Origin: Flavivirga aquimarina
GTDB lineage: Bacteria > Bacteroidota > Bacteroidia > Flavobacteriales > Flavobacteriaceae
Assembly: GCF_030540835.1 (NCBI RefSeq)
Contig: NZ_JAUOEK010000184.1
Location: 248,001 to 312,000 of the forward strand
Direction: 5' to 3'
DNA length: 64,000 nt
In this document: piece by piece, positions 1 to 64,000 of the stretch
Layout of the letters: each line of letters opens with the position of its first letter
How positions within the stretch are numbered: the first letter of the stretch is position 1
Program-made: the position numbers and the translations under genes
The notes under the pieces: model-generated
What the model was told of the DNA's origin: nothing
Seen by the model: the letters and a program-made list of their open reading frames with translations, nothing else
Database searches by the model: none

Positions 1-18
1 TAATTTTTGTGTACTCAT
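1..18 (-). CDS. 5' end of a probable methionine-biosynthesis gene (partial)
   Basis: An ATG on the minus strand at 16-18 opens six codons reading MSTQKL before the window ends. From memory, flavobacterial O-acetylhomoserine sulfhydrylases (MetY) often begin MSTQK, and the gene lies just downstream of the SAM-I riboswitch at 138-277, which in this phylum normally controls methionine genes. The assignment rests on context and six residues, so it is tentative; another methionine gene such as metX, metH or metF would fit the riboswitch equally well. Confidence 0.35.
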
Positions 19-137
19 TTTTCTAATTTTTTAGTTAATTATTAAATAAACCAAAAGTCAAATGCGCTTATAAAAGCGTACTTAATAGAAAAATGTTATA
101 AAGAAAATTTAAAAATTACTAAAAGTAATTTCGTTTG

Positions 138-277
138 GTTATCTATCCGTTAAATCCTGAAACTGTACTGAAAATAAATTCAACAATTTTAGGACGGGGT
201 AGAATTTAGCACCTTCTTTATTAATAAAGGGTTGCTAAGGTTTCATCGGGTCTAATCCCTCCGCCTTTCTTGATAAC
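138..277 (-). promoter_or_regulatory. SAM-I (S-box) riboswitch
   Basis: Read on the minus strand, the S-box core is present: ATCAAGAAAGGCGGAGGGA, then GACCCGATGAAACC, then TTAGCAACC, and finally GGTGCTAAATTC. The closing P1 stem can be drawn between GTTATC (277-272) and GATAAC (143-138). The variable P3 arm is CCTTTATTAATAAAG, and P4 is extended between about 150 and 200. S-box RNAs bind S-adenosylmethionine and turn off methionine and sulfur-assimilation genes. The controlled gene lies to the left, starting at position 18, about 120 bases after the aptamer, which leaves room for an expression platform. Upstream on the minus strand, AATATTTG resembles the Bacteroidetes -7 box. Confidence 0.93.
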
Positions 278-378
278 ATTTCAATAAGTGATTGAACTTT
301 GTGAATGCAAATATTCGTTCAGAAAAAGTTAATATCCAAATTTTTTGATAGAAATTTTTATTTTTCTCTCAACCAAAT

Positions 379-1926
379 CTATTTATGCTTCATATCATGG
401 AACTTATTTCTAATGACTAAACCAATCGGTCTGTTCTGAATTTTCGATTCTAACCACGAAATAATATCTAAATATAAAAAGGCGCGACTTTGATAAGGGT
501 CGTTTTCAAACTCTTTCAATTTTTTATGTAATTTTATAAATTCTTTCCTAACTTCATTAGGATAAATGTCGCCTAATCCTCTTAAAAACTTAATAAACTC
601 TTTTTGCACTTCATATAAATCTTCCATTTTAATTAAAAACTTATAAGTACTTCTAATTAAAACATCTAAATTATAATCCAACCCTGCTTCGTAATGTGCT
701 ACAAGGTTTAATATTCTTGAAAAACACAATAAATCTTCACGCATTTGTAATGATTTGTTGCTTATTATTTTTTCTAAAAAGTAAATACACTTTTTATTCT
801 CTCCTACACCAAAATACATACTTGCAATCTTGTAATAGAATACCATAATGTGATGTTCATCAATACGGTCTTTATAGTTTTTTAAACGCTCTAAGACCTC
901 ATCAATTAAAGGTAAACCAGCTTCAAAACTCCCATTAATAAAGTGTAAGTTGAATTTATTATTATAAATGTATAAAAACGTTAACCCTTCTACATTATCA
1001 TCAATAGGGAACCATTTTTCTTTTGTAACGGCTTCTAAATTTAAAAGGGTTTCTTTAAATTTCTCATACTGCCTTAAATAAAATAATGCTTCGAGCAAAT
1101 AGTGATTTCCTTTTAAAAAAAAGACAGGGTTTAAGATAATCATATCTTTATTTCCATAAAATAGACCTACCCATTTAGAAGCATACTTATAACTTGCTAA
1201 AAAATCTGAGGTTAAAAAACTATACCACAAATAAGCCTTATATAACCAAAGTTTTTCTCTAAAACCTAATTCATTTATATCATATTTTGGTAGCCTGTCG
1301 TTAAAATATTTAGTGACTCTACGATTTTCCTTATCATCTTTTATATAACCTGTTTTTAAAAACAGACCATACAATTGAAGTGATAAATTAGACAATTTAC
1401 TGGCTATGACATTTTGCTGACTTAATTCTTTTGCCTGTACAGACAACTCATCTGCTCTATTATTAAGACTTCTGGTAATATATTGAGATTCAATTATTTT
1501 TTCAAGCTCTACAATTTCATAAGCAATATTCTTTTCTTCATTGGCAATGGCCAAACTTTTAGATTTATCCAGTATTTTTAAACTTTGTTTATATAGCCCT
1601 TTATGATATAAAATGGTGGCAAAATCTAATTGTTCGCGAATTTGAATTCTAATATTTTGATGAGAAGGGTTTAGCCTTAAACTAATTAAAATTTGCTTAT
1701 ATAAATGCGCTTTTAAATTGGAAAGTTGCTGTTTTTTTACAATGCCTTTTTTAAGAATAACGGCTTCATCGTAGACAGAAAGTTTATCAAGAATATTAAA
1801 GAGTGTCAAGAATTTTGAGTCTTCATTTACTCCCAAACGACCAACATAAAGTTTAAACTGCCTCTTTTCAGATTTAGATAGTGACTTTATTAATACAAAC
1901 AAGTTATCTTTTTGCTCTCTTGTCAT
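379..1926 (-). CDS. conserved helical-repeat protein of unknown function (515 aa)
   Basis: I do not recognise a characterised family. The 515-residue product has no signal peptide or membrane segment, so it is probably cytoplasmic. It is rich in Leu, Lys, Tyr and Phe, with repeated amphipathic helices (for example ILYHKGLYKQSLKILDKSKSL near residue 105) that look like degenerate TPR repeats. Such proteins are common, unnamed, in Flavobacteriaceae. The start MTREQKDNLFVLIKSL is the only ATG near the 5' end and faces leuA divergently across 149 bp. The gene sits between a riboswitch-controlled methionine gene and leuAB, but nothing links it to either pathway. Confidence 0.75.
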   Translation of the reverse strand: MTREQKDNLFVLIKSLSKSEKRQFKLYVGRLGVNEDSKFLTLFNILDKLSVYDEAVILKKGIVKKQQLSNLKAHLYKQILISLRLNPSHQNIRIQIREQLDFATILYHKGLYKQSLKILDKSKSLAIANEEKNIAYEIVELEKIIESQYITRSLNNRADELSVQAKELSQQNVIASKLSNLSLQLYGLFLKTGYIKDDKENRRVTKYFNDRLPKYDINELGFREKLWLYKAYLWYSFLTSDFLASYKYASKWVGLFYGNKDMIILNPVFFLKGNHYLLEALFYLRQYEKFKETLLNLEAVTKEKWFPIDDNVEGLTFLYIYNNKFNLHFINGSFEAGLPLIDEVLERLKNYKDRIDEHHIMVFYYKIASMYFGVGENKKCIYFLEKIISNKSLQMREDLLCFSRILNLVAHYEAGLDYNLDVLIRSTYKFLIKMEDLYEVQKEFIKFLRGLGDIYPNEVRKEFIKLHKKLKEFENDPYQSRAFLYLDIISWLESKIQNRPIGLVIRNKFHDMKHK

Positions 1927-1960
1927 AGTTGTAAAAACAATATTAAAATGCTGATTTTCA

Positions 1961-2023
1961 GTTGATTAATAAGACAATCAACGAGTTAAACATCGTAAAA
2001 GCAAAAGCATCTATTGTGCTTTT
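1961..2023 (+). promoter_or_regulatory. leuA leader with two consecutive stem-loops
   Basis: Two perfect inverted repeats lie in the 149-bp gap before leuA. The first is GTTGATT/AATCAAC at 1961-1967 and 1976-1982 with an 8-base loop. The second is AAAAGCA/TGCTTTT at 2003-2009 and 2017-2023 with a 7-base loop, ending in a short T run. A five-codon reading frame (MLIFS) begins at about 1948 just before them. The arrangement could be an attenuator or a protein-binding leader for leuAB. It could also be no more than AT-rich chance structure. Confidence 0.35.
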
Positions 2024-2075
2024 TAGGAAACCAAAATATAAATTCGTAATACAATAAGAAAATATATTTTAATAA

Positions 2076-3251
2076 ATGTCTAGCAATAACGTCCAAATTT
2101 TTGATACTACGCTTCGAGATGGTGAGCAAGTTCCTGGTTGTAAATTAAATACTGAGCAAAAATTAATCATTGCAGAGCAGTTAGATAATTTAGGAGTTGA
2201 TATTATTGAAGCTGGGTTTCCCGTATCTAGTCCTGGCGATTTCAAATCGGTTGATGCTATTTCTAAAATCGTAAAAAATGCCACTGTTTGTGGTTTAACA
2301 CGATCTGTTGAAAATGATATAAAAGTAGCTGCCGAGGCATTAAAATATGCTAAAACACCAAGAATTCATACCGGTATTGGCACCTCTGAATCTCATATAA
2401 AATTCAAATTTAAGTCGACACAAGAAGCTATCATAGAACGTGCTGTTAAGGCGGTTAGTTATGCTAAATCTTTTGTTGAAGATGTAGAGTTTTATGCTGA
2501 AGATGCTGGTAGAACCGATAACGAATATTTAGCAAGAGTTTGTGAAGCTGTTATTAAAGCTGGTGCAACTGTTTTAAATATTCCAGATACTACTGGTTAC
2601 TGTTTGCCACATGAATACGGAGCTAAAATTAAATACTTAAAAGAAAACGTAAAAGGTATTGACAAAGCTATTTTATCTTGCCATTGCCATAACGATCTGG
2701 GTTTAGCAACAGCTAACTCTATTGAAGGTGTTATTAATGGTGCCAGACAAATTGAATGTACTATTAATGGTATTGGTGAACGCGCCGGAAATACGGCTTT
2801 AGAAGAAGTCGTCATGATTTTAAAACAACACCCGTATTTAAATCTAGACACTAGAATACAAACCGAAATGCTTTATGGTATTAGTCAACTGGTTTCAGAT
2901 AGTATGGGTATTTATACACAACCAAATAAAGCAATTGTTGGGGCTAATGCATTTGCTCATAGTTCGGGGATTCACCAAGATGGGGTTATTAAAAATCGTG
3001 AAACTTACGAAATTATAGACCCTAAAGATGTAGGAGTAACAGAGTCTGCTATTGTGCTAACTGCCAGAAGTGGTAGAGCAGCATTAGCTTATAGAGCCAA
3101 AAATGTTGGATATGAATTAACAAAACTTCAGTTGGATGAAATTTATATGAATTTCTTAGATTTTGCCGACAAAAAGAAAGAAGTTAATGATAATGATATT
3201 CATGAAATTATAGAAAACAGCAAAGTATATAATGAAATTACTTCTGCTTAA
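2076..3251 (+). CDS. leuA: 2-isopropylmalate synthase, short form
   Basis: Condenses acetyl-CoA with 2-oxoisovalerate, the first committed step of leucine synthesis. The DRE-TIM metallolyase signature DTTLRDGEQ is at residues 10-18, the metal-binding [12 protein letters not shown] at 203-214 and NGIGERAGN at 231-239. The protein is 391 residues, against over 500 for the classical enzyme. It ends soon after the subdomain containing HSSGIHQDG and lacks the C-terminal LeuA regulatory domain that binds leucine. Feedback inhibition by that route is therefore not expected (inference). Homocitrate or citramalate synthase are alternatives in this superfamily, but leuB follows at once. A palindromic repeat sits in the gap to leuB. 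Confidence 0.9.
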
Positions 3252-3259
3252 AACAAGAG

Positions 3260-3294
3260 ATTCCCTCCCGATAGTTATCGGGATTCACGGGAAT
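3260..3294 (+). repeat. intergenic palindromic element between leuA and leuB
   Basis: An inner palindrome CCCGATA-GT-TATCGGG (3267-3282) lies within an outer pair ATTCCC (3260-3265) and GGGAAT (3289-3294), followed by GAC. The form GGGAATGAC next to a GC-rich palindrome is typical of dispersed extragenic elements in Flavobacteriaceae. It lies inside the leuAB transcript and could pause transcription or affect mRNA stability. Confidence 0.7.
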
Positions 3295-3313
3295 GACAAA
3301 AGTAAATAATGAA

Positions 3314-4432
3314 ATGAAACTAAATATTGCCGTTTTACCAGGCGATGGTATAGGTCCAGAAGTCACAGCTCAAGCCGTAAAGGCTTTGAAAGCTATTGCT
3401 ATGGAGTTTAACCATGTATTTACTTTCGAAACCGGATTAGTTGGGGCAGCTGCAATAGATAAAACAGGAAATCCTTTACCAGAAGAAACCATAAGCATTT
3501 GCGAAAACGCAGATGCTATTTTATTTGGAGCTATTGGTAATACAAAATACGATAATGATCCTAATACAAAAATAAGACCGGAACAAGGTCTTTTAGGGCT
3601 TCGTAAAGTGTTGGATTTGTACACTAATATAAGGCCTGTTATTGCTTATGAAGATTTGCTAAACAAATCTTCATTAAAGATAAAGCAAATTAAGAATACC
3701 AATATTCTTATTTACCGCGAACTTACCAGTGGTATTTATTTTGGCGAAAAAAAACTAAGTGATGATGGCAATACGGCATCCGATATTTGTCAATATACGC
3801 GTTCTGAAATAGAACGCATTGCACATTTAGCATTTAAAGCCGCACAATCCAGAAGGCATAAATTAACTTTGGTAGATAAAGCCAATGTTTTGGCTAGTTC
3901 TCGCTTATGGCGTAAAGTGGTTCAAGAATTAGCCTCGCAATACCCTGATGTAAAATTGAACTATCTATATATAGATAATGCCGCTATGGAACTTATTATT
4001 AATCCGAGACAGTTTGACGTTATTTTAACCGAAAATATGTTTGGAGATATTCTATCTGAAGAAGCCAGCGTTATTGTAGGTTCTATAGGTTTGTTAGCAT
4101 CTGCATCTATTGGTGATAAGCATGCCATGTTTGAGCCTATTCACGGTGCTTATACTAAAGCCGCTAATAAAGGAATCGCTAATCCTATTGCATCCATTTT
4201 ATCTGCAGCTATGCTATTAAGCCATTTTGGTTTAGATGAAGAAGCCGATTTAATAAGACATGGTGTAGACAAATCGCTAAAACTTCATATAACAACACCC
4301 GATTTAAACACAAAATACGATAATATTACGACGACAAAAGTGGGTGATTTTATCGAAGACTTTATAAATAATCCAGAAGAAACTAATTTAAATTTTACAA
4401 ACATACATTTAGGACAGTCCACAATTATTTAA
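3314..4432 (+). CDS. leuB: 3-isopropylmalate dehydrogenase
   Basis: Oxidative decarboxylation of 3-isopropylmalate with NAD+, the third step of leucine synthesis. Recognisable blocks are the N-terminal LPGDGIGPEV, RELTSGIYFGEKK (RELTGGIYFG in most relatives), DKANVLASSRLW, MFGDILSEEASVIVGSIG with the metal-binding aspartates, and FEPIHGAYTKAANKGIANP, the NAD-binding loop. I chose the ATG at 3314 (MKLNIAVLPGD), giving 372 residues. The upstream in-frame ATG at 3293 falls inside the palindromic element and adds seven residues not expected for the family. leuC and leuD, which supply the isomerase, are not in this window. A strong terminator follows at 4475. Confidence 0.93.
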   Translation: MKLNIAVLPGDGIGPEVTAQAVKALKAIAMEFNHVFTFETGLVGAAAIDKTGNPLPEETISICENADAILFGAIGNTKYDNDPNTKIRPEQGLLGLRKVLDLYTNIRPVIAYEDLLNKSSLKIKQIKNTNILIYRELTSGIYFGEKKLSDDGNTASDICQYTRSEIERIAHLAFKAAQSRRHKLTLVDKANVLASSRLWRKVVQELASQYPDVKLNYLYIDNAAMELIINPRQFDVILTENMFGDILSEEASVIVGSIGLLASASIGDKHAMFEPIHGAYTKAANKGIANPIASILSAAMLLSHFGLDEEADLIRHGVDKSLKLHITTPDLNTKYDNITTTKVGDFIEDFINNPEETNLNFTNIHLGQSTII

Positions 4433-4474
4433 TTATTTGAGTTAGTCGCCAAATTAAAATTTTTGGGATTTACG

Positions 4475-4503
4475 AAAAGCACATCTAACCGATGTGCTTT
4501 TTT
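4475..4503 (+). terminator. intrinsic terminator after leuB
   Basis: The stem GCACATC (4479-4485) and GATGTGC (4491-4497) has a 5-base loop, is preceded by AAAA and followed by TTTTTT. It lies 43 bp after the leuB stop. The flanking A and T runs mean it could also act on the other strand. Confidence 0.85.
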
Positions 4504-4587
4504 ATTGAGTCGTCACGAGGAATATATATCGAAATAATATAGCTAAATCAAAATAAATCGTCATTAATTAGATTTACTTCTTTCGAA

Positions 4588-4620
4588 AGACCTGCTAGGT
4601 TTTTAAAACCTGGCAGGTCT
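4588..4620. repeat. AGACCTG palindrome, copy 1
   Basis: AGACCTGCTAGG, a TTTTTAAAA centre, then CCTGGCAGGTCT. It is an almost perfect 33-bp palindrome and the first of five copies in this window. It lies in the convergent gap between leuB and the GH95 gene. Confidence 0.8.
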
Positions 4621-4697
4621 AATATAAAATTCCGCCTATGTCAAATTATGATGATTTAGCTATATCATGGATTTATAGATTCCTTTTCTTTTTAAAT

Positions 4698-4849
4698 TGA
4701 AGTGGTTTAAACTTTTTGGATTAAAGCGAAAATTAATGATTTTTTGCCCTTTTTTGAGTTGCATAGCATAGCTATGGAGGGAAAAAAAGTCGAAAAAAGG
4801 GAAAAAAAGCATCATTTTTTAGCCAATTGAAAAAGTTTAAACCACTTCA
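4698..4849. mobile_element. 152-bp foldback (MITE-like) element
   Basis: Perfect 20-bp terminal inverted repeats, TGAAGTGGTTTAAACTTTTT at 4698-4717 and its complement at 4830-4849. The inner arms continue the symmetry imperfectly (AATGATTTTTTGCCC on the left mirrors a GGGAAAAAAAGCATCATT block on the right), around a centre near CATAGCATAGCTATGG. No coding capacity. The size, terminal repeats and lack of a gene fit a miniature inverted-repeat element. No clear target-site duplication is visible: the flanks are AAAT and TTAT. It ends 11 bp from the GH95 stop codon and could serve as its terminator. Confidence 0.65.
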
Positions 4850-4860
4850 TTATCAATACA

Positions 4861-7245
4861 TCATTTTAAAACTATAAAATAACGTTCGTTTTTAATAGTT
4901 TTAAAATGAATGACATCTGATTTTTCTATAACGTAAGGTATTATTTCCCCAGAATCATCTTTTAAAATAGCACTGTCAATGTCAGGATATTTAATACGGC
5001 ATACGCCACCTTTATTAGAGGTGATTTCAAATGAAACCGCCTTACTATTCTTCCAAACAGTTGAGATCTCAAAATTCCCTCTAGCTACCAAACCCCTGTA
5101 TTCTCCATCTTTCCATGCACTAGAAAGTGCTGCAAGAGGTTCTATATAACCTTCATGACTTTGCAGAAGCATTTCGGCAACTCCTGCCATACATCCAAAA
5201 TTACCATCTATTTGAAAAGGAGGATGCGTTGTCCACAAATTTGGCAACGTACGTTCTTTTATAAATTTTGTATAAACTTTATGAGCTTGCTCACCATCTT
5301 TAGTTCTAGCTCGCAAATTCATTCTATGCGCCATAGCCCAACCTGTTGTATTATTCCCTCTTAAATCTAAAGTTACAATAGAGGCATCCATCCATTCTTT
5401 TGTAGTTGAGTTTATGAGTGTTCCTGGATATAAAGCACAAAGGTGTGATATATGCCTATGTTTTTTTTGACCTATTTCGCCATAAAATTCTTCTTCTCTA
5501 AATTCTTTTACTTGTCCTGATTTACCAACAACAATAGGGTCTAGTTTATTAATTTGATGCTTCACAACTTCCAAGAACACATCATTTAAGTTAAGAACCG
5601 CAGAAGCTTTAAGTAAGTCATTATGATTTTCCCAAACCAATCCTTGATCAAAGGTAGTACCAGCTGTAATATAATTGACTCCATCATGTTTTTGCTCAGG
5701 AGAGGCTGATGGATTTACAAGTAATAAATCGTCACCAACAGGAACTAACGTTTTAGAAAGAAACTTACTCATACCCAAAAGAGCAGGGTATGCTTTTTCT
5801 CGTAAAAAAGTAGTATCCATAGTAAACTCATAATAATCCCAAAACATTTTACTTGTTAGCGCCCCTGTACCTGGACCAGAATGACCGCCTGGACCAACAA
5901 TTTTATGTGGCGTAGTTCCTGTTCCTATAGTCCAACCATTGTCTGTACTAACATTATTTATCGCTTGTGGGTTATTCTTCTTAAGATATTCAGTGGCTAA
6001 ATTATTTGCTTTGGAGCGATACGCCTCGTGAAACTCTACATAAGGTGTGAAAGTTTCTGCCAGATTGGTATTAAAAGCACCCCAATAATTCATTTGCACA
6101 TTAATGTTATGCCAAAAACCACCTGTAAAAGGTGTTACTTCGTATTGACTCCAAACACCTTGCAAACCGCATGGCAAGGTACCTTTTCTTGATGTAGAAA
6201 TAAGTAAATAACGCCCATAATGAAACATTAATTCTTCTAGATAATGACTTGTAACTTTCGACTTATAGTGTTCAAGTAATTCGTTAGTAGTCCCTTTTGG
6301 TACTTCATTATTAAAATTAAGTTCTACCCTAGAAAATAAATTTTGGTAATCGCTTAAATGGTCTGCTTTCAGTCTTTCAAACCCTTTAATAGTTGCGGAA
6401 TTAATGAGTGCTGTTACTTTTTCATGCGGAAAAACACTTGAGTCTAATTTCTGGTTGTTAATTTCTTCATTAAAAACGGATTCACTCAACTTATAGTTTG
6501 TTCCAGCTGCAATTAACAAAATAACACTGTCTGCATTTTTTACAATAATCTCCGATCTACCATCTTTTTGATTAGTTGATAATTCCCCTCCTTCATTTAT
6601 AACTTTAATTTGCCCTTCATAATTAATGCTAAAGTGGTTAATAAAACCAGACATAGTAATTAAATCATTCTGGACTCTCATTTTTCCACTTCTTGTATTT
6701 ATTTCTGTGGAATCTCTTAGATATGGTATTTTTGGTCTAAGCTTAAAAGACACTTTACCCTTTTTATTAGCACTCAGTTTTATTACTAATACATTGTCTG
6801 GATAACTAATAAAATGCTCTCTTGTATATTCAACACCTTTATAGTTATAGTTTACATAGGCTATAGCTTCATTTATATTTACAGATCTTCTATAGTTCTC
6901 AGGGTTTTGATGTCCAAAATCTAAATTAATTTCAGCAAAACTTGTTAGACCTCCAATACCATATAAACCTTCATTGGCGAGTGTTTTTTCTGTAAGTTGA
7001 ATACGTTCTGTGTCTGTTCTTCCAAATAGGTTAGCTCCCATATATCCATTACCTATTGGATAAGATTTTAATTCCCAATCTTCATCATAAGGATAACCTC
7101 TTGCCTTTTTTATAGAATAATCACTACCTCTATTCGGTGCTGGCTTATCATCCCAAATCTCATAAACTCTAGAAATTGCATCTGTTTGAGAAAATACATT
7201 TCCTATACATAAAAGAAAAAAAATATATGATAAAATTGTTTTCAT
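4861..7245 (-). CDS. secreted GH95-family alpha-L-fucosidase-like glycoside hydrolase
   Basis: A 794-residue protein with a signal peptide (MKTILSYIFFLLCIGNVFSQ), an N-terminal beta domain with the family-typical YPIGNGYMGANLFG, and an (alpha/alpha)6 catalytic barrel. By comparison with the Bifidobacterium AfcA enzyme (from memory), the acid is E517 in SASPEQ, the asparagine pair assisting water is N380/N382 in HNINVQMNYW, and the aspartate is D680 in IDGNFG. All are present, so it should be active. GH95 enzymes remove alpha-1,2-fucose or related alpha-L-galactose by inversion; the true substrate here is unknown. The gene starts only 20 bp after argH, so it may be read from the arginine operon, an odd position for a polysaccharide enzyme. 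Confidence 0.85.
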   Translation of the reverse strand: MKTILSYIFFLLCIGNVFSQTDAISRVYEIWDDKPAPNRGSDYSIKKARGYPYDEDWELKSYPIGNGYMGANLFGRTDTERIQLTEKTLANEGLYGIGGLTSFAEINLDFGHQNPENYRRSVNINEAIAYVNYNYKGVEYTREHFISYPDNVLVIKLSANKKGKVSFKLRPKIPYLRDSTEINTRSGKMRVQNDLITMSGFINHFSINYEGQIKVINEGGELSTNQKDGRSEIIVKNADSVILLIAAGTNYKLSESVFNEEINNQKLDSSVFPHEKVTALINSATIKGFERLKADHLSDYQNLFSRVELNFNNEVPKGTTNELLEHYKSKVTSHYLEELMFHYGRYLLISTSRKGTLPCGLQGVWSQYEVTPFTGGFWHNINVQMNYWGAFNTNLAETFTPYVEFHEAYRSKANNLATEYLKKNNPQAINNVSTDNGWTIGTGTTPHKIVGPGGHSGPGTGALTSKMFWDYYEFTMDTTFLREKAYPALLGMSKFLSKTLVPVGDDLLLVNPSASPEQKHDGVNYITAGTTFDQGLVWENHNDLLKASAVLNLNDVFLEVVKHQINKLDPIVVGKSGQVKEFREEEFYGEIGQKKHRHISHLCALYPGTLINSTTKEWMDASIVTLDLRGNNTTGWAMAHRMNLRARTKDGEQAHKVYTKFIKERTLPNLWTTHPPFQIDGNFGCMAGVAEMLLQSHEGYIEPLAALSSAWKDGEYRGLVARGNFEISTVWKNSKAVSFEITSNKGGVCRIKYPDIDSAILKDDSGEIIPYVIEKSDVIHFKTIKNERYFIVLK

Positions 7246-7265
7246 AAGACTAACTTAAAAAAATA

Positions 7266-8540
7266 CTATTCAGGAAACTTAGCCCTAATCTCATCTAAAC
7301 ATAAATTGTGAATACTCCCTGCATGAGTATGTTTTTTAGAAGTATCTGGTACGTAAGTTCCATCTTGAACTTGTCCGCCAATTTTTTGGTAAGCTTCTCT
7401 AAAGCTTTGTCCTTCTACTACCAATGTATTGATATTGTCTACCGTAAAAAGGTATTTATACTTATCGTCATTTATATCAACATCTTTCACTATGATTTGC
7501 TGGATAGAATAATTAAAAATATCAAGGATGTCTTTTAAATCCTCAAAAGCTGCAATAATGTTTTCTTTTAATAACTGAAAATCTCTATGATAACCACTTG
7601 GTAAGTTATTGGTTATTAAGATCATTTCACTCTGCAAAGCTTGTATTTTGTTACACTTTCCTCGTATTAGCTCAAACACATCCGGGTTCTTTTTATGAGG
7701 CATAATGCTACTACCTGTAGTTAATTCATCTGGAAAGGAAATAAACCCAAAATTCTGACTCATATATAAACACACATCCATTGCAAAGCGCGCCATGGTA
7801 TTACATAAACCGCCTAAACTTGTAGCAATAGTCCGTTCATTTTTTCCTCTACCCATCTGTGCGGCTACGACATTATATTTTAACGTTGCAAAGTCCATTT
7901 CTTTGGTCGTTAACTCTCTATCTATTGGAAACGAACTTCCATAACCTGCAGCAGAACCTAATGGGTTTTGATCAACTGTTTTAATAGCTGCATTCAATAA
8001 ATATACATCATCAATCATGAGCTCTGCATAGGCAGAAAACCACAACCCAAATGATGATGGCATCGCCACTTGTAAATGTGTATAGCCTGGTAACACTTTA
8101 TCTTTATACGTTTCTGCTAATCCTAATAAGGTCTCAAAAAGAACTTTTGTTTTATCTTTAATCAGACTTAGGTTGTCTTTGTAATATAAATGGCAAGCCA
8201 CTAAAACCTGATCATTTCTGGAGCGTGCTGTATGGATTTTTTTCCCAACGTCGCCTAAAGATTTAGTCAGTTCGAATTCTATTTTAGAGTGCACATCTTC
8301 AAACTGCTCATCAATAACAAACGTACCATTTTCTATTTGCTCTTCTAGAGTTTTTAGACCTGTTAATAATTCTACCAATTCTTCAACAGAAATAATACCG
8401 ATTTTTTGAAGCATTTTTGCATGCGCCTTAGAGGCTATTACATCATATTTTGCTATATGCATATCGATTTCTCTATCGTTTCCAACAGTAAATTGTTCTA
8501 TTTTTTTATCGATTGATATGCCTTTATCCCAGAGTTTCAT
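7266..8540 (-). CDS. argH: argininosuccinate lyase
   Basis: Splits argininosuccinate into arginine and fumarate, the last arginine step. The fumarase/aspartase superfamily signature TGSSIMPHKKNPD is at residues 275-287. HTARSRNDQ and GYTHLQ carry further active-site residues. At 424 residues it is slightly shorter than the usual 450-460 of proteobacterial ArgH. It is the last biosynthetic gene of the operon, separated from the SMI1/KNR4 gene by 109 bp containing two palindromes, with the GH95 gene 20 bp downstream. Confidence 0.95.
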   Translation of the reverse strand: MKLWDKGISIDKKIEQFTVGNDREIDMHIAKYDVIASKAHAKMLQKIGIISVEELVELLTGLKTLEEQIENGTFVIDEQFEDVHSKIEFELTKSLGDVGKKIHTARSRNDQVLVACHLYYKDNLSLIKDKTKVLFETLLGLAETYKDKVLPGYTHLQVAMPSSFGLWFSAYAELMIDDVYLLNAAIKTVDQNPLGSAAGYGSSFPIDRELTTKEMDFATLKYNVVAAQMGRGKNERTIATSLGGLCNTMARFAMDVCLYMSQNFGFISFPDELTTGSSIMPHKKNPDVFELIRGKCNKIQALQSEMILITNNLPSGYHRDFQLLKENIIAAFEDLKDILDIFNYSIQQIIVKDVDINDDKYKYLFTVDNINTLVVEGQSFREAYQKIGGQVQDGTYVPDTSKKHTHAGSIHNLCLDEIRAKFPE

Positions 8541-8543
8541 AAA

Positions 8544-8561
8544 TTTCTGCGAAGGCAGAAA
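8544..8561. repeat. short TTTCTGC palindrome
   Basis: TTTCTGC-GAAG-GCAGAAA, a 7-bp stem with a 4-base loop just upstream of argH. A related sequence (TTTCTGC...GCAGGAA) occurs at about 21669-21687, so it appears to belong to a dispersed family. Confidence 0.55.
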
Positions 8562-8606
8562 TCTCTACCTTCATTTTTAATTATTATTTATTTCTAAACT
8601 TACATA

Positions 8607-8638
8607 AGACCTGTCAGGTTTTATAAACCGACAGATCT
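8607..8638. repeat. AGACCTG palindrome, copy 2 (diverged)
   Basis: AGACCTGTCAGG, a TTTTATAAA centre, then CCGACAGATCT. It is the most degraded of the five copies and lies 11 bp after the SMI1/KNR4 stop, in the gap before argH. Confidence 0.7.
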
Positions 8639-8649
8639 ATTATTTTTAT

Positions 8650-9060
8650 TTAATATATTTTTTCCGAGCCTTCAAGTATTAACAACAAAGTTTCTTCAAA
8701 AGTATTGCTGATTTTTTCTGGCTCGTCATCATACTTGTAAACACCTTCTTTATCCCTTAAAAACCCAAGCCAATGACTATTAATTAAAAAATCACAAAAA
8801 GGAATAAAATTAATGTTACTGTTCTTTCCTTTTTTTAAATCATATTCCTCTTTAATTCTTTCTAGCGGAAATATAGAGAACATTCCTTTAGTCCAGTCTC
8901 TTTTTTTAAATCCATTTACTTTTTTATAAAATTCCTTAAAATCATCTTTAAACTTAAAATTCAAATGTAATTCAAGGTCAGAAATATCCTTTTCAAAAGT
9001 TCCAGAATTCAATTCTACACCTTGATCTTTAAACTCCTGAATTATATTATCAATTATCAT
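8650..9060 (-). CDS. SMI1/KNR4 (SUKH) family protein
   Basis: A 136-residue cytoplasmic protein with the pattern of the SMI1/KNR4 (SUKH) fold: an N-terminal helix, DISDLELHLNFKFKDDFKEFYKKVNG near residues 25-50, a central FSIFPLERI and IPFCDFLINSHWLGF, and a C-terminal helix SNTFEETLLLILEG. In bacteria the superfamily is best known as immunity proteins of polymorphic toxins, though many members are orphans. No toxin gene is adjacent. The start lies 2 bp after the argE stop, so the gene is translated as part of the arginine operon. Its role there is unknown. Confidence 0.75.
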   Translation of the reverse strand: MIIDNIIQEFKDQGVELNSGTFEKDISDLELHLNFKFKDDFKEFYKKVNGFKKRDWTKGMFSIFPLERIKEEYDLKKGKNSNINFIPFCDFLINSHWLGFLRDKEGVYKYDDEPEKISNTFEETLLLILEGSEKIY

Positions 9061-9062
9061 AT

Positions 9063-10130
9063 TTAAACGATCACACGCCCCAACAATTCAATATAAATCT
9101 GTATACCTTCTTCAATTTCACGCAAATAAATAAATTCGTCTGCCGAATGCGAACGTGTGCTATCTCCTGGTCCTAATTTTAAAGACGGACAAGACAACCA
9201 TGCTTGATCTGATAATGTTGGCGATCCGTAAGTGGTTCTTCCCATAGCGACACCTGCTTTAATCAATTCGTGATCTACTGGTATGGATGACGAATTTAAA
9301 TGTAAACTACGCGGTGTTATACTTGTAACTGGTGCCTTTTTTTGTAAAATTTCAGCAATTTCTGCATTACTGTACGCATCGTTTACACGAACATCAATCA
9401 CCAAATCTACATGAGCAGGTACTACATTATGCTGCTTTCCTGCATTAACTTGTGTTACTGTTAATTTTACATCCCCTAAAGCTTCAGAGCTTTTATCAAA
9501 TTTTAAATCTTTAAACCATTGTAGTGCTTCAATGGTGTTATAAATAGCATTATTATCGTTTGGATGTGCAGCATGACTTGGAGTCCCTTCAATAACCGCA
9601 TCAAACACTACCAAACCTTTTTCGGCCACTGCTAAATTCATTAAGGTTGGTTCGCCTACTATCGCAACATCAATCTTAGGAACGATTTTCAACATACTGT
9701 TTAATCCATTCGGACCACTGCTTTCTTCTTCTGCAGAAGCGACCAAAACCAAATTATATTTTAAATCTTTATGATTATAAAAATATGTAAATGTTGCTAT
9801 TAATGACACCAAGCAACCTCCTGCATCGTTACTCCCTAAACCGTACAATTTACCATCTTCTACAATAGCTTTAAGCGGATCTTTTGTATAGGCACTATTT
9901 GGCTTTACAGTATCGTGATGCGAGTTAAGCAGCATATTTGGTTTGCTCGCATCAAAATATTTGTTAACCGCCCAAACGTTATTTTGTGTTCGTTTATAAT
10001 CAATATCATTACGCTTAAACCAATCTTCTATGTGCAAGGCCGTTTGATCTTCTTCTGATGAAAACGACTGTGTCTCTATCAACTTCTTTAAAAGCGATAT
10101 GGCATCATTTGTTAATTCTTGTTGCGTCAT
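9063..10130 (-). CDS. argE: M20-family N-acylornithine deacylase (probable N-succinylornithine desuccinylase)
   Basis: Releases ornithine or citrulline from its N-acyl form. A dinuclear-zinc M20 peptidase fold is indicated by SHHDTVKP (residues 70-77; His and Asp ligands), SNDAGG (100-105) and the catalytic acid pair in ASAEEESSG (131-139), with TPSHAAHP in the dimerisation domain. Length is 355 residues. Because the transcarbamylase here is of the N-succinylornithine type, the likely substrate is N-succinylcitrulline rather than N-acetylornithine (inference). The gap to argB is 1 bp, showing tight coupling. Confidence 0.85.
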   Translation of the reverse strand: MTQQELTNDAISLLKKLIETQSFSSEEDQTALHIEDWFKRNDIDYKRTQNNVWAVNKYFDASKPNMLLNSHHDTVKPNSAYTKDPLKAIVEDGKLYGLGSNDAGGCLVSLIATFTYFYNHKDLKYNLVLVASAEEESSGPNGLNSMLKIVPKIDVAIVGEPTLMNLAVAEKGLVVFDAVIEGTPSHAAHPNDNNAIYNTIEALQWFKDLKFDKSSEALGDVKLTVTQVNAGKQHNVVPAHVDLVIDVRVNDAYSNAEIAEILQKKAPVTSITPRSLHLNSSSIPVDHELIKAGVAMGRTTYGSPTLSDQAWLSCPSLKLGPGDSTRSHSADEFIYLREIEEGIQIYIELLGRVIV

Positions 10131-10131
10131 G

Positions 10132-10908
10132 TTATAAAGTTATTGTTGTAAAATTATCATTTTCTTGGGTTAACATGGAGGTATTTCCCATATTAATTTT
10201 GCTTACTCCATTATGCAACGCATCGAAACAATTTTCCAGTTTTGGCAGCATCCCATCGGCTATAATGCCTTTTTCTAATAAATCTTTATATGTGTCTGAA
10301 TCAATATGCTTTACGACCGAATTTTTATCATTAATGTCTTTTAAAACGCCATTCAACTCAAAACAATAATAAATAGAGGTTTCGTATAATTCGCTCATTC
10401 CTACTGCAACCTGAGATGTAATGGTATCGGCATTCGTGTTTAGTAACTGTCCGTTACCATCATGCGTTATCGCACAAAATACTGGCGTAAAATTAGCTTG
10501 AATTAATTTATTTATTGCATTATGAGCAACCTGTTTCACATCACCAACATAACCAAAATCGATTTCTTTCACTGGTCTCTTGTCAGATTTGATACTATTT
10601 ATATCTGCTCCTGTTAAACCAATCGCATTAGTATTTAAGGCTTGTAATTTTGCTACTATATTTTTATTTACCAGTCCGCCATAAACCATGGTAATGACTT
10701 CTAAAGTTTCGGCATCTGTAATACGTCTACCGTTTATCATTTTAGATTCTATTCCTAATTTAGAAGCAACATGTGTCGCACGTTTTCCTCCGCCATGTAC
10801 TAAAATCTTCTTGCCTTCCAAACCAGAAAACAATTTTAGAAATGCACTTAAAGACGCTTCGTCTTCTATGATATTTCCTCCTATTTTTACTATGGATAGT
10901 TTTTCCAT
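10132..10908 (-). CDS. argB: N-acylglutamate kinase (acetyl- or succinyl-glutamate)
   Basis: Phosphorylates the gamma-carboxylate of N-acylglutamate. Amino acid kinase fold: IVKIGGN at residues 6-12, VHGGGKRA from 37 for phosphate binding, a central TDAETLEVI and a C-terminal GGV-type substrate loop in modified form (SKINMGNTSML). Length is 258 residues, as in the short feedback-insensitive forms. It lacks the extra N-terminal helix that forms hexameric, arginine-inhibited enzymes, so arginine control is more likely at transcription (inference). A GAGAGG palindrome separates it from argF'. Confidence 0.9.
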   Translation of the reverse strand: MEKLSIVKIGGNIIEDEASLSAFLKLFSGLEGKKILVHGGGKRATHVASKLGIESKMINGRRITDAETLEVITMVYGGLVNKNIVAKLQALNTNAIGLTGADINSIKSDKRPVKEIDFGYVGDVKQVAHNAINKLIQANFTPVFCAITHDGNGQLLNTNADTITSQVAVGMSELYETSIYYCFELNGVLKDINDKNSVVKHIDSDTYKDLLEKGIIADGMLPKLENCFDALHNGVSKINMGNTSMLTQENDNFTTITL

Positions 10909-10921
10909 GCCTCTCCCTCCG

Positions 10922-10940
10922 CCCTCTCCAAAAGAGAGGG
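10922..10940. repeat. CCCTCTC palindrome
   Basis: CCCTCTC-CAAAA-GAGAGGG between argB and argF', preceded by CCTCTCCCTCCG. It belongs to the CCTCCCC/GGGGAGG class of dispersed flavobacterial intergenic palindromes also seen at 16463-16568 and 21594-21610. Confidence 0.65.
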
Positions 10941-10955
10941 AACTTTTTAAATTAC

Positions 10956-11894
10956 TTATAAATTTTCTAATAGCTTTTTAAGCACCAATTGTGCTGCATA
11001 CGTTCTATTATTGGCTTGTTGAATAACTAACGAACTGTCTGTATCTAAAACCGCATCTTCAACCACTACATTTCGTCTTACTGGTAAACAATGCATAAAT
11101 TTAGCATCACCTATTTTATCTTTGGTAATCATCCAATTAGGGTCTGTATTATTAACTTTTCCATAATCTTCGTATGAACTCCAGTTTTTTGTATACACAA
11201 AATCGGCATTTTTAAATGCTTCTTCTTGGTTATGATAAATTGGAGTATCACCTGTAATTTCTGGATTTAAATTATAGCCTTCTGGATTTGCAATAACAAA
11301 CTCTACATCCATTTTATGCATGGCTTGTACAAAACTATTTGCTACAGCATGCGGTAAGGCTTTAGTATGCGGTGCCCAACTCAATACTACTTTTGGTTTT
11401 GAAACTTTAGCATGTTCAGAGATTGTTAACGCATCTGTTAATCCTTGTAATGGATGCCCTGTAGCACTTTCCATATTTACAATAGGCACCGAAGCATAGG
11501 TTTTAAATGCATTTATGACCTGCTCACTTTCATCTTTTGATTTATCAGTCAAAGAGGGAAATGCCCTAACAGCAATAATATCACAATATTGAGAGACTAC
11601 AGCGGCAGCTTCTTTTATGTGTTCTGCTGTATTGCCATTCATAACCGTTCCATCCTCAAACTCTAACCCCCAAGCATCTCCTGAAACATTCATTACGATA
11701 GGATTCATCCCTAAATTTAAAGCTGCTTTTTGTGTACTTAAACGGGTACGTAAACTGGAATTAAAAAACAGTAATCCTAAGGTTTTATTTTTTCCTAATT
11801 CGATATGCTTTAATGGATTTGCTTTTAGCGTTTTAGCCTCATCTATCCACGAATTAATATCTTCTATATCATGTATGGAAGTGTAATGTTTCAT
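10956..11894 (-). CDS. argF': N-succinylornithine carbamoyltransferase
   Basis: Transfers the carbamoyl group from carbamoyl phosphate to an N-acylornithine. The carbamoyl-phosphate loop FFNSSLRTRLS is at residues 43-53, HPLQGLTDALT and WAPHTKALPHAVANSF follow, and MHCLPVRRN lies near the C-terminus. From memory, the acetylornithine enzyme of Xanthomonas carries Glu92 and the succinylornithine enzyme of Bacteroides fragilis Pro90 in the matching loop. Here residue 90 is Ala (in NGNTAEH), a small uncharged residue that fits a succinyl substrate. Length is 312 residues, without the ornithine-specific features of ordinary OTCase. Confidence 0.85.
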   Translation of the reverse strand: MKHYTSIHDIEDINSWIDEAKTLKANPLKHIELGKNKTLGLLFFNSSLRTRLSTQKAALNLGMNPIVMNVSGDAWGLEFEDGTVMNGNTAEHIKEAAAVVSQYCDIIAVRAFPSLTDKSKDESEQVINAFKTYASVPIVNMESATGHPLQGLTDALTISEHAKVSKPKVVLSWAPHTKALPHAVANSFVQAMHKMDVEFVIANPEGYNLNPEITGDTPIYHNQEEAFKNADFVYTKNWSSYEDYGKVNNTDPNWMITKDKIGDAKFMHCLPVRRNVVVEDAVLDTDSSLVIQQANNRTYAAQLVLKKLLENL

Positions 11895-11918
11895 GTTGGT
11901 CTTTATTTATTTTCTTTT

Positions 11919-11951
11919 AGACCTGCCAGGTTTTTAAAACCTGGCAGGTCT
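11919..11951. repeat. AGACCTG palindrome, copy 3
   Basis: AGACCTGCCAGG, a TTTTTAAAA centre, then CCTGGCAGGTCT. It is the most perfect copy, a 33-bp palindrome lying 3 bp from the stop codon of the small GNAT gene. With copy 4 it brackets that gene. Confidence 0.85.
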
Positions 11952-11954
11952 TAT

Positions 11955-12398
11955 CTAATCTATTTTTAATACCATCGACTGATGAATAATTCCTGTTTTG
12001 TTTGATGGGTATTTATCTCCCATAGGTTTAAAATTAAACTTTTCATAAAACGTTATTGCCGTTTCTCTCGCACTAAGTTCTATTTTTGATATTCCTTTTT
12101 CTATGCTAAACCTTATTAACTCTTTTAATATTTTAGCTCCAATACCTTGTTTTTGATAAGATGATTTTATTGCCATTTGAGATATCATACTTATCTCCTT
12201 TTCAATATTTAAACGCCCTGTACCAATAACCTCATCTTCATTCAAACACACTAAATGTATCCCTTCTAATTCAAAATCATCATTAATTAAATCTAAACTA
12301 TTTTCCATATTCTTAAAAAATAGTTGTTCTCTAATTTCTACTGCTTCTTTATATAATGGGCTTTTTGTGGTTATATAACTAAGCTCAAAATTAGACAT
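11955..12398 (-). CDS. GNAT-family N-acetyltransferase (147 aa)
   Basis: A single-domain GNAT protein. The acetyl-CoA pyrophosphate loop is QKQGIGAKILKELI near residue 82, after the beta-4 strand ISMISQMAIKSSY. The C-terminal part ARETAITFYEKFNFKPMGDKY is typical of small GNATs that act on free metabolites or proteins (ElaA/YjcF-like in general form). It lies between proB and argF', flanked on both sides by nearly identical AGACCTG palindromes, which suggests a later insertion into the operon. It might supply N-acylglutamate, but the GNAT at the head of the operon is the better candidate. Confidence 0.8.
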   Translation of the reverse strand: MSNFELSYITTKSPLYKEAVEIREQLFFKNMENSLDLINDDFELEGIHLVCLNEDEVIGTGRLNIEKEISMISQMAIKSSYQKQGIGAKILKELIRFSIEKGISKIELSARETAITFYEKFNFKPMGDKYPSNKTGIIHQSMVLKID

Positions 12399-12414
12399 AC
12401 TTTGTTTAATTTAT

Positions 12415-12447
12415 AGACCTGTTAGGTTTTTAAAACCTAGCAGGTCT
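12415..12447. repeat. AGACCTG palindrome, copy 4
   Basis: AGACCTGTTAGG, a TTTTTAAAA centre, then CCTAGCAGGTCT. The paired changes in both arms (GTTAGG/CCTAGC) keep the hairpin intact. It lies 16 bp before the GNAT start and 5 bp after the proB stop. Confidence 0.85.
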
Positions 12448-12452
12448 TGTAT

Positions 12453-13214
12453 TTATTTTATTTTGGTAAACGACACTTTACTCTCTAAAGCATTAACTAT
12501 AAAGTTATCTTCTAACCCATTTACTATCCAAGTTTCTATATTTGCTTTTTTGGTAACTGACGCAGCTTCAATTTTAGACTGCATACCTCCACTACCATGT
12601 GATGATTTTGAATTAACAACTTGCTTTAATAAGGTATCAAAATCTTCAACTATTTCTATAGTTTCTGGTTTATTACTTTCAATCGATTCTTTAGTATAAA
12701 TACCATTGGTGTTTGTCGCTATAATAAACAAATCAACATCTAAAAGTGATGCCGTTAAAGCGCCTAGCTTATCGTTATCTCCAAATTTAATTTCATCGGT
12801 AGCAACTGTATCATTTTCATTGATAATTGGAATGTAATTATTATTCACCAATACATTAATAGTGTTTACAATATTGGTTTTACTTTCCTGTTTTTCAAAA
12901 TCTGAATAAGACAATAAACACTGAGAGGTTAGCAAACCAAGTTCTCTAAATGTTTCTTGATACATACGAATAAGATGTGGCTGCCCTATAGATGCTAAAG
13001 CTTGTTTTACAAAAAGCTCTTTACGTTTACTTTCAAGTTTCACAAACTGTTTGGCTACTGCTATGGCACCAGAACTCACTATAATAAACTCGCAAGTATC
13101 TTGAAGCTTTGCTATTTGATTTGCAATATCTTCAATTTTACCTCTCGAAATATTATCGGTTTCTTTAGTAAGGGTATTCGAGCCTATTTTAAGTAATATG
13201 CGTTTCTTCTTCAT
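12453..13214 (-). CDS. proB: glutamate 5-kinase, short form
   Basis: Makes gamma-glutamyl phosphate, the first proline step. Amino acid kinase domain: MKKKRILLKIGSNTLT at the start, VSSGAIAVA near 50, PIINENDTVATDEIKFGDNDKLGA in the middle and SHGSGGMQSKIEAA near 205. I set the start at 13214, which is 2 bp after the proA stop; a longer frame from 13250 would overlap proA and add unrelated residues. The product is 253 residues and ends after the kinase domain, lacking the PUA domain of the E. coli enzyme. Confidence 0.9.
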   Translation of the reverse strand: MKKKRILLKIGSNTLTKETDNISRGKIEDIANQIAKLQDTCEFIIVSSGAIAVAKQFVKLESKRKELFVKQALASIGQPHLIRMYQETFRELGLLTSQCLLSYSDFEKQESKTNIVNTINVLVNNNYIPIINENDTVATDEIKFGDNDKLGALTASLLDVDLFIIATNTNGIYTKESIESNKPETIEIVEDFDTLLKQVVNSKSSHGSGGMQSKIEAASVTKKANIETWIVNGLEDNFIVNALESKVSFTKIK

Positions 13215-13216
13215 GG

Positions 13217-14410
13217 TTATCTTATTTGTCCATTTCCATGAACATACCACTTATTGGTTACCAAATGCTGTAAGCCTATTGGACCTCTTTGGTGTAATTT
13301 ATCTGTACTTATAGCCAACTCGCCACCTAAACCTAATTGTCCGCCATCTGTAAAACGTGTTGAAGCGTTATGATATACTGCTGCTGTATCTACATTTTCC
13401 ATAAACAGTTTAGCTTCGGCTTCATTAGTTGTTATGATTGAAGACGAATGTCCGCCAGAATACTTATTAATCATAGCAATAGTATCTTCATTCGATGCTA
13501 TTTCTCCAACAACAATCTTGTAATCTAAAAATTCTTCGTACCATATAGCATCAGATTCAAACGCTTCAACTTCATCAAACTTACATGTTATTTCATCTCC
13601 CAAAATCTCTATATTAGATGTTTTTAATTTTGAAATTAATGTTTTAATAAATGCTTCCTTGTTAGGAAGGTTCTTATCTATTAAAACTTTATCTACTGCA
13701 TTACATGCTGATATTTTTGATTTCCCATTAAGAATAACATCTAAAGCAACATCTAAATTAGCTTCGCTATGAACATAGACAAAGTTGTTACCGCGACCAC
13801 TTATAATCACTGGACAGGTTGCGTGTTGTTTTACAAAAGCAATCAATCTTTCGCCACCACGAGGTACGATTAAATCGACCTTTTGTGTTGGTTTTTCTAA
13901 AAAGGCTTGTGTTTCTGTTCTGTTGAATTGTAAATACTCAACCCAATCGGTTGATGCTCCATCTTCTTTTAAAGCTTGGTGCCATAATTCAACTATTTTT
14001 AAATTAGATCGTAACGACTCTTTACCGCCTTTTAATAAGATTTTATTACCCGATTTAAACGCAATTCCAGCCGCCTCTACTGTTACATCTGGGCGCGATT
14101 CATAAATAATCATTACTGTTCCAAACGATGCCGTTTTGTTATACACCTGCATACCATTATCGTGCTTAAAACTAAAACGCTCTACGCCAACAGGGTCTTC
14201 TTGAGATGCTAAATGCGTTACAGATTTAATCATTTCATCAACTTTGGCATCGTCTACTTTTAAACGATCGAACATAGAAATATCATCGCCCGTGTAAGCA
14301 TCTAAATCATCTTTGTTTATCTTAATGATGGTTTCTCTTTCTGATTCTAACAAAACAGCCATTTTTAATAAAACAGCATTTCTTTTTTCTATGGATAATA
14401 GAGTATTCAT
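13217..14410 (-). CDS. proA: gamma-glutamyl phosphate reductase
   Basis: NADPH-dependent reduction of gamma-glutamyl phosphate to the semialdehyde, coupled to ProB. Aldehyde dehydrogenase superfamily: the catalytic Cys is C236 in KISACNAVDK. ESRPDVTVEAAGIAFKSGN and KVDLIVPRGGERLI are family blocks. The C-terminus carries GLGGELAISTDKLHQRGPIGL, close to the canonical form. Length is 397 residues. The start codon is separated from ten copies of the heptamer TTCAGTG (CACTGAA in the mRNA) by only two bases, so the ribosome-binding region is entirely repeat. Confidence 0.93.
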   Translation of the reverse strand: MNTLLSIEKRNAVLLKMAVLLESERETIIKINKDDLDAYTGDDISMFDRLKVDDAKVDEMIKSVTHLASQEDPVGVERFSFKHDNGMQVYNKTASFGTVMIIYESRPDVTVEAAGIAFKSGNKILLKGGKESLRSNLKIVELWHQALKEDGASTDWVEYLQFNRTETQAFLEKPTQKVDLIVPRGGERLIAFVKQHATCPVIISGRGNNFVYVHSEANLDVALDVILNGKSKISACNAVDKVLIDKNLPNKEAFIKTLISKLKTSNIEILGDEITCKFDEVEAFESDAIWYEEFLDYKIVVGEIASNEDTIAMINKYSGGHSSSIITTNEAEAKLFMENVDTAAVYHNASTRFTDGGQLGLGGELAISTDKLHQRGPIGLQHLVTNKWYVHGNGQIR

Positions 14411-14412
14411 TT

Positions 14413-14482
14413 TTCAGTGTTCAGTGTTCAGTGTTCAGTGTTCAGTGTTCAGTGTTCAGTGTTCAGTGTTCAGTGTTCAGTG
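14413..14482. repeat. 10-copy heptamer tandem repeat upstream of proA
   Basis: (TTCAGTG)10 without a mismatch, followed by a partial TTCA. In the mRNA sense of the operon it reads (CACTGAA)10 and ends two bases before the proA ATG. Perfect short repeats of this kind change length by replication slippage. Because the unit lies outside the coding sequence, length changes would move the start codon relative to upstream sequence, not shift a frame. Confidence 0.97.
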
Positions 14483-14516
14483 TTCAAGTAAACAGTTTTA
14501 AGTCTCATTCTAACTA

Positions 14517-15656
14517 TTATTTCTCAAATTCTTTAAGCGCCTTTTTTAATGCGTCAAAAAATTGATTAATATGTTCCTTTTCAATATTTAATGGTGGTAG
14601 TATTCTTAACAGCTTTTTATTTGCTGCACCGCCAGTAAACATATGATGATTGTAAATGAGTTCTTTGCGTAAATCGCCAACTTCAAAATCGAATTCTAAA
14701 CCAAGCATGAGTCCTCTTCCTTTAATCTTTTTTATCTGTGGAATGGTTTTAGCAATCGACATTAAATATTCAGACATTACATTTACATTGGCAATCAATT
14801 TTTCTTCTTCAATGGTATTTAAAACGGCTAACCCAGCAGCACACGCTAAATGGTTTCCTCCAAACGTTGTACCCAGCATACCGTATTTTGATTTAATATC
14901 TGGATGAATTAAAATCCCACCAATAGGAAATCCATTCCCCATGCCTTTTGCTAAAGAAATAATATCTGGGGTTACATCGTAATGCTGAAATGCAAAAAAC
15001 TTACCAGAACGTCCGTAACCACACTGAATTTCATCAGCAATAAACATGGTGTTGTTTGCTTTACAAAGTTTATCGATGGCTTCAAAGAATTCGGCTGTAC
15101 CTTGGTCTAATCCGCCAATACCTTGAATAAACTCAACAATAACTGCACAAACATCTCCTTTTTCCAGTTCTGCTTTCACGCCTTCAATATCATTTAAAGG
15201 TAAAATAGTCACCGCTTGTTGCGCATTTATTGGTGCAATTATATTTTTATTATCGGTTGCTGCAACAGCTGCCGATGTACGCCCATGAAATCCATTACTA
15301 AAAGCCAAAACACGCTTTTTTCCTGTTTTAAAAGAGGCTAGCTTTAAAGCATTTTCATTAGCTTCGGCTCCAGAGTTACATAAAAATAATTCGTAGCCTT
15401 TACATCCTGAAAGCGTTTCTATCTTATCTGCCAATTGTTTTTGTAACGGATTTTGAATCGCGTTAGAATAAAACCCTAAAGTTTCAACTTGATTTGTAAC
15501 AGCCTTCACATAATTAGGATGTGCATGCCCAATGGAAATCACCGCATGTCCTCCGTATAGGTCTAAATATTCGGTTCCATTATCATCGTAAACATGAATA
15601 CCTTTTCCAGAAACTGGTGTTACATTATATAGTGGATAAACGTCAAATAATGGCAT
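14517..15656 (-). CDS. argD: N-acylornithine aminotransferase
   Basis: PLP-dependent class III aminotransferase converting N-acylglutamate semialdehyde to N-acylornithine. The Schiff-base lysine is K237 in SLAKGMGNG. Other marks are NSGAEANENALKLA, FHGRTSAA and VEFIQGIGG, with the cofactor-ring aspartate in FIADEIQCGYGRSG. I set the start at 15656 (MPLFDVYPLYNVTPV), 1 bp after the proC stop; the longer frame to 15689 would overlap proC. The product is 379 residues. In this organism the substrate is probably N-succinylglutamate semialdehyde (inference from ArgF'). Confidence 0.9.
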   Translation of the reverse strand: MPLFDVYPLYNVTPVSGKGIHVYDDNGTEYLDLYGGHAVISIGHAHPNYVKAVTNQVETLGFYSNAIQNPLQKQLADKIETLSGCKGYELFLCNSGAEANENALKLASFKTGKKRVLAFSNGFHGRTSAAVAATDNKNIIAPINAQQAVTILPLNDIEGVKAELEKGDVCAVIVEFIQGIGGLDQGTAEFFEAIDKLCKANNTMFIADEIQCGYGRSGKFFAFQHYDVTPDIISLAKGMGNGFPIGGILIHPDIKSKYGMLGTTFGGNHLACAAGLAVLNTIEEEKLIANVNVMSEYLMSIAKTIPQIKKIKGRGLMLGLEFDFEVGDLRKELIYNHHMFTGGAANKKLLRILPPLNIEKEHINQFFDALKKALKEFEK

Positions 15657-15657
15657 T

Positions 15658-16452
15658 TTAATTCTTTTTAAGTTGGTTAATTTTTTCAAACGAAGCTACA
15701 ACCCCTTGAATTAAAGCGGAACTTAATCCTTGATGTTCCATTTCATTTAAGCCCTCAATGGTGCATCCGCTAGGTGTCGTTACTCTATCAATTTCTTGTT
15801 CTGGGTGTCTTCCAGACTCTATTAATAAACTGGCTGAACCAAAACAGGTCTGTACTGCCAATTCATGTGCTTCTTCAGCTTCAAATCCCAATTGAATAGC
15901 ACCTTGAGTTGTTGCACGCACCAAGCGCATCCAAAATGCAATACCACTTGCACAAATAACGGTAGCCGCTTGCACTAAATCTTCTGGAATTACCATAGTA
16001 GTTCCTAACTGATTAAAAATATCTTGAGCCAAAGGCACTTCATCTTGCCCTGCCGCATTTGCCGCAATACAAGTCATAGATTTACCTATTGAAATAGCTG
16101 TATTAGGCATTACTCTAATTATTTTTTTATCGGCTCCTAAAATATTTTCAATTCTCACAGTATCAACTCCTGCTGCAACAGACATAATAATATGATTGTT
16201 TGTAATTTTAGCCTTCACACTTTCCAAAACACCGTCTATATGCTTAGGTTGTAATGCAAAAATCACAATATCTGAATTCTCAACGGCTAATTCATTATCA
16301 CTAGTCACCGAAACATTTTCCTCTGTTTCAAAACTCTTTACCGCTTTTGTGTTTCTATCACTTAAATATAATGAGGTAAACGATTTGTTTTTAATAAGTC
16401 CTTTTGCAATTGAACTTCCTAAATTCCCCGTTCCTATGATAGCTATTTTCAT
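15658..16452 (-). CDS. proC: pyrroline-5-carboxylate reductase
   Basis: Final proline step, NAD(P)H reduction of P5C. Rossmann motif IIGTGNLGSSIAKGL at the N-terminus, FALQPKHI in the middle, VMPNTAISIGKSMTCI, and the C-terminal family signature region VTTPSGCTIEGLNEMEHQGL. The start at 16452 (MKIAIIGTGN) gives 264 residues, normal for ProC; the longer frame to 16524 runs into the repeat before argC. With proA and proB it places the whole proline pathway inside the arginine operon, sensible because both use glutamate. Confidence 0.92.
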   Translation of the reverse strand: MKIAIIGTGNLGSSIAKGLIKNKSFTSLYLSDRNTKAVKSFETEENVSVTSDNELAVENSDIVIFALQPKHIDGVLESVKAKITNNHIIMSVAAGVDTVRIENILGADKKIIRVMPNTAISIGKSMTCIAANAAGQDEVPLAQDIFNQLGTTMVIPEDLVQAATVICASGIAFWMRLVRATTQGAIQLGFEAEEAHELAVQTCFGSASLLIESGRHPEQEIDRVTTPSGCTIEGLNEMEHQGLSSALIQGVVASFEKINQLKKN

Positions 16453-16462
16453 AATTTCTATT

Positions 16463-16568
16463 TTTAAGCCCCTCCACCTCCCCAAAAGGGAGGAATTAAG
16501 AGCTATTAATATTTTTTTAAACACCTTTGCTGGATGCGTATTCCCCTTCTTTGGAGGGGTGGGAGGCT
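16463..16568. repeat. GGGGAGG inverted-repeat element between proC and argC
   Basis: The 117-bp gap is bounded by similar GC-rich ends in opposite orientation: AAGCCCCTCCACCTCCCC with GGGAGG at the left, and CCCC..GGAGGGGTGGGAGGCTT at the right. The gap is AT-rich in between. It looks like a small element with imperfect terminal inverted repeats about 106 bp apart. No gene is inside. Confidence 0.55.
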
Positions 16569-16569
16569 T

Positions 16570-17553
16570 CTAAAAGTACGTCCCTTTCAATCCTAACCCA
16601 GTTGTTTCTTCCAATCCAAACATTAAATTCATGTTCTGAATAGCTTGACCAGAAGCTCCTTTTAAAAGGTTATCTATAATACTCGTTATTAATAGTTTAT
16701 TGTTGTGTTTATGTAAATGAATTAAACACTTATTAGTGTTCACTACTTGTTTTAAATGTAAGTTATCATCAGACACAAAGGTAAAGGCCGCATCCTTGTA
16801 ATATTCCTTGTAAAGAGTTTTAGCTTCTTCAACAGTCCCTTCAAAATCGGTATAAACTGTTGCGAAAATACCTCTTGAAAAATTCCCTCTATTTGGCATA
16901 AAAAGAATCTCTGAAGAAAAATTATTTTGCAATTGTTTTACTGACTGGTTAATTTCTCCTAAATGCTGATGTGTAAATGGCTTGTAATATGAAAAATTAT
17001 TATCTCGCCAGGTATAATGTGTTGTTGCAGACAACGAAGTCCCTGCTCCTGTAGCACCTGTAACTGCATTAATATGTACATCGTCATTCAACAAATCTTT
17101 ATCTGCCAATGGCAATAGTGCTAACTGAATGGCTGTTGCAAAACACCCTGGGTTTGCTATATAGTCTGCGTTTTCAATGTCATTTTTTTGCAATTCTGGC
17201 AAACCGTAAACAAATGTTTTATTATCAAAAACCTTACCGGCTTCTAATCTAAAATCATTTCCTAAATCGATGATTTTAGTGTTTTTAGAAAACGCATTGT
17301 TTGATAAAAACTTAACTGAATTTCCATGACCTAAACACAAAAACAATACATCTACATCTGGATTAACAGTATCTGTAAATTTTAAATCTAAACTACCAAC
17401 TAAATCTTGATGCACTTTACTAATCTTGTTTCCAGCATTACTTGTACTGAACACAAAATCAATCTCAGTTTCAGGATGATTGATTAATAATCTAATCAAC
17501 TCTCCCGCTGTGTATCCTGCTCCTCCTATTATGCCAACTTTAATGTTTTCCAT
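16570..17553 (-). CDS. argC: N-acyl-gamma-glutamyl-phosphate reductase
   Basis: NADPH reduction of N-acylglutamyl phosphate to the semialdehyde. The NADP-binding N-terminus is VGIIGGAGYTAGELIRLL, the catalytic Cys is C137 in ANPGCFAT, and the substrate-site HQHLGEI and PNRGNFSRGIF follow. Length is 327 residues, normal for the short type. In this pathway the acyl group is probably succinyl (inference from ArgF'). The gap to argG carries AGACCTG copy 5. Confidence 0.93.
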   Translation of the reverse strand: MENIKVGIIGGAGYTAGELIRLLINHPETEIDFVFSTSNAGNKISKVHQDLVGSLDLKFTDTVNPDVDVLFLCLGHGNSVKFLSNNAFSKNTKIIDLGNDFRLEAGKVFDNKTFVYGLPELQKNDIENADYIANPGCFATAIQLALLPLADKDLLNDDVHINAVTGATGAGTSLSATTHYTWRDNNFSYYKPFTHQHLGEINQSVKQLQNNFSSEILFMPNRGNFSRGIFATVYTDFEGTVEEAKTLYKEYYKDAAFTFVSDDNLHLKQVVNTNKCLIHLHKHNNKLLITSIIDNLLKGASGQAIQNMNLMFGLEETTGLGLKGTYF

Positions 17554-17570
17554 TTTTATTTTGGTTCTTT

Positions 17571-17603
17571 AGACCTGCCAGGTTTTAAAAACCTGACAGG
17601 TCT
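17571..17603. repeat. AGACCTG palindrome, copy 5
   Basis: AGACCTGCCAGG, a TTTTAAAAA centre, then CCTGACAGGTCT. It lies in the 54-bp gap between argG and argC, 4 bp from the argG stop codon. Confidence 0.85.
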
Positions 17604-17607
17604 CGAT

Positions 17608-18783
17608 TTAAGAATTTACCTGTTGATATATTTTATTTTGATTTCCTAGAATTTTGATAAATCCTTTAGCATCATCTGCTGTCCAAGCTTTATTTTCTTC
17701 TCCATAACTTCCAAACTTAGCACTCATTAAATCATGTTCTGACTTAATACCATCTAATGAAAAATGATACGGTTTTAAAGTTACTATAACGTCACCTGTT
17801 ACCATATCTTGACTGCTTTGTAAAAAGGATTCTATATTACGCATCACAGGGTCTAAATATTGACCTTCATGCAAATGCATCCCATAAAAACTAGATAAAT
17901 ACTCTTTATGCTGTAATTGCCATTTTGTTAGCGTATGTTTCTCTAATAAATGATGTGCTTTTACGGTAATTAACGCTGCTGCTGCCTCAAAACCTACACG
18001 CCCTTTAATACCAACAATAGTATCGCCAACGTGAATGTCTCTACCAATGGCATAGGCCGAAGCTATATCATTTAACTTTTCAATATTAACTTCTGGAATA
18101 TTTTCCTCACCATTTAAAGCTACAAATTCTCCATTTTTAAATGTTATTATTACTTTTTCTTCACCTTCTTTTTCTAACTGTGATGGGTAAGCTTCACTCG
18201 GTAATGGTTTTTCTGATGTTAACGTTTCTTCGCCTCCAACACTTGTTCCCCAAAGCCCTTTATTAACTGAGTATTTTGCTTTTTCCCAAGACGCCTCAAT
18301 ACCATTTTCTTTTAGGTAATCAATTTCTTGTTGCCTCGTTAATTTCTCATCTCTAATTGGTGTAATAATTTTAATATTTGGTGCCAATGTTTGAAAAATC
18401 ATATCGAAACGTACTTGATCGTTTCCTGCGCCTGTACTACCATGAGCAATATATTCTGCATCAATACTCTTAGCATACTCAATAATTTCGATAGCTTGAA
18501 TAATACGTTCGGCACTTACAGATAATGGGTAACTATTATTTTTTAATACATTTCCAAAGATTAAATACTTCACTACTTTTTGATAAAACGTAGCAACTGC
18601 ATCAATATTCTTATAGGTTGAAACACCCATTTTATAAGCGTTACTTTCTATTTGTTTAATCTCTTCTTGCGTAAAACCTCCTGTATTCACACTTACGGCA
18701 TGAACATCATACTCTTTTGATAAACTTACTGCACAGTAAGACGTATCTAATCCGCCACTATATGCTATTACTAACTTTTTCAT
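17608..18783 (-). CDS. argG: argininosuccinate synthase
   Basis: ATP-dependent ligation of citrulline and aspartate. The N-type ATP pyrophosphatase loop AYSGGLDTS is at residues 7-15. HGSTGAGNDQVRFD and SVNKGLWGTSVGGEE (the citrulline/aspartate region) follow, with GRVGFEAAAALI near the C-terminal part. Length is 391 residues, typical. It is the second gene of the operon, 16 bp after the leading GNAT gene. Confidence 0.95.
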   Translation of the reverse strand: MKKLVIAYSGGLDTSYCAVSLSKEYDVHAVSVNTGGFTQEEIKQIESNAYKMGVSTYKNIDAVATFYQKVVKYLIFGNVLKNNSYPLSVSAERIIQAIEIIEYAKSIDAEYIAHGSTGAGNDQVRFDMIFQTLAPNIKIITPIRDEKLTRQQEIDYLKENGIEASWEKAKYSVNKGLWGTSVGGEETLTSEKPLPSEAYPSQLEKEGEEKVIITFKNGEFVALNGEENIPEVNIEKLNDIASAYAIGRDIHVGDTIVGIKGRVGFEAAAALITVKAHHLLEKHTLTKWQLQHKEYLSSFYGMHLHEGQYLDPVMRNIESFLQSSQDMVTGDVIVTLKPYHFSLDGIKSEHDLMSAKFGSYGEENKAWTADDAKGFIKILGNQNKIYQQVNS

Positions 18784-18799
18784 TTATTCGTATTATATT

Positions 18800-19381
18800 T
18801 TATTTTGTAAGAATCTTGTTAAACTTTTGAATTTTTGATTCAAAATACGGATTAACATAGTATTTATATTTATACTCATCCCTTAGTTTACCTATCTCTT
18901 CTAAAGTTTCGACTAAAACGGGAGAGAGTTCTTTTAGAGTAATATGCTTCATACCCAATAGTTCATTATTAGTATGAACAGTTCGTTCTTGAGCAATTGA
19001 AATAAGAAAATCTTTTGTAAACCGTTTAGTTAGGCAATCCATTAAGAGCAATCCTAAATTATGGTTTCTATACTTTTTATGTATCCACAAAGAGGAACGT
19101 TCGTAAACAGAATATTTCTGTATGGTATGCCTATGAGCAAAAATGTGCCCGTAAATCTCATCGTCTTTTACTAAAAGGTAGCAACCATTTTTTAATCGGT
19201 CAAGTAACATCCCTACACTTGCATGATACATAGCAGGAAGCTTTTTTGTTCTTTCTGAAATAATCTGCAACTCTGTTTTAGATATCTCATGAGTAAAAAC
19301 AACTTCCAGACCCTGTTCTTTATGATAGGCCTTTGCTTCTTCTACGACAGTATTCTTTTCTATATCCAATATTGAATTCAT
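18800..19381 (-). CDS. GNAT-family acyltransferase heading the arginine operon; candidate N-acylglutamate synthase
   Basis: A 193-residue protein with a GNAT core: DDEIYGHIFAHRH (beta-3), SSLWIHKKYRNHNLGLLLMDCLTKRF (residues 91-116, with the CoA loop in modified R-N-H-N-L-G form), and a lysine-rich C-terminal helix. It is first in the operon, directly before argG. Neither argA nor argJ is present among the operon genes, so the enzyme that acylates glutamate is otherwise missing. The position makes this protein the best candidate, perhaps using succinyl-CoA. This is inference; classical ArgA proteins have an extra amino acid kinase-like domain, absent here. Confidence 0.7.
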   Translation of the reverse strand: MNSILDIEKNTVVEEAKAYHKEQGLEVVFTHEISKTELQIISERTKKLPAMYHASVGMLLDRLKNGCYLLVKDDEIYGHIFAHRHTIQKYSVYERSSLWIHKKYRNHNLGLLLMDCLTKRFTKDFLISIAQERTVHTNNELLGMKHITLKELSPVLVETLEEIGKLRDEYKYKYYVNPYFESKIQKFNKILTK

Positions 19382-19668
19382 TTTTCAATAATTATTAAAC
19401 ACTTAAGATTCGATTAAAACCCAAGTATTTAGCTAATTTTAGCTTTTAAATTTATACTCTAAAAAAATAACGAAAATTGAAAGTAACGTATACTTTCGTA
19501 AACTGAATAGCCCCTTAGGGGCGAGTTTGAGGAAAACGTACAACAGTAGCTCTAGTAGTTTCTACTAGAACAGAAGAGATAAGAGATATGTTGTTTCCTG
19601 CTTTCACTGAATAACCATCTTAACTATTAACTCTAAATCGTCGGCGTGAGCCCCTTTCGTTAATATGA
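19382..19668 (-). promoter_or_regulatory. structured leader of the arginine/proline operon
   Basis: About 290 bases lie between the promoter and the first start codon. On the minus strand they can form several stems: AGGAAA+CAACA (19599-19589) with TGTTG and TTTCCT (19545-19530); TCTAGTAG-AAA-CTACTAGA (19569-19551); GCCCC-TAA-GGGGC (19522-19510); and GAAAGTA-TACGT-TACTTTC (19497-19479), followed ten bases later by a T-rich run. A GGGGC at 19654-19650 could instead pair with the GCCCC arm, so two exclusive folds exist, as in attenuators. I do not recognise a known riboswitch or a leader peptide rich in arginine codons. Confidence 0.5.
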
Positions 19669-19672
19669 GCCG

Positions 19673-19702
19673 CAAAATTACAACTTATTATGAATTACAC
19701 AA
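19673..19702 (-). promoter_or_regulatory. Bacteroidetes-type sigma-A promoter of the arginine operon
   Basis: On the minus strand TTG (19702-19700) is followed after exactly 19 bases by TAATTTTG (19680-19673), a full match to the Bacteroidetes consensus TTG-N19-TAnnTTTG. Transcription should begin near 19667. An imperfect inverted repeat (ACACAA..TATT / AATATTGTGT, about 19710-19739) lies just upstream and might be an operator or the terminator of the DUF1080 gene. Confidence 0.75.
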
Positions 19703-19745
19703 CATTAAACACAAAATATTCATATCCAATATTGTGTAACTATTT

Positions 19746-20498
19746 TCATTCGAGTTCTCTTACCCAAATATTTCTATAGCTTACCCGACTGTTATCTCTA
19801 TGATCTTGAAGTTTTAAAGGTGCTTTACCGTGTTTACTATATTTTGGGTGCCCAATAAATACTGTAGGCCCTAATATATTAAAGTGATCTTGAACCAAAA
19901 CACCATTTAACAATACTGTAATTGTAGCCTGTTTTGTTAAATTTCCACCTAAATCAAATTCAGGTGCATGGTAAATAATATCGTAGGCATTCCACCCACC
20001 AGTTTCAACAGCGGCGTGCACTAATGGAACAGACTGTTTGTAAATAGATGCTACTTGTCCGTTTACATACGTGGCATTATTGTTATTATCCAGTACTTGC
20101 ACTTCATATTGACTTTGTAAAAAGATACCACTGTTTCCTCTACTCTGTCCTTCTCCATTAACTTCTGAAGGTGATTTCCATTCAATATGAAGTTGCACAC
20201 TTCCAAAACTTTGTTTTGTTCTAATATCGCCTGCCTTATTTTTCACAGTCATGCTACCATCTTTATTAAGATGCCAATTAGCAGCGGTAGAATCTTTGAC
20301 ACTTACCCATTGACTTAAATCTTTACCATCAAAAAGTACTATGGCATCACTTGGCGCTGCATTATTCACTCCAGGTTTTACCACATTTACTTTTGGCTCC
20401 CAAAGCTCTGTATCTGATGGTTTCATTTTTTTTTCACTTTTTTGAGCAAAAGAAAAGAACGAACTCATAATTAAAATGGATAAAACTATTTTCCTCAT
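19746..20498 (-). CDS. secreted DUF1080 (3-keto-disaccharide hydrolase family) protein
   Basis: A 250-residue protein with a cleavable signal peptide (MRKIVLSILIMSSFFSFAQ). It is a single concanavalin-like DUF1080 domain: IVLFDGKDLSQWVS, a W-containing core GSVQLHIEWKSP, GNSGIFLQSQYEVQVLDN and the C-terminal LKLQDHRDNSRVSYRNIWVREL. Members of this family act on 3-keto-glycosides made by sugar dehydrogenases. The gene is last in the minus-strand operon and 12 bp from the TIM-barrel gene, matching the neighbourhood of the B. thetaiotaomicron BT2156-2160 glycoside operon as I recall it. Confidence 0.85.
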   Translation of the reverse strand: MRKIVLSILIMSSFFSFAQKSEKKMKPSDTELWEPKVNVVKPGVNNAAPSDAIVLFDGKDLSQWVSVKDSTAANWHLNKDGSMTVKNKAGDIRTKQSFGSVQLHIEWKSPSEVNGEGQSRGNSGIFLQSQYEVQVLDNNNNATYVNGQVASIYKQSVPLVHAAVETGGWNAYDIIYHAPEFDLGGNLTKQATITVLLNGVLVQDHFNILGPTVFIGHPKYSKHGKAPLKLQDHRDNSRVSYRNIWVRELE

Positions 20499-20510
20499 TG
20501 AATTTTTATT

Positions 20511-21563
20511 TTAAATTCCCAAAATACCTTTTAATAACTTTTCATCTGTTTCACCGCCAGCAAAATCATCAAAACTACGTTCTGCGGCTTCTATAATATG
20601 ACTTTGAATAAAAGGGGCGCCTTCTCTTGCTCCTTGTTCTGAAGATTTTATACAGCACTCCCATTCCATAACCGCCCAAACATCTATTTCATATTTAGTT
20701 AGCTTTGAAAAAATACTTTTAAAATCTACTTGCCCATCACCCAACGATCTAAAACGTCCGGCACGATCTTTCCAATCGGAATACCCACCGTAAACACCTT
20801 GTCTTCCTGTTGGATTAAATTCTGCATCTTTTACATGAAACGCTTTAATACGTTCGTGATAAATGTCTATAAATGATAAATAATCTAATTGTTGAAGTAC
20901 AAAATGGCTTGGGTCATAAAGTAAATTAGCCCGTTTATGATTGCCTGTTGCTTCTAAAAAGCGTTCATACGAAATACCATCGTGCAAATCTTCTCCAGGA
21001 TGAATTTCGTAGCAGACATCAACACCATGTTCATCAAAATGGTTTAGTATTGGCAGCCATCTATCTGCTAATTCCTTAAAGCCCATTTCTACCAATCCGT
21101 TTGGGCGTTGCGGCCATGGGTATACGGTATGCCACATTAATGCTCCTGAAAATGATGCATGTGATTTTAAGCCTAATCTTCCACTTGCTGTTCCAGATTT
21201 TTTAACAAAATCGATAGCCCATTCTGTTCTAGCTTTTGGGTTGCCTCTTACATGCTCTGGTGCAAAACCATCGAACATAGTATCGTATGCAGGATTTACT
21301 GCCACTAACTGCCCTTGTAAATGTGTAGATAATTCAGTAATCTCTAAACCATAAGAATTCACTTTGCCTTTTAATTCATCACAATAGGTTTGACTTTCAG
21401 CAGCCTTTTCAACGTCAATTAAACTCGACTCCCAAGTTGGTATTTGAATGCCTTTATATCCTAAATCTGATGCCCATTTACACATGCCATCTAAACTGTT
21501 AAACGGTGCTTCACTTCCTGCAAATTGCGCTAAAAAAACAGCTGGTCCTTTTAATGTTTTCAT
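20511..21563 (-). CDS. cytoplasmic sugar-phosphate-isomerase/epimerase-like TIM barrel
   Basis: A 350-residue AP_endonuc_2 (xylose isomerase-like) TIM barrel without signal peptide. Metal-site residues appear in VCYEIHPGE (Glu, His), LLYDPSHFVLQQ (Asp, His), KAFHVKDAEFN (His, Asp) and VMEWECC (Glu). The family includes IolE, sugar 3-epimerases and enzymes that rearrange or eliminate keto-sugars. With the Gfo/Idh/MocA gene upstream and DUF1080 downstream, a role on a 3-keto-sugar intermediate is likely (inference). The exact reaction cannot be read from sequence. Confidence 0.8.
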   Translation of the reverse strand: MKTLKGPAVFLAQFAGSEAPFNSLDGMCKWASDLGYKGIQIPTWESSLIDVEKAAESQTYCDELKGKVNSYGLEITELSTHLQGQLVAVNPAYDTMFDGFAPEHVRGNPKARTEWAIDFVKKSGTASGRLGLKSHASFSGALMWHTVYPWPQRPNGLVEMGFKELADRWLPILNHFDEHGVDVCYEIHPGEDLHDGISYERFLEATGNHKRANLLYDPSHFVLQQLDYLSFIDIYHERIKAFHVKDAEFNPTGRQGVYGGYSDWKDRAGRFRSLGDGQVDFKSIFSKLTKYEIDVWAVMEWECCIKSSEQGAREGAPFIQSHIIEAAERSFDDFAGGETDEKLLKGILGI

Positions 21564-21593
21564 ATTTTTTACTCTTACTTAAGCCCCACCTAA

Positions 21594-21610
21594 CCTCCCC
21601 GTAAGGGAGG
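21594..21610. repeat. CCTCCC palindrome
   Basis: CCTCCC-CGTAA-GGGAGG in the 161-bp gap between two genes of the minus operon, with weaker outer pairing GCCC/GGGC. A second palindrome (TTTCTGC-TTTC-GCAGGAA) follows at about 21669-21687. They belong to the same dispersed families seen in the arginine cluster. Confidence 0.6.
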
Positions 21611-21724
21611 AACTGGGCACGTTAATTATTATTATTTTATTATTAAAACCTAAAAATCAACTTTTAGATTTCTGCTTTCGCAGGAATGAATTTCAACGGA
21701 AACTTCAATTTAAACATCGAAGAA

Positions 21725-22876
21725 TTACTTTTTGAACTTTGTCCAAGTCGCGTTATTCTTGTCGCTTTCTACAGCAGCATAAATAAACTGCATACCACGA
21801 ACTCCATCTTTTGCTGTTGGATAATCTGGGGTTTCAATAGTGTCACCATTTAAAACTGCCATTAAATGTGTTGCGAAATTTTTATAAATAGTAGCAAATG
21901 CTTCTAAATAACCTTCTGGATGACCAGCTGGAATTCTTGATACGTTTAAAGCTTCATCATACAAATCATTTCCATTAGGGGTAAATACTTTTACTGGTTT
22001 ATCCAACCAATGTGTAATGAGTTGATTCGGGTTTTCCTGATGCCATTCTAAGCTTCCTTTTTCACCATATACTTTAATCGCTAAGTTATTTTCTTCACCT
22101 AAAGCAATTTGCGAAAAAGACATGGTTCCTTTGGCACCGTTTTCCATACGGAGCAATAAATTCCCATCATCATCTAAAGTTCTGCCTTCTCCAAACCTAC
22201 CAAGATCTGCGGCTAATTCTTCAATTTTTAATCCGGTAATATATTCTACTAAATTTTCGGCATGCGTACCAATATCACCTAGTGCGCCTCCTATTCCAGA
22301 ACGTTTAGGGTCTACCCTCCAGGCAGCTTGTTTTTGTCCTGTTTTTTCTAATGATGTAGATAACCACCCTTGTAAATATTGTACTTGTATTTTTCTAATG
22401 TTTCCTAAATCACCTTTAGCCACCATAGCTTTGGCTTGTTTCACTAAAGGATGCCCGGTATAATTATGTGTTAAAGCAAATAGTTTTCCACTTTTTGTGA
22501 CGATTTTTTCTAATTCTATGGCTTCATCTAACGTTAAGGTCATAGGTTTATCGCTCACCACATGAAAACCATTTTCTAAAGCCATTTTTGCCGGCGGAAA
22601 GTGCATGTGATTTGGTGTTACTATAGCTACAAAATCCATACGAACACCTTCTGGCAGCTCTTTTTCTTTTAAAATCATGTCTTCAAAACTTCCATAGCAC
22701 CTATCTTCTGGAAGATATAATGCTTTTCCTGAAGCGATTGATCTTTCGGCATCACTACTAAATGCGCCACATACTAATTCAATCATTCCATCAATTGAAG
22801 CTGCTTTTCTATGTACATCCCCAATGAATGATCCGGCGCCACCGCCAATCATTCCCATTCTTAATTTTCTATTCAT
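21725..22876 (-). CDS. Gfo/Idh/MocA-family NAD(P)-dependent sugar oxidoreductase (cytoplasmic)
   Basis: A 383-residue protein without signal peptide. The Rossmann N-terminus is MGMIGGGAGSFIGDVHRKA. The substrate-site lysine sits in SDKPMTL (the usual EKP is DKP here), and the catalytic-histidine region is GALGDIGTHAENLVEYITG. These enzymes oxidise or reduce a sugar hydroxyl, often at C3. It sits between an MFS transporter and a TIM-barrel isomerase, so it probably handles a sugar or keto-sugar after import. Confidence 0.85.
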   Translation of the reverse strand: MNRKLRMGMIGGGAGSFIGDVHRKAASIDGMIELVCGAFSSDAERSIASGKALYLPEDRCYGSFEDMILKEKELPEGVRMDFVAIVTPNHMHFPPAKMALENGFHVVSDKPMTLTLDEAIELEKIVTKSGKLFALTHNYTGHPLVKQAKAMVAKGDLGNIRKIQVQYLQGWLSTSLEKTGQKQAAWRVDPKRSGIGGALGDIGTHAENLVEYITGLKIEELAADLGRFGEGRTLDDDGNLLLRMENGAKGTMSFSQIALGEENNLAIKVYGEKGSLEWHQENPNQLITHWLDKPVKVFTPNGNDLYDEALNVSRIPAGHPEGYLEAFATIYKNFATHLMAVLNGDTIETPDYPTAKDGVRGMQFIYAAVESDKNNATWTKFKK

Positions 22877-22899
22877 TTAAATTTTATGAAATATGTTAT

Positions 22900-24108
22900 T
22901 TAAACTCTATTTGCTTCTAATTTTTTACGTTGTGTATAAAGAATACCAAATAAGACGACTAATACCATCGGGAAAATAGCAATATTACTAAGGGTTTCTT
23001 GTCCTGCCATTAATTCTGCTTGTTCTACAGAAACACCTGAGTCTATTGCAGCAGATTTAGCATTATCTAACCATGACCCAATAACTGGTTGCCAAATACT
23101 CGTGGCAAACATACCCGCACCACCAATTAAAGACATTCCTAAGGCTCCTGTTTTTGGTATATATTCACTAACAAAACCTATCATTGTAGGCCAAAAATAA
23201 CAAACACCAATAGCAAATAATATAGCCGAAACATATACCATACCTCCAGTAGCTGAACTCATTAAATATATAGCTAACGCAGAAATAATTGCAGAACCCA
23301 ACAACACACCAGGTGGATTAAGTTTATGAATTATTGGACCTGCAAAATAACGTCCTACAGCCATTAACCCAGTAACCATTGCTAAAATTAACATAGGACT
23401 CGCTCCTGAATTTCCAAGAATTCTTTCAACCCATTGCTGTGTCCCTAGTTCTGTTGTAGCAGTTAATGTCATACAAATTACCATAAAGATAAATAAGGGT
23501 GACAGAAGACTTTTTATATTTACTTTAGTATCGGAAACAATATTTTCGTTTTTGGGGAATTTTTGTCCCAAAAATAAAAAGCCATACAACAATGTTGGAA
23601 TTAACATGATTCCTATTTGCCATTGCCAATTCATACCTGCATCTGTCATAAATTTTGATGCTAAAGCGCCAATAACAATACCTCCTGGAAACCATACATG
23701 GAACTTATTCAACATGGTCGTTCTATTTTTAGTATACATGTCTGCTATTAGTGGATTACATGCAGCTTCTACAGAACCATTAGCAAAACCTATAAAAAAT
23801 GTGGAAATAAGAAGTGTCCAAAATCCGCCTGCAAAAATGGTAAGCAAAATCCCTAGTAAATGAGAAACAAAAGCAATGATCATTAATTTTCGGGGTCCGA
23901 CAGAATTATAAACTAATCCTCCAAAAATTGTAGCTATCGGAAAGCCTAAAAACGCCATACTGTTTACCCAGCCTAATTCGGTGTCAGATAATTGAAAATC
24001 GCTTCCTAATTGACCTAATATACCTGCTCTTATAGCAAAGGTCATGGCTGTAACAATTAAAGATATACAGCTTGCTAAAAAAAGTCTGTTTTTGTTAATA
24101 TTCTCCAT
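22900..24108 (-). CDS. MFS transporter, probable sugar importer
   Basis: A 402-residue membrane protein with 12 predicted helices. The major-facilitator marks are the loop after helix 2 (NSVGPRKLM) and the symmetrical second half (GRYFAGPIIHKLNPPG). FANGSVEAACNPLIADMY resembles a segment of FHS-type sugar/H+ symporters. It lies in the operon of sugar-converting enzymes, 23 bp before the dehydrogenase gene, so it likely carries the periplasmic product into the cytoplasm. The substrate is unknown. Confidence 0.85.
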   Translation of the reverse strand: MENINKNRLFLASCISLIVTAMTFAIRAGILGQLGSDFQLSDTELGWVNSMAFLGFPIATIFGGLVYNSVGPRKLMIIAFVSHLLGILLTIFAGGFWTLLISTFFIGFANGSVEAACNPLIADMYTKNRTTMLNKFHVWFPGGIVIGALASKFMTDAGMNWQWQIGIMLIPTLLYGFLFLGQKFPKNENIVSDTKVNIKSLLSPLFIFMVICMTLTATTELGTQQWVERILGNSGASPMLILAMVTGLMAVGRYFAGPIIHKLNPPGVLLGSAIISALAIYLMSSATGGMVYVSAILFAIGVCYFWPTMIGFVSEYIPKTGALGMSLIGGAGMFATSIWQPVIGSWLDNAKSAAIDSGVSVEQAELMAGQETLSNIAIFPMVLVVLFGILYTQRKKLEANRV

Positions 24109-24135
24109 TTTTATTTAGTTTAATTAGTATAAATT

Positions 24136-25092
24136 TTACGAAAGTTGTTTTCCAACTCGTATTAATAAATCTCTAGTTAGTTCAATTCCTTTGTCTTCAG
24201 ACATTATTTTTCCTTCATACTCAACACCAATAAATCCTTTATAACCCGATTGCTTAACCATTTTCATTATTTTATAATAATCAATCGATTCATCTTCGCC
24301 TTTTTCATTAAAATTACGTGACTTTGCACTTACTGCTTTTGCATAAGGCAACAACTCTTTCATCCCTTGGTATTTATCATATTCTTCAACACAACCATTT
24401 TCTTTACTTCTTTCTATACAGAAATTACCAAAGTCTGGTAATGTGCCACAGTTTTTATTTTTAATTTGAGAAAACACTTCTGCCATCCATTTTCCGTTCG
24501 AAGAAAAACCACCATGATTTTCAACCAAAATATTAATATTTGAATCTTTTGCGAATTCAGAAAGTTGTTCTAAAGAATCTACACTAGCTTTTGCAGCCTC
24601 TCCTTTATTTACACCTCCTGCAAGGTTTACACGAATAGCATGGCACCCTAAAAAATGAGCAGCTTCTACCCATTTATAATGATTTTCTATAGCCTTTAAT
24701 CTTTTCTCATTATCAAAATGTGCTAACCCTCCTTCTCCATCTATCATTATTAAAACATTCTGCTGTCCTTCAATATTAGCTCGTAACTTCATCTCCTTTA
24801 AATAAGTCATATCTTTTGCCTTATCTTTAAAAAAGCCGCTAACGTATTCTACCCCTTCAAAACCAAAACTTCTAGATTTAGCTGCAAAGTCCAGATGATC
24901 CATTTTTTTATCATATAAAGTTCTATGCAACGACCATTGCGCTAAAGACATTTTAAAAAACAAAGGTGCATCCGTTAAAACTTCATCTTCCACTCCTTTC
25001 TTTTTCTCTTCTTTTTTACAAGCTGAAAGACCAAGTATTGACAATGCGACACTTGTTTGAGCTGTTTTAATCACAAAATTTCTTCTATCCAT
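24136..25092 (-). CDS. Tat-exported lipoprotein TIM barrel (sugar isomerase/epimerase-like)
   Basis: A 318-residue protein with a twin-arginine signal (MDRRNFVIKTAQTSVALSILG) that ends in a lipobox LGLSAC, so it should be a folded, Tat-exported lipoprotein. The mature part is an AP_endonuc_2 barrel: MSLAQWSLH, HFLGCHAIRVNLAGG, NILVENHGGFSSNG, CGTLPDFGNFC and FIGVEYEGK mark successive strands with Glu, His and Asp ligands. It is the first gene of the minus operon and is preceded by regulatory site A. It probably acts on an oxidised sugar outside the inner membrane (inference). Confidence 0.82.
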   Translation of the reverse strand: MDRRNFVIKTAQTSVALSILGLSACKKEEKKKGVEDEVLTDAPLFFKMSLAQWSLHRTLYDKKMDHLDFAAKSRSFGFEGVEYVSGFFKDKAKDMTYLKEMKLRANIEGQQNVLIMIDGEGGLAHFDNEKRLKAIENHYKWVEAAHFLGCHAIRVNLAGGVNKGEAAKASVDSLEQLSEFAKDSNINILVENHGGFSSNGKWMAEVFSQIKNKNCGTLPDFGNFCIERSKENGCVEEYDKYQGMKELLPYAKAVSAKSRNFNEKGEDESIDYYKIMKMVKQSGYKGFIGVEYEGKIMSEDKGIELTRDLLIRVGKQLS

Positions 25093-25162
25093 GGTAAGCT
25101 GTTTTATTTAGTCACAAAACATTGATAACCATGTGAAAGTATATAAATCAATTTAATTTATT

Positions 25163-25183
25163 GTGTATTTTTATTCAGTGAAA
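25163..25183 (-). promoter_or_regulatory. regulon motif, site A (before the minus-strand catabolic operon)
   Basis: On the minus strand TTTCACTGAA-TAAAA-ATACAC. It matches TTTCASTGAA-N5-MTRCAC, shared with sites B, C and D. It ends 70 bp before the start at 25092, and a weak -7-like TACTTTCA follows after 21 bases, the same spacing as at sites C and D. Confidence 0.65.
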
Positions 25184-25221
25184 GAATTTAAACAAAAATC
25201 GCTTAATGTATTTTGAAGTTG

Positions 25222-26319
25222 TTAAGCAAGCTGAAAATCATCAACATTTTTTGCACGATACTCGTTAGGCGAGCATTTTTCATGTTTTTTAAATACGGTT
25301 GCAAAATATTGACTGGTTGCAAAACCACACATGTAAGCCACTTCAGAAATTGTTAAATCTTTATCCTTTTTAAGTATTTCTTTCGACAACTCCAACCGTT
25401 TAATTACTAAATAACGCATTGGTGTTAAGTTGGTTAATTGCTTACAGTGATGTGTAAATCTGGTTAAACCAACGCCTGCAGATTGCGCCATTAAGTCTAT
25501 AGTCCAATTCTCTGAAAGGTTTTTATCAAGCTCTTTTAAAAAAAACTTTACACTTCTAGAACTATCTGTTAAAGACTCATTTAAAACAATATCATCCGTA
25601 TTTAGTAAATCAAGTAATAAAATGAGCAAATAATTAATAAGAAGCCTAATTCGTGATGCATTACTCCCATTTACATCTGTATTAATAGCTTTATTAATAC
25701 GCAAAAAACAATCTCTAACACGTTGATCTGTTTTCCAAATAGACTTTTCGTTTTGCCTTAAAATAGTAGTCAATCTGGTTAAATCATTTTCAGTTAATGT
25801 AATCCAATCTGGCCAAACCCAATCTTGATGGGGTCTACGAACTCCTAAATCAATAATAACCCAGTAAAATTTACCCATTCCAATAAATGGATTACCTACT
25901 TTATGCGCTTCCCAAGGCCTTGTAATTGTTAAATGATTCGGCGTAAGCAATACCTCACTATTTTCTTGACAATAAGGCATGGTACCAGATTCCAAAAAAT
26001 GAAACTCTATACCTTCATTACGATGCCAATCTAAACCCCAATCTTGTGGTTCACTCGCATCCCAATAACCAATGCTATTAAGACCCAATGTATTATCATC
26101 CAATCTATCTCCCGGATAAGTATGCCTTGCCAACGCCTTAAACTTTAATTTTTTGCGTTTAACTGCATCAACCAGAGGTATACAGGTATCTGCATGATAC
26201 GTCACTCCATCGGCTTCATAAGGCTGAATCTCCTGTATATTTATTTTCACTGAAATAATTTGAACATTATTGTTATGCAAATTAATTAAATTTCCGTTAA
26301 TTAACCGTTTAATTATCAT
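25222..26319 (-). CDS. AraC-family transcriptional regulator
   Basis: A 365-residue regulator with an N-terminal cupin-like sensing domain (WHRNEGIEFHFLESGTMPYC, LTPNHLTITRPWEAHKVG) and a C-terminal pair of helix-turn-helix motifs: IDLMAQSAGVGLTRFTHHCKQL and ISEVAYMCGFATSQYFATVFKKHEKCSPNEYR. It probably senses a sugar of the pathway and activates the surrounding operons. It is divergent from the GMC operon with an 83-bp gap. The first ATG gives an AT-rich, weakly conserved-looking start (MIIKRLINGNLINLHNNN); a GTG at codon 24 is an alternative start, and this stretch also contains a half-matching regulon motif. Confidence 0.88.
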   Translation of the reverse strand: MIIKRLINGNLINLHNNNVQIISVKINIQEIQPYEADGVTYHADTCIPLVDAVKRKKLKFKALARHTYPGDRLDDNTLGLNSIGYWDASEPQDWGLDWHRNEGIEFHFLESGTMPYCQENSEVLLTPNHLTITRPWEAHKVGNPFIGMGKFYWVIIDLGVRRPHQDWVWPDWITLTENDLTRLTTILRQNEKSIWKTDQRVRDCFLRINKAINTDVNGSNASRIRLLINYLLILLLDLLNTDDIVLNESLTDSSRSVKFFLKELDKNLSENWTIDLMAQSAGVGLTRFTHHCKQLTNLTPMRYLVIKRLELSKEILKKDKDLTISEVAYMCGFATSQYFATVFKKHEKCSPNEYRAKNVDDFQLA

Positions 26320-26337
26320 TTTCTCTATGTTTTAACA

Positions 26338-26372
26338 GTTAATAATGATTGTCAAATTGTTAAATTATTAAC
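26338..26372. promoter_or_regulatory. inverted repeat in the araC/GMC divergent promoter region
   Basis: GTTAATAAT (26338-26346) and ATTATTAAC (26364-26372) form a perfect 9-bp inverted repeat with a 17-bp spacer. Its position in the 83-bp divergent gap suits an operator. A TTG at 26357-26359 followed after 21 bases by TAAATTCC could be the promoter of the GMC operon. Confidence 0.4.
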
Positions 26373-26402
26373 CTACATACTAAATTCCTTATACAATTTT
26401 CA

Positions 26403-28130
26403 ATGATAGAAGACAAAATAACAGAATACCCAACTACCTACGATGCTATTGTAATTGGCACAGGGGTAAGTGGAGGCTGGGCTGCTAAAGAGCTTTGTGA
26501 AAATGGGTTAAAAACGCTGGTTCTTGATCGTGGACGTATGGTAAACCATATTGAAGATTACCCAACAATGCACAAAGATTCCTGGGATTTTGAACACCGT
26601 GGTGCACAAAGCAAAGAAACTCAAAAAAGGCAACATACGCAGAGTCGTTTATGGGGTGGCACTTTAACAAAACCCGAAAGTAGACATTGGTTTGTTGACG
26701 ATTTAAAGCATCCATATAATGAAGTAAAAGATTACCTTTGGTTGCGTGGTTACCATGTTGGAGGACGATCAATTATGTGGGGAAGACAATCATACCGCTG
26801 GAGCGAAATGGATTTTGAAGCCAATAAATTAGATGGCCATGGTGTTGATTGGCCTATTCGCTACAATGATATTGCGCCTTGGTATGATAAAGTGGAAAAA
26901 TTTATTGGTGTTTCTGGTAAAAATTTAGGATTAGCACAACTACCAGACGGCAAACTATCAGCCCCAATGGAGCTAAATTGTGTAGAAAAAGATTTGCAAA
27001 AAAATATAGAAAACGAATTTGACGATGGCCGTTTGTTAACCATCGGACGTGTTGCTAATAAAACAGGCGACACTGCTCACGAAGGACGTTCTAACTGCCA
27101 ATACAGAAATAGATGTATTCGCGGGTGCCCTTTTGGAGGTTACTTTAGTAGCAACTCTTCGACATTACCCGCAGCCGAACGCACCGGAAATATGCATTTA
27201 CGACCCAATTCTATAGCTTATGAAATAGTATATGATGCCGAAACCAAATTAGCATCTGGAGTTAAAGTTATTGATGCCGAAACCAAAGAAAAATTCTTTT
27301 TTAAGGCATCCATTATTTTTGGTTGTGCTTCAACTATAGGAACTACCAGTATCTTATTACAATCGAAATCAGAACGATTCCCAAATGGTTTGGGAAATGA
27401 TAGTGGCGAATTAGGGCATAACCTTATGGATCATCATTATGCAGTAGGAGCTAGAGCTGAAATTGAAGGTTTTGAGGACAAATATTATAAAGGTAGACGC
27501 CCTAATGGTTTTTACATTCCACGTTTTAGAAATTTAGGTGATAATAAAACCAAAGCCAAAAATTTTGTTCGTGGTTATGGCTACCAAGGTGCTGCCAGTA
27601 GGACAAATTGGAAACGAGCTGTTTCAGAACTAAGTTTTGGTAAAGCATTAAAAGACGAACTTTTAAAACCCGGGCATTGGGTTGTTGGAATGACGGGATT
27701 TGGCGAATGTTTACCTTATCATGACAATAAAATATCTTTAAATTACAATAAACTTGATGAGTGGGGGCTTCCTACTTTAGATATCGATGCTGAATTTAAA
27801 GATAACGAAATGAAAATGCGTGAAGACATGATGAATCAAGCTGTAGCTATGTTAAAAGCTGCAGGTTATAAAAATGTTAAAGGCATTATGGGTAAAGCTA
27901 TACAAGGTGCATGTATTCATGAAATGGGAACAGCTAGAATGGGAAGAAACCCAAAAACCTCGGTATTAAACAAACACAATCAAATACACGCTGTACCTAA
28001 TGTTTATGTTACCGATGGTGCATGTATGGCTTCTTCTGCTTGTCAAAATCCGTCACTAACTTATATGGCGTTAACAGCTAGAGCTGCAAATCATGCTGCC
28101 TCAGAATTTAAAAAGAACAAAAAAGTTTAA
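26403..28130 (+). CDS. GMC-family FAD sugar dehydrogenase large subunit with Cys cluster motif
   Basis: A 575-residue flavoprotein. The dinucleotide-binding motif GTGVSGG is at residues 19-25, and the catalytic pair is H506 (ACIHEMGTARMG) and N549 (CQNPSLTY). C232-x5-C238-x3-C242 (in SNCQYRNRCIRGCP) matches the position of the three-cysteine iron-sulfur motif of bacterial FAD-glucose and glucoside 3-dehydrogenases. It has no signal peptide. The next gene encodes the Tat-signal small subunit, which in known systems carries the large subunit across the membrane. Likely role: periplasmic oxidation of a sugar or glycoside, possibly at C3, with electrons going to cytochrome or cupredoxin. Confidence 0.85.
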   Translation: MIEDKITEYPTTYDAIVIGTGVSGGWAAKELCENGLKTLVLDRGRMVNHIEDYPTMHKDSWDFEHRGAQSKETQKRQHTQSRLWGGTLTKPESRHWFVDDLKHPYNEVKDYLWLRGYHVGGRSIMWGRQSYRWSEMDFEANKLDGHGVDWPIRYNDIAPWYDKVEKFIGVSGKNLGLAQLPDGKLSAPMELNCVEKDLQKNIENEFDDGRLLTIGRVANKTGDTAHEGRSNCQYRNRCIRGCPFGGYFSSNSSTLPAAERTGNMHLRPNSIAYEIVYDAETKLASGVKVIDAETKEKFFFKASIIFGCASTIGTTSILLQSKSERFPNGLGNDSGELGHNLMDHHYAVGARAEIEGFEDKYYKGRRPNGFYIPRFRNLGDNKTKAKNFVRGYGYQGAASRTNWKRAVSELSFGKALKDELLKPGHWVVGMTGFGECLPYHDNKISLNYNKLDEWGLPTLDIDAEFKDNEMKMREDMMNQAVAMLKAAGYKNVKGIMGKAIQGACIHEMGTARMGRNPKTSVLNKHNQIHAVPNVYVTDGACMASSACQNPSLTYMALTARAANHAASEFKKNKKV

Positions 28131-28134
28131 AGTT

Positions 28135-28794
28135 ATGAATAGAAGAGATGCTTTAAAAAACTTAACTGCAGGTTTGGGTTATACTATTGCAACACCAACT
28201 GTGTTGAGCATACTTAATTCTTGCACTGCTAAAACGGAATCATGGACGCCATTATTTCTATCTGAAACAGAAAAACATATCGTAACACATTTGGCTGATA
28301 TTATTTTACCAACTTCTGAAACGCCAGGTGCTTTAGATGTAAATGTTCCTCAATTTTTAGATTTAATGTATCATGATATGGAAACAGCAGTGAATAAAAA
28401 ATTGTTTAATACTGGCGCCACATTTTTTGTGAAAAAATTTAACAATTCATTTAACTATGAGACTACTTTAAAAGGGGAAAAAGAGGATTTTGAAAAACTA
28501 TTAAATTCTTATTTCACTCCTACTGATGGTCTCTCTGTTGAAGATGTTGAAACTTTATTAAAAGAAGATGCCGAAGCCATAATAACAAATGTAGATTTAG
28601 AGGCACCTTCAAATAAAGTTGAAACCTATTCTATTTATAAATTTTTACTATCCGTTAAATATTACACACTGTTTGGGTATTTTACATCCGAAAAAGTAGG
28701 CGAAGAAGTTTTAGCCTACGATCCAATTCCAGGAGTTTACAATAGCTGCATCTCTGTTGAAGAAGCAACCAATGGAAAAGCATGGTCTTTATAA
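28135..28794 (+). CDS. gluconate 2-dehydrogenase subunit 3 family protein (Tat-exported partner of the GMC subunit)
   Basis: A 219-residue protein. The start at 28135, 4 bp after the GMC stop, gives MNRRDALKNLTAGLGYTIATP, a twin-arginine signal followed by a lipobox-like ILNSC. The mature part follows the family pattern: LSETEKHIVTHLADIILPTSETPGALDVNVPQFLDLM near residue 45. Subunits of this kind are needed for maturation and export of GMC dehydrogenases. The longer frame beginning at 28093 overlaps the GMC gene and is rejected. Confidence 0.85.
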   Translation: MNRRDALKNLTAGLGYTIATPTVLSILNSCTAKTESWTPLFLSETEKHIVTHLADIILPTSETPGALDVNVPQFLDLMYHDMETAVNKKLFNTGATFFVKKFNNSFNYETTLKGEKEDFEKLLNSYFTPTDGLSVEDVETLLKEDAEAIITNVDLEAPSNKVETYSIYKFLLSVKYYTLFGYFTSEKVGEEVLAYDPIPGVYNSCISVEEATNGKAWSL

Positions 28795-28845
28795 ATTTGG
28801 GCACAAAATCAAAATCATTTTTTTTAATTTTAGAATAACTACATA

Positions 28846-29823
28846 ATGAAAGTCATAAATAAATCTTATACCATAACTTTATTAATGACTTTATTTATTT
28901 CGCTTAAAACATTAACCGCACAAGAATTTAAAGATTATACGATAACTATTGAAGATAAGCAAATTGCCATAGACCTAGTGGCTATTGAAGGCGGTACGTT
29001 TTATATGGGAGCTGATAAAAATGATACTACTCGTAAAAAAAACGAAAAACCTCAACACCAAGTTAAATTAGACGATTTTTGGATTGGCAAATATGAAATT
29101 ACTTGGAAACAATACGATGCTTTTGTTTATGAAAAATTTGATAACACTGATTTAAAAGAAAACCCTAAACTTGATGCTTTAGGCATAGACGCTCTTTCTG
29201 GAGCAACAACACCTTATGTAGATATGAGTTTTAATATGGGAAAAGTATCTGCTCCAGCAGTAAACATGACTCAATATGCAGCCATTATGTATTGTAAATG
29301 GCTTTCATCAAAAACAGGTATTTTCTATCGTTTGCCTACAGAGGCAGAATGGGAGTATGTTTGTAAAAAAGGAGAAACAGACAAAACAGAGACAATTAAT
29401 GATGTTTCTTGGTTCTCGGGAAACTCAGAAAATAAATATAAAAAAATAGGACTTAAAAATGCCAATAAAATTGGGGTTTATGATATGCTAGGAAATGTAT
29501 CTGAATGGGTACTAGACCAATACAGCACTTCGTATTATGAAACATCACCTAAAGAAAACCCCTGGAATAAACCTACAGAACTTTACCCTAGGGTTTTAAG
29601 AGGTGGTTCATGGAAAGATACAGCCGATAAAATCTGTTGTACTTCCAGAACGCCGTCAAATCCCTTATGGAAAAGAAGAGACCCTCAAATTCCTAAAAGT
29701 GACTGGTGGCATACTGATGCACCATTTATAGGCTTTCGAATAGTTAGACCTAAGATACAGCCATCAAAAGAAAATATTCAAAAATACTGGCTAGAAGTTA
29801 TTAAAGATTTTAATCTTAATTAA
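28846..29823 (+). CDS. secreted SUMF1/FGE-domain protein lacking the FGE cysteine pair
   Basis: A 325-residue protein with a signal peptide (MKVINKSYTITLLMTLFISL..TLTA) and a formylglycine-generating-enzyme fold: IEGGTFYMGADK, WIGKYEITWKQYDAFV, YRLPTEAEWEYVCK, GVYDMLGNVSEWVLDQY, RVLRGGSWKD and FIGFRIVRP. In true FGE two cysteines follow GGSW within seven residues. Here that stretch reads KDTADKICC, and the two cysteines are adjacent and shifted. No sulfatase is nearby. It is more likely a structural or sugar-binding relative than a sulfatase activator. Confidence 0.8.
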   Translation: MKVINKSYTITLLMTLFISLKTLTAQEFKDYTITIEDKQIAIDLVAIEGGTFYMGADKNDTTRKKNEKPQHQVKLDDFWIGKYEITWKQYDAFVYEKFDNTDLKENPKLDALGIDALSGATTPYVDMSFNMGKVSAPAVNMTQYAAIMYCKWLSSKTGIFYRLPTEAEWEYVCKKGETDKTETINDVSWFSGNSENKYKKIGLKNANKIGVYDMLGNVSEWVLDQYSTSYYETSPKENPWNKPTELYPRVLRGGSWKDTADKICCTSRTPSNPLWKRRDPQIPKSDWWHTDAPFIGFRIVRPKIQPSKENIQKYWLEVIKDFNLN

Positions 29824-29831
29824 TCATTATT

Positions 29832-31160
29832 ATGAGCAATGAAACTAAAAATTTTACACGCAGAGATTTTGTAAAAGGGTCATCTTTAGCAACTAGTGGC
29901 ATTATACTTGCACCTTCATTATTAAGTGCAACGCCTTTTAAAAAGAAAGAAAATATTTTAAAATTGGCTGTAATAGGCTGTGGTGGCAGAGGTACTGGAG
30001 CTGTTGTTCAAGCACTCAAAGCAGATGAGAATGTGCAATTAGTAGCTATGGCTGACGCTTTTAAAGATCAAGTAGATAAGTCTTATGAAAACTTATCTAA
30101 AATATTTGATCCCACACGAATACCAGTAAAAAATACCATGAAATTTTTCGGGTTCGGTTCCTATAAAAAGGCTATCGACGAAGCCGATGTTATTATACTA
30201 ACAACACCCCCGGGGTTTAGACCTCAGCATTTTGAATATGCTATTTCGCAAGGCAAACACGTTTTTATGGAAAAACCTGTAGCTACTGATGTAGCAGGAG
30301 TAAAAAAAGTTTTAGAGGCTGCTAAAATAGCAGAAGCAAAAAAACTTAATGTTGTTCTGGGTTTGCAAAGACGTTATCAATCTAGCTATCTAGAATCATT
30401 TAACCATATTAAAAAAGGCGATTTAGGCAAAATTGTCTCTGGTCAAGTGTATTGGAATAGTGGCGGTGTATGGGTACGCCCCAGAAAGGAAAATTATACC
30501 GAAATGGAATACCAAATGCGAAACTGGTATTATTTTAATTGGCTTTGTGGCGATCATATATTAGAACAGCATATTCACAACTTAGACGTCGCTAACTGGT
30601 TTATAGGAGAATACCCTATTAAAGCACAGGGTATGGGCGGAAGACAAGTAAGAAATGGTAAAGATCATGGTCAAATTTTCGATCATCACTTTGTAGAATT
30701 TGAATACCCCAGTGGCGCTATTATTTCAAGTCAATGCAGGCATCAAAAAGGTTGTTTAACTCGTGTTTCCGAATCGTTTCAAGGTACCTTAGGAACTTCA
30801 GAAACCAGTGGTGCGAATAACGCATTATTAAAATCGTATTCTGGTGATGTTATTTATACGCATGATGACGAAATGTATAAAAACCCATATCAAGTTGAGC
30901 ATGACAAACTTTTTGCTGCTATTAGAAATGGAGAAGTAATTAATAATGTTGATTATGGTGTAAAAAGTACCATGACAGCTATTTTAGGAAGAATGGCAAC
31001 CTATTCCGGAAAACAAATTACATGGGACGAGGCCATGGCTTTTGAACATAACCTGGTTCCAAACGAAGACACTTTATCATTTGATTCAATACCTCCGGTA
31101 ATTCCCGATGAATTTGGCAATTACCCTATTCCAGTTCCTGGTGAAACAACTTTTATTTAA
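29832..31160 (+). CDS. Tat-exported Gfo/Idh/MocA-family oxidoreductase
   Basis: A 442-residue protein with a Tat signal (TRRDFVKGSSLATSGIILAPSLLS), a Rossmann domain (LAVIGCGGRGTGAVVQAL), the catalytic EKPVATD at about residue 155, and the GDHILEQHIHNLDVANWF block holding the active-site histidine. Export of folded protein with NAD(P) bound is known for related enzymes such as glucose-fructose oxidoreductase and GH109. It may oxidise or reduce a sugar hydroxyl in the periplasm, or break a glycosidic bond through a 3-keto intermediate. It is 8 bp after the SUMF1-like gene. Confidence 0.85.
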   Translation: MSNETKNFTRRDFVKGSSLATSGIILAPSLLSATPFKKKENILKLAVIGCGGRGTGAVVQALKADENVQLVAMADAFKDQVDKSYENLSKIFDPTRIPVKNTMKFFGFGSYKKAIDEADVIILTTPPGFRPQHFEYAISQGKHVFMEKPVATDVAGVKKVLEAAKIAEAKKLNVVLGLQRRYQSSYLESFNHIKKGDLGKIVSGQVYWNSGGVWVRPRKENYTEMEYQMRNWYYFNWLCGDHILEQHIHNLDVANWFIGEYPIKAQGMGGRQVRNGKDHGQIFDHHFVEFEYPSGAIISSQCRHQKGCLTRVSESFQGTLGTSETSGANNALLKSYSGDVIYTHDDEMYKNPYQVEHDKLFAAIRNGEVINNVDYGVKSTMTAILGRMATYSGKQITWDEAMAFEHNLVPNEDTLSFDSIPPVIPDEFGNYPIPVPGETTFI

Positions 31161-31172
31161 AAAATTTATAAA

Positions 31173-32102
31173 ATGGATAGACGAATATTTATAAAAAAAA
31201 GCGCTACTGCTGCATCCTTTTTAGGGTTGGGACTTACAGGGCTTAATGCTTTAAATACATCTGGAAACCAAAAAAATATAGCTCTTAACTCCTTTAAATT
31301 GAATTATGCGCCTCATTTGGGCATGTTTAAACATCATGCAGGAGAAAGCCCTATCGATCAATTAAGTTTTATGGCCGATGAAGGCTTTACAGCTTTTGAG
31401 GATAACGGCATGAAAAACCGTTCTGTTAAAACCCAGGATGCCATGACCAAGGTTATGATTGATAGAGGTATAAAAATGGGGGTTTTTGTTGCACATAAAA
31501 TTTCTTGGAAAGAACCTAATCTCTCAAGCGGTAACCTGGAAAAACGCGAAGCGTTTTTAAATGATATAAAAGCATCTGTCGAAGTAGCAAAACGTGTTAA
31601 TGCAAAATGGATGACCGTGGTTCCTGGTCATGTAGATTTAAAACAAAACATGGGTTATCAAACCAAGCACGTTATTGAAACTTTAAAACAAGCTTCAGCT
31701 ATTTTAGAACCGCATAACTTAACTATGGTATTAGAACCATTGAACTTTAGAAATCACCCAGGCCAATTTTTAAGTGAATCCCCTCAAGCTTATCAAATAT
31801 GTAAAGCTGTAGACTCACCATCTTGTAAAATTCTTTTTGATATTTATCATCAACAAATACAAGAAGGCAACTTAATTCCTAACATTGATGCCTGTTGGGA
31901 TGAAATAGCTTATTTCCAAGTAGGTGACAACCCAGGTAGAAAAGAACCTACGACCGGCGAAATTAACTATAAAAATGTTTTTAAGCATATTCACTCTAAA
32001 GGTTTTAAAGGTATTATAGGAATGGAGCATGGAAACTCTAAAAAAGGCAAAGAAGGTGAACGTGCTGTAATTAACGCCTATAAAGTTTCTGATAATTTTT
32101 AA
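31173..32102 (+). CDS. Tat-exported hydroxypyruvate-isomerase-like TIM barrel
   Basis: A 309-residue protein with a twin-arginine signal (MDRRIFIKKSATAASFLGLG). The mature part resembles Hyi/xylose isomerase-like barrels: VVPGHVD, MVLEPLNFRNHPGQFL, KILFDIYHQQIQEGNL, YFQVGDNPGRKEPTTGEINY and FKGIIGMEHGNS contain the Glu, Asp, His and Glu metal ligands. It lies 12 bp after the Tat Gfo/Idh/MocA gene, so the two probably act in sequence in the periplasm. The substrate is unknown. Confidence 0.82.
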   Translation: MDRRIFIKKSATAASFLGLGLTGLNALNTSGNQKNIALNSFKLNYAPHLGMFKHHAGESPIDQLSFMADEGFTAFEDNGMKNRSVKTQDAMTKVMIDRGIKMGVFVAHKISWKEPNLSSGNLEKREAFLNDIKASVEVAKRVNAKWMTVVPGHVDLKQNMGYQTKHVIETLKQASAILEPHNLTMVLEPLNFRNHPGQFLSESPQAYQICKAVDSPSCKILFDIYHQQIQEGNLIPNIDACWDEIAYFQVGDNPGRKEPTTGEINYKNVFKHIHSKGFKGIIGMEHGNSKKGKEGERAVINAYKVSDNF

Positions 32103-32153
32103 ATTTATGCTACAATAAACTTTTTTATTTAAATAAATTAAATATACCAAATC

Positions 32154-32525
32154 ATGACAAAAAAAATCGTCAACTATATTTTATTTATCACTTTCACTCT
32201 TTTTGCAGTTATCCAGTTAAATGATCCTGATAGTATTTTGTGGTTTTCAATATATTTCTTTGTCGCTTTAATTTGTTTAATCGCAAATTTTAAAACAATT
32301 CCAAAATCAATTTTAATTATAACAATTACTGGGCTACTTGCCTTTTCGGCATTCCATTTTTCTCTTTTTATTGATTACTTACATACCGAAAACAAAGAAG
32401 AGATTTTTGGAGCAATGGTTTACGAAAAACCATACTTAGAAGGTACAAGAGAATTTATCGGACTTTTAATTGCTGCTGTAGGTGTTATTTATCAATTAAA
32501 AAAACCTAAGAGGATTCAGGAATAG
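32154..32525 (+). CDS. TMEM220-like small membrane protein
   Basis: A 123-residue protein with four hydrophobic segments (about residues 8-22, 28-46, 52-70 and 98-115). The motif AVIQLNDPD at the end of the first segment is typical of the transmembrane 220 family found in Bacteroidetes and eukaryotes. Function unknown. It is the last gene of the GMC operon, 51 bp after the TIM-barrel gene, and may be an accidental passenger. Confidence 0.75.
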   Translation: MTKKIVNYILFITFTLFAVIQLNDPDSILWFSIYFFVALICLIANFKTIPKSILIITITGLLAFSAFHFSLFIDYLHTENKEEIFGAMVYEKPYLEGTREFIGLLIAAVGVIYQLKKPKRIQE

Positions 32526-32593
32526 CATAAGCTAAAAAACGAATACGCTTATTTCTTTCAAAACTCTTTTTAAGAAACTTTTTGTTTGTTTTT

Positions 32594-32614
32594 TTTCAGT
32601 GAATGATTATACAC
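32594..32614 (+). promoter_or_regulatory. regulon motif, site B (before the TonB receptor)
   Basis: TTTCAGTGAA-TGATT-ATACAC on the plus strand, 80 bp before the receptor start. TAATTTTG, a full -7 match, follows at 32628-32635, but no TTG lies at the right distance upstream. A missing -33 box fits an activator-dependent promoter. Confidence 0.65.
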
Positions 32615-32694
32615 AAAAATCAGTTATTAATTTTGCATCTTTACATCCGTATTTCATCAATTTTAAATTCTCCCCCTATCAAGAAACAACAATA

Positions 32695-35505
32695 ATGAAT
32701 AGATTTTTAACACCTTTTTTTCTTATCGCGACAAGCCTTATCACAAGTTCCGCATTTTCTCAAAACAGAATTTCTGGAAGCATAAAAGATAGCCATGGCA
32801 AACCATTAGAAAACGTAAACATTACACTAACACATTCCAATCTTAATGCCATAACAAATAATGAGGGCCTTTTTATAATAGAACATGTTTCAAATGGACA
32901 TGATACTATTTTCATTTCTCATTTAGGTTACAAATCAATTAATCAAAATATTTCAATACAGGAAAAAGACATATCACTTTCTTTTGTTTTAGAAAATGAT
33001 TTATTAAATCTTCAAACTGTAGTTGTTACCGGCTCATTCGACCCTAGAGTTCAATTAGAGTCCAATACATCGGTAAGCATCCTTAATTCTAAAGCAATTA
33101 AACAAGCTTATCCACAAGGTACAGCAAGTTTGCTTCAAGAAATTCCCGGCACATTTACAGATGCTTCGGCCGGCGAAGTATTTACAAAAGTATATACGCG
33201 AGGTGTTTCAGCTTCTGCAGAAGACGATACAGGTTGGTACTATGTTTCTTTGCAAGAGGACGGGCTTCCTGTTAGCCTTGTTCAATATTCATACTACGGC
33301 CCAGATCTTTTTCATCGTTTAGATTTAACCACCGAAAAAGTAGAAGCTTTAAGAGGCGGAAGTTCATCAATTGCAACATTTAATGCTCCCGGCGGGATTT
33401 ACAATTTTATTTCACATGGTATTCGAAATAACTTTGGAGGCGATATACGATTGTCCACTGGCATTCAAGGCAACAAAAATTATTTATCTAAAATCGATGC
33501 CAATATTGGTGCTCCCATGGGAAATAACTGGTTTTTTAATGCTGGTGGACATTACAGGCTCGATGATGGTGCTCGCGATAATGATTTCACATTTAGTAAG
33601 GGCGGACAATTTAAATTTAATGTCATTAAAAAACATGATAAAGGGTATTTAAAATTCTACGGAAAACTTTTAAATGACAAAACCAATCGCTATACAGGTG
33701 TTGCAGCAACAAATTGGGATAATCCAACGCCTGCATTTGGTCAAGATTTTAATACAACGTCGTTATTAATGCCAAGTTTTAATGCAAGCATTCCTGATGG
33801 AAGAAATCTGGATTCAGCCAATAATTTTAACCCGACTCAGGGTGTGCATGCCAAAGATTATGCTTTTGGATTTGATTTTAATCAAGACATCGGTAATAAC
33901 TGGACCATAAGAAACAATAGTAAGTTTTCTGTTAAAGACGCCAACTGGCAAACTTCAATAAGTAATGCCTTTGTATCTTTAAATAATCCATTAGCTTATT
34001 TTATAAGCGGCGCCGAATTTCCTATAGGTCAAGTTGTTTTTCGTGATGCTCAATCCGGTTCAGAATTGGCGCGTATAAATAATGCAGGAATCTTAGCTGG
34101 AGATCCTATAGAATACCTAACAAGTAGTACATTACCTAATGATGCTATTATGGGAACTTCTACCTGGTACAAAGAAAGTAAAGCGGATGAATGGATGAAT
34201 CATTTTTCTCTAAGAAAGCAATTAGAAAATCATGATATAACTGCTGGTTTTGATTTAGGGTTTTCTAACACATCTTTATTCACACAAGCTAGTTTTGCTT
34301 TTATAACCTACGAGCCTAACCCAAGAATGCTTCAAGTAACACTTGAAAATCCCGGGGAGCCAGTAATTGCTTTATCTGATGAAAATGGAGTTAGTAATTA
34401 TGGTGGTTTGTGGTTTGTTAATTCTGAAGCCAAAGTAAGCCAACTATCCACTTTTGCTAACGATAAATGGAAAATATCTAATAATGTATATTTAGATTTG
34501 GGCTTGCGCTACGAATCTATAAACCATAAAGGAAGTAAAGATCGTTATGCTCCGTTTACACAAGATGGCGGACTTGATGGCGACAGTAATACTGCTTACG
34601 ATAATAGTATTTCAGTACCAACTGGAGAGAAAGATAATTTCAACTATACCTATAATTATTTATCATTTTCCGGAGGCATCAATTATAATATAAATGACAA
34701 TGCCGCCATTTTTGCAAGACTGTCCCAAGGCAATAAAGCCCCCGAATTAAATTATTATTTCGATAATTTCTCTAATGTTCCAATAAACAAAAAAGGTGAG
34801 GTTCAAAAAATAACGCAGATAGAAACAGGGGCTAAATGTAATTTTAAAGACTTTTCGTTTACAAGCACTGTGTTTTTGAGTCAACTTAAAGATATTGGAA
34901 TTGCTAATTTTGAGTTTGATTCTGATGATAACAGCATCTTTTATACACCTATCCTGTTTAATACATCAAGAACTATCGGTCTAGAATGGGAAAGTGTATA
35001 TACGCCATTTCAAAACTTTTTATTCCGTTTTAACGGAATCGTTCAAGACCCGAAAGCAACAACATGGAATATTTATGATGCCGCAGGCTCTGTAGACACT
35101 GCCGATGACAATATAGTAGACTATTCGGGTAATATCTTACCTTTTAACCCAAAACTTATGTTTAATTTTAGTACCGAATATGAGAAAGGTAAATTATCGG
35201 CCTTTTTTAAATGGCAATTTATGGGGAAACGTTTTGGTAATGTCGCTAACGGATTTGAACTTCCTGCTTACAGCATTTTTAATCTGGGAACCGGTTATAA
35301 AGTTACCAAACACCTATCGGCAAATATTTTGGTAACCAATCTTTTTAATTCTGAAGGTTTAGCCAACTTTTTTGGAGCCAATAGTTTTGGTGCTAATGCC
35401 AATGGTGCTACTCCCGAATTTATTGCTGCTAACCCTGACGCTAGTTTTATTGTGGTTCCTGTGTTGCGAAGAAGAGCTTTGTTACAGATGAATTATAGTT
35501 TTTAA
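32695..35505 (+). CDS. TonB-dependent outer-membrane receptor (no SusD partner)
   Basis: A 936-residue receptor. The start at 32695 gives a signal peptide (MNRFLTPFFLIATSLITSSAFSQ); the longer frame from 32599 begins inside site B and is rejected. Domains in order are a carboxypeptidase-regulatory-like beta-sandwich (residues about 24-110), a plug (LQTVVVTGSF through VEALRGGSSSIATFNAPGG), and a 22-strand barrel ending in RRALLQMNYSF with a terminal aromatic. It has no SusC signature and no SusD neighbour, so it resembles a siderophore-type or small-substrate receptor. DUF1080 and propeller genes follow at 15 and 16 bp, so import or capture is tied to the oxidative pathway. Confidence 0.88.
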   Translation: MNRFLTPFFLIATSLITSSAFSQNRISGSIKDSHGKPLENVNITLTHSNLNAITNNEGLFIIEHVSNGHDTIFISHLGYKSINQNISIQEKDISLSFVLENDLLNLQTVVVTGSFDPRVQLESNTSVSILNSKAIKQAYPQGTASLLQEIPGTFTDASAGEVFTKVYTRGVSASAEDDTGWYYVSLQEDGLPVSLVQYSYYGPDLFHRLDLTTEKVEALRGGSSSIATFNAPGGIYNFISHGIRNNFGGDIRLSTGIQGNKNYLSKIDANIGAPMGNNWFFNAGGHYRLDDGARDNDFTFSKGGQFKFNVIKKHDKGYLKFYGKLLNDKTNRYTGVAATNWDNPTPAFGQDFNTTSLLMPSFNASIPDGRNLDSANNFNPTQGVHAKDYAFGFDFNQDIGNNWTIRNNSKFSVKDANWQTSISNAFVSLNNPLAYFISGAEFPIGQVVFRDAQSGSELARINNAGILAGDPIEYLTSSTLPNDAIMGTSTWYKESKADEWMNHFSLRKQLENHDITAGFDLGFSNTSLFTQASFAFITYEPNPRMLQVTLENPGEPVIALSDENGVSNYGGLWFVNSEAKVSQLSTFANDKWKISNNVYLDLGLRYESINHKGSKDRYAPFTQDGGLDGDSNTAYDNSISVPTGEKDNFNYTYNYLSFSGGINYNINDNAAIFARLSQGNKAPELNYYFDNFSNVPINKKGEVQKITQIETGAKCNFKDFSFTSTVFLSQLKDIGIANFEFDSDDNSIFYTPILFNTSRTIGLEWESVYTPFQNFLFRFNGIVQDPKATTWNIYDAAGSVDTADDNIVDYSGNILPFNPKLMFNFSTEYEKGKLSAFFKWQFMGKRFGNVANGFELPAYSIFNLGTGYKVTKHLSANILVTNLFNSEGLANFFGANSFGANANGATPEFIAANPDASFIVVPVLRRRALLQMNYSF

Positions 35506-35520
35506 AATAATAAAAATCTT

Positions 35521-37428
35521 ATGAAATATTTATCATTTTTAACAACCATACTGATAATCTATTTCACTGTATCCTGTACTAAAGACAAAAAACTAGTTAA
35601 TACATTTCCAGAAGAAAAGAAAAAACAAATTGAAGCACTACCATTTACTGCATTAGATCTCACTGATATGAATGCTTTTAAGCCTGTTTCAAAAAATTGG
35701 AATATTGTTGGCGATGTGGTTGCCAATAGAACAAAAAAACAAGCTTTTAGTGCTTCTGAAGGTACAGGTGTTTTACTAAACACACCGCAAAAAGAAACAA
35801 AAGAGCATCTGTTTACCAGTTTTGAACATGGCGATATCGAACTAGAATTTGATGTTATGATGCCTTTACAATCAAATTCCGGAATTTATTTTCAGGGGCG
35901 TTATGAAATTCAACTCTTTGATAGTTGGGGAATTGAAAACCTAAAACACAGTGATATTGGAGGTATTTACCAACGATGGAATAACGATGCTGAAAAAGGT
36001 AAAGAAGGCTACGAAGGTCATCCACCAAAATTAAACGCAGCCAAAGCTCCGGGGTTATGGCAACATTTTAATATTTTATTTCGCGCTCCAAGATTTGATG
36101 ATGCAGGGAATAAAATTAAAAATGCTCAGTTTGAAAAAGTTATTTTAAACGGCATGTTACTTCATGAAAATATCGAAGTATTCGGGCCAACACGTTCTTC
36201 TGCTTTTAATGATGAAAAAGCTATGGGGCCACTTATGATACAAGGCGATCACGGTGCTGTAGCATTTAAAAACATGAAGTATAAATTATATGAAAGTAAA
36301 GCTATAGGGATTAAAAGCACCTCTTTAAAAACTTATGATAATCCCAATGAAATTACCGTTATTAAAACTATTGATAGCTTTAATAAAATAAGTGAAATAA
36401 AAACAGATTCTATTTCGCCAATGATGCGTGTTGATAGAAATGGACGAAACATCCTTACATATTCGGGCGCTTTAAGCATCCCTGATTCCGGCGATTATCT
36501 TTTTGAAATGAAAGTTAACGGTGGCACCTTTCTTATTATAAATAATGACACCATTATTAACCTGAACAATCTTTTTAGGTCGGATACTACAGCTTTTAAA
36601 AAAGTGGCATTGAAAAAAGGGGATGTATCTTATAAATTACTTTACAACAAACCTTTTCCTTGGTACCGTGGTTTCGATTTATATGTAGAAGGCCCTAACA
36701 TGCAACGCTATTCCATTCAAAAAACAAGTTTGGATGATTTGAGAAAACAAAAACCTATAAAAGAAATAACACTAGAAGTTAAAGATCAGCCTATAACACA
36801 ACGTAGTTTTATAATACATAAAGGCGAAAAGCGCACTCATTGCATTTCGGTTGGTTTAACAGAACATTTAAACTACACATTAGATCTGGCAACTGGGTCT
36901 TTGTTACAAGTTTGGAATGGTGCGTTTTTAAGAACAACCCAAATGTGGCACTCTAGAGGCCAACACCAAACAGGCGAACCTATCGGATTTACAATTGCTT
37001 CTCATGGCGACTTAGATTTTGCTTATCTAGAAAATAAAAATGACGAATGGCCCAAGCATTTAAATGAAGACTTAAGCTTTAAATCATTAGGTTACGAGTT
37101 TGACGACAAACAAATTCCTAAGTTTTCCTTTAAAATAAATGATGCCGAAATTTCTAATATCCTTATAGCTTCTAAAGATGAAAAGAGAGGTTTAAACAGA
37201 ATTATTAGTATAAATTCTCAAACTCCTATTTGGCATAAAATTGCCGGTGGAAGCAGTATTAAAGCATTGCCAAATAACACCTATATTATTAATAATGAAA
37301 GTTACTATATAGATTTTTCTGGTAATAAAAATTTAAAACCCTTAATTAGGCATAGTCATGGTAAAGATGAATTATTGGTAAAAATACCTAAAGGCGAATC
37401 AACAATTAATTATGACATTATCTGGTAA
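35521..37428 (+). CDS. DUF1080 lipoprotein with extra beta domains
   Basis: A 635-residue lipoprotein (lipobox FTVSC at about residue 19). An N-terminal DUF1080 domain (about residues 40-255) shows MPLQSNSGIYFQGRYEIQLFDSWG and GPLMIQGDHGAVAFKNMKYKLY. A PA14-like stretch follows (SGALSIPDSGDYLFEMKVNGG), and the C-terminal third (HCISVGLTEHLNYTLDLATGSLLQVWNGAFL) matches a domain often found beside heme-binding sugar dehydrogenases in Planctomycetes and Verrucomicrobia, as I recall. It likely acts on a keto-glycoside at the cell surface or in the periplasm. Confidence 0.8.
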   Translation: MKYLSFLTTILIIYFTVSCTKDKKLVNTFPEEKKKQIEALPFTALDLTDMNAFKPVSKNWNIVGDVVANRTKKQAFSASEGTGVLLNTPQKETKEHLFTSFEHGDIELEFDVMMPLQSNSGIYFQGRYEIQLFDSWGIENLKHSDIGGIYQRWNNDAEKGKEGYEGHPPKLNAAKAPGLWQHFNILFRAPRFDDAGNKIKNAQFEKVILNGMLLHENIEVFGPTRSSAFNDEKAMGPLMIQGDHGAVAFKNMKYKLYESKAIGIKSTSLKTYDNPNEITVIKTIDSFNKISEIKTDSISPMMRVDRNGRNILTYSGALSIPDSGDYLFEMKVNGGTFLIINNDTIINLNNLFRSDTTAFKKVALKKGDVSYKLLYNKPFPWYRGFDLYVEGPNMQRYSIQKTSLDDLRKQKPIKEITLEVKDQPITQRSFIIHKGEKRTHCISVGLTEHLNYTLDLATGSLLQVWNGAFLRTTQMWHSRGQHQTGEPIGFTIASHGDLDFAYLENKNDEWPKHLNEDLSFKSLGYEFDDKQIPKFSFKINDAEISNILIASKDEKRGLNRIISINSQTPIWHKIAGGSSIKALPNNTYIINNESYYIDFSGNKNLKPLIRHSHGKDELLVKIPKGESTINYDIIW

Positions 37429-37444
37429 GCTAAAACAAATAATC

Positions 37445-39406
37445 ATGCAAAAAACAATAACATTAACAGCCTTAGTAGTTTTCTTTTGTATTGGTCAATT
37501 AAGTTTTAGTCAATCAAAATCGTCAATCATAAAAAAAGAAGCTAAATACTATAAAATTGTAGATGTCCCCATTCCAAAAGATGTAATATTAGAAGTAGGT
37601 GGATTAGCATTAACCGATGATGATAAACTAGGTGTTTCTACACGTAGAGGTGAAGTATGGCTTATTGATAAACCAAATAGCAAAACACCTATTTATAATA
37701 GATATGCTCATGGTTTACATGAAGCATTAGGTCTTGCTTATAAGGATAATGGATTTTATTTATCGCAAAGAGGTGAGCTTACGCGTCTAGAAGATAAAAA
37801 CAATGATGGGGTTGCCGATTTATATAAAACAATTTATTCATGGCCACTATCTGGGAACTATCACGATTATTCTTATGGGCCAAAGATTTTAGATAACGAT
37901 GACATGCTGGTAACCTTAAACCTATCTTGGATTGGTTATGGTGCAAGCTTAGTAAAATGGCGAGGTTGGTTATTAAAAATCACACCTGAAGGAGAAATGA
38001 CACCTATAGCAACAGGTTTACGCTCGCCTGCTGGTTTCAGTGTAAATAATGAAGGTGATATATTTTATACCGAGAATCAAGGCGATTGGGTAGGTTCTGG
38101 AAGAATGACTCATTTAGAAAAAGGTGATTTTGCGGGAAGCCCTGAAGGCTTAAAATGGACAGACGATCCAAAATCGCCTCTAAAGCTAAAGCCTGAAGAT
38201 ATTAAAGATAATTCGGGGTTTACTCTTTATGAATATGCTCAAAAAATACCTGAATTAAAAGCACCTGCTATATGGTTTCCGCATACTATTTTGGGTATTT
38301 CTACATCAGATATTCTTTATGATACTACTCAGGGAAAATTTGGCCCTTTTGAAGGTCAACAGTTTATAGGAGACCAAGGGCATAGTAAAATTATGCGTGT
38401 TTATATGGAAAAAATAAACGGCGTTTACCAAGGCGCTGCCTTCCCTTTTGTTGAAGGTTTTTCTTCAGGGGTTTTAAGAATGATTTGGGGAAGTGATAAT
38501 AACATGTTTGTTGGTATGACTAGTAGGGGTTGGGCTTCAACAGGAAAAAAAGAGTTTGGATTACAACGCTTGGTTTGGACTGGTAAAACGCCTTTTGAAA
38601 TTAAAACCATGAAAGTTCAAAATGATGGTTTTATACTCGAGTTTACTAAACCGGTAAATAAAAAAATGGCGAGAGATTTATCAACTTATAAGCTCTCAAC
38701 ATTCACTTATAAATATCATAAAAAATATGGCAGTCCTATTATTGACCAGCAAAATGCTATGGTTCATAAAGCTGATGTTTCAGAAGATGGCTTAACTGTA
38801 AGGTTAACAATTCATGGTATGCGATTGGGGTATATTCATCAAATTGAAATACCTACTTTAAAGTCTACTTCTGGTGAATTGTTGCTACATAATACAGGAT
38901 ATTATACTTTAAATGAAGTTCCCGGTGGTGAGTTAAAATCGCATCAAATGGATTTACCAAAAACATCTGGAAAAGTTGTAGACCAACCTAAGCGCGTAAA
39001 TACTATGCCAGCTTCGTGGGGAGAAAAAGGTGCTGATGAAAAATTAGTTATTGGTACTGTTCCCGGTTTAAAATATGATGTTGAAGAAGTTACTATTAAT
39101 AGAAATAGCAAAATTCAATTAACTTTAAATAACAATGATGACATGCTGCACAACATTGTTATAACAAAACCGGGAGAAAAAACGCCGTTAAAAGTTGGTG
39201 AAATGGCTCTTAATTTGGGACTTGATGGTCCTGATTTAAGCTATGTTCCTTTTTCAGATTTGGTTTTATTTCATTCAGGAATCGTAGGACCAGAAAGTAA
39301 TGAAACTATTTATTTTACTTCGCCAAACGAACCCGGAGAATATTGGATAGTATGTACATTCCCAGGACATGCTTATACTATGAGAACAAAATTGATTGTA
39401 AAGTAA
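37445..39406 (+). CDS. beta-propeller dehydrogenase-like protein fused to a C-terminal cupredoxin
   Basis: A 653-residue secreted protein (signal MQKTITLTALVVFFCIGQLSFSQ; start at 37445, 16 bp after the previous stop). Residues about 40-400 form a propeller of the sorbosone/glucose dehydrogenase or PVC heme-binding-region type (GLALTDDDKLGVSTRRGEVWLI, ATGLRSPAGFSVNNEGDIFYTENQGDW). The last about 110 residues are an azurin/plastocyanin-like domain with a complete type 1 copper site: H569 (LHNIV), C637, H642 and M646 in CTFPGHAYTM. The fusion suggests that electrons from sugar oxidation pass directly to copper. Confidence 0.85.
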   Translation: MQKTITLTALVVFFCIGQLSFSQSKSSIIKKEAKYYKIVDVPIPKDVILEVGGLALTDDDKLGVSTRRGEVWLIDKPNSKTPIYNRYAHGLHEALGLAYKDNGFYLSQRGELTRLEDKNNDGVADLYKTIYSWPLSGNYHDYSYGPKILDNDDMLVTLNLSWIGYGASLVKWRGWLLKITPEGEMTPIATGLRSPAGFSVNNEGDIFYTENQGDWVGSGRMTHLEKGDFAGSPEGLKWTDDPKSPLKLKPEDIKDNSGFTLYEYAQKIPELKAPAIWFPHTILGISTSDILYDTTQGKFGPFEGQQFIGDQGHSKIMRVYMEKINGVYQGAAFPFVEGFSSGVLRMIWGSDNNMFVGMTSRGWASTGKKEFGLQRLVWTGKTPFEIKTMKVQNDGFILEFTKPVNKKMARDLSTYKLSTFTYKYHKKYGSPIIDQQNAMVHKADVSEDGLTVRLTIHGMRLGYIHQIEIPTLKSTSGELLLHNTGYYTLNEVPGGELKSHQMDLPKTSGKVVDQPKRVNTMPASWGEKGADEKLVIGTVPGLKYDVEEVTINRNSKIQLTLNNNDDMLHNIVITKPGEKTPLKVGEMALNLGLDGPDLSYVPFSDLVLFHSGIVGPESNETIYFTSPNEPGEYWIVCTFPGHAYTMRTKLIVK

Positions 39407-39529
39407 AACGTTTTTAATGCTATTGCAAAAATGGATTTGTAAAAGTTAAACTGACCTCATTTTGATTTAAAATTGGTAAAAGCACTAAAGTTAATGCTTG
39501 TCACCTTAAGTACATCGAAATCACGATAA

Positions 39530-41302
39530 TTACCTTTTTACAATTTTAAAAGTGGCTGCTTTACTTTTTGTATTGATTGTAATAAAATAGATCCCTGCTG
39601 CTGCATTTATCGTTAAAGGAATAACGCTTATTTCTTTAAAATTATCTTCTTTTATTAGCTTACCATCAATACCATGGACTTTTATATGGGCGGTTGCAAA
39701 AGACTTACCTAAATCAATTGAAATATTTTCTAAAAAAGGATTGGGATATATCGATATACTAGTCTTAAATTCGTCGTCATTATCGTCTACATGTAAATTT
39801 GTATTCATTAAGATTTCATGGCCTCGTATACCCAAATGGTCTGTTCGAAAATCACCTGTTAACAGACCGTTATCATCAACTATATCATCATTAATACTCC
39901 CTGTTAAATCAGATATGCCTGTCGTCATTATTGTAGTATTCCAACGTGATTGTAGTCCACTTATAATAACATTTCCATCAATTGTATAGTTTTCATTTCC
40001 TTTAAATCTTATCCACGAGCTCCCGCCTACAAAAGTATTTCTATAAACATACGAGTTATAAGTAGTATTTTCATAATAATTACTTGATGCAAAAAGAAAT
40101 AGCTCACTATTTCCCTGGGTCTCTGAGACTTTTATATGATTATAACAAACCTCATGGTCATGTGGAGCAGATGAACCAACTTCGGCACCATATCCAACTT
40201 TGATTAAACAACCACTAACATTATTTATTGCGACATTAGCTCTTACGGTAGTAAAGGATCGGGTTCCTTTTAAAAACCATCCAGAAGCAACCCCACTATC
40301 GCTAGCTATATTTTGTTCTACTAAAACATAATCACTCCAATACGCTTCAAAGAAGCCTCCATTATTTCCTTGGTTATGAATCTCTGTATGATTATTTTCT
40401 TTATAGAGTATATTCTCTTTGTAACTCCCTGTAGCACTTACAAAAACAGCCAACGTATTATCAGTCCCTACTATACCTGGTCCTAAATTGTGAAAATGAT
40501 TTTTCCACCAAGTAGAACGTGACACATCACCTGTTGCCCACCAAAAATGGGCGTTATTTACATCTTGCCTACCATCAATCCATTTTATGCCAGCTACAAA
40601 AACATCCTTTAGGCTTCCGTTATCTGTAAAAATTTTTGCACTAGAACAATCTAATACAGGTATTTCATCAGGGTAGCCAATAAGAGAAGGTGTTTTTGTA
40701 TTTGCATCAAGACGCAAATTATCATTGGCACTAGAATCGCCTTTTACAAGATAGTTACCCGCTCTAAAAACAATAATTTTATTATGGTAAGTCGCATCAT
40801 TCCTGTCATTTTTATACCAATCTTCTATATCTTCAAGAGGTTGCGAAATGGTCCCAACTTTTGTTCCGGTATACCCATCCTGTATAAAAACAAATTTACT
40901 ATCGTCTATTGTTACATCCCATTCGGCAGTAACTGTATTATACTCTTGGTCTGTAATTTTAATTTCAAAATGATACACACCAGAATTAGGTGCCAACCAA
41001 CTAATATTACCATAGTTTTCGCTTCCATAAATTTCGCCAATAGTGGCTCCTGTCGGCCCTTGAACAATTTCGTACTTAAAAGGCCACGCACCACCTTGAA
41101 CTCCTATAGGTATTTCATATTCCATGTTTGAATGTGCCCATCTATGGCGTGAGTGGGTTTGCGTAATATTATCAGGCTGAGGATACACCAAATGCATTGG
41201 CATTTTTGCAGGAATAAAATATCCATCGGACAGTTTCCAGTCTTGAGCATTTAAAAATGCAACGATATTGAAAAATAGCGCTATTAATAGATTTTTTTTC
41301 AT
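39530..41302 (-). CDS. secreted parallel beta-helix protein with type IX sorting domain
   Basis: A 590-residue protein with a signal peptide (MKKNLLIALFFNIVAFLNAQ), an N-terminal cadherin/Ig-like segment (about 20-130) and a right-handed parallel beta-helix (about 150-480) rich in N/T/G turns such as VYRNTFVGGSSWIRFKGNENYTIDGNVIISG. The C-terminal about 75 residues, starting SIYPNPFLENISIDL and ending FKIVKR, are a T9SS sorting domain, so the protein is exported to the surface or medium. It may be a polysaccharide lyase or glycoside hydrolase; I cannot assign a family. It follows the propeller-cytochrome gene by 57 bp and could share its promoter. Confidence 0.75.
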   Translation of the reverse strand: MKKNLLIALFFNIVAFLNAQDWKLSDGYFIPAKMPMHLVYPQPDNITQTHSRHRWAHSNMEYEIPIGVQGGAWPFKYEIVQGPTGATIGEIYGSENYGNISWLAPNSGVYHFEIKITDQEYNTVTAEWDVTIDDSKFVFIQDGYTGTKVGTISQPLEDIEDWYKNDRNDATYHNKIIVFRAGNYLVKGDSSANDNLRLDANTKTPSLIGYPDEIPVLDCSSAKIFTDNGSLKDVFVAGIKWIDGRQDVNNAHFWWATGDVSRSTWWKNHFHNLGPGIVGTDNTLAVFVSATGSYKENILYKENNHTEIHNQGNNGGFFEAYWSDYVLVEQNIASDSGVASGWFLKGTRSFTTVRANVAINNVSGCLIKVGYGAEVGSSAPHDHEVCYNHIKVSETQGNSELFLFASSNYYENTTYNSYVYRNTFVGGSSWIRFKGNENYTIDGNVIISGLQSRWNTTIMTTGISDLTGSINDDIVDDNGLLTGDFRTDHLGIRGHEILMNTNLHVDDNDDEFKTSISIYPNPFLENISIDLGKSFATAHIKVHGIDGKLIKEDNFKEISVIPLTINAAAGIYFITINTKSKAATFKIVKR

Positions 41303-41359
41303 CTTAAAAGATTTGGGGTCAATGATGAATGTTTAAATATGTATCAATATAAGTAAATA

Positions 41360-43606
41360 TTATCTATTCTTGGTTTTTTCTTCTTTTTCAAGTTCTTCTA
41401 ACGTCCAATAATCTTCACGGTCTTTGGTTGCAGCTCTTGTATTGCGTACATCTTTTTTACTAATCAAACTTGCTCCGTTAATAGCCCTAACATAGCTTAG
41501 TACATCTGAAAGCCACTGATCTCCATTATCTTTTAATGGTAACATAATACCGTATTCTTTTCCGTCTATTGGCCCAATAAGACCATTAAGTAAAATTTTA
41601 TTTAACGTGTTTTTATTTCCTAAAACTCTAGGGCTACCAATTAAAGTAGGTGCAATTAGTAATCCATCTTCACTTTTAGCGCCTTGCATATCGGCTCCAT
41701 GACATGTTATACATAATTGATTATATATATCGTAGCCATCTAAAATTCTTTTTCTATCATTTATAGATTTATCTGAAAATTGCTCTTTTAACTGGGCTAA
41801 TCTTGAGTCATCTTTCTTTAAACTTTCTTTTACAGAATGCGCAATTATTTCATTTTCATTAAACTTTTCACCTATAAAATCAAGTATTTCGGTGGCTTTT
41901 TTATCTTTACTATTACGTAAACTTAGTGCTATTTGATTTACAACTTCTATATCATCACTTTTAGATAATTCTTCTAATGATGATAACAACGATGTGTCTC
42001 CTGATTTTAAATATGAATCGCATAACCGAATGGCTATAACTTTTACGCGAGTATCTTCATCTTTTAATTTTTCATTAACTAAGGTTTTATCTAACGCATC
42101 TAAACCTTCTAATGTATAAAGCGCATGTATTCTTTGTAAACCAAAATCTTTATCGGCATTAAAAAGTCCTCCGAAAAACGATTCATTATCTCTTGCAATA
42201 TCTTTAAGATCTTCAATCACAGACTCATCTTCTTTTAAGATAATTAGTTTTTGAGCTGTATTACGATACCAACCATTTGGATGCCCCAAGTATTCTAATA
42301 ACTCTGAAGCTGATTTACCAAGCATATTAGGACGCTTATCTGGTTTAATATCTTCATGTACTATTCTGTAAATTCTACCTTTACCTATATTTTTATCTAG
42401 TTCTTTACGAATAATAACAGGTCTTATAGCACTTCCTTCTCTAGTCCAGTTACTTTCTTGAATGATACCACGGTACATGTCTACAATATACAATGTGCCA
42501 TCTGGTCCGGTCTTAGCTTGTACTGGTCTAAAATTTAAATCGGTAGAAGCCATAAACTCTGTTTTATCATAGGCATTATAAAGCACTTTTTTACCGTTTT
42601 CATTTTTAACTTTGGCTCTTCTTATAAGTCTACCAACAGGTTCTGGAATAAATAAATCACCATACATTGATGGCGGTAATTTATGTCCGCGAAAAAGCTC
42701 TTGTCCCGCTACCCCAGTAAAGTAGTTAAGTGTATTATCTTCACGTAATCGTTTAGGTCCACCTTGAACATCTGGTGTTCCAACTATTGGCCATGGTTCC
42801 ATAAAACCTTCTGCTAACCTCCCTGGTGGGTCGTAAGCACCATAAACGGCATGCTGTTGAAATCCATAAGCAGGGTTCTCGGCTCCAGCAGTCGAGTAAT
42901 ACATAATACCCATATCGTCTTGTGTTAAACCCCATTGCCCTCTAGTCATATTTTCAAGGGTATCAACAATAACCTTATTTTTTTTGAATTTGAATCTTGC
43001 CGGGTTATATGTAGTATATACCCAATTATCTAAATTCCAAAGCAACCCACTTTGTTGATGTTCTAAGTTACCCCCTCTTCGATTTTTATTATGGTATACA
43101 CGTTCTTTTTTATCGGCTACTCCATCATTATCTGTATCCTTATAACTCCATAAATCATACGAAAAAGTTTCATTTACAATTAATTCATTCTCCAATGGTA
43201 AAATCATTCTTGGAAGTAACAAACTATCTATAAAAACAGTACTCTTATCCATTTTGCCATCGCCATCTAAATCTTCTAATAGTTTTATTTTACTAATAGA
43301 TCGATTTGTCCCAGTACCATCAACATCTTGCATGTATGTATTCATTTCTGCTACATACATTCTACCATCTCCATCCCAAGCTATTGCTACAGGTTCATCA
43401 ACCATTGGTTCACTGGCCACCAACTCTACCTTATAGCCTTCTGGCAAATAAAAGGTTTTCATACTTTCTTCTGGTGAAAGAAATTTTGAAGGTGCTTCTC
43501 TTACTATTTCCGGTTTCTCGTAAATTTTATCCGCGTATTGTTTTTCTTTACAAGAAAAAAGAATCATAATTGTAAGAAGTCCTAATGTTAATTTTAGCTT
43601 TTCCAT
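41360..43606 (-). CDS. propeller - HEAT repeat - cytochrome c lipoprotein (PVC-type membrane-bound dehydrogenase)
   Basis: A 748-residue lipoprotein (lipobox ILFSC, about residue 19). Domains in order: a beta-propeller (about 50-420; YKVELVASEPMVDEPVAIAWDGDGRMYVAEM, DLDGDGKMDKSTVF, KTGPDGTLYIVDMYRG), a HEAT-like helical part (about 430-600), and a class I cytochrome c with C632-x2-C635-H636 (CITCHGADM) and a probable Met ligand near MLPLKDNGDQW. This plan is common in Planctomycetes and Verrucomicrobia. It likely oxidises a sugar in the periplasm and passes electrons on through heme. Site C lies upstream. Confidence 0.85.
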   Translation of the reverse strand: MEKLKLTLGLLTIMILFSCKEKQYADKIYEKPEIVREAPSKFLSPEESMKTFYLPEGYKVELVASEPMVDEPVAIAWDGDGRMYVAEMNTYMQDVDGTGTNRSISKIKLLEDLDGDGKMDKSTVFIDSLLLPRMILPLENELIVNETFSYDLWSYKDTDNDGVADKKERVYHNKNRRGGNLEHQQSGLLWNLDNWVYTTYNPARFKFKKNKVIVDTLENMTRGQWGLTQDDMGIMYYSTAGAENPAYGFQQHAVYGAYDPPGRLAEGFMEPWPIVGTPDVQGGPKRLREDNTLNYFTGVAGQELFRGHKLPPSMYGDLFIPEPVGRLIRRAKVKNENGKKVLYNAYDKTEFMASTDLNFRPVQAKTGPDGTLYIVDMYRGIIQESNWTREGSAIRPVIIRKELDKNIGKGRIYRIVHEDIKPDKRPNMLGKSASELLEYLGHPNGWYRNTAQKLIILKEDESVIEDLKDIARDNESFFGGLFNADKDFGLQRIHALYTLEGLDALDKTLVNEKLKDEDTRVKVIAIRLCDSYLKSGDTSLLSSLEELSKSDDIEVVNQIALSLRNSKDKKATEILDFIGEKFNENEIIAHSVKESLKKDDSRLAQLKEQFSDKSINDRKRILDGYDIYNQLCITCHGADMQGAKSEDGLLIAPTLIGSPRVLGNKNTLNKILLNGLIGPIDGKEYGIMLPLKDNGDQWLSDVLSYVRAINGASLISKKDVRNTRAATKDREDYWTLEELEKEEKTKNR

Positions 43607-43715
43607 TAAAAGTTTATTTAGATATGTATAAAAGCACCCAGATTATATTTTAACCTGAATAAATCGTCAATGATTTAAATAAAAACCAAATATATATACA
43701 AAAACCAATATTATA

Positions 43716-43736
43716 GTGCAGTATTTTTCACTGAAA
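43716..43736 (-). promoter_or_regulatory. regulon motif, site C (before the propeller-cytochrome gene)
   Basis: On the minus strand TTTCAGTGAA-AAATA-CTGCAC. After 21 bases comes the -7 box TATATTTG (43694-43687), a full match to TAnnTTTG. The gene starts 80 bp further on. The rest of the 477-bp gap (43607-44083) holds only the terminator at 43954-44004. Confidence 0.7.
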
Positions 43737-43953
43737 TAAATTATACTTCGGTAATCTATGTAACCGAAGTATCATTTATGATATCAATTAGAATTTAAAT
43801 CTTGTTACAGCCCAAAAGCTATGGAAAGATTAATAATATATAAAAAATAAATTTTCACTCCCAACTGATGAATCTGTTATAAAATCAACTTTTTTTGGTG
43901 CTCAGGGAAGCCATTAAAAAATAGTCTATACCAATTTTCAACTATATATGATA

Positions 43954-44004
43954 TAAAAAAAGGGTTCAACTTTAATCTCGATGGCTATCGGAAAGTCAAA
44001 CCCT
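43954..44004 (-). terminator. intrinsic terminator after the 189-aa lipoprotein gene
   Basis: On the minus strand AGGGTTTGACTTT (44004-43992) pairs with AAAGTTGAACCCT (43973-43961), with one G-T or mismatch position in the arm, followed by seven T. It lies 79 bp after the gene's stop and upstream of site C, so it isolates the two transcription units. Confidence 0.8.
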
Positions 44005-44083
44005 TAATATTTTAACTTAAACACTTTGTGGAATAGTGTCTCGTTATTATTTCTTAGCTTGAATAACTAAAAAATATATAATA

Positions 44084-44653
44084 CTATTTCCAAGTAGCTG
44101 TTTTAGCTGCTTCAAATATTTTTTCTGCTTCTTCTAAAGAATATTCACTCATACTAAAACCAGAGTTCATTTCAATAGATTCTCCTTTGTCATTCATTTT
44201 AATATAATCAACAAAGTAATCTACATCTCCTCCAATAGCTGTTTTATAAATAAAACCATTAGCCTCTTCTTTAACTATTTCGAAACCTTCATCTTCCTCA
44301 CTTACTTCTTTATAATATGCAACTAGTTCTTCCAAAGACATTCCAGAAGCCTCACTATCCATATTTACTTCTAATTTAAATTTACCATTAGAGATAAGTA
44401 AACTTGTTGTTTTTACTCCATCAACTTCAGCGCCACCCATACCCTTTTTAATTTCAGCGCCACTTGGTGCTTGTATAATGGTAGGAATACCTTTTTCTGT
44501 TAAATCGTAGCTGGCTATAGCAGGAGCTTCTTCAACAGGAGTTTCTGTGCTACCTTTATTTTCAGAAAGGTTTTCTTTTTTAGTTTTTCCACCGCATGAT
44601 ACCAAAGAAGTTAAAATAATTAGGAAGGCGATTGATTTTTTTAGGTTTTGCAT
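44084..44653 (-). CDS. lipoprotein of unknown function
   Basis: A 189-residue protein with a lipoprotein signal (MQNLKKSIAFLIILTSLVSC). After a Glu/Lys/Ser-rich linker it has a single acidic alpha/beta domain (IIQAPSGAEIKKGMGGAEVDGVKTTSLLISNGKFKLEVNMD) of a kind that resembles small periplasmic stress or binding proteins. I do not recognise the family. It lies between the azurin gene (271 bp upstream) and the propeller-cytochrome gene. No regulon motif lies directly before it. Confidence 0.7.
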   Translation of the reverse strand: MQNLKKSIAFLIILTSLVSCGGKTKKENLSENKGSTETPVEEAPAIASYDLTEKGIPTIIQAPSGAEIKKGMGGAEVDGVKTTSLLISNGKFKLEVNMDSEASGMSLEELVAYYKEVSEEDEGFEIVKEEANGFIYKTAIGGDVDYFVDYIKMNDKGESIEMNSGFSMSEYSLEEAEKIFEAAKTATWK

Positions 44654-44924
44654 GATTTTGTAATTTTGGGGTTAAATAAATTTTAAGCAAAAATATCAAT
44701 TTATAATTAATGACAAAATTTTAATACTCTAATACAACTATTTTTTAATCCAGCAGGTCTTTATCCGGGTCTTTCTCTCCATGTATAAGTAGAAATTTAT
44801 CTGCTGAATTGGTTATCAAAAAAAGAAAATAAATTTTTTCTGCTTCACTTTAGCGAAGCATTAGTAGGTTAAACTACAATAAGTTTAGTTTAACTATTGT
44901 TTTTATTTCGTAAAATACAACGTA

Positions 44925-45446
44925 TTATTCTACAATAAATTTACCTTTCATTATAGCGTAATGCCCGGGAAAACTACATAAAAAATCGTAGGTTCCAGGT
45001 TCTGGAGCATCAAACTCAATGGTGGTTGTTTGTCCACCACCAATTAATTTAGTATGTGCAATAATATCATCCTTAAAATCAGCTGGAATATAGTCGGTAG
45101 CTTTAGAAGTGGCCGCCTTATTTCCAAAAGCAGCAACATTTACACCTTGCTTTAAAATAACAAGATTATGTCCCATAATATTAATAGCCATTTTACCTTT
45201 GTGTCTTAAGGTTATTTTTACTTTTTGACCTGCTTTTACCTTAATTTCAGATTTATCAAATTTCATCATATCATCACCAGAAATGACAATACTAGCTACA
45301 TTGTTATCTGTTTTAGTTTCAGTTTCTGTTTTATTTGTCTTTTTTTCATACGAAAAACCTTCTTTCTTTTTTTCTTCTTTGCCTCCACAACCTATTAGTA
45401 GCGTAAATGAAAAAATCGATAACGCAAAAAGTTTTACTGCTTTCAT
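44925..45446 (-). CDS. azurin-type blue copper lipoprotein
   Basis: A 173-residue lipoprotein (lipobox LIGC20) with a charged linker and a full azurin domain. The copper ligands are all visible: G92-H93 (MGHNLVIL), C157, H162 and M166 (CSFPGHYAIMKG). PADFKDDIIAHTKLIGGGQTTTIEF is also azurin-like. It should be a soluble-domain electron carrier tethered in the periplasm. It is preceded by site D, so it is probably made with the sugar dehydrogenases and accepts their electrons (inference). Confidence 0.93.
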   Translation of the reverse strand: MKAVKLFALSIFSFTLLIGCGGKEEKKKEGFSYEKKTNKTETETKTDNNVASIVISGDDMMKFDKSEIKVKAGQKVKITLRHKGKMAINIMGHNLVILKQGVNVAAFGNKAATSKATDYIPADFKDDIIAHTKLIGGGQTTTIEFDAPEPGTYDFLCSFPGHYAIMKGKFIVE

Positions 45447-45505
45447 ATTTGTTTTTTATTTATAAGATTTTAAAACCAAATATATGTATATAAAAACATA
45501 TATAA

Positions 45506-45526
45506 GTGCAGTATTTTTCACTGAAA
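45506..45526 (-). promoter_or_regulatory. regulon motif, site D (before the azurin gene)
   Basis: On the minus strand TTTCAGTGAA-AAATA-CTGCAC, identical in both halves and spacer to site C. The -7 box TATATTTG (45484-45477) follows after 21 bases, the same distance as at site C. The start codon is 30 bp further on. Confidence 0.72.
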
Positions 45527-45616
45527 AATATTGCACTTATATACAAATGATTGGTAGGTTTTTACGATTTTAATTAAAACGAAAATCTAGAAGTATACAT
45601 TAACGCTTTGTTTAAT

Positions 45617-47209
45617 CTATAAAATATAATCTGTACTAATAAAATTGGATGTCTTTTTCTCCAGCAACTCTTTTAAAATAGCGTTATTATAATCGTTGTC
45701 TTTTGATGCTACAAATGTTCGTATTGAAAACGATCGTAATGCATCATGTACACTTAAAGTACTAAATGCAGAATCTTTTCTTCCTGTAAACGGATAAACA
45801 TCAGGCCCTCTTTGGCAAGAACTGTTTAAATTCACTCTGCACACTAAGTTTACCAAAGTATCAATTAGAGGGGATAATGTATTTACATCTTTACCAAATA
45901 AACTTACTTGTTGTCCATAATTAGATGCTGCCATATCATCTAATGGTTCTTCAATATCTGTAAATGGAACAATAGGAACAAGAGGGCCAAACTGCTCTTC
46001 TTTATATATTCGCATCTCTTTATTAACAGGGTATAAAGCTGCCGGAAATATAAAATTCTCGCTAATTTCTCCTCCTTTATCATTCAGTATTTTTGCTCCT
46101 TTTTCTAGAGCATCGTCTATTAACTCACGAATATAAGCAGGTTTTTCTACTTCTGGAAGTGGTGTTAACTTAACACCCGGTTCCCACGGGTTTCCGAACT
46201 TAAGCGCATCTACTTTTGCAGAATAGCGTTTATTAAAATCATCTACAATCGACTCGTGTACATACAATACTTTTAAAGCAGTACAACGTTGTCCATTAAA
46301 AGACAGGGTTCCCGCTATACATTCGTTTACTGCTAAATCCAAATCGGCGTCTGGTAAAACTATCGCAGGATTTTTGGCTTCTAAACCTAACACCAAACGC
46401 AATCTATTTTTCTTTGGATGATTATTTTGAATGGCGTTTGCAGATTTACTATTTCCAATTAATGCTAATACATCTATTTTACCTGACTGCATAATTGGTG
46501 TTGCCAATACACGACCACGCCCATAAATAACATTTACAACACCTTTTGGGAAACTATTTTGAAAGAATTCTAACAAGGGTGTAATTAATAATACCCCTAG
46601 TTTAGCTGGTTTAAAAATTACAGGATTACCCATAATTAATGCGGGAATAAGTAATGTGAATGTTTCATTTAGCGGATAATTATATGGCCCTAAACACAAA
46701 ACAACGCCTAACGGGCCTCTACGTATGTGCGCATACACACCTTCATTCTTTTCAAATTTAGCCGAATCTCTATCAATTTGTTTATAAGCTTCGATAGTAT
46801 CGTATATATAATCAACTGTTCTATCGAATTCTTTTTCCGAATCTGGAAGATTTTTTCCTATTTCCCACATTAAAAGTTTTACGACTTCTTCTCGCTTGGT
46901 TTTCATTTGTTCAACAAACTTTTCCATGCAGGCTATTCTATCTACCACCTTCATAGTTGGCCATAAGCCTTGCCCTTTATCGTATGCTTTTGATGCTGAA
47001 TTTAAAGCTTCTAAAGCTTCTTTTTCACTTAATTGAGGAATGGTTCCTAATAAGGTTTGCTTGTAGTCTGCTGTCGAAGATATTGTAGAATATACTTCTG
47101 CTGTAGCGCCTTCCCAATTTTTTAATTCCCCATTTACTAAATAGGTCTTTTGATGCAATAATGATTTTATTTTATAAGCTTCTGGAATTTCTAAAAATGG
47201 CGTTTTCAT
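45617..47209 (-). CDS. gapN: NADP-dependent non-phosphorylating glyceraldehyde-3-phosphate dehydrogenase-like aldehyde dehydrogenase
   Basis: An aldehyde dehydrogenase of 530 residues. The catalytic Cys is C309 in [10 protein letters not shown] and the general base E277 in [40 protein letters not shown] is the nucleotide-side block. The C-terminal part [31 protein letters not shown] is characteristic of the GapN/ALDH11 group, which oxidises glyceraldehyde 3-phosphate directly to 3-phosphoglycerate and makes NADPH. I start at 47209 ([13 protein letters not shown]); the longer frame to 47248 adds an unlikely leader. It has no regulon motif. Confidence 0.82.
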
Positions 47210-47557
47210 TATTAAAGTTTTTACTGTCCTCAAATCAATAAAAAACACAAGTTTATTATTGATAATATAGAATTGTTAAAACCAAAGAAACTAAAATTAA
47301 GCTAGAATAAGCTTCAAAAACCTTTATAAATTAAAGGATTAAAACGAAAACGATTTCGGAAATATTAGTTTTAAAAACACTAAATAAGTACAGCTGAATT
47401 AATTTTTAATAATGATAAGTTATAAAGAAACCAGAATAATTTAAAGATGCTTTAAATTAGAAATTCTCAAAAATATATTGTAAAATAGCCGTTTCTTACT
47501 TAATTTTTTGGATGTTAATACCATAAATCAGATTTATATTTCATTAAAGAATATTTA
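47210..47557. other. 348-bp divergent intergenic region
   Basis: AT-rich gap between the gapN-like gene and the sigma-factor gene, which are divergent. I see no repeat, clear promoter match or structured leader. The promoters of both genes must lie here. Confidence 0.6.
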
Positions 47558-48154
47558 ATGTCACTTAAGCAAACATATAATGAAGCGTTACTGGTTAATG
47601 AGCTTATGCAGGGAAATAAAAAAGCCTTTCGAAAGCTATTTGATACGTATAGTAACGATTTATACAAATTTAGTTTGAGCATGGTTTGTTCAAAGGTTTA
47701 TGCAGAAGAAATCGTTCAAGATGTGTTTTTGAAGGTGTGGATTAAACGAGCGTCTTTAAATCCCGAAATGTCCTTCAAGTCTTATCTTTTTACAATTACT
47801 AGAAATCAAAACATCAAGTTTTTAAAGAAAGCCGCAAATAATCGAAAATTGCGAGAAGAAATTTTTTATAAGAGCCAAAAGTTTGCCAGCTCAACGGAAC
47901 TTTATATACGTGAATCTGAATTAGAATTATTAAAACAGGAAGCATTGGATAAGTTATCTCCTAAAAGACGAATAATTTTCGAAATGTCTCGAAATGAAGG
48001 TAAAAGTTATGAAGATATTGCAAACGAATTAGGCATTTCGGCTAACACAGTACGAAATCAAATGAGTAAAGCTTTAGAAACACTTCGTTTGTTCTTAATA
48101 GAAAATAAAGATATTGGTCTTGTACTTTTACTATTCTACAGACGTTGGTTGTAA
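47558..48154 (+). CDS. ECF-type RNA polymerase sigma factor
   Basis: A 198-residue sigma-70 family factor with region 2 (FRKLFDTYSNDLYKFSLSMVCSKVYAEEIVQDVFLKVW, residues 25-62) and region 4 (LSPKRRIIFEMSRNEGKSYEDIANELGISANTVRNQMSKAL, about 133-173). It is the Bacteroidetes FecI-like type. A FecR anti-sigma gene follows 191 bp later, then SusC with an STN domain, so it probably responds to polysaccharide bound at the outer membrane and drives the susCD operon. Confidence 0.9.
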   Translation: MSLKQTYNEALLVNELMQGNKKAFRKLFDTYSNDLYKFSLSMVCSKVYAEEIVQDVFLKVWIKRASLNPEMSFKSYLFTITRNQNIKFLKKAANNRKLREEIFYKSQKFASSTELYIRESELELLKQEALDKLSPKRRIIFEMSRNEGKSYEDIANELGISANTVRNQMSKALETLRLFLIENKDIGLVLLLFYRRWL

Positions 48155-48345
48155 CCTTTATATTAGTTCCCAGCACTTTTATTTTACTATATTTTTATAT
48201 TCAACAAAAGTTTTTATTTCTACTTAAACCTTAGGCACAATCTACCCTTTTGCCAGTTTCAATTATTTATTTTAAAATATTTACTAAAACCGAATAGTAC
48301 TTCGAGCAAGCTCAAAGGTATAATAATAGACATGCCATAATAAAA

Positions 48346-49518
48346 ATGATGAAATCGACCAAAATGAAAGAATTATTCAAAAAATATATTAAACGCGAAT
48401 GTAATGAAGAAGAGGTAAAGCAAATTGTAACTTATTTTCAGAATTCAGAAGATTTATTTGATGTTCCAACTATAGAGGCTATACATGACATGTTAGAAAA
48501 GTATCCCGATATAGAGGAAAAAACTGCCAATCGCATCTTTAACAAAATATTAGAAGTAAGCAAAGAAGAAAGCACTCCAACAAAAAAGATGCCTTCTGTA
48601 TGGAAATATGTAGCTGCAGCTATAGTTATCGGAGTATTGTCTACCACCTATATGTTTAGAGATAATATATTTGGTAAATCGGTAAAAACTGCTCCTATAA
48701 TTGTAAACAATAATATAGAAGCAGGTACAAATAAAGCAACCTTAATCTTAGAAGATGGCTCTGAGGTAGTATTGGAAAAAGGAAGCATTTACCAAACACA
48801 AAATGCAAACAGTAATGGAGAACAAATCGTATATAAAGCAAAAAACCAAGATTCAGCGGCATTAGTATACAATTATCTCACCATTCCAAGAGGCGGACAA
48901 TTCTTTGTCAAATTATCAGACGGTACACAAGTTTGGCTTAATTCTCAATCTCAACTAAAATATCCGGTGAATTTTAAAAAGGGCGAAACCCGTAAAGTAG
49001 AATTAGTTTATGGTGAAGCCTATTTCGATGTGTCACCAAGTACAGAACATAATGGCTCAAAATTCAAAGTGCTTAATCAAGCACAAATTATAGAAGTCTT
49101 AGGCACAGAATTCAATATTAAAGCTTATAACGACGAAGCAAATATTTACACCACTTTGGTAGAAGGAAGCGTTTCTATTAATACATCTACTTATAGCCAA
49201 ACGCTAGAACCTAGTGAGCAATCTATCCTAAATATTCAAAGTGATAATATTTCGGTTGCCCCAGTAAATGTATACAATGAAATATCATGGAAAGATGGCA
49301 TTTTTAGTTTTCGTAAAAAACCACTTATCGAGATTATGAAAGTGTTATCCCGTTGGTACGATATTGATGTCGATTTTGCTAACAAGGATATTGAGAAGGT
49401 TGGATTTAATGGTGTATTGGGCAAAGATCAAAAAATAGAAGACATATTAAAAACCATTAAAGATTTCGGAATCATTGAAGGTTATGAAATTATCGACAAA
49501 ACAATCATTTTAAAGTAA
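48346..49518 (+). CDS. FecR-family anti-sigma factor
   Basis: A 390-residue inner-membrane protein: an N-terminal cytoplasmic sigma-binding part (about 1-85), one transmembrane helix (YVAAAIVIGVLSTTYMF, about 87-103), and a periplasmic FecR domain (LTIPRGGQFFVKLSDGTQVWLNSQSQLKYPVNF, VELVYGEAYFDVSPS, FKVLNQAQIIEVLGTEFNIKAY) ending in a DUF4974 region (SFRKKPLIEIMKVLSRWYDIDVDF). It transmits the signal from the STN domain of the SusC receptor to the sigma factor. MKELFKKY, six codons later, is an alternative start. Confidence 0.92.
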   Translation: MMKSTKMKELFKKYIKRECNEEEVKQIVTYFQNSEDLFDVPTIEAIHDMLEKYPDIEEKTANRIFNKILEVSKEESTPTKKMPSVWKYVAAAIVIGVLSTTYMFRDNIFGKSVKTAPIIVNNNIEAGTNKATLILEDGSEVVLEKGSIYQTQNANSNGEQIVYKAKNQDSAALVYNYLTIPRGGQFFVKLSDGTQVWLNSQSQLKYPVNFKKGETRKVELVYGEAYFDVSPSTEHNGSKFKVLNQAQIIEVLGTEFNIKAYNDEANIYTTLVEGSVSINTSTYSQTLEPSEQSILNIQSDNISVAPVNVYNEISWKDGIFSFRKKPLIEIMKVLSRWYDIDVDFANKDIEKVGFNGVLGKDQKIEDILKTIKDFGIIEGYEIIDKTIILK

Positions 49519-49537
49519 AAAGTAAAGAAAGAAAAAA

Positions 49538-49582
49538 GAGAGCGAAGCTAAAGCATTTTGCGGTGACTCAACTTCGTCTCTC
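49538..49582 (+). other. stem-loop between fecR and susC
   Basis: GAGAGCGAAG (49538-49547) can pair with CTTCGTCTCTC (49572-49582) with one bulged base and a 24-base loop. There is no T run after it, so it is not an ordinary terminator. It may be a processing or attenuation site that sets the ratio of regulator to receptor. Confidence 0.35.
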
Positions 49583-49630
49583 CAATAAAGTAATAATTAA
49601 ACTAATGTCTAACTAATACAATGCTAATTT

Positions 49631-52600
49631 ATGAAAACTAAATTAATTATTGCCCGTTCTTTAATTCGAAAACGGCTACTACTAACAATCATGAAAACGT
49701 TTATTCTTTTATTATGTACAACCGTTTTTAGCTTTAATGTGGAGAATTCATTTTCTCAAGAACAAATAACAATTGATACAGATAAACTAGTATCGGTTGA
49801 TGAGGTCTTTTATATTATTCAAGACCAAACAAAGTATCGCTTTTTATACCCTCAAGATTTGTTTGCAAATGCACCTAAAGTGCAATTAAAAAAGGGAACT
49901 ATAAAAATATCTAAATTACTAAACCAAAGTTTTTCTGGTAGTAATGTCAATTTTGAGTTATCTAAAGATGATACCATAATTATTAAAGAAAAGTCAACAC
50001 CATCAATACTTCCCCCGGTAGACAATAAAAAAGCACAAGGCTTTCAAGTCTCAGGTAGTATTTTAGATGATAATGGGCAAGCCCTAACAGGTGCTAATAT
50101 TATTGAAAAAGGTACAACTAATGGGACACTAACAGATTTTGACGGTAATTTTTCGATAAATGTATCAAACGGATCGGCCATATTAGTAATATCTTATATT
50201 GGTTTTTTAACTCAAGAAATAGCGATTAATAATCAATCTAAGTTAACAATCAACTTAAAAGAAGATGCTGCCGATCTAGGAGAAATAGTTGTTATTGGAT
50301 ATGGATCAGTAAGAAAATCAGATCTTACGGGTGCAGTATCCTCTGTTTCTGAGGGTGAAATCACTCAAGTACCTGTATCTAGTGTTTCTAGAGCTTTACA
50401 AGGTAGAGTAGCAGGTGTTAATGTTAATCAAGCTTCTGGACAACCCGGGCAAAATGTTGTTATTCGTATACGGGGAAGTAATTCCATTAGTGGGGGTAAT
50501 AACCCGCTATATGTTGTAGATGGCTTTCCTTTAGATGAATTGGGGTCAGATTTAAATCCTGAAGATATTAAATCTATGGAAATACTAAAAGATGCATCTT
50601 CAACTGCAATTTATGGGTCTAGAGGAGCAAATGGTGTTATATTAATAACTACAAAACGAGGTTCTAATAACAAAATAAAAACGTCGTACCATGGTTTCTA
50701 TGGAACACAAAGCCTTAGGAAAAAAATCGATCTGCTAGATAGAGACTCTTATATTGAGATGGCTAATACTATAGCTGCCGAAGAAGGCAATCCTCCAGTG
50801 TTCAATACCAGCGATCTGGCTAATATACCTAACAACGATTGGCAAGATCTGGTATACAGAAATGCCATGATGCAAAATCACCAAATATCATTATCCGGAG
50901 GTAACGAAAACGTAAAATATTATACTTCTTTAAACTATCTAGACCAAGAAGGTATAATTAAAAACTCGGGATTTGATAGGTACAGTATCCGAGTAAACGG
51001 CGACGTAAAAATAACTGAAAAGCTTTCATTAAGAAATAATCTTGTTATTGCTTGGTCTGAATTCAACCAAACTTTTGATGACCGTGCTGACGGTTTTGGC
51101 GCCATTCCGTTTACAACTCTAGTAATGCCACCAACATCTCCAATTCTAGAAGATGATGGAAACTATTCGGTATTTTCCGGAGTGCCATGGGGCGGTACCA
51201 ATCCTGTAGGTTTTTCTGAAAACGACAAGTATCAAAGACTAAATACCAGAATACTTGGAAATATAGATTTAACATACCAAATAACAGACGGGTTAAGTTT
51301 TAAAACGAGTTTGGGTATAAATTCATTGAATACCACTACAAACACTTATAGGCCTATAGGAATCATTAGTACAGGTCCATCAGATGGTCAAGCATCAAAA
51401 TCATTTAGCAAGAACTTGAGTTTTATAAATGAAAACATATTAAACTATACGAAACAGTTTAACAAACATTCAATTGGTGCTTTAGCCGGTATAACATATC
51501 AAAAAGATAAATCTGATGGCTTATCTGCCAGTGCTTCAGGCTTTTTAACAGATGTATTCGAAAACAATGTTCTTCAATCAGCAAATACAATTAGCAATCC
51601 AACAACCAGCTATGAAGACTTTAGCCTCATCTCATATTTAGCAAGAGCAAACTATAGCTACAATGATAAATACTTGGCAACTTTTACGGGTAGATATGAT
51701 GGCTCGTCTAAATTTGGTAACAATAACAAATATGCTTTTTTCCCTTCTGCAGCTTTGGCGTGGAAAATTTCTAATGAGGACTTTTTAAGCAGTTCGGAAA
51801 ACATTAGTAATTTAAAATTAAGATTTAGTATAGGTAAATCCGGAAATCAAGCCATTAGCTCTTATCAAACACTTGCTCGTTTACAAAACACCACACCAAT
51901 TTTTGGAGACGGTCAAAATGTTGGTTTTGTATTAAGTGCGTTTGAAAATGCAGATTTAAAATGGGAAACCACAACAGCCAGTAACATAGGGATAGATTTA
52001 GGTTTACTAAACAATAGAATTAATTTTACAGCAGACTATTACGTTAAAAATACCGAAGACTTACTATTCAATGCTATTTTACCTACATCATCTGGTTTTA
52101 CATCCTCAGTTAGAAATGTTGGAGAAATGGGAAACAAAGGTTTTGAATTTGAACTTGCAACTAAAAACTTCGTTGGAGATTTTAAATGGGATACCAGCTT
52201 AAATATGAATTTTAACCGTAATAAAGTTAAAAGCCTAGGGAATGATGGTCTAGGTAACCCAATTGAACGAATTGACGCTCCTGGCTCTGGCGGAAACTGG
52301 TTCCCTCTGTTTTTAGGAGAAGCCGGACAGCAATTATACGGTTTTGAAATTGAAGGTATCTACGAAACAGATGCCGAAGCAGTCCAAAACGGAGAGCCCA
52401 GTAAAACAGCTGGAGATTACAGATATAGAGATTTAGACGGAAATGGTATTGTAAATAGTGACGACAGAAAGATATTGACCAATTTACAACCTGACTTTAC
52501 TTTTGGTATAAACAACAATTTTTCTTATAAAAACTTTGATCTTTCTATACTAGTGGTGGGGTCTGTTGGAAACGATATTGTTAATGAATTTTCCAAATAC

Positions 52601-52993
52601 TATACAGCGCTTACTGGCAACTGGAATGTTACTAGAGAAGCTTGGGAAAATAGATGGACAGGACCGGGGTCTGGCGGTACTTATGCAAAAGCATCATCAA
52701 ATGCCATAAACACAATAACATTTTCGGCACCAAATACCTTGTGGGTAGAAGACGGTTCCTATATTAAATTTAGAGATATCAAACTCGGTTATACACTACC
52801 AAAAAACATAACGGACAAAATCGGAATAGAGCATATTAGACTATATGCAAGTGGTCAAAACTTAATTACTATTACCAACTATTCTCACTATGATCCTGAA
52901 GCGGCATGGGAACGCGCTCCGGTTAATGGATGGGACAGAGGTGTTTACCCTTCAACAAAATCTGTGACTTTAGGGGTTCAAGTTGACTTTTAA
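49631..52993 (+). CDS. SusC/RagA-family TonB-linked outer-membrane protein with STN domain
   Basis: A 1120-residue importer. After the signal region (ILLLCTTVFSFNVENSFSQ) come an STN signalling domain (ITIDTDKLVSVDEVFYIIQDQTKYRFLYPQD, about 45-115), a carboxypeptidase-like domain (FQVSGSILDDNGQALTGANIIEKGTTNGTLTDFDGNF), the SusC plug with VVIGYGSVRKSDLTGAVSSV and IRIRGSNSISGGNNPLYVVDG, and a barrel ending in TLGVQVDF. The STN domain marks a receptor that talks to FecR. Some 20 N-terminal residues precede a second ATG (MKTFILLL), which would be the better signal start. Confidence 0.93.
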   Translation: MKTKLIIARSLIRKRLLLTIMKTFILLLCTTVFSFNVENSFSQEQITIDTDKLVSVDEVFYIIQDQTKYRFLYPQDLFANAPKVQLKKGTIKISKLLNQSFSGSNVNFELSKDDTIIIKEKSTPSILPPVDNKKAQGFQVSGSILDDNGQALTGANIIEKGTTNGTLTDFDGNFSINVSNGSAILVISYIGFLTQEIAINNQSKLTINLKEDAADLGEIVVIGYGSVRKSDLTGAVSSVSEGEITQVPVSSVSRALQGRVAGVNVNQASGQPGQNVVIRIRGSNSISGGNNPLYVVDGFPLDELGSDLNPEDIKSMEILKDASSTAIYGSRGANGVILITTKRGSNNKIKTSYHGFYGTQSLRKKIDLLDRDSYIEMANTIAAEEGNPPVFNTSDLANIPNNDWQDLVYRNAMMQNHQISLSGGNENVKYYTSLNYLDQEGIIKNSGFDRYSIRVNGDVKITEKLSLRNNLVIAWSEFNQTFDDRADGFGAIPFTTLVMPPTSPILEDDGNYSVFSGVPWGGTNPVGFSENDKYQRLNTRILGNIDLTYQITDGLSFKTSLGINSLNTTTNTYRPIGIISTGPSDGQASKSFSKNLSFINENILNYTKQFNKHSIGALAGITYQKDKSDGLSASASGFLTDVFENNVLQSANTISNPTTSYEDFSLISYLARANYSYNDKYLATFTGRYDGSSKFGNNNKYAFFPSAALAWKISNEDFLSSSENISNLKLRFSIGKSGNQAISSYQTLARLQNTTPIFGDGQNVGFVLSAFENADLKWETTTASNIGIDLGLLNNRINFTADYYVKNTEDLLFNAILPTSSGFTSSVRNVGEMGNKGFEFELATKNFVGDFKWDTSLNMNFNRNKVKSLGNDGLGNPIERIDAPGSGGNWFPLFLGEAGQQLYGFEIEGIYETDAEAVQNGEPSKTAGDYRYRDLDGNGIVNSDDRKILTNLQPDFTFGINNNFSYKNFDLSILVVGSVGNDIVNEFSKYYTALTGNWNVTREAWENRWTGPGSGGTYAKASSNAINTITFSAPNTLWVEDGSYIKFRDIKLGYTLPKNITDKIGIEHIRLYASGQNLITITNYSHYDPEAAWERAPVNGWDRGVYPSTKSVTLGVQVDF

Positions 52994-53011
52994 TAATTAA
53001 AAACTAAAAAA

Positions 53012-54475
53012 ATGAAATTAAGAATATTAACAATATATAACTTACTCATATTCGCTTTATTGAGTATTAGTATTGCATCATGCGATGATATTTTAGAAGA
53101 AGATCCAAAAACATTTATATCTCCAGATAATTTCTTTAATACAGTAGATGACTACGAAGCAGCCATAAAAGGTGTTTACGGTATTACCCACAACCTTTTT
53201 GGTGGCAGACAAACAGAACTAAAAGAATTGTTTGCCGATTTTTATGACCAACCAGAATCTGCCGAACAAGGAACTGATATGTGGAGAAATAATCCTGGAA
53301 ACAACTTTTGGGCAATAAGACAAGGTTGGTCTGTACCATACCAAGTTATTAGTAATGCTAACCAAATATTAGCTTCTTTAGAAGGTAATACGACTATTAG
53401 CGTCGCTAACAAAAACAGTATTGAAGCCGAAACCAAATTTTTAAGGGCTTATGCATATTTTCAGTTGGTACAATTATATGGAGACGCTCCTTTGCGTACA
53501 ACTCCAGTAGGAAGTGTTAATGACGTTCAAATCGATAGAACATCTCAATCTGAGATTTATGATTTAATCCTACAGGATCTTATTGATGCTGAATCTGGAC
53601 TACCTAATACTTCTGAACAAGAAGGTAGAGTTAATACCTATGTGGCAAAAGCTTTGTTAGCAAGGGTATATTTAACTACCGCAGGTAATCCTATGGGTAT
53701 CACTCAAAATTATCAATTAGCATTAAATAAGGCCAATGAAGTTATAAATGGTCCATATAGTTTACTAGATAATTTTGCCGATGTATTTAAAAATACATCT
53801 TATACTTCAGAATCTATTTGGGAGATTTTATATTTAGATGGTGTAACAAGCAATGGAAAGCATAATCAAACTGCCCCTACAGGAAACCAAACAGCTTTAT
53901 TGTTACCGACTACAGATTTCATTAATAGCTTTCCTAATGGTGATAGCAGAAGTTCATGGGGTATTCAAGACGGCTTTACTACTAGCGGAGGAAGCGTGTT
54001 TATTTCAAGAACTTATTTTAATAAATTTATTGACGAGAGCAAACTTGAGCAAGAATTACCACCTGCTGCAACGCAAACAGATTACTCATTTCCTATAATA
54101 AGACTTGCTGAAATGTACCTTATCGCTGCCGAAGCAGAAAATGAAATCAATGGCCCTGATAATGCTTACCCATATATAAATGAAATTAGGTCGAGAGCAA
54201 GAAATGATGAAAATGATCTCACTCATGTTCCGGACTTATCTGGTTTAACCCAAGAAGAATTTCGAACTGCAGTTCTTAATGAAAGAAAGTGGGAACTTTA
54301 TACAGAAGAGCATGCTTGGTTCGACTTAAAAAGAACAAACACCTTTAATTCAGTACAAGATGCCAGAGGAGTTGAGTTAAACGTTCCTATAGGATCATAC
54401 AACACAACTTGGATTTTACCTGATTTTGAAATATTGAACAATAACATTCCAGATAATCCGCCTTACGGTGGGTAA
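53012..54475 (+). CDS. SusD/RagB-family glycan-binding lipoprotein
   Basis: A 487-residue lipoprotein (lipobox SIASC at about residue 24). The TPR-like fold of SusD is visible: an N-terminal DDYEAAIKGVYGI, AETKFLRAYAYFQLVQLYGDAPL near 145, and the C-terminal FPIIRLAEMYLIAAEAENEI..AYPYINEIRSRA and LNERKWELYTEEHAWFDLKR. It caps the SusC barrel and binds oligosaccharide at the surface. It follows susC by 18 bp. The glycan cannot be read from the sequence. Confidence 0.94.
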   Translation: MKLRILTIYNLLIFALLSISIASCDDILEEDPKTFISPDNFFNTVDDYEAAIKGVYGITHNLFGGRQTELKELFADFYDQPESAEQGTDMWRNNPGNNFWAIRQGWSVPYQVISNANQILASLEGNTTISVANKNSIEAETKFLRAYAYFQLVQLYGDAPLRTTPVGSVNDVQIDRTSQSEIYDLILQDLIDAESGLPNTSEQEGRVNTYVAKALLARVYLTTAGNPMGITQNYQLALNKANEVINGPYSLLDNFADVFKNTSYTSESIWEILYLDGVTSNGKHNQTAPTGNQTALLLPTTDFINSFPNGDSRSSWGIQDGFTTSGGSVFISRTYFNKFIDESKLEQELPPAATQTDYSFPIIRLAEMYLIAAEAENEINGPDNAYPYINEIRSRARNDENDLTHVPDLSGLTQEEFRTAVLNERKWELYTEEHAWFDLKRTNTFNSVQDARGVELNVPIGSYNTTWILPDFEILNNNIPDNPPYGG

Positions 54476-54636
54476 GGCTATTTTTATTTAAGTTTAGTTT
54501 TTTAAGGATGGGGAATCAATTATAATATTAATTCCTCATTCTTAAATATTATAACAAAAACTGTTAATGACGTTTCAAACTAAATCTACATATAATATTT
54601 TTTTTCACATTTATATTTTTCCTAATCTTCAATAAA

Positions 54637-57003
54637 ATGAAACTATTAAATAAGTTAATATTATTGCTTTTAATGTCTTCATCAGCTTTTTTAAGTTGTA
54701 ACAATAAGGAATATCTGTTATATGTTGACTCTACTACAGACAAGCCAAATAAAAATATTTATAAAAAAATAGAGGATGCGATCTTGAAAGTGGCGGAAAT
54801 TCGAAAAAAAGACGAACATTCCAAAATCATTATTAACTTATTAGAAGGAGAGCACAGACTGGAGTCACCAATTGTGATTTCTGCAGATATGAGTAACATT
54901 GAAATTGTAGGAGAACATTCTAATAACGTAGTTATAAAAGGCTCTAAACAGTTAAATCTTAATTGGAAAAAATATGATGATCATATTTGGGTCTCTAAAG
55001 TATCAGAAAACATTTCTTTTGATCAATTATTTATAAACAACAAAAAGCAAATTCTTGCCAGATATCCAAATTATGATGAAACAGCTGGTCATTGGCAAGG
55101 CCATGCAGCCGATGCTATTTCAGTTGAACGGGTAAAATCTTGGTCGCAACCTAATGGAGCCATACTACATGTTATGCACGCAGGAGAATGGGGTGGGTTT
55201 CATTACACTATATCCGGAATGCATGACAACGGAGAACCTATTTTGTCAGGGGGGCATCAAAACAACAGGCCATCAGCAGGCATACACGAGAAATATAGAA
55301 TGGTTGAAAATGTATTTGAGGAACTAGATAGCCCAGGCGAATGGTATTTTGATAAAAATTCTAAAAACCTGTATTACTGGCCAGAAAACAATTTAGACAT
55401 TCAAACGGCTACTGTTGAAGGAGTACACCTAAAACATTTAGTAGAAATAACAGGAACTAAAAAATCACCAGCTAAAGATATTATAATAAAGGGAATTAAA
55501 TTCGAACATACCCAAAGAACCATTATGGAAGCCTACGAACCCTTACTTAGAAGTGATTGGATGATTTATAGGGGTGGGGCATTGTTTATAGAAGGAACTG
55601 AGAATGTAACTATTGCTGATTGTGAGTTTACAAACTTGGGAGGTAATGTAATCTTTGTAAGTAACTATAACAGAAAAACGGTCATTAAAGGGAATCATAT
55701 ACACAACTGTGGTGCCTCAGCTATAAGCTTTGTTGGTAGTCCCAGTGCTGTTCGATCGCCTTCATTTCAGTATAATGAGTTTGTCTCATTAGAAAAAATG
55801 GATACTATTAAAGGTCCCGCAAACAATATGTATCCTAAAGCATGTATTGCCGACAATAACTTGATTCACAGGATTGGCAGACTAGAAAAGCAAACAGCCG
55901 GTATAGAAATTTCTATGGCTATGGATATTACTGTAAGCAATAACAGCATCTATGATGTTCCCAGAGCCGGTATAAATATAAGTGAAGGTACATGGGGCGG
56001 ACATATTATAGAGTACAACGATGTATTCAACACTGTATTGGAATCTGGAGATCATGGATCGTTCAATTCGTGGGGAAGAGATCGTTTTTGGCACCCTAAT
56101 CGAGAAGTAATGGATAGTATGACTACTAAAAGCCCTAAAATATCTTTATGGGATGCCATACATACCACAATTATAAGAAACAATCGTTTTAGATGCGATC
56201 ATGGTTGGGATATTGATTTAGATGACGGATCTACTAATTATAAAATATATAACAACGTTTGCCTTAATGGAGGTATTAAATTAAGAGAAGGGTTTTACAG
56301 AACTGTAGAAAACAATATTATGATCAACAACGGCTTTCATCCACATGTATGGTTTAAAAACAGTGAGGATATATTTCGTAGAAATATTGTATTGACAGAT
56401 CATAAAGATATAAGGCTCCAAAGTTGGGGAAAAGAGGTAGATTACAATCTATTCCCAAATCAAGAAGCTTTGTTAAAAGCCCAAAAAAACAGCACAGATA
56501 TGCATAGTGTTTTTGGAAACCCAAAATTCGTAAATTCAGGTAAAGGGAACTATACTGTAATGGAAGATTCGCCTGCACTAAAAATCGATTTCAAAAATTT
56601 TCGAATGGATGGTTTTGGGGTAAAAAAACCTGCTTTAAAAGAAATTGCAAAAACGCCTGAATTTCCAGTTATCTGGTCGCTTACCGACAATAAAACCTCG
56701 AAATCGATCAATATCAATTGGCTCGGTGCTAAACTAAAAAATATTGAAACTCTTGCTGAAAGATCAGCTTCTGGGCTAAATAAAACTGCAGGTGTTCTTA
56801 TTTTAAATATTGAATCGAAAAGTGTACTATCTAACTCTGATTTACAGATTGGTGATGTTATTATCGGCGGAGAACTAACCGAAATAAATGAAATAAAAGA
56901 CTTAATGAAAGTATATCAAGAACATAACTGGAAAGGGATCCTAAAGTTAAAAGTTTTTAGAAACCAGAAAGCTACTGATATGACAGTAAAAACGAAAAAA
57001 TAG
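54637..57003 (+). CDS. beta-helix lipoprotein with C-terminal PDZ domain, possible GH141-type enzyme
   Basis: A 788-residue lipoprotein (lipobox AFLSC). The N-terminal segment (KKIEDAILKVAEIRKKDEHSKIIINLLEGEHRLESPIVIS) and the helix blocks GALFIEGTENVTIADCEFTNLGGNVIFVSNYNRKTVI, ASAISFVGSPSAVRSP and CDHGWDIDLDDGSTNYKIYNN resemble the right-handed beta-helix enzymes I recall as GH141 (fucosidase or xylanase). Residues about 700-785 look like a PDZ domain (VLILNIESKSVLSNSDLQIGDVIIGG). Within the sus operon it is the only degradative candidate. The family call is from memory and should be taken as probable at best. Confidence 0.6.
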   Translation: MKLLNKLILLLLMSSSAFLSCNNKEYLLYVDSTTDKPNKNIYKKIEDAILKVAEIRKKDEHSKIIINLLEGEHRLESPIVISADMSNIEIVGEHSNNVVIKGSKQLNLNWKKYDDHIWVSKVSENISFDQLFINNKKQILARYPNYDETAGHWQGHAADAISVERVKSWSQPNGAILHVMHAGEWGGFHYTISGMHDNGEPILSGGHQNNRPSAGIHEKYRMVENVFEELDSPGEWYFDKNSKNLYYWPENNLDIQTATVEGVHLKHLVEITGTKKSPAKDIIIKGIKFEHTQRTIMEAYEPLLRSDWMIYRGGALFIEGTENVTIADCEFTNLGGNVIFVSNYNRKTVIKGNHIHNCGASAISFVGSPSAVRSPSFQYNEFVSLEKMDTIKGPANNMYPKACIADNNLIHRIGRLEKQTAGIEISMAMDITVSNNSIYDVPRAGINISEGTWGGHIIEYNDVFNTVLESGDHGSFNSWGRDRFWHPNREVMDSMTTKSPKISLWDAIHTTIIRNNRFRCDHGWDIDLDDGSTNYKIYNNVCLNGGIKLREGFYRTVENNIMINNGFHPHVWFKNSEDIFRRNIVLTDHKDIRLQSWGKEVDYNLFPNQEALLKAQKNSTDMHSVFGNPKFVNSGKGNYTVMEDSPALKIDFKNFRMDGFGVKKPALKEIAKTPEFPVIWSLTDNKTSKSININWLGAKLKNIETLAERSASGLNKTAGVLILNIESKSVLSNSDLQIGDVIIGGELTEINEIKDLMKVYQEHNWKGILKLKVFRNQKATDMTVKTKK

Positions 57004-57036
57004 TATTAATTTCTTAAAGATGGTCTAACTTACTTA

Positions 57037-58302
57037 CTATACCAAAAACTGAAACAAATCCGGTTTATCATTTAAGTAATCGCCATAAAAATTATGACGT
57101 TTCATTTTGGATATTAACGGCTCCAAATCGGTAGCAGATTTTAATTGAATACCAACAACCGCAGAACCATTTTCACGGTTTGTTTTTTTAGCATATTGAA
57201 AATACGTGATATCATCATGTTCTCCTAAAATATCGACAACAAACTCTTTTAACGCCCCTGCACGTTGAGGGAACTTAACAATAAAATAATGCTTTAAATT
57301 GGCATGCAATAATGCGCGTTCTTTAATCTCGGAAGTCCTTGTAATATCATTGTTACTACCACTAAGAACACATACAACATTTTTACCTTTTATATCTTCT
57401 GCATAAAAGTCTAAAGCAGAAATGCTTAGTGCTCCAGCTGGTTCTACTACTATAGCATCCTTGTTATAAAGTTCTAAAATAGTCTCGCATACTTTCCCTT
57501 CGGGTACCGTTATCATATCATATAAGTGCTCTTTACAAATTGAAAACGTTAAATCTCCCACACGCTTTACTGCGGCACCATCAATAAATTTTTCGATGCT
57601 TTCTAATGTCGTGTTTTTATTATTTTTAATAGAAACAGACATAGAAGGTGCTCCTTCAGGTTCTACTCCAATAATTTTCGTGTTAGGCGATAATTGTTTA
57701 AAAACTGTAGACAGCCCTGCTGCCAATCCACCACCTCCAACTGCTATAAAAACATAATCTATAGGTTTTGTAGATTGCTCCAAAATTTCTAAGCCAATAG
57801 TGGCTTGTCCTTCTATAACTTTTTCATCATTAAAAGGATGAACAAATGTTTTGTGTAACTGCTCACATTCTAATATCGCTGCCTGATAAGCATCATCAAA
57901 CGTATCTCCAATAAGTTTAATATCGATAAAATCACCACCAAACATTTTAACCTGCTCTACTTTTTGATTTGGTGTTGGAGCTGGCATATAAATAGTGCCT
58001 TCAATCTCTAATAATTTGCACGATAATGCCACGCCTTGTGCATGATTTCCAGCACTGGCACAAACCACGCCCTTTTCAGATTGATCAGAAGTTAGCGAAC
58101 TTATTTTATTGTAAGCACCTCTAATTTTATAAGAGCGTACTTGCTGAAGGTCTTCGCGCTTTAAAAGAACGTTAGCACTATATTGATTTGAATATCTTAA
58201 GCTAGGGCTTAAAGGCGTAACTGCCGATACTTTTTTAATTGTATCGGCAGCTACTTTAATATTATCAATACTAGGAAAATATGTGTTGTTTTCCTTACTC
58301 AT
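57037..58302 (-). CDS. ilvA: threonine dehydratase (biosynthetic)
   Basis: PLP enzyme that makes 2-oxobutyrate for isoleucine. The Schiff-base lysine is K59 in VRSYKIRGAY; AVGGGGLAAGLS binds the phosphate. A single ACT-like regulatory domain (LKHYFIVKFPQRAGALKEFVVDILG, from about residue 335) replaces the two of the E. coli enzyme. Length is 421 residues. It is the last gene of the ilvDBNCA operon and converges with the beta-helix gene across only 33 bp. Confidence 0.93.
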   Translation of the reverse strand: MSKENNTYFPSIDNIKVAADTIKKVSAVTPLSPSLRYSNQYSANVLLKREDLQQVRSYKIRGAYNKISSLTSDQSEKGVVCASAGNHAQGVALSCKLLEIEGTIYMPAPTPNQKVEQVKMFGGDFIDIKLIGDTFDDAYQAAILECEQLHKTFVHPFNDEKVIEGQATIGLEILEQSTKPIDYVFIAVGGGGLAAGLSTVFKQLSPNTKIIGVEPEGAPSMSVSIKNNKNTTLESIEKFIDGAAVKRVGDLTFSICKEHLYDMITVPEGKVCETILELYNKDAIVVEPAGALSISALDFYAEDIKGKNVVCVLSGSNNDITRTSEIKERALLHANLKHYFIVKFPQRAGALKEFVVDILGEHDDITYFQYAKKTNRENGSAVVGIQLKSATDLEPLISKMKRHNFYGDYLNDKPDLFQFLV

Positions 58303-58392
58303 AAATATTTTATTTTAATTTCCCTTTTTTCTATGGGAATAGTAATTTCAAAAGAAACCTTTAAGACAAAATCTTTAGGACATTCTTTTAAA

Positions 58393-59868
58393 TTATACGA
58401 TAGGCTTCATAGCCGTCATAGAGGCTCTTAAGAAAGTACCAACCTTTTCAACAGGGTGATTTCTTAGTGCAGCATTTATTTCAATTAACTTTGCGTTATC
58501 AACACCTTTCCCATTATCTGTAGCATAAGCTTTTCCTATAACATCGATATCGATAGTTTTCATAAAATCTCCTAAAAGTGGCTTACATGCATGATCGAAT
58601 AAATAACATCCATACTCTGCAGTATCAGAAATAACACGATTCATTTCAAATAATTTCTTTCTTGCAATAGTGTTTGCAATAAGTGGTGTTTCATGTAATG
58701 ACTCATAATATGCAGAAGCATCAATAATTCCAGAATCTGTCATAGCTTCAAAAGCTAATTCAACTCCAGCACGAACAAAAGCAACCATTAATACACCATG
58801 ATCGTAATATTCTTGCTCTGAGATTTCAACATCTCCTGCTGGTGTTTTTTCAAAAGCTGTTTCTCCTGTTGCTGCTCTCCAACCTAATAGGTCTTTATCA
58901 TCGTTAGCCCAATCGGCCATCATACCACCAGAGAAGTTTCCAACCATAATATCATCCATATGTTTTTGGAATAATGGACGCATGATATCTTTTAATTCTT
59001 CAGATAATTCGAATGCTTTAATTTTTGCTGGGTTAGACAAACGATCCATCATGTTTGTAACGCCACCATATTTAAGACCTTCTGTGATTGTTTCCCAACC
59101 GTATTGAATTAATTTAGAAGCATATCCAGCATCAATACCTTTTTCAACCATTTTATCGAAACAAAGGATAGATCCTGTTTGAAGTAAACCACATAAAATA
59201 GTTTGCTCTCCCATTAAATCAGACTTAACCTCAGCAATAAAAGACGATGCTAAAACTCCTGCTCTATCGCCACCTGTTGCTGCTGCATAAGCTTTGGCTT
59301 GTGCCCAACCTTTTCCTTCTGGATCATTTTCTTCGTGTACTGCAATTAATGTTGGTACACCAAAACCTCTTTTATACTCTTCTCTTACTTCTGTTCCCGG
59401 GCATTTTGGTGCTACCATAATAACCGTAAGATCTTTACGGATTTGCATCCCTTCTTCAACAATATTAAAACCATGAGAATAAGATAACGTTGCTCCTTGT
59501 TTCATTAAAGGCATTACAGAGTTTACAACATTTGTATGCTGCTTATCTGGTGTTAAGTTTAACACTAAATCTGCAGATGGGATTAATTCTTGGTAAGTAC
59601 CAACATTAAATCCATTATCTGAAGCATTAACAAAAGAGGCACGTTTTTCTGCAATAGCTGCATCACGTAAAGCATAAGAAATATCTAAACCAGAATCTCT
59701 CATGTTTAAACCTTGATTAAGCCCTTGAGCTCCACACCCTACGATGACTATCTTTTTACCTTTTAAAGCGTTTACTCCATCTGAAAACTCTGAAGCATCC
59801 ATAAATCTACACTTAGATAATTGATCTAGTTTATCTCTTAATGAAAGTGTGTTAAAATAATTTCCCAT
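58393..59868 (-). CDS. ilvC: ketol-acid reductoisomerase, class II (long form)
   Basis: Isomerises and reduces acetolactate or acetohydroxybutyrate with NADPH and Mg2+. The NADPH-binding [29 protein letters not shown] is at residues about 40-70. YSHGFNI and [16 protein letters not shown] follow. Length is 491 residues, with the duplicated C-terminal knotted domain of the plant/E. coli-type class II enzyme (the class I form is about 330). It is cotranscribed with ilvN, 20 bp upstream. Confidence 0.95.
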
Positions 59869-59888
59869 TTTTATTTTATTATTGTTAT

Positions 59889-60422
59889 TTATTGGTTATT
59901 GAATGCTAAAAGCATTTCTGTTATTTTCATTTCTTCTTTAGTGACTGCTATACGTCCGGAGCGTACAAACTGCATGATTCCGAAAACGTTTAAATCTCTA
60001 CGTAACGATTCTATTTCATTTCGTCTTCCGGATTTTTCCAACACAAAAAACTCTTTATTTACTGTTACAATTCTTGCGTTGCTCTCTTTTATTATATTCT
60101 GAATTTGAGGTTCTTCAAACAATAAATCAGATTTTATTTTAAACATCCCAGATTCCTGATAAATAGTTTCTTCCTCGGTATGATAATAGGCACGAATTAC
60201 CTCTACTTGTTTTTCAAATTGCCCTATTATTTTTTTAGCTTGAACTTCTGTGATATTAACAACAATGACAAACCTGTTTACACCTTCAATTTCAGACTGT
60301 GAAGTTGTTAAACTTTCTATATTAATATGTCTGCGTTGAAAAATTGCTGATATCCGATTTAATAAACCAATATTGTTTTCGGTATAAATGGATATAGTGA
60401 ATGTTTTTATTTCTTTGTTCAT
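59889..60422 (-). CDS. ilvN: acetolactate synthase regulatory subunit
   Basis: A 177-residue small subunit. The N-terminal ACT domain ([37 protein letters not shown]) binds valine. The C-terminal domain (about 80-177) contains [37 protein letters not shown]. It activates IlvB and confers feedback inhibition. Between it and ilvB are 126 bp without a gene. Confidence 0.93.
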
Positions 60423-60548
60423 TTTTAAAAAAGATATTTGACAAAAGAGGAAAGAGAAAAAGCTTTAATATTGCTTTTACCAAAAACCATGTCTTGTAAC
60501 TTATTCATCTTGATTCTTTGTTCTCTATTCTTTGTTCTACTTTACTTA

Positions 60549-62291
60549 CTAACTTAAACGGATATCTGAAACAGATGCTCCTGCAGGTATCATAGGAAAA
60601 ACATTATCTTCCTTCTCAACACAAACCTCTAAAAAATAAGAGTCTTTTGATGCAATCATCTCTTTAACAGCATCAGCTAATTCTTCTCTTTTAGTCACCT
60701 TTTTAGCTTCAATATAATACCCTTTTGCAATGGTTACAAAATCAGGGTTAGTCATTTCGGTAGACGCATAGCGCTTATCAAAAAATAACTGTTGCCATTG
60801 GCGTACCATTCCTAAAAACTCGTTGTTTAATACCACTATTTTAACAGGTACTTTTTGTTGAAAAATGGTTCCTAACTCCTGAATATTCATTTGATACCCA
60901 CCATCACCAATTATGGCAACTACTTCTCTTTCTGGAGCAGCCATTTTAGCGCCAATAGCAGCTGGCAATGCAAACCCCATAGTACCTAATCCTCCAGATG
61001 TAATATTACTTTTTGTTTTATTAAACTCTGAGTATCGACAAGCAATCATTTGATGTTGCCCCACATCTGATACGATAGCAGCATTACCCTTAGTTTCAAT
61101 ATTTATTTGCTTTAATACTTCTCCCATCGTTAAACCTTCTTTGGTTGGAGAAATATCATTTTTTATAACTTTTTCAAATTCTATTGCATATAAATCTTTA
61201 AACTCTTGAAGCCAAGATTCATGTGAATTCTTATTTAATAATGGCAATAATGCAGCCAAGCTTTCTTTAGAATTTCCTAAAACGGCTATATCTGCATATA
61301 CGTTTTTGTTAATTTCTGCTGGATCAATTTCAAAATGAATCACTTTCGCCTGTTTTGCGTATGTATCTAAACTTCCAGTTACACGATCATCAAAACGCAT
61401 CCCGATAGCTATAAGCAGATCGCATTCGTTGGTTAATTTATTAGGTGCATAATTACCATGCATTCCTACCATACCTATATTTAATGGATGGGACGTCGGA
61501 ATTGCAGAAGCTCCTAAAATAGTCCATGCAGCAGGAATACCAGCCTTTTCAATAACGGCTTTTAATTCTTCTTCTGCTTTTCCTAAAATAACACCTTGTC
61601 CCCAAACAATCATTGGTTTTTTAGCAGTATTTATTAGTTCGGCTGCAGCTTTAACCGTATCTGTATTTATTTTTGGTACTGGAATATAACTTCTTACACC
61701 TGTACATTTTTCATATTTAAAATCAAGTTCTCCAAACTGAGCATCTTTGGTTATATCAATTAATACAGGCCCAGGTCTGCCACTTTTAGCTATATAAAAC
61801 GCTTTGGCTAAAACTTCTGGAATTTCTGAAGCCTTAGTCACTTGATGGTTCCATTTAGTAACTGGTGTAGAAATACCAACGATATCGGTTTCCTGAAATG
61901 CATCACTTCCTAATAACGGAGAAAATACTTGTCCTGTAATACACACCAATGGTGTAGAATCTATTTGAGCATCGGCTATTCCTGTAATTAAGTTTGTTGC
62001 TCCCGGTCCTGAAGTTGCCATAGCAACGCCCACTCTACCAGAAATCCTTGCAAATCCTTGAGCGGCATGTGCTGCTCCTTGTTCGTGGCGTGTTAATACA
62101 TGATGTATCTGATCTCTGTATTTATATAACTCATCATAAACCGGCATAATAGCTCCTCCTGGATATCCATAAAGAATATCTACACCTTCAGCTATTAAAC
62201 ATCTTATGATGGCTTCACTACCACATATACGCTCTGTTTTCTGAGTTATTCCTTGTTCTTTTTTTATTGTTTCTGTATTATTCATACTCAT
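60549..62291 (-). CDS. ilvB: acetolactate synthase catalytic subunit
   Basis: TPP-dependent carboligase, 580 residues. The N-terminal PYR domain has GVDILYGYPGGAIMPVYDELY and the catalytic glutamate in LTRHEQGAAHAAQGFAR. A central domain follows, and the C-terminal PP domain has the TPP/Mg motif IGDGGYQMNIQEL. The quinone/FAD region RFDDRVTG is typical of acetolactate synthase rather than other TPP enzymes. ATG codons at 62291 and two codons later are both possible starts. A palindrome sits in the gap to ilvD. Confidence 0.95.
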   Translation of the reverse strand: MSMNNTETIKKEQGITQKTERICGSEAIIRCLIAEGVDILYGYPGGAIMPVYDELYKYRDQIHHVLTRHEQGAAHAAQGFARISGRVGVAMATSGPGATNLITGIADAQIDSTPLVCITGQVFSPLLGSDAFQETDIVGISTPVTKWNHQVTKASEIPEVLAKAFYIAKSGRPGPVLIDITKDAQFGELDFKYEKCTGVRSYIPVPKINTDTVKAAAELINTAKKPMIVWGQGVILGKAEEELKAVIEKAGIPAAWTILGASAIPTSHPLNIGMVGMHGNYAPNKLTNECDLLIAIGMRFDDRVTGSLDTYAKQAKVIHFEIDPAEINKNVYADIAVLGNSKESLAALLPLLNKNSHESWLQEFKDLYAIEFEKVIKNDISPTKEGLTMGEVLKQINIETKGNAAIVSDVGQHQMIACRYSEFNKTKSNITSGGLGTMGFALPAAIGAKMAAPEREVVAIIGDGGYQMNIQELGTIFQQKVPVKIVVLNNEFLGMVRQWQQLFFDKRYASTEMTNPDFVTIAKGYYIEAKKVTKREELADAVKEMIASKDSYFLEVCVEKEDNVFPMIPAGASVSDIRLS

Positions 62292-62300
62292 TATATTGAG

Positions 62301-62333
62301 ATTTCTGTATGGTCACAACGGCCATGCAGAAAT
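62301..62333. repeat. ATTTCTG palindrome between ilvB and ilvD
   Basis: ATTTCTGTATGG and CCATGCAGAAAT pair with one mismatch around a 9-base loop. It belongs to the same TTTCTGC-type group as the element at 8544-8561. Confidence 0.55.
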
Positions 62334-62347
62334 GAAAATTGTTTATC

Positions 62348-64000
62348 TTAAAATGCATCCGTAACACATCCTTTTGATGCTGACGCTACCGATTTCGCAT
62401 ATTTATATAATATCCCTTTCTTATGCTTTAATTCTGGTTGCACCCATTCTGATTTTCTTTTAGCAAGCTCTTCATCAGAAAGCAATACATTAATAGAATT
62501 ATCTTCTGCACTAATTCTAATTTTATCACCAGTTTTTATTAATCCTATCGTTCCTCCTGTTTGTGCTTCTGGCGTAATATGACCTACAACAAATCCATGT
62601 GTTCCTCCAGAAAAACGACCATCGGTAATTAATGCTACTGATTTACCTAAACCAGCTCCCATAATTAAAGACGTAGGCTTTAACATTTCTGGCATTCCAG
62701 GACCACCTTTTGGTCCTACATAACGAATGACGACGACATCTCCTCTTTCTACTTCGCCATTAGAAATTCCTGTATTAGCTGCTTGTTCTCCATCATAAAC
62801 CACTGCTTTTCCTTCAAACAACAAACCTTCTTTTCCAGATATTTTTGCTACGGCACCTTCAGACGCTAAATTCCCATAAAGGATTTGTAAATTTCCAGAC
62901 GTTTTTAGTGCTTTATCTTTAGGGTAAATAACATCTTGACTGCCTTCTTCAAATTCAAGTGGCTCTACATCTTTTAAATTTTCTGCCAACGTTTTTCCCG
63001 TAACGGTTAAACAATCGCCATGTAAATAACCATTATCTAACAAATATTTCATTACTGAAGGTGTTCCTCCAATACTGTGAACATCCTCCATTAGGTATTT
63101 TCCACTTGGTTTTAAATCTGCTATTAATGGTGTTTTATCACTAACACGCTGAAAATCCTCTAAAGTAAAATCAATATCTGCTGCATGAGCAATCGCTAAA
63201 AAGTGTAATACCGCATTTGTAGAACCTCCTAATGCATTTACTAACGCAATAGCATTTTCAATAGATTTTTTAGTAATGATATCTAATGGTTTTAAATCTA
63301 ATTCTAGCAAGTTTTTTATCGCTCTGGCATGTCTTTCAGATTCCGATAACTTATTTGGATTTTCTGCAGGGATTGAAGAGTTATAAGGCAAAGCAAAGCC
63401 CATACATTCTATTGCAGAAGCCATCGTATTTGCTGTATACATCCCGCCACAAGCTCCGGCTCCGGGAATAGCTCTTTTTATAATTTCTCTATATTCTTCT
63501 TCTCCTATTTCACCAGCAACTTTTTGACCTAAAGCTTCAAATGCTGAAACAATATTTAGCTTTCTTCCTTTATAATTACCCGATGCTATTGTTCCACCAT
63601 ACATCATAATTGAAGGACGGTTTAAACGTAGCATTGCTATCACAGCTCCTGGCATATTTTTATCGCAACCTACAACAGAAATTAGTCCGTCATAACTTTG
63701 GGCATTCATTACTGTTTCTATAGAATCAGCAATAATATCTCTAGAGGCTAAAGAATAATTCATCCCGGAAGTTCCCATTGAAATCCCATCAGAAACACCA
63801 ATAGTATTAAATCCTAAACCAACTAATCCAGCTATCTTACACTCAATCTTTACCTCGCCGGCCAAATTGTTTAAATGCATGTTACATGGGTTTCCATCGT
63901 ACCCTGTACTAGCAATACCAATTTGAGCTTTATTCATATCTTCATCAGTCAAACCAGCTGCATATAACATGGCCTGTGATGCTGGTTGAGATTCATCCTG
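62348..64000 (-). CDS. ilvD: dihydroxyacid dehydratase (5' end beyond the window)
   Basis: Fe-S dehydratase making the 2-oxo acids of valine and isoleucine. The reading frame stays open to the window edge ([16 protein letters not shown] is read from 64000 inward), so the annotated start lies outside. The cluster cysteines are visible in [10 protein letters not shown] and [17 protein letters not shown]. Other blocks are [14 protein letters not shown] and [23 protein letters not shown] near the C-terminus. 550 residues are seen of about 560. It is the first gene of the ilv operon visible here. Confidence 0.96.

Follow-up and report, generated by a model that had tools for sequence, protein, structure and literature searches.

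The 64,000-nucleotide stretch of the Flavivirga aquimarina genome analyzed here (the window) probably carries a local AraC-family regulon for 3-keto-glycoside catabolism, in which five copies of a 31-bp inverted repeat are the predicted operators of the protein encoded at positions 25222-26250. The operator was confined to functionally linked operons and was conserved together with the regulator, as a local catabolic regulon requires, and its two-box half-sites near the target promoters appear to fit the AraC/XylS family. The sites, the regulator gene and the operons that the sites face are the following:

19746-25092, minus strand: site A operon, encoding a TIM barrel, an MFS transporter, a Gfo/Idh oxidoreductase, a TIM barrel and a 3-keto-disaccharide hydrolase domain (DUF1080) protein
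25163-25193: site A dyad, exact pattern match, upstream of the preceding minus-strand operon
25222-26250, minus strand: araC, AraC/XylS-family regulator of 342 aa from the GTG at 26250 (Pfam HTH_18 and HTH_AraC; start from 80 orthologues)
26235-26265: site E dyad, exact pattern match, between araC and the divergent GMC operon
26403-28794, plus strand: GMC oxidoreductase and gluconate-2-dehydrogenase-subunit-3-like protein, the first genes of the operon facing site E
28846-32525, plus strand: FGE-sulfatase-domain protein, Gfo/Idh oxidoreductase, TIM barrel and TMEM220 protein
32584-32614: site B dyad, exact pattern match, upstream of the following plus-strand genes
32599-39406, plus strand: TonB receptor, DUF1080 protein and cupredoxin-domain protein, downstream of site B
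41360-43606, minus strand: DUF7133/PVC-type heme-binding (cytochrome c) lipoprotein, downstream of site C
43716-43746: site C dyad, exact pattern match, upstream of the minus-strand lipoprotein gene
44925-45446, minus strand: azurin (Pfam Copper-bind), downstream of site D
45506-45536: site D dyad, exact pattern match, upstream of the minus-strand azurin gene

The genes at 28846-32525 are probably the remainder of the GMC operon, as suggested by their close spacing, and the true start of the TonB receptor is likely the ATG near 32695. Judged by its predicted proteins, the island appears to be a 3-keto-glycoside locus, as it combines an FAD GMC dehydrogenase and a gluconate-2-dehydrogenase-3-like subunit with a DUF1080 hydrolase; GMC_oxred_N/C, Gluconate_2-dh3 and two 3keto-disac_hyd proteins were above the Pfam cut-offs. 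The azurin gene scored 104.2 bits with the NCBIfam azurin model, marginally below its cut-off of 105.1. No SusR-like or HTCS regulator was found among the 20 island proteins scanned, and no kinase or receiver domain was found by the domain scan of the AraC regulator.

The operator is an odd-centered inverted repeat, GT-N9-TTCA-N-TGAA-N9-AC (GT-N9-TTCASTGAA-N9-AC in the window), and each half-site, as conserved over the related loci, has GTDYA as its outer box and TTTCA as its inner one, 10 bp apart. In site D, 28 of the 31 positions are self-complementary, and one half of site C is nearly identical to the same half of site D. The initial annotation had described an asymmetric gapped motif with a 5-bp spacer at four sites, all of which were recovered exactly at their positions and strands, with an expectation of 0.00 from the shuffled window and, at zero mismatches, no genome copy beyond the island. 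The asymmetric description was rejected, since at each of the five sites both halves match the dyad; what had been described is one half of the inverted repeat, and the uniform orientation claimed for the motif relative to the following gene therefore has little meaning. The total of four was also too low, because a fifth site exists at 26235-26265; the copy at 26245-26254 previously called half-matching, which had been placed near the araC start, is part of this complete site.

Exact dyads were found five times inside the window and nowhere in the remainder of the 5.29-Mb genome, and a search of 100 shuffles of the window yielded zero copies. With up to one mismatch the same five places were recovered and no others, against 11 places for the reversed-pattern control, so that the weight rests on the exact sites only. 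When the initial motif was relaxed to two mismatches, its genome count fell at background (15/15, against 17/14 for the reversed-pattern control), and this relaxed form was rejected. Weak matches at C24 and C107 (E 0.016-0.04) were not claimed as extra regulon members in the same genome, because their E-values are within the range of araC-free genomes (best E 0.0096 or more).

Conservation was analyzed in 80 loci, each with an araC orthologue, that were kept from 163 relatives. These loci contained 128 exact dyads, in 70 of the 80 and with varying spacers, against 0 matches of the reversed pattern. A weight matrix, which was trained first on exact matches and then iterated, and whose fixed positions lean towards the pattern, detected 180 sites in 80/80 loci and one above-threshold place in the reversed loci; the loci are related to each other, and Fisher values overstate the independence of such counts. 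The site recurred before orthologous genes, the check that the initial annotation had proposed. It was present before leading GMC (63/63), TIM1 (56/56) and MFS (10/10) genes, and before 13 of 21 leading azurin, 6 of 12 TonB and 1 of 5 DUF7133-cytochrome genes, counts that omit matches beginning past query residue 90 and genes preceded by fewer than 350 nt of sequence. It was found before none of the 13 azurin genes lying close behind another gene, nor before operon-internal GDH3 (0/76), TIM2 (0/52), GfoIdh1 (0/47), MFS (0/38) or GMC (0/30). Operon-internal genes were almost always without a site, and the refuting outcome named beforehand, an equal frequency within coding sequence or ahead of unrelated genes, was not seen. 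The GMC operon, left out of the initial list of genes served, is a core member of the regulon. From that list, azurin, TonB and the DUF7133-cytochrome are variable members, carrying the site in some relatives only.

Site E has its central base at 26250, where the araC start codon begins. When araC starts were sought at set offsets in the orthologues (offset -48 served 77 of the 80), an above-threshold site was centered on the start codon in 75/80 loci. The start codon varied with the operator center (64 loci G-centered with GTG, 11 A-centered with ATG) because the operator overlaps it. GTG starts 66 of the 80 araC genes, versus 5 of 275 ATG/GTG/TTG starts of neighboring genes, which were counted only if the alignment reached residue 3 or lower with an identity of at least 45%. 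Moreover, codon 5, which lies beneath the operator, was ATA in 53/53 Ile cases, versus 44/75 at codon 8. What these data show is constraint at the level of the DNA, not an effect on araC. A GTG start with T at -3 is a weak initiation context. A start at 26319 was rejected, since a stop codon lies just upstream of the conserved [GA]TG in several orthologues (L086, L099, L103, L137, L144), and a start far downstream is unlikely, as codons 8 and 10 differ synonymously among the orthologues but still encode Ile and Pro.

In 63 of 75 orthologous loci a TTTGC stood no more than 20 nt ahead of the operator, and in the window TTAATTTG possibly acts as an araC promoter element. With site E on the start codon, just below this likely promoter, self-repression of araC is probable, and the site would have a double role, activating the divergent GMC operon and limiting araC expression. 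That it activates the GMC operon only, the overlap being without regulatory effect on araC, is possible but rather unlikely: the divergent intergenic space is short, so packing could produce such an overlap, whereas the coincidence of dyad center and start codon, the excess of GTG and the invariant ATA at codon 5 argue against this reading.

The candidate -7 boxes in the window are the following:

25134-25141, minus strand: TACTTTCA, weak (4/6 fixed bases), 21 bp past site A
26278-26285, minus strand: TTAATTTG, then C, a possible araC -7 element
26287-26294, plus strand: TAAATTTC, 5/6, 21 bp past site E, for the GMC operon
32628-32635, plus strand: TAATTTTG, perfect, 13 bp past site B and outside the 21-bp rule
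43687-43694, minus strand: TATATTTG, perfect, beginning exactly 21 bp past site C
45477-45484, minus strand: TATATTTG, perfect, beginning exactly 21 bp past site D

The perfect boxes 21 bases past sites C and D and the weaker one at site A had been noted before and were confirmed. The perfect box of site B was absent from the earlier description; at 21 bp this site has just a 4/6 match. Over the related loci, TAnnTTTG with at least 5/6 fixed bases occurred at offset 21 past 80 of 163 sites, and at most 20 times at any other offset up to 59; after removal of similar sequences the values were 38 of 83 and at most 8. Off-locus sites had the box at 21 in 12/18 cases and at 20 in 4. The match at 21 bp was strong for GMC (48/64 sites; 50/64 at 20 or 21 bp with at least 5/6) and azurin (11/13), and weak for TIM1 (15/64), TonB (4/12) and MFS (2/10).

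AraC-family regulators of catabolism are mostly activators, which speaks against the idea that AraC acts as a repressor of the catabolic operons and obstructs RNA polymerase until released by the sugar signal. We consider this unlikely. The site adjoins the -33 position, so that bound protein might equally obstruct the polymerase there, and it is chiefly at GMC and azurin that the 21-bp spacing stands out, which makes activation slightly less and repression slightly more likely. However, at sites with a clear -7 box, the distance from box to site edge is held at about 21 bp in more than one gene family, an activator-like placement; a repressor would tolerate varied positions, so the fixed edge speaks for an activator touching the polymerase.

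The AraC protein matched HTH_18 (64.6 bits, cut-off 33.6) and HTH_AraC (56.3 bits, in two stretches). Its predicted structure has seven helices in the confident part, and a Foldseek comparison of the model gave TMt values of 0.70-0.92 to AraC-family DNA-binding domains such as those of AdpA, MarA and AraC, which points to a C-terminal domain with two helix-turn-helix units. The model has mostly low pLDDT before residue 140, the DNA-binding domain alone being usable, and the N-terminal Cupin_2 match (21.7 bits), in the part where the family has its cupin-like domain for ligand binding and dimerization, is below its cut-off of 27.2.

Exact dyads were present in 19/22 family genomes with an araC orthologue, versus 15/177 without. 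Of the family genomes tested, 22/22 with the orthologue and 0/22 without it gave strong model matches, the genomes without it being the next best matches of the orthologue search and not a random draw; 13 of the 22 with it are the same assemblies as named loci, and four of those 13 plus the window supplied model sites (17/22 supplied none), so that the E-values for the own genome, and some of the 22/22, are given by construction. Sites away from araC in relatives preceded azurin, GMC+GDH3, DUF1080b and TonB orthologues. Weaker sites without a plausible target were found in 3 (L227-L229) of 17 stretches fetched from relatives, which were chosen and are not all of the weak matches. In G019, a genome of the same genus, an exact dyad on contig C1 with a score of only 14.4 was set aside as being without a plausible target, and so were L227 and L228. 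The regulon first proposed for the catabolic island is supported by these results, as the exact motif is island-confined in its own genome and tracks the araC orthologue.

A two-helix-turn-helix protein needs a half-site of two boxes one helical turn apart, as known from MarA and AraC, and the half-site found here suits such a protein. A real dyad bound by another transcription factor, with AraC merely a frequent neighbor, is quite improbable. A compact inverted repeat is atypical of the AraC family (cf. an excerpt of PMC3870299), but the sites co-occur with the orthologue and are centered on its start codon, and four loci (L113, L122, L137 and L144, Allomuricauda or Flagellimonas) keep the site beside araC though most catabolic genes are absent within 10 kb. 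The idea that the sites are a dispersed repeat or alike by chance, without any part in regulation, finds support in nothing but the nearly identical half of sites C and D and is in our view refuted by the shuffles, the recurrence in all 80 loci with varying spacers and the concentration at operon starts.

In the proposed mechanism, an AraC dimer would sit head to head on the 31-bp inverted repeat, with the two helix-turn-helix units of each monomer on the outer GTDYA and inner TTTCA boxes of one half-site, which lie one helical turn apart. On a sugar signal, the candidate ligand being likely a glycoside or 3-keto-sugar, the bound protein would recruit RNA polymerase to the -7 box about 21 bp downstream, with the site spanning about -64 to -34 and replacing a -33 element. 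The regulon switched on would include uptake genes, the GMC dehydrogenase for C3-oxidation of glycosides, the DUF1080 proteins for cleavage of the 3-keto product, TIM barrels and Gfo/Idh proteins for later steps, and azurin and the DUF7133-cytochrome as putative electron carriers. The fullest version is an evenly balanced proposition: one dimer on a compact repeat centered on a start codon would activate the divergent oxidation operon and shut its own gene, a central C/G preference would have locked a GTG start with T at -3 across dozens of species, and substrate oxidation, uptake and dedicated electron carriers would be coupled in one regulon.

In flavobacteria, such a regulon would place the breakdown of glycosides by C3 oxidation under a defined control switch. 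A search of open-licence papers found no description of the regulation of this route in flavobacteria and no described regulon of this kind, in agreement with the initial annotation. The operator may serve as a search handle for the uptake and electron-carrier genes of the route, including azurin and DUF7133-cytochrome proteins, and the start-codon operator offers a clean case of one DNA stretch constrained by both a regulator and a translation start.

Catabolic regulons of the AraC/XylS family have the regulator near its targets, a DNA-binding domain with two helix-turn-helix units and sites adjoining the core promoter. E. coli AraC, RhaS and RhaR share with the system described here a sugar-catabolism regulator beside its targets, the two-HTH domain and sites adjacent to the core promoter. 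They differ in that the half-sites here abut one central base, for 31 bp in total, and one operator is centered on the regulator's start codon. BT2159-BT2156, the neighbors of BT2160 (SusR4) in B. thetaiotaomicron, presumably form a 3-keto-glycoside-type operon, a point in common with the island.

According to an excerpt of PMC3878776, SusR4 is co-localized with predicted glycosyl hydrolases of unknown specificity and is SusR-like, with predicted direct repeats and, for SusR-type sites, centers 67 or 77 bp apart; it was therefore rejected as an AraC-type counterpart. The rhamnose regulators of Bacteroides, Bacillales and Enterococcus are, like the present one, AraC-type sugar regulators, one group being in the same phylum, and an excerpt of PMC3870299 gives them predicted direct repeats with 21-bp periodicity. 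By contrast, all five window sites are inverted repeats; inverted repeats also serve the Rha regulators of E. coli (same excerpt), so the lack of direct repeats is not decisive for the family. The periplasmic LacABC/DUF1080 3-keto-glycoside pathway of Caulobacter and Pedobacter, as covered by an excerpt of PMC9007349, has a membrane dehydrogenase beside DUF1080 proteins, in common with the island, and, in Caulobacter, epimerases and a reductase near these genes. No regulator or operators for that pathway are described in the excerpt. In the regulon proposed here, azurin and the DUF7133-cytochrome also carry the operator.

All four copies of the gapped motif TTTCASTGAA-N5-MTRCAC described in the initial annotation were recovered exactly, but each proved to be one half of a 31-bp odd-centred inverted repeat. 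When searched as the dyad GT-N9-TTCASTGAA-N9-AC, this repeat matched five places in the window, all predicted AraC operators. The fifth, site E, contains the supposed half-matching copy near the start of araC, which is indeed present as part of a full dyad.

Matches to the dyad pattern in the window and the genes beside them (Pfam, NCBIfam)
Site A, 25163-25193: operon of TIM barrel, MFS transporter, Gfo/Idh oxidoreductase, TIM barrel and 3-keto-disaccharide hydrolase
Site E, 26235-26265: GMC oxidoreductase and gluconate-2-dehydrogenase-subunit-3-like protein, then FGE-sulfatase-domain protein, Gfo/Idh, TIM barrel and TMEM220
Site B, 32584-32614: TonB receptor, DUF1080 protein and cupredoxin-domain protein
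Site C, 43716-43746: DUF7133/PVC-type heme-binding lipoprotein
Site D, 45506-45536: azurin
araC, 25222-26250 (-): regulator gene, 342 aa from GTG 26250

Between 18 and 28 of the 31 positions were self-complementary, site D being nearly perfect and the other four imperfect. The mean count in 100 shuffles of the window was 0.00. The genome-wide search proposed initially (5,291,796 bases, 184 contigs) confined the exact motif to these five island sites, which were also the only places with at most one mismatch; the reversed control pattern gave 11 places at that tolerance, none exact. A sequence model of the site, built with the window sites included, scored them at E 5.5e-6 to 1.4e-4 versus 0.016 for the next best place in the genome. 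A weight matrix derived from the other loci gave them 33 to 38, with 2.2 for the next window place and a maximum of 4.9 in the reversed window.

The TonB reading frame as listed starts at GTG 32599, inside site B; the likelier start is the ATG near 32695, which precedes a signal-peptide-like stretch. Beyond the island, at 47558-57003 (+), lies a sigma-factor/FecR-like/SusC/SusD/beta-helix set with no dyad upstream, probably an uptake locus under separate control.

Genome contigs were scanned with the AraC protein, and 80 of 163 relatives (68-88% identity), with record titles naming mostly Flavobacteriaceae genera, were analysed. Their loci (1.57 Mb) held 128 exact dyads, distributed over 70/80, and no copy of the reversed pattern. 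An iterated weight matrix, whose threshold was passed by one place in the reversed loci, found 180 sites in 80/80; variant sites, several with a central A or T, take the place of exact dyads in the remaining ten loci. As anticipated, the dyad recurred before orthologous genes in the related araC loci. An equal frequency in coding sequence or before unrelated genes, the refuting outcome, was looked for and not observed; operon-internal genes were nearly all without a site.

Gene families with a site in the 80 loci (for operon-leading genes, at most 330 bp upstream)
Operon-leading: GMC 63/63; TIM1 56/56; MFS 10/10; azurin 13/21; TonB 6/12; TMEM220 8/23; DUF7133-cytochrome 1/5
Operon-internal: GDH3 0/76; TIM2 0/52; GfoIdh1 0/47; MFS 0/38; GMC 0/30; DUF1080a 0/28; DUF7133-cytochrome 0/4; azurin close behind another gene 0/13
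Exceptions: TIM1 counted as close behind araC 8/9; operon-internal TonB 1/8
Further genes: aldehyde dehydrogenase 0/22; FGE 0/14; GNAT neighbour 0/17

On these counts, the GMC and TIM1/MFS operons form an invariant core of the predicted regulon, and azurin, TonB and, most of all, DUF7133-cytochrome are its lineage-dependent members. Many relatives (L066, L067, L069, L070, L072, L078, L101 and others) carry at least two GMC genes divergent from araC, most of these genes having a gluconate-2-dehydrogenase-3-like partner of their own; the window has one pair. Four loci with titles of Allomuricauda or Flagellimonas (L113, L122, L137, L144) lack most catabolic genes in the 10 kb around araC. L113, L122 and L144 have a weak start-codon operator or none, with a different site still present no more than about 600 bp from araC.

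The Bacteroidota -7 element is given as TAnnTTTG, spanning -12 to -5 (PMC6847099). Matches to at least 5 of its 6 fixed bases were sought at offsets up to 59 bp past 163 gene-facing sites; they began at 21 bp in 80, at 20 in 20, at 19 in 13, and at any other offset in at most 8. After removal of similar downstream sequences, 38/83 remained at offset 21 and at most 8 at others. Since the offset-21 box followed 48/64 GMC and 11/13 azurin sites, with 15/64 for TIM1, 4/12 for TonB and 2/10 for MFS, it is clear for the first two genes and weak for the rest. Among 18 off-locus sites, the match lay at 21 bp in 12 and at 20 bp in 4. In the window, the perfect boxes reported 21 bp past sites C and D are both there, as is the weaker one past site A (4 of 6 fixed bases); site E has 5 of 6 toward GMC, and site B a perfect box at 13 bp rather than 21. 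With the T of TAnnTTTG set at -12, the site spans about -64 to -34, ending at the position of the -33 element, a placement that would suit an activator adjoining polymerase.

A [G/A]TG occupied one aligned position in 77/80 araC orthologues (64 GTG, 13 ATG) and a nearby offset in the other 3; five loci had a stop codon just upstream of this [G/A]TG. An above-threshold operator was centred exactly on the start codon in 75/80 (64 GTG, 11 ATG), and was degenerate or absent in L092, L096, L122, L132 and L144 (2 GTG, 3 ATG). Altogether, 66/80 araC genes start with GTG; 275 neighbouring starts comprised 268 ATG, 5 GTG and 2 TTG. Codon 5, beneath the outer arm, was ATA for 53/53 Ile, and codon 8 was ATA for 44/75 Ile. 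Because of the GTG excess, the exact centring and the codon 5 bias, selection appears to act on the DNA at the araC start beyond the protein alone, significance values for the start-codon data being inflated by relatedness among loci. The Mariniflexile loci L092 and L096 keep the GTG despite decay of the surrounding operator. Initiation in Flavobacterium johnsoniae is favoured by A at -3 (PMC6847099); the operator places T there, so araC translation would be expected to be weak. TTTGC occurred at most 20 nt before the operator in 63/75 loci and may belong to the araC -7 element, in which case the operator would lie just past the transcription start.

The regulator has an AraC-type two-HTH domain, where its AlphaFold model is mainly confident and matches AraC-family DNA-binding domains. 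Among solved sequences, a hybrid two-component protein (E 1.1e-8) is nearest, together with AraC-type regulators, and every match falls in the C-terminal part. Each half site holds the boxes GTDYA and TTTCA 10 bp apart, a spacing that would suit two HTH units on one DNA face.

An araC orthologue (at least 69% identity) is present in 22 of the 199 family genomes searched. At least one exact dyad was present in 19 of these (42 sites versus 2 reversed-control hits) and in 15 of the 177 others (16 versus 23), where the dyads are background. The best E with the sequence model was at most 2.0e-4 in 22/22 genomes with the orthologue and at least 0.0096 in 22/22 without; 13 of the former coincide with assemblies of named loci, and 17/22 contributed no site to the model.

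Seventeen chosen site-bearing stretches from these genomes were examined. Sites, either close to araC or on a different contig, preceded orthologues of azurin (L216, L219, L222, L223), DUF1080b (L216, L219), GMC with GDH3 (L218), TIM1 (L224), and TonB and DUF7133-cytochrome (L225); in L230, an araC locus, the dyad is again centred on the start codon, an ATG. Strong dyads before SusC/SusD beside GH32 enzymes, accompanied by a LacI regulator in L214 (genome G070) and a PfkB kinase in L226 (G034), mark new candidate members and suggest that in some relatives the regulator's reach extends to sucrose or fructan uptake. Further possible members follow the sites of L220 (NHL-repeat protein, then ThuA-GSDH-cytochrome protein), L217 (DUF7133-HEAT-cytochrome protein), L221 (similar by eye only) and L215 (DUF1553/planctomycete-cytochrome protein). 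No plausible target gene was found for L227, L228 and L229.

Judged from sequence conservation, the regulon is real and well conserved. No published description of it was found in the open-licence literature searched, which is weak evidence of absence. Its gene set, as annotated by domain, is similar to the LacABC/DUF1080 pathway of periplasmic glycoside oxidation followed by cleavage of the keto product (PMC9007349). According to PMC3870299, the half sites of E. coli RhaR are 17 bp long and separated by a 17-bp spacer, whereas the window operator is a compact odd-centred dyad, and the AraC-type rhamnose regulators of Bacteroides, Bacillales and Enterococcus have predicted direct repeats with a 21-bp period, in contrast to the inverted repeats found here. 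BT2160 of B. thetaiotaomicron is described as SusR-like with a direct-repeat motif (PMC3878776), unlike this AraC-type regulator. The system is of a known kind, a local AraC catabolic regulon, and what is unusual is the predicted operator and its overlap with araC.
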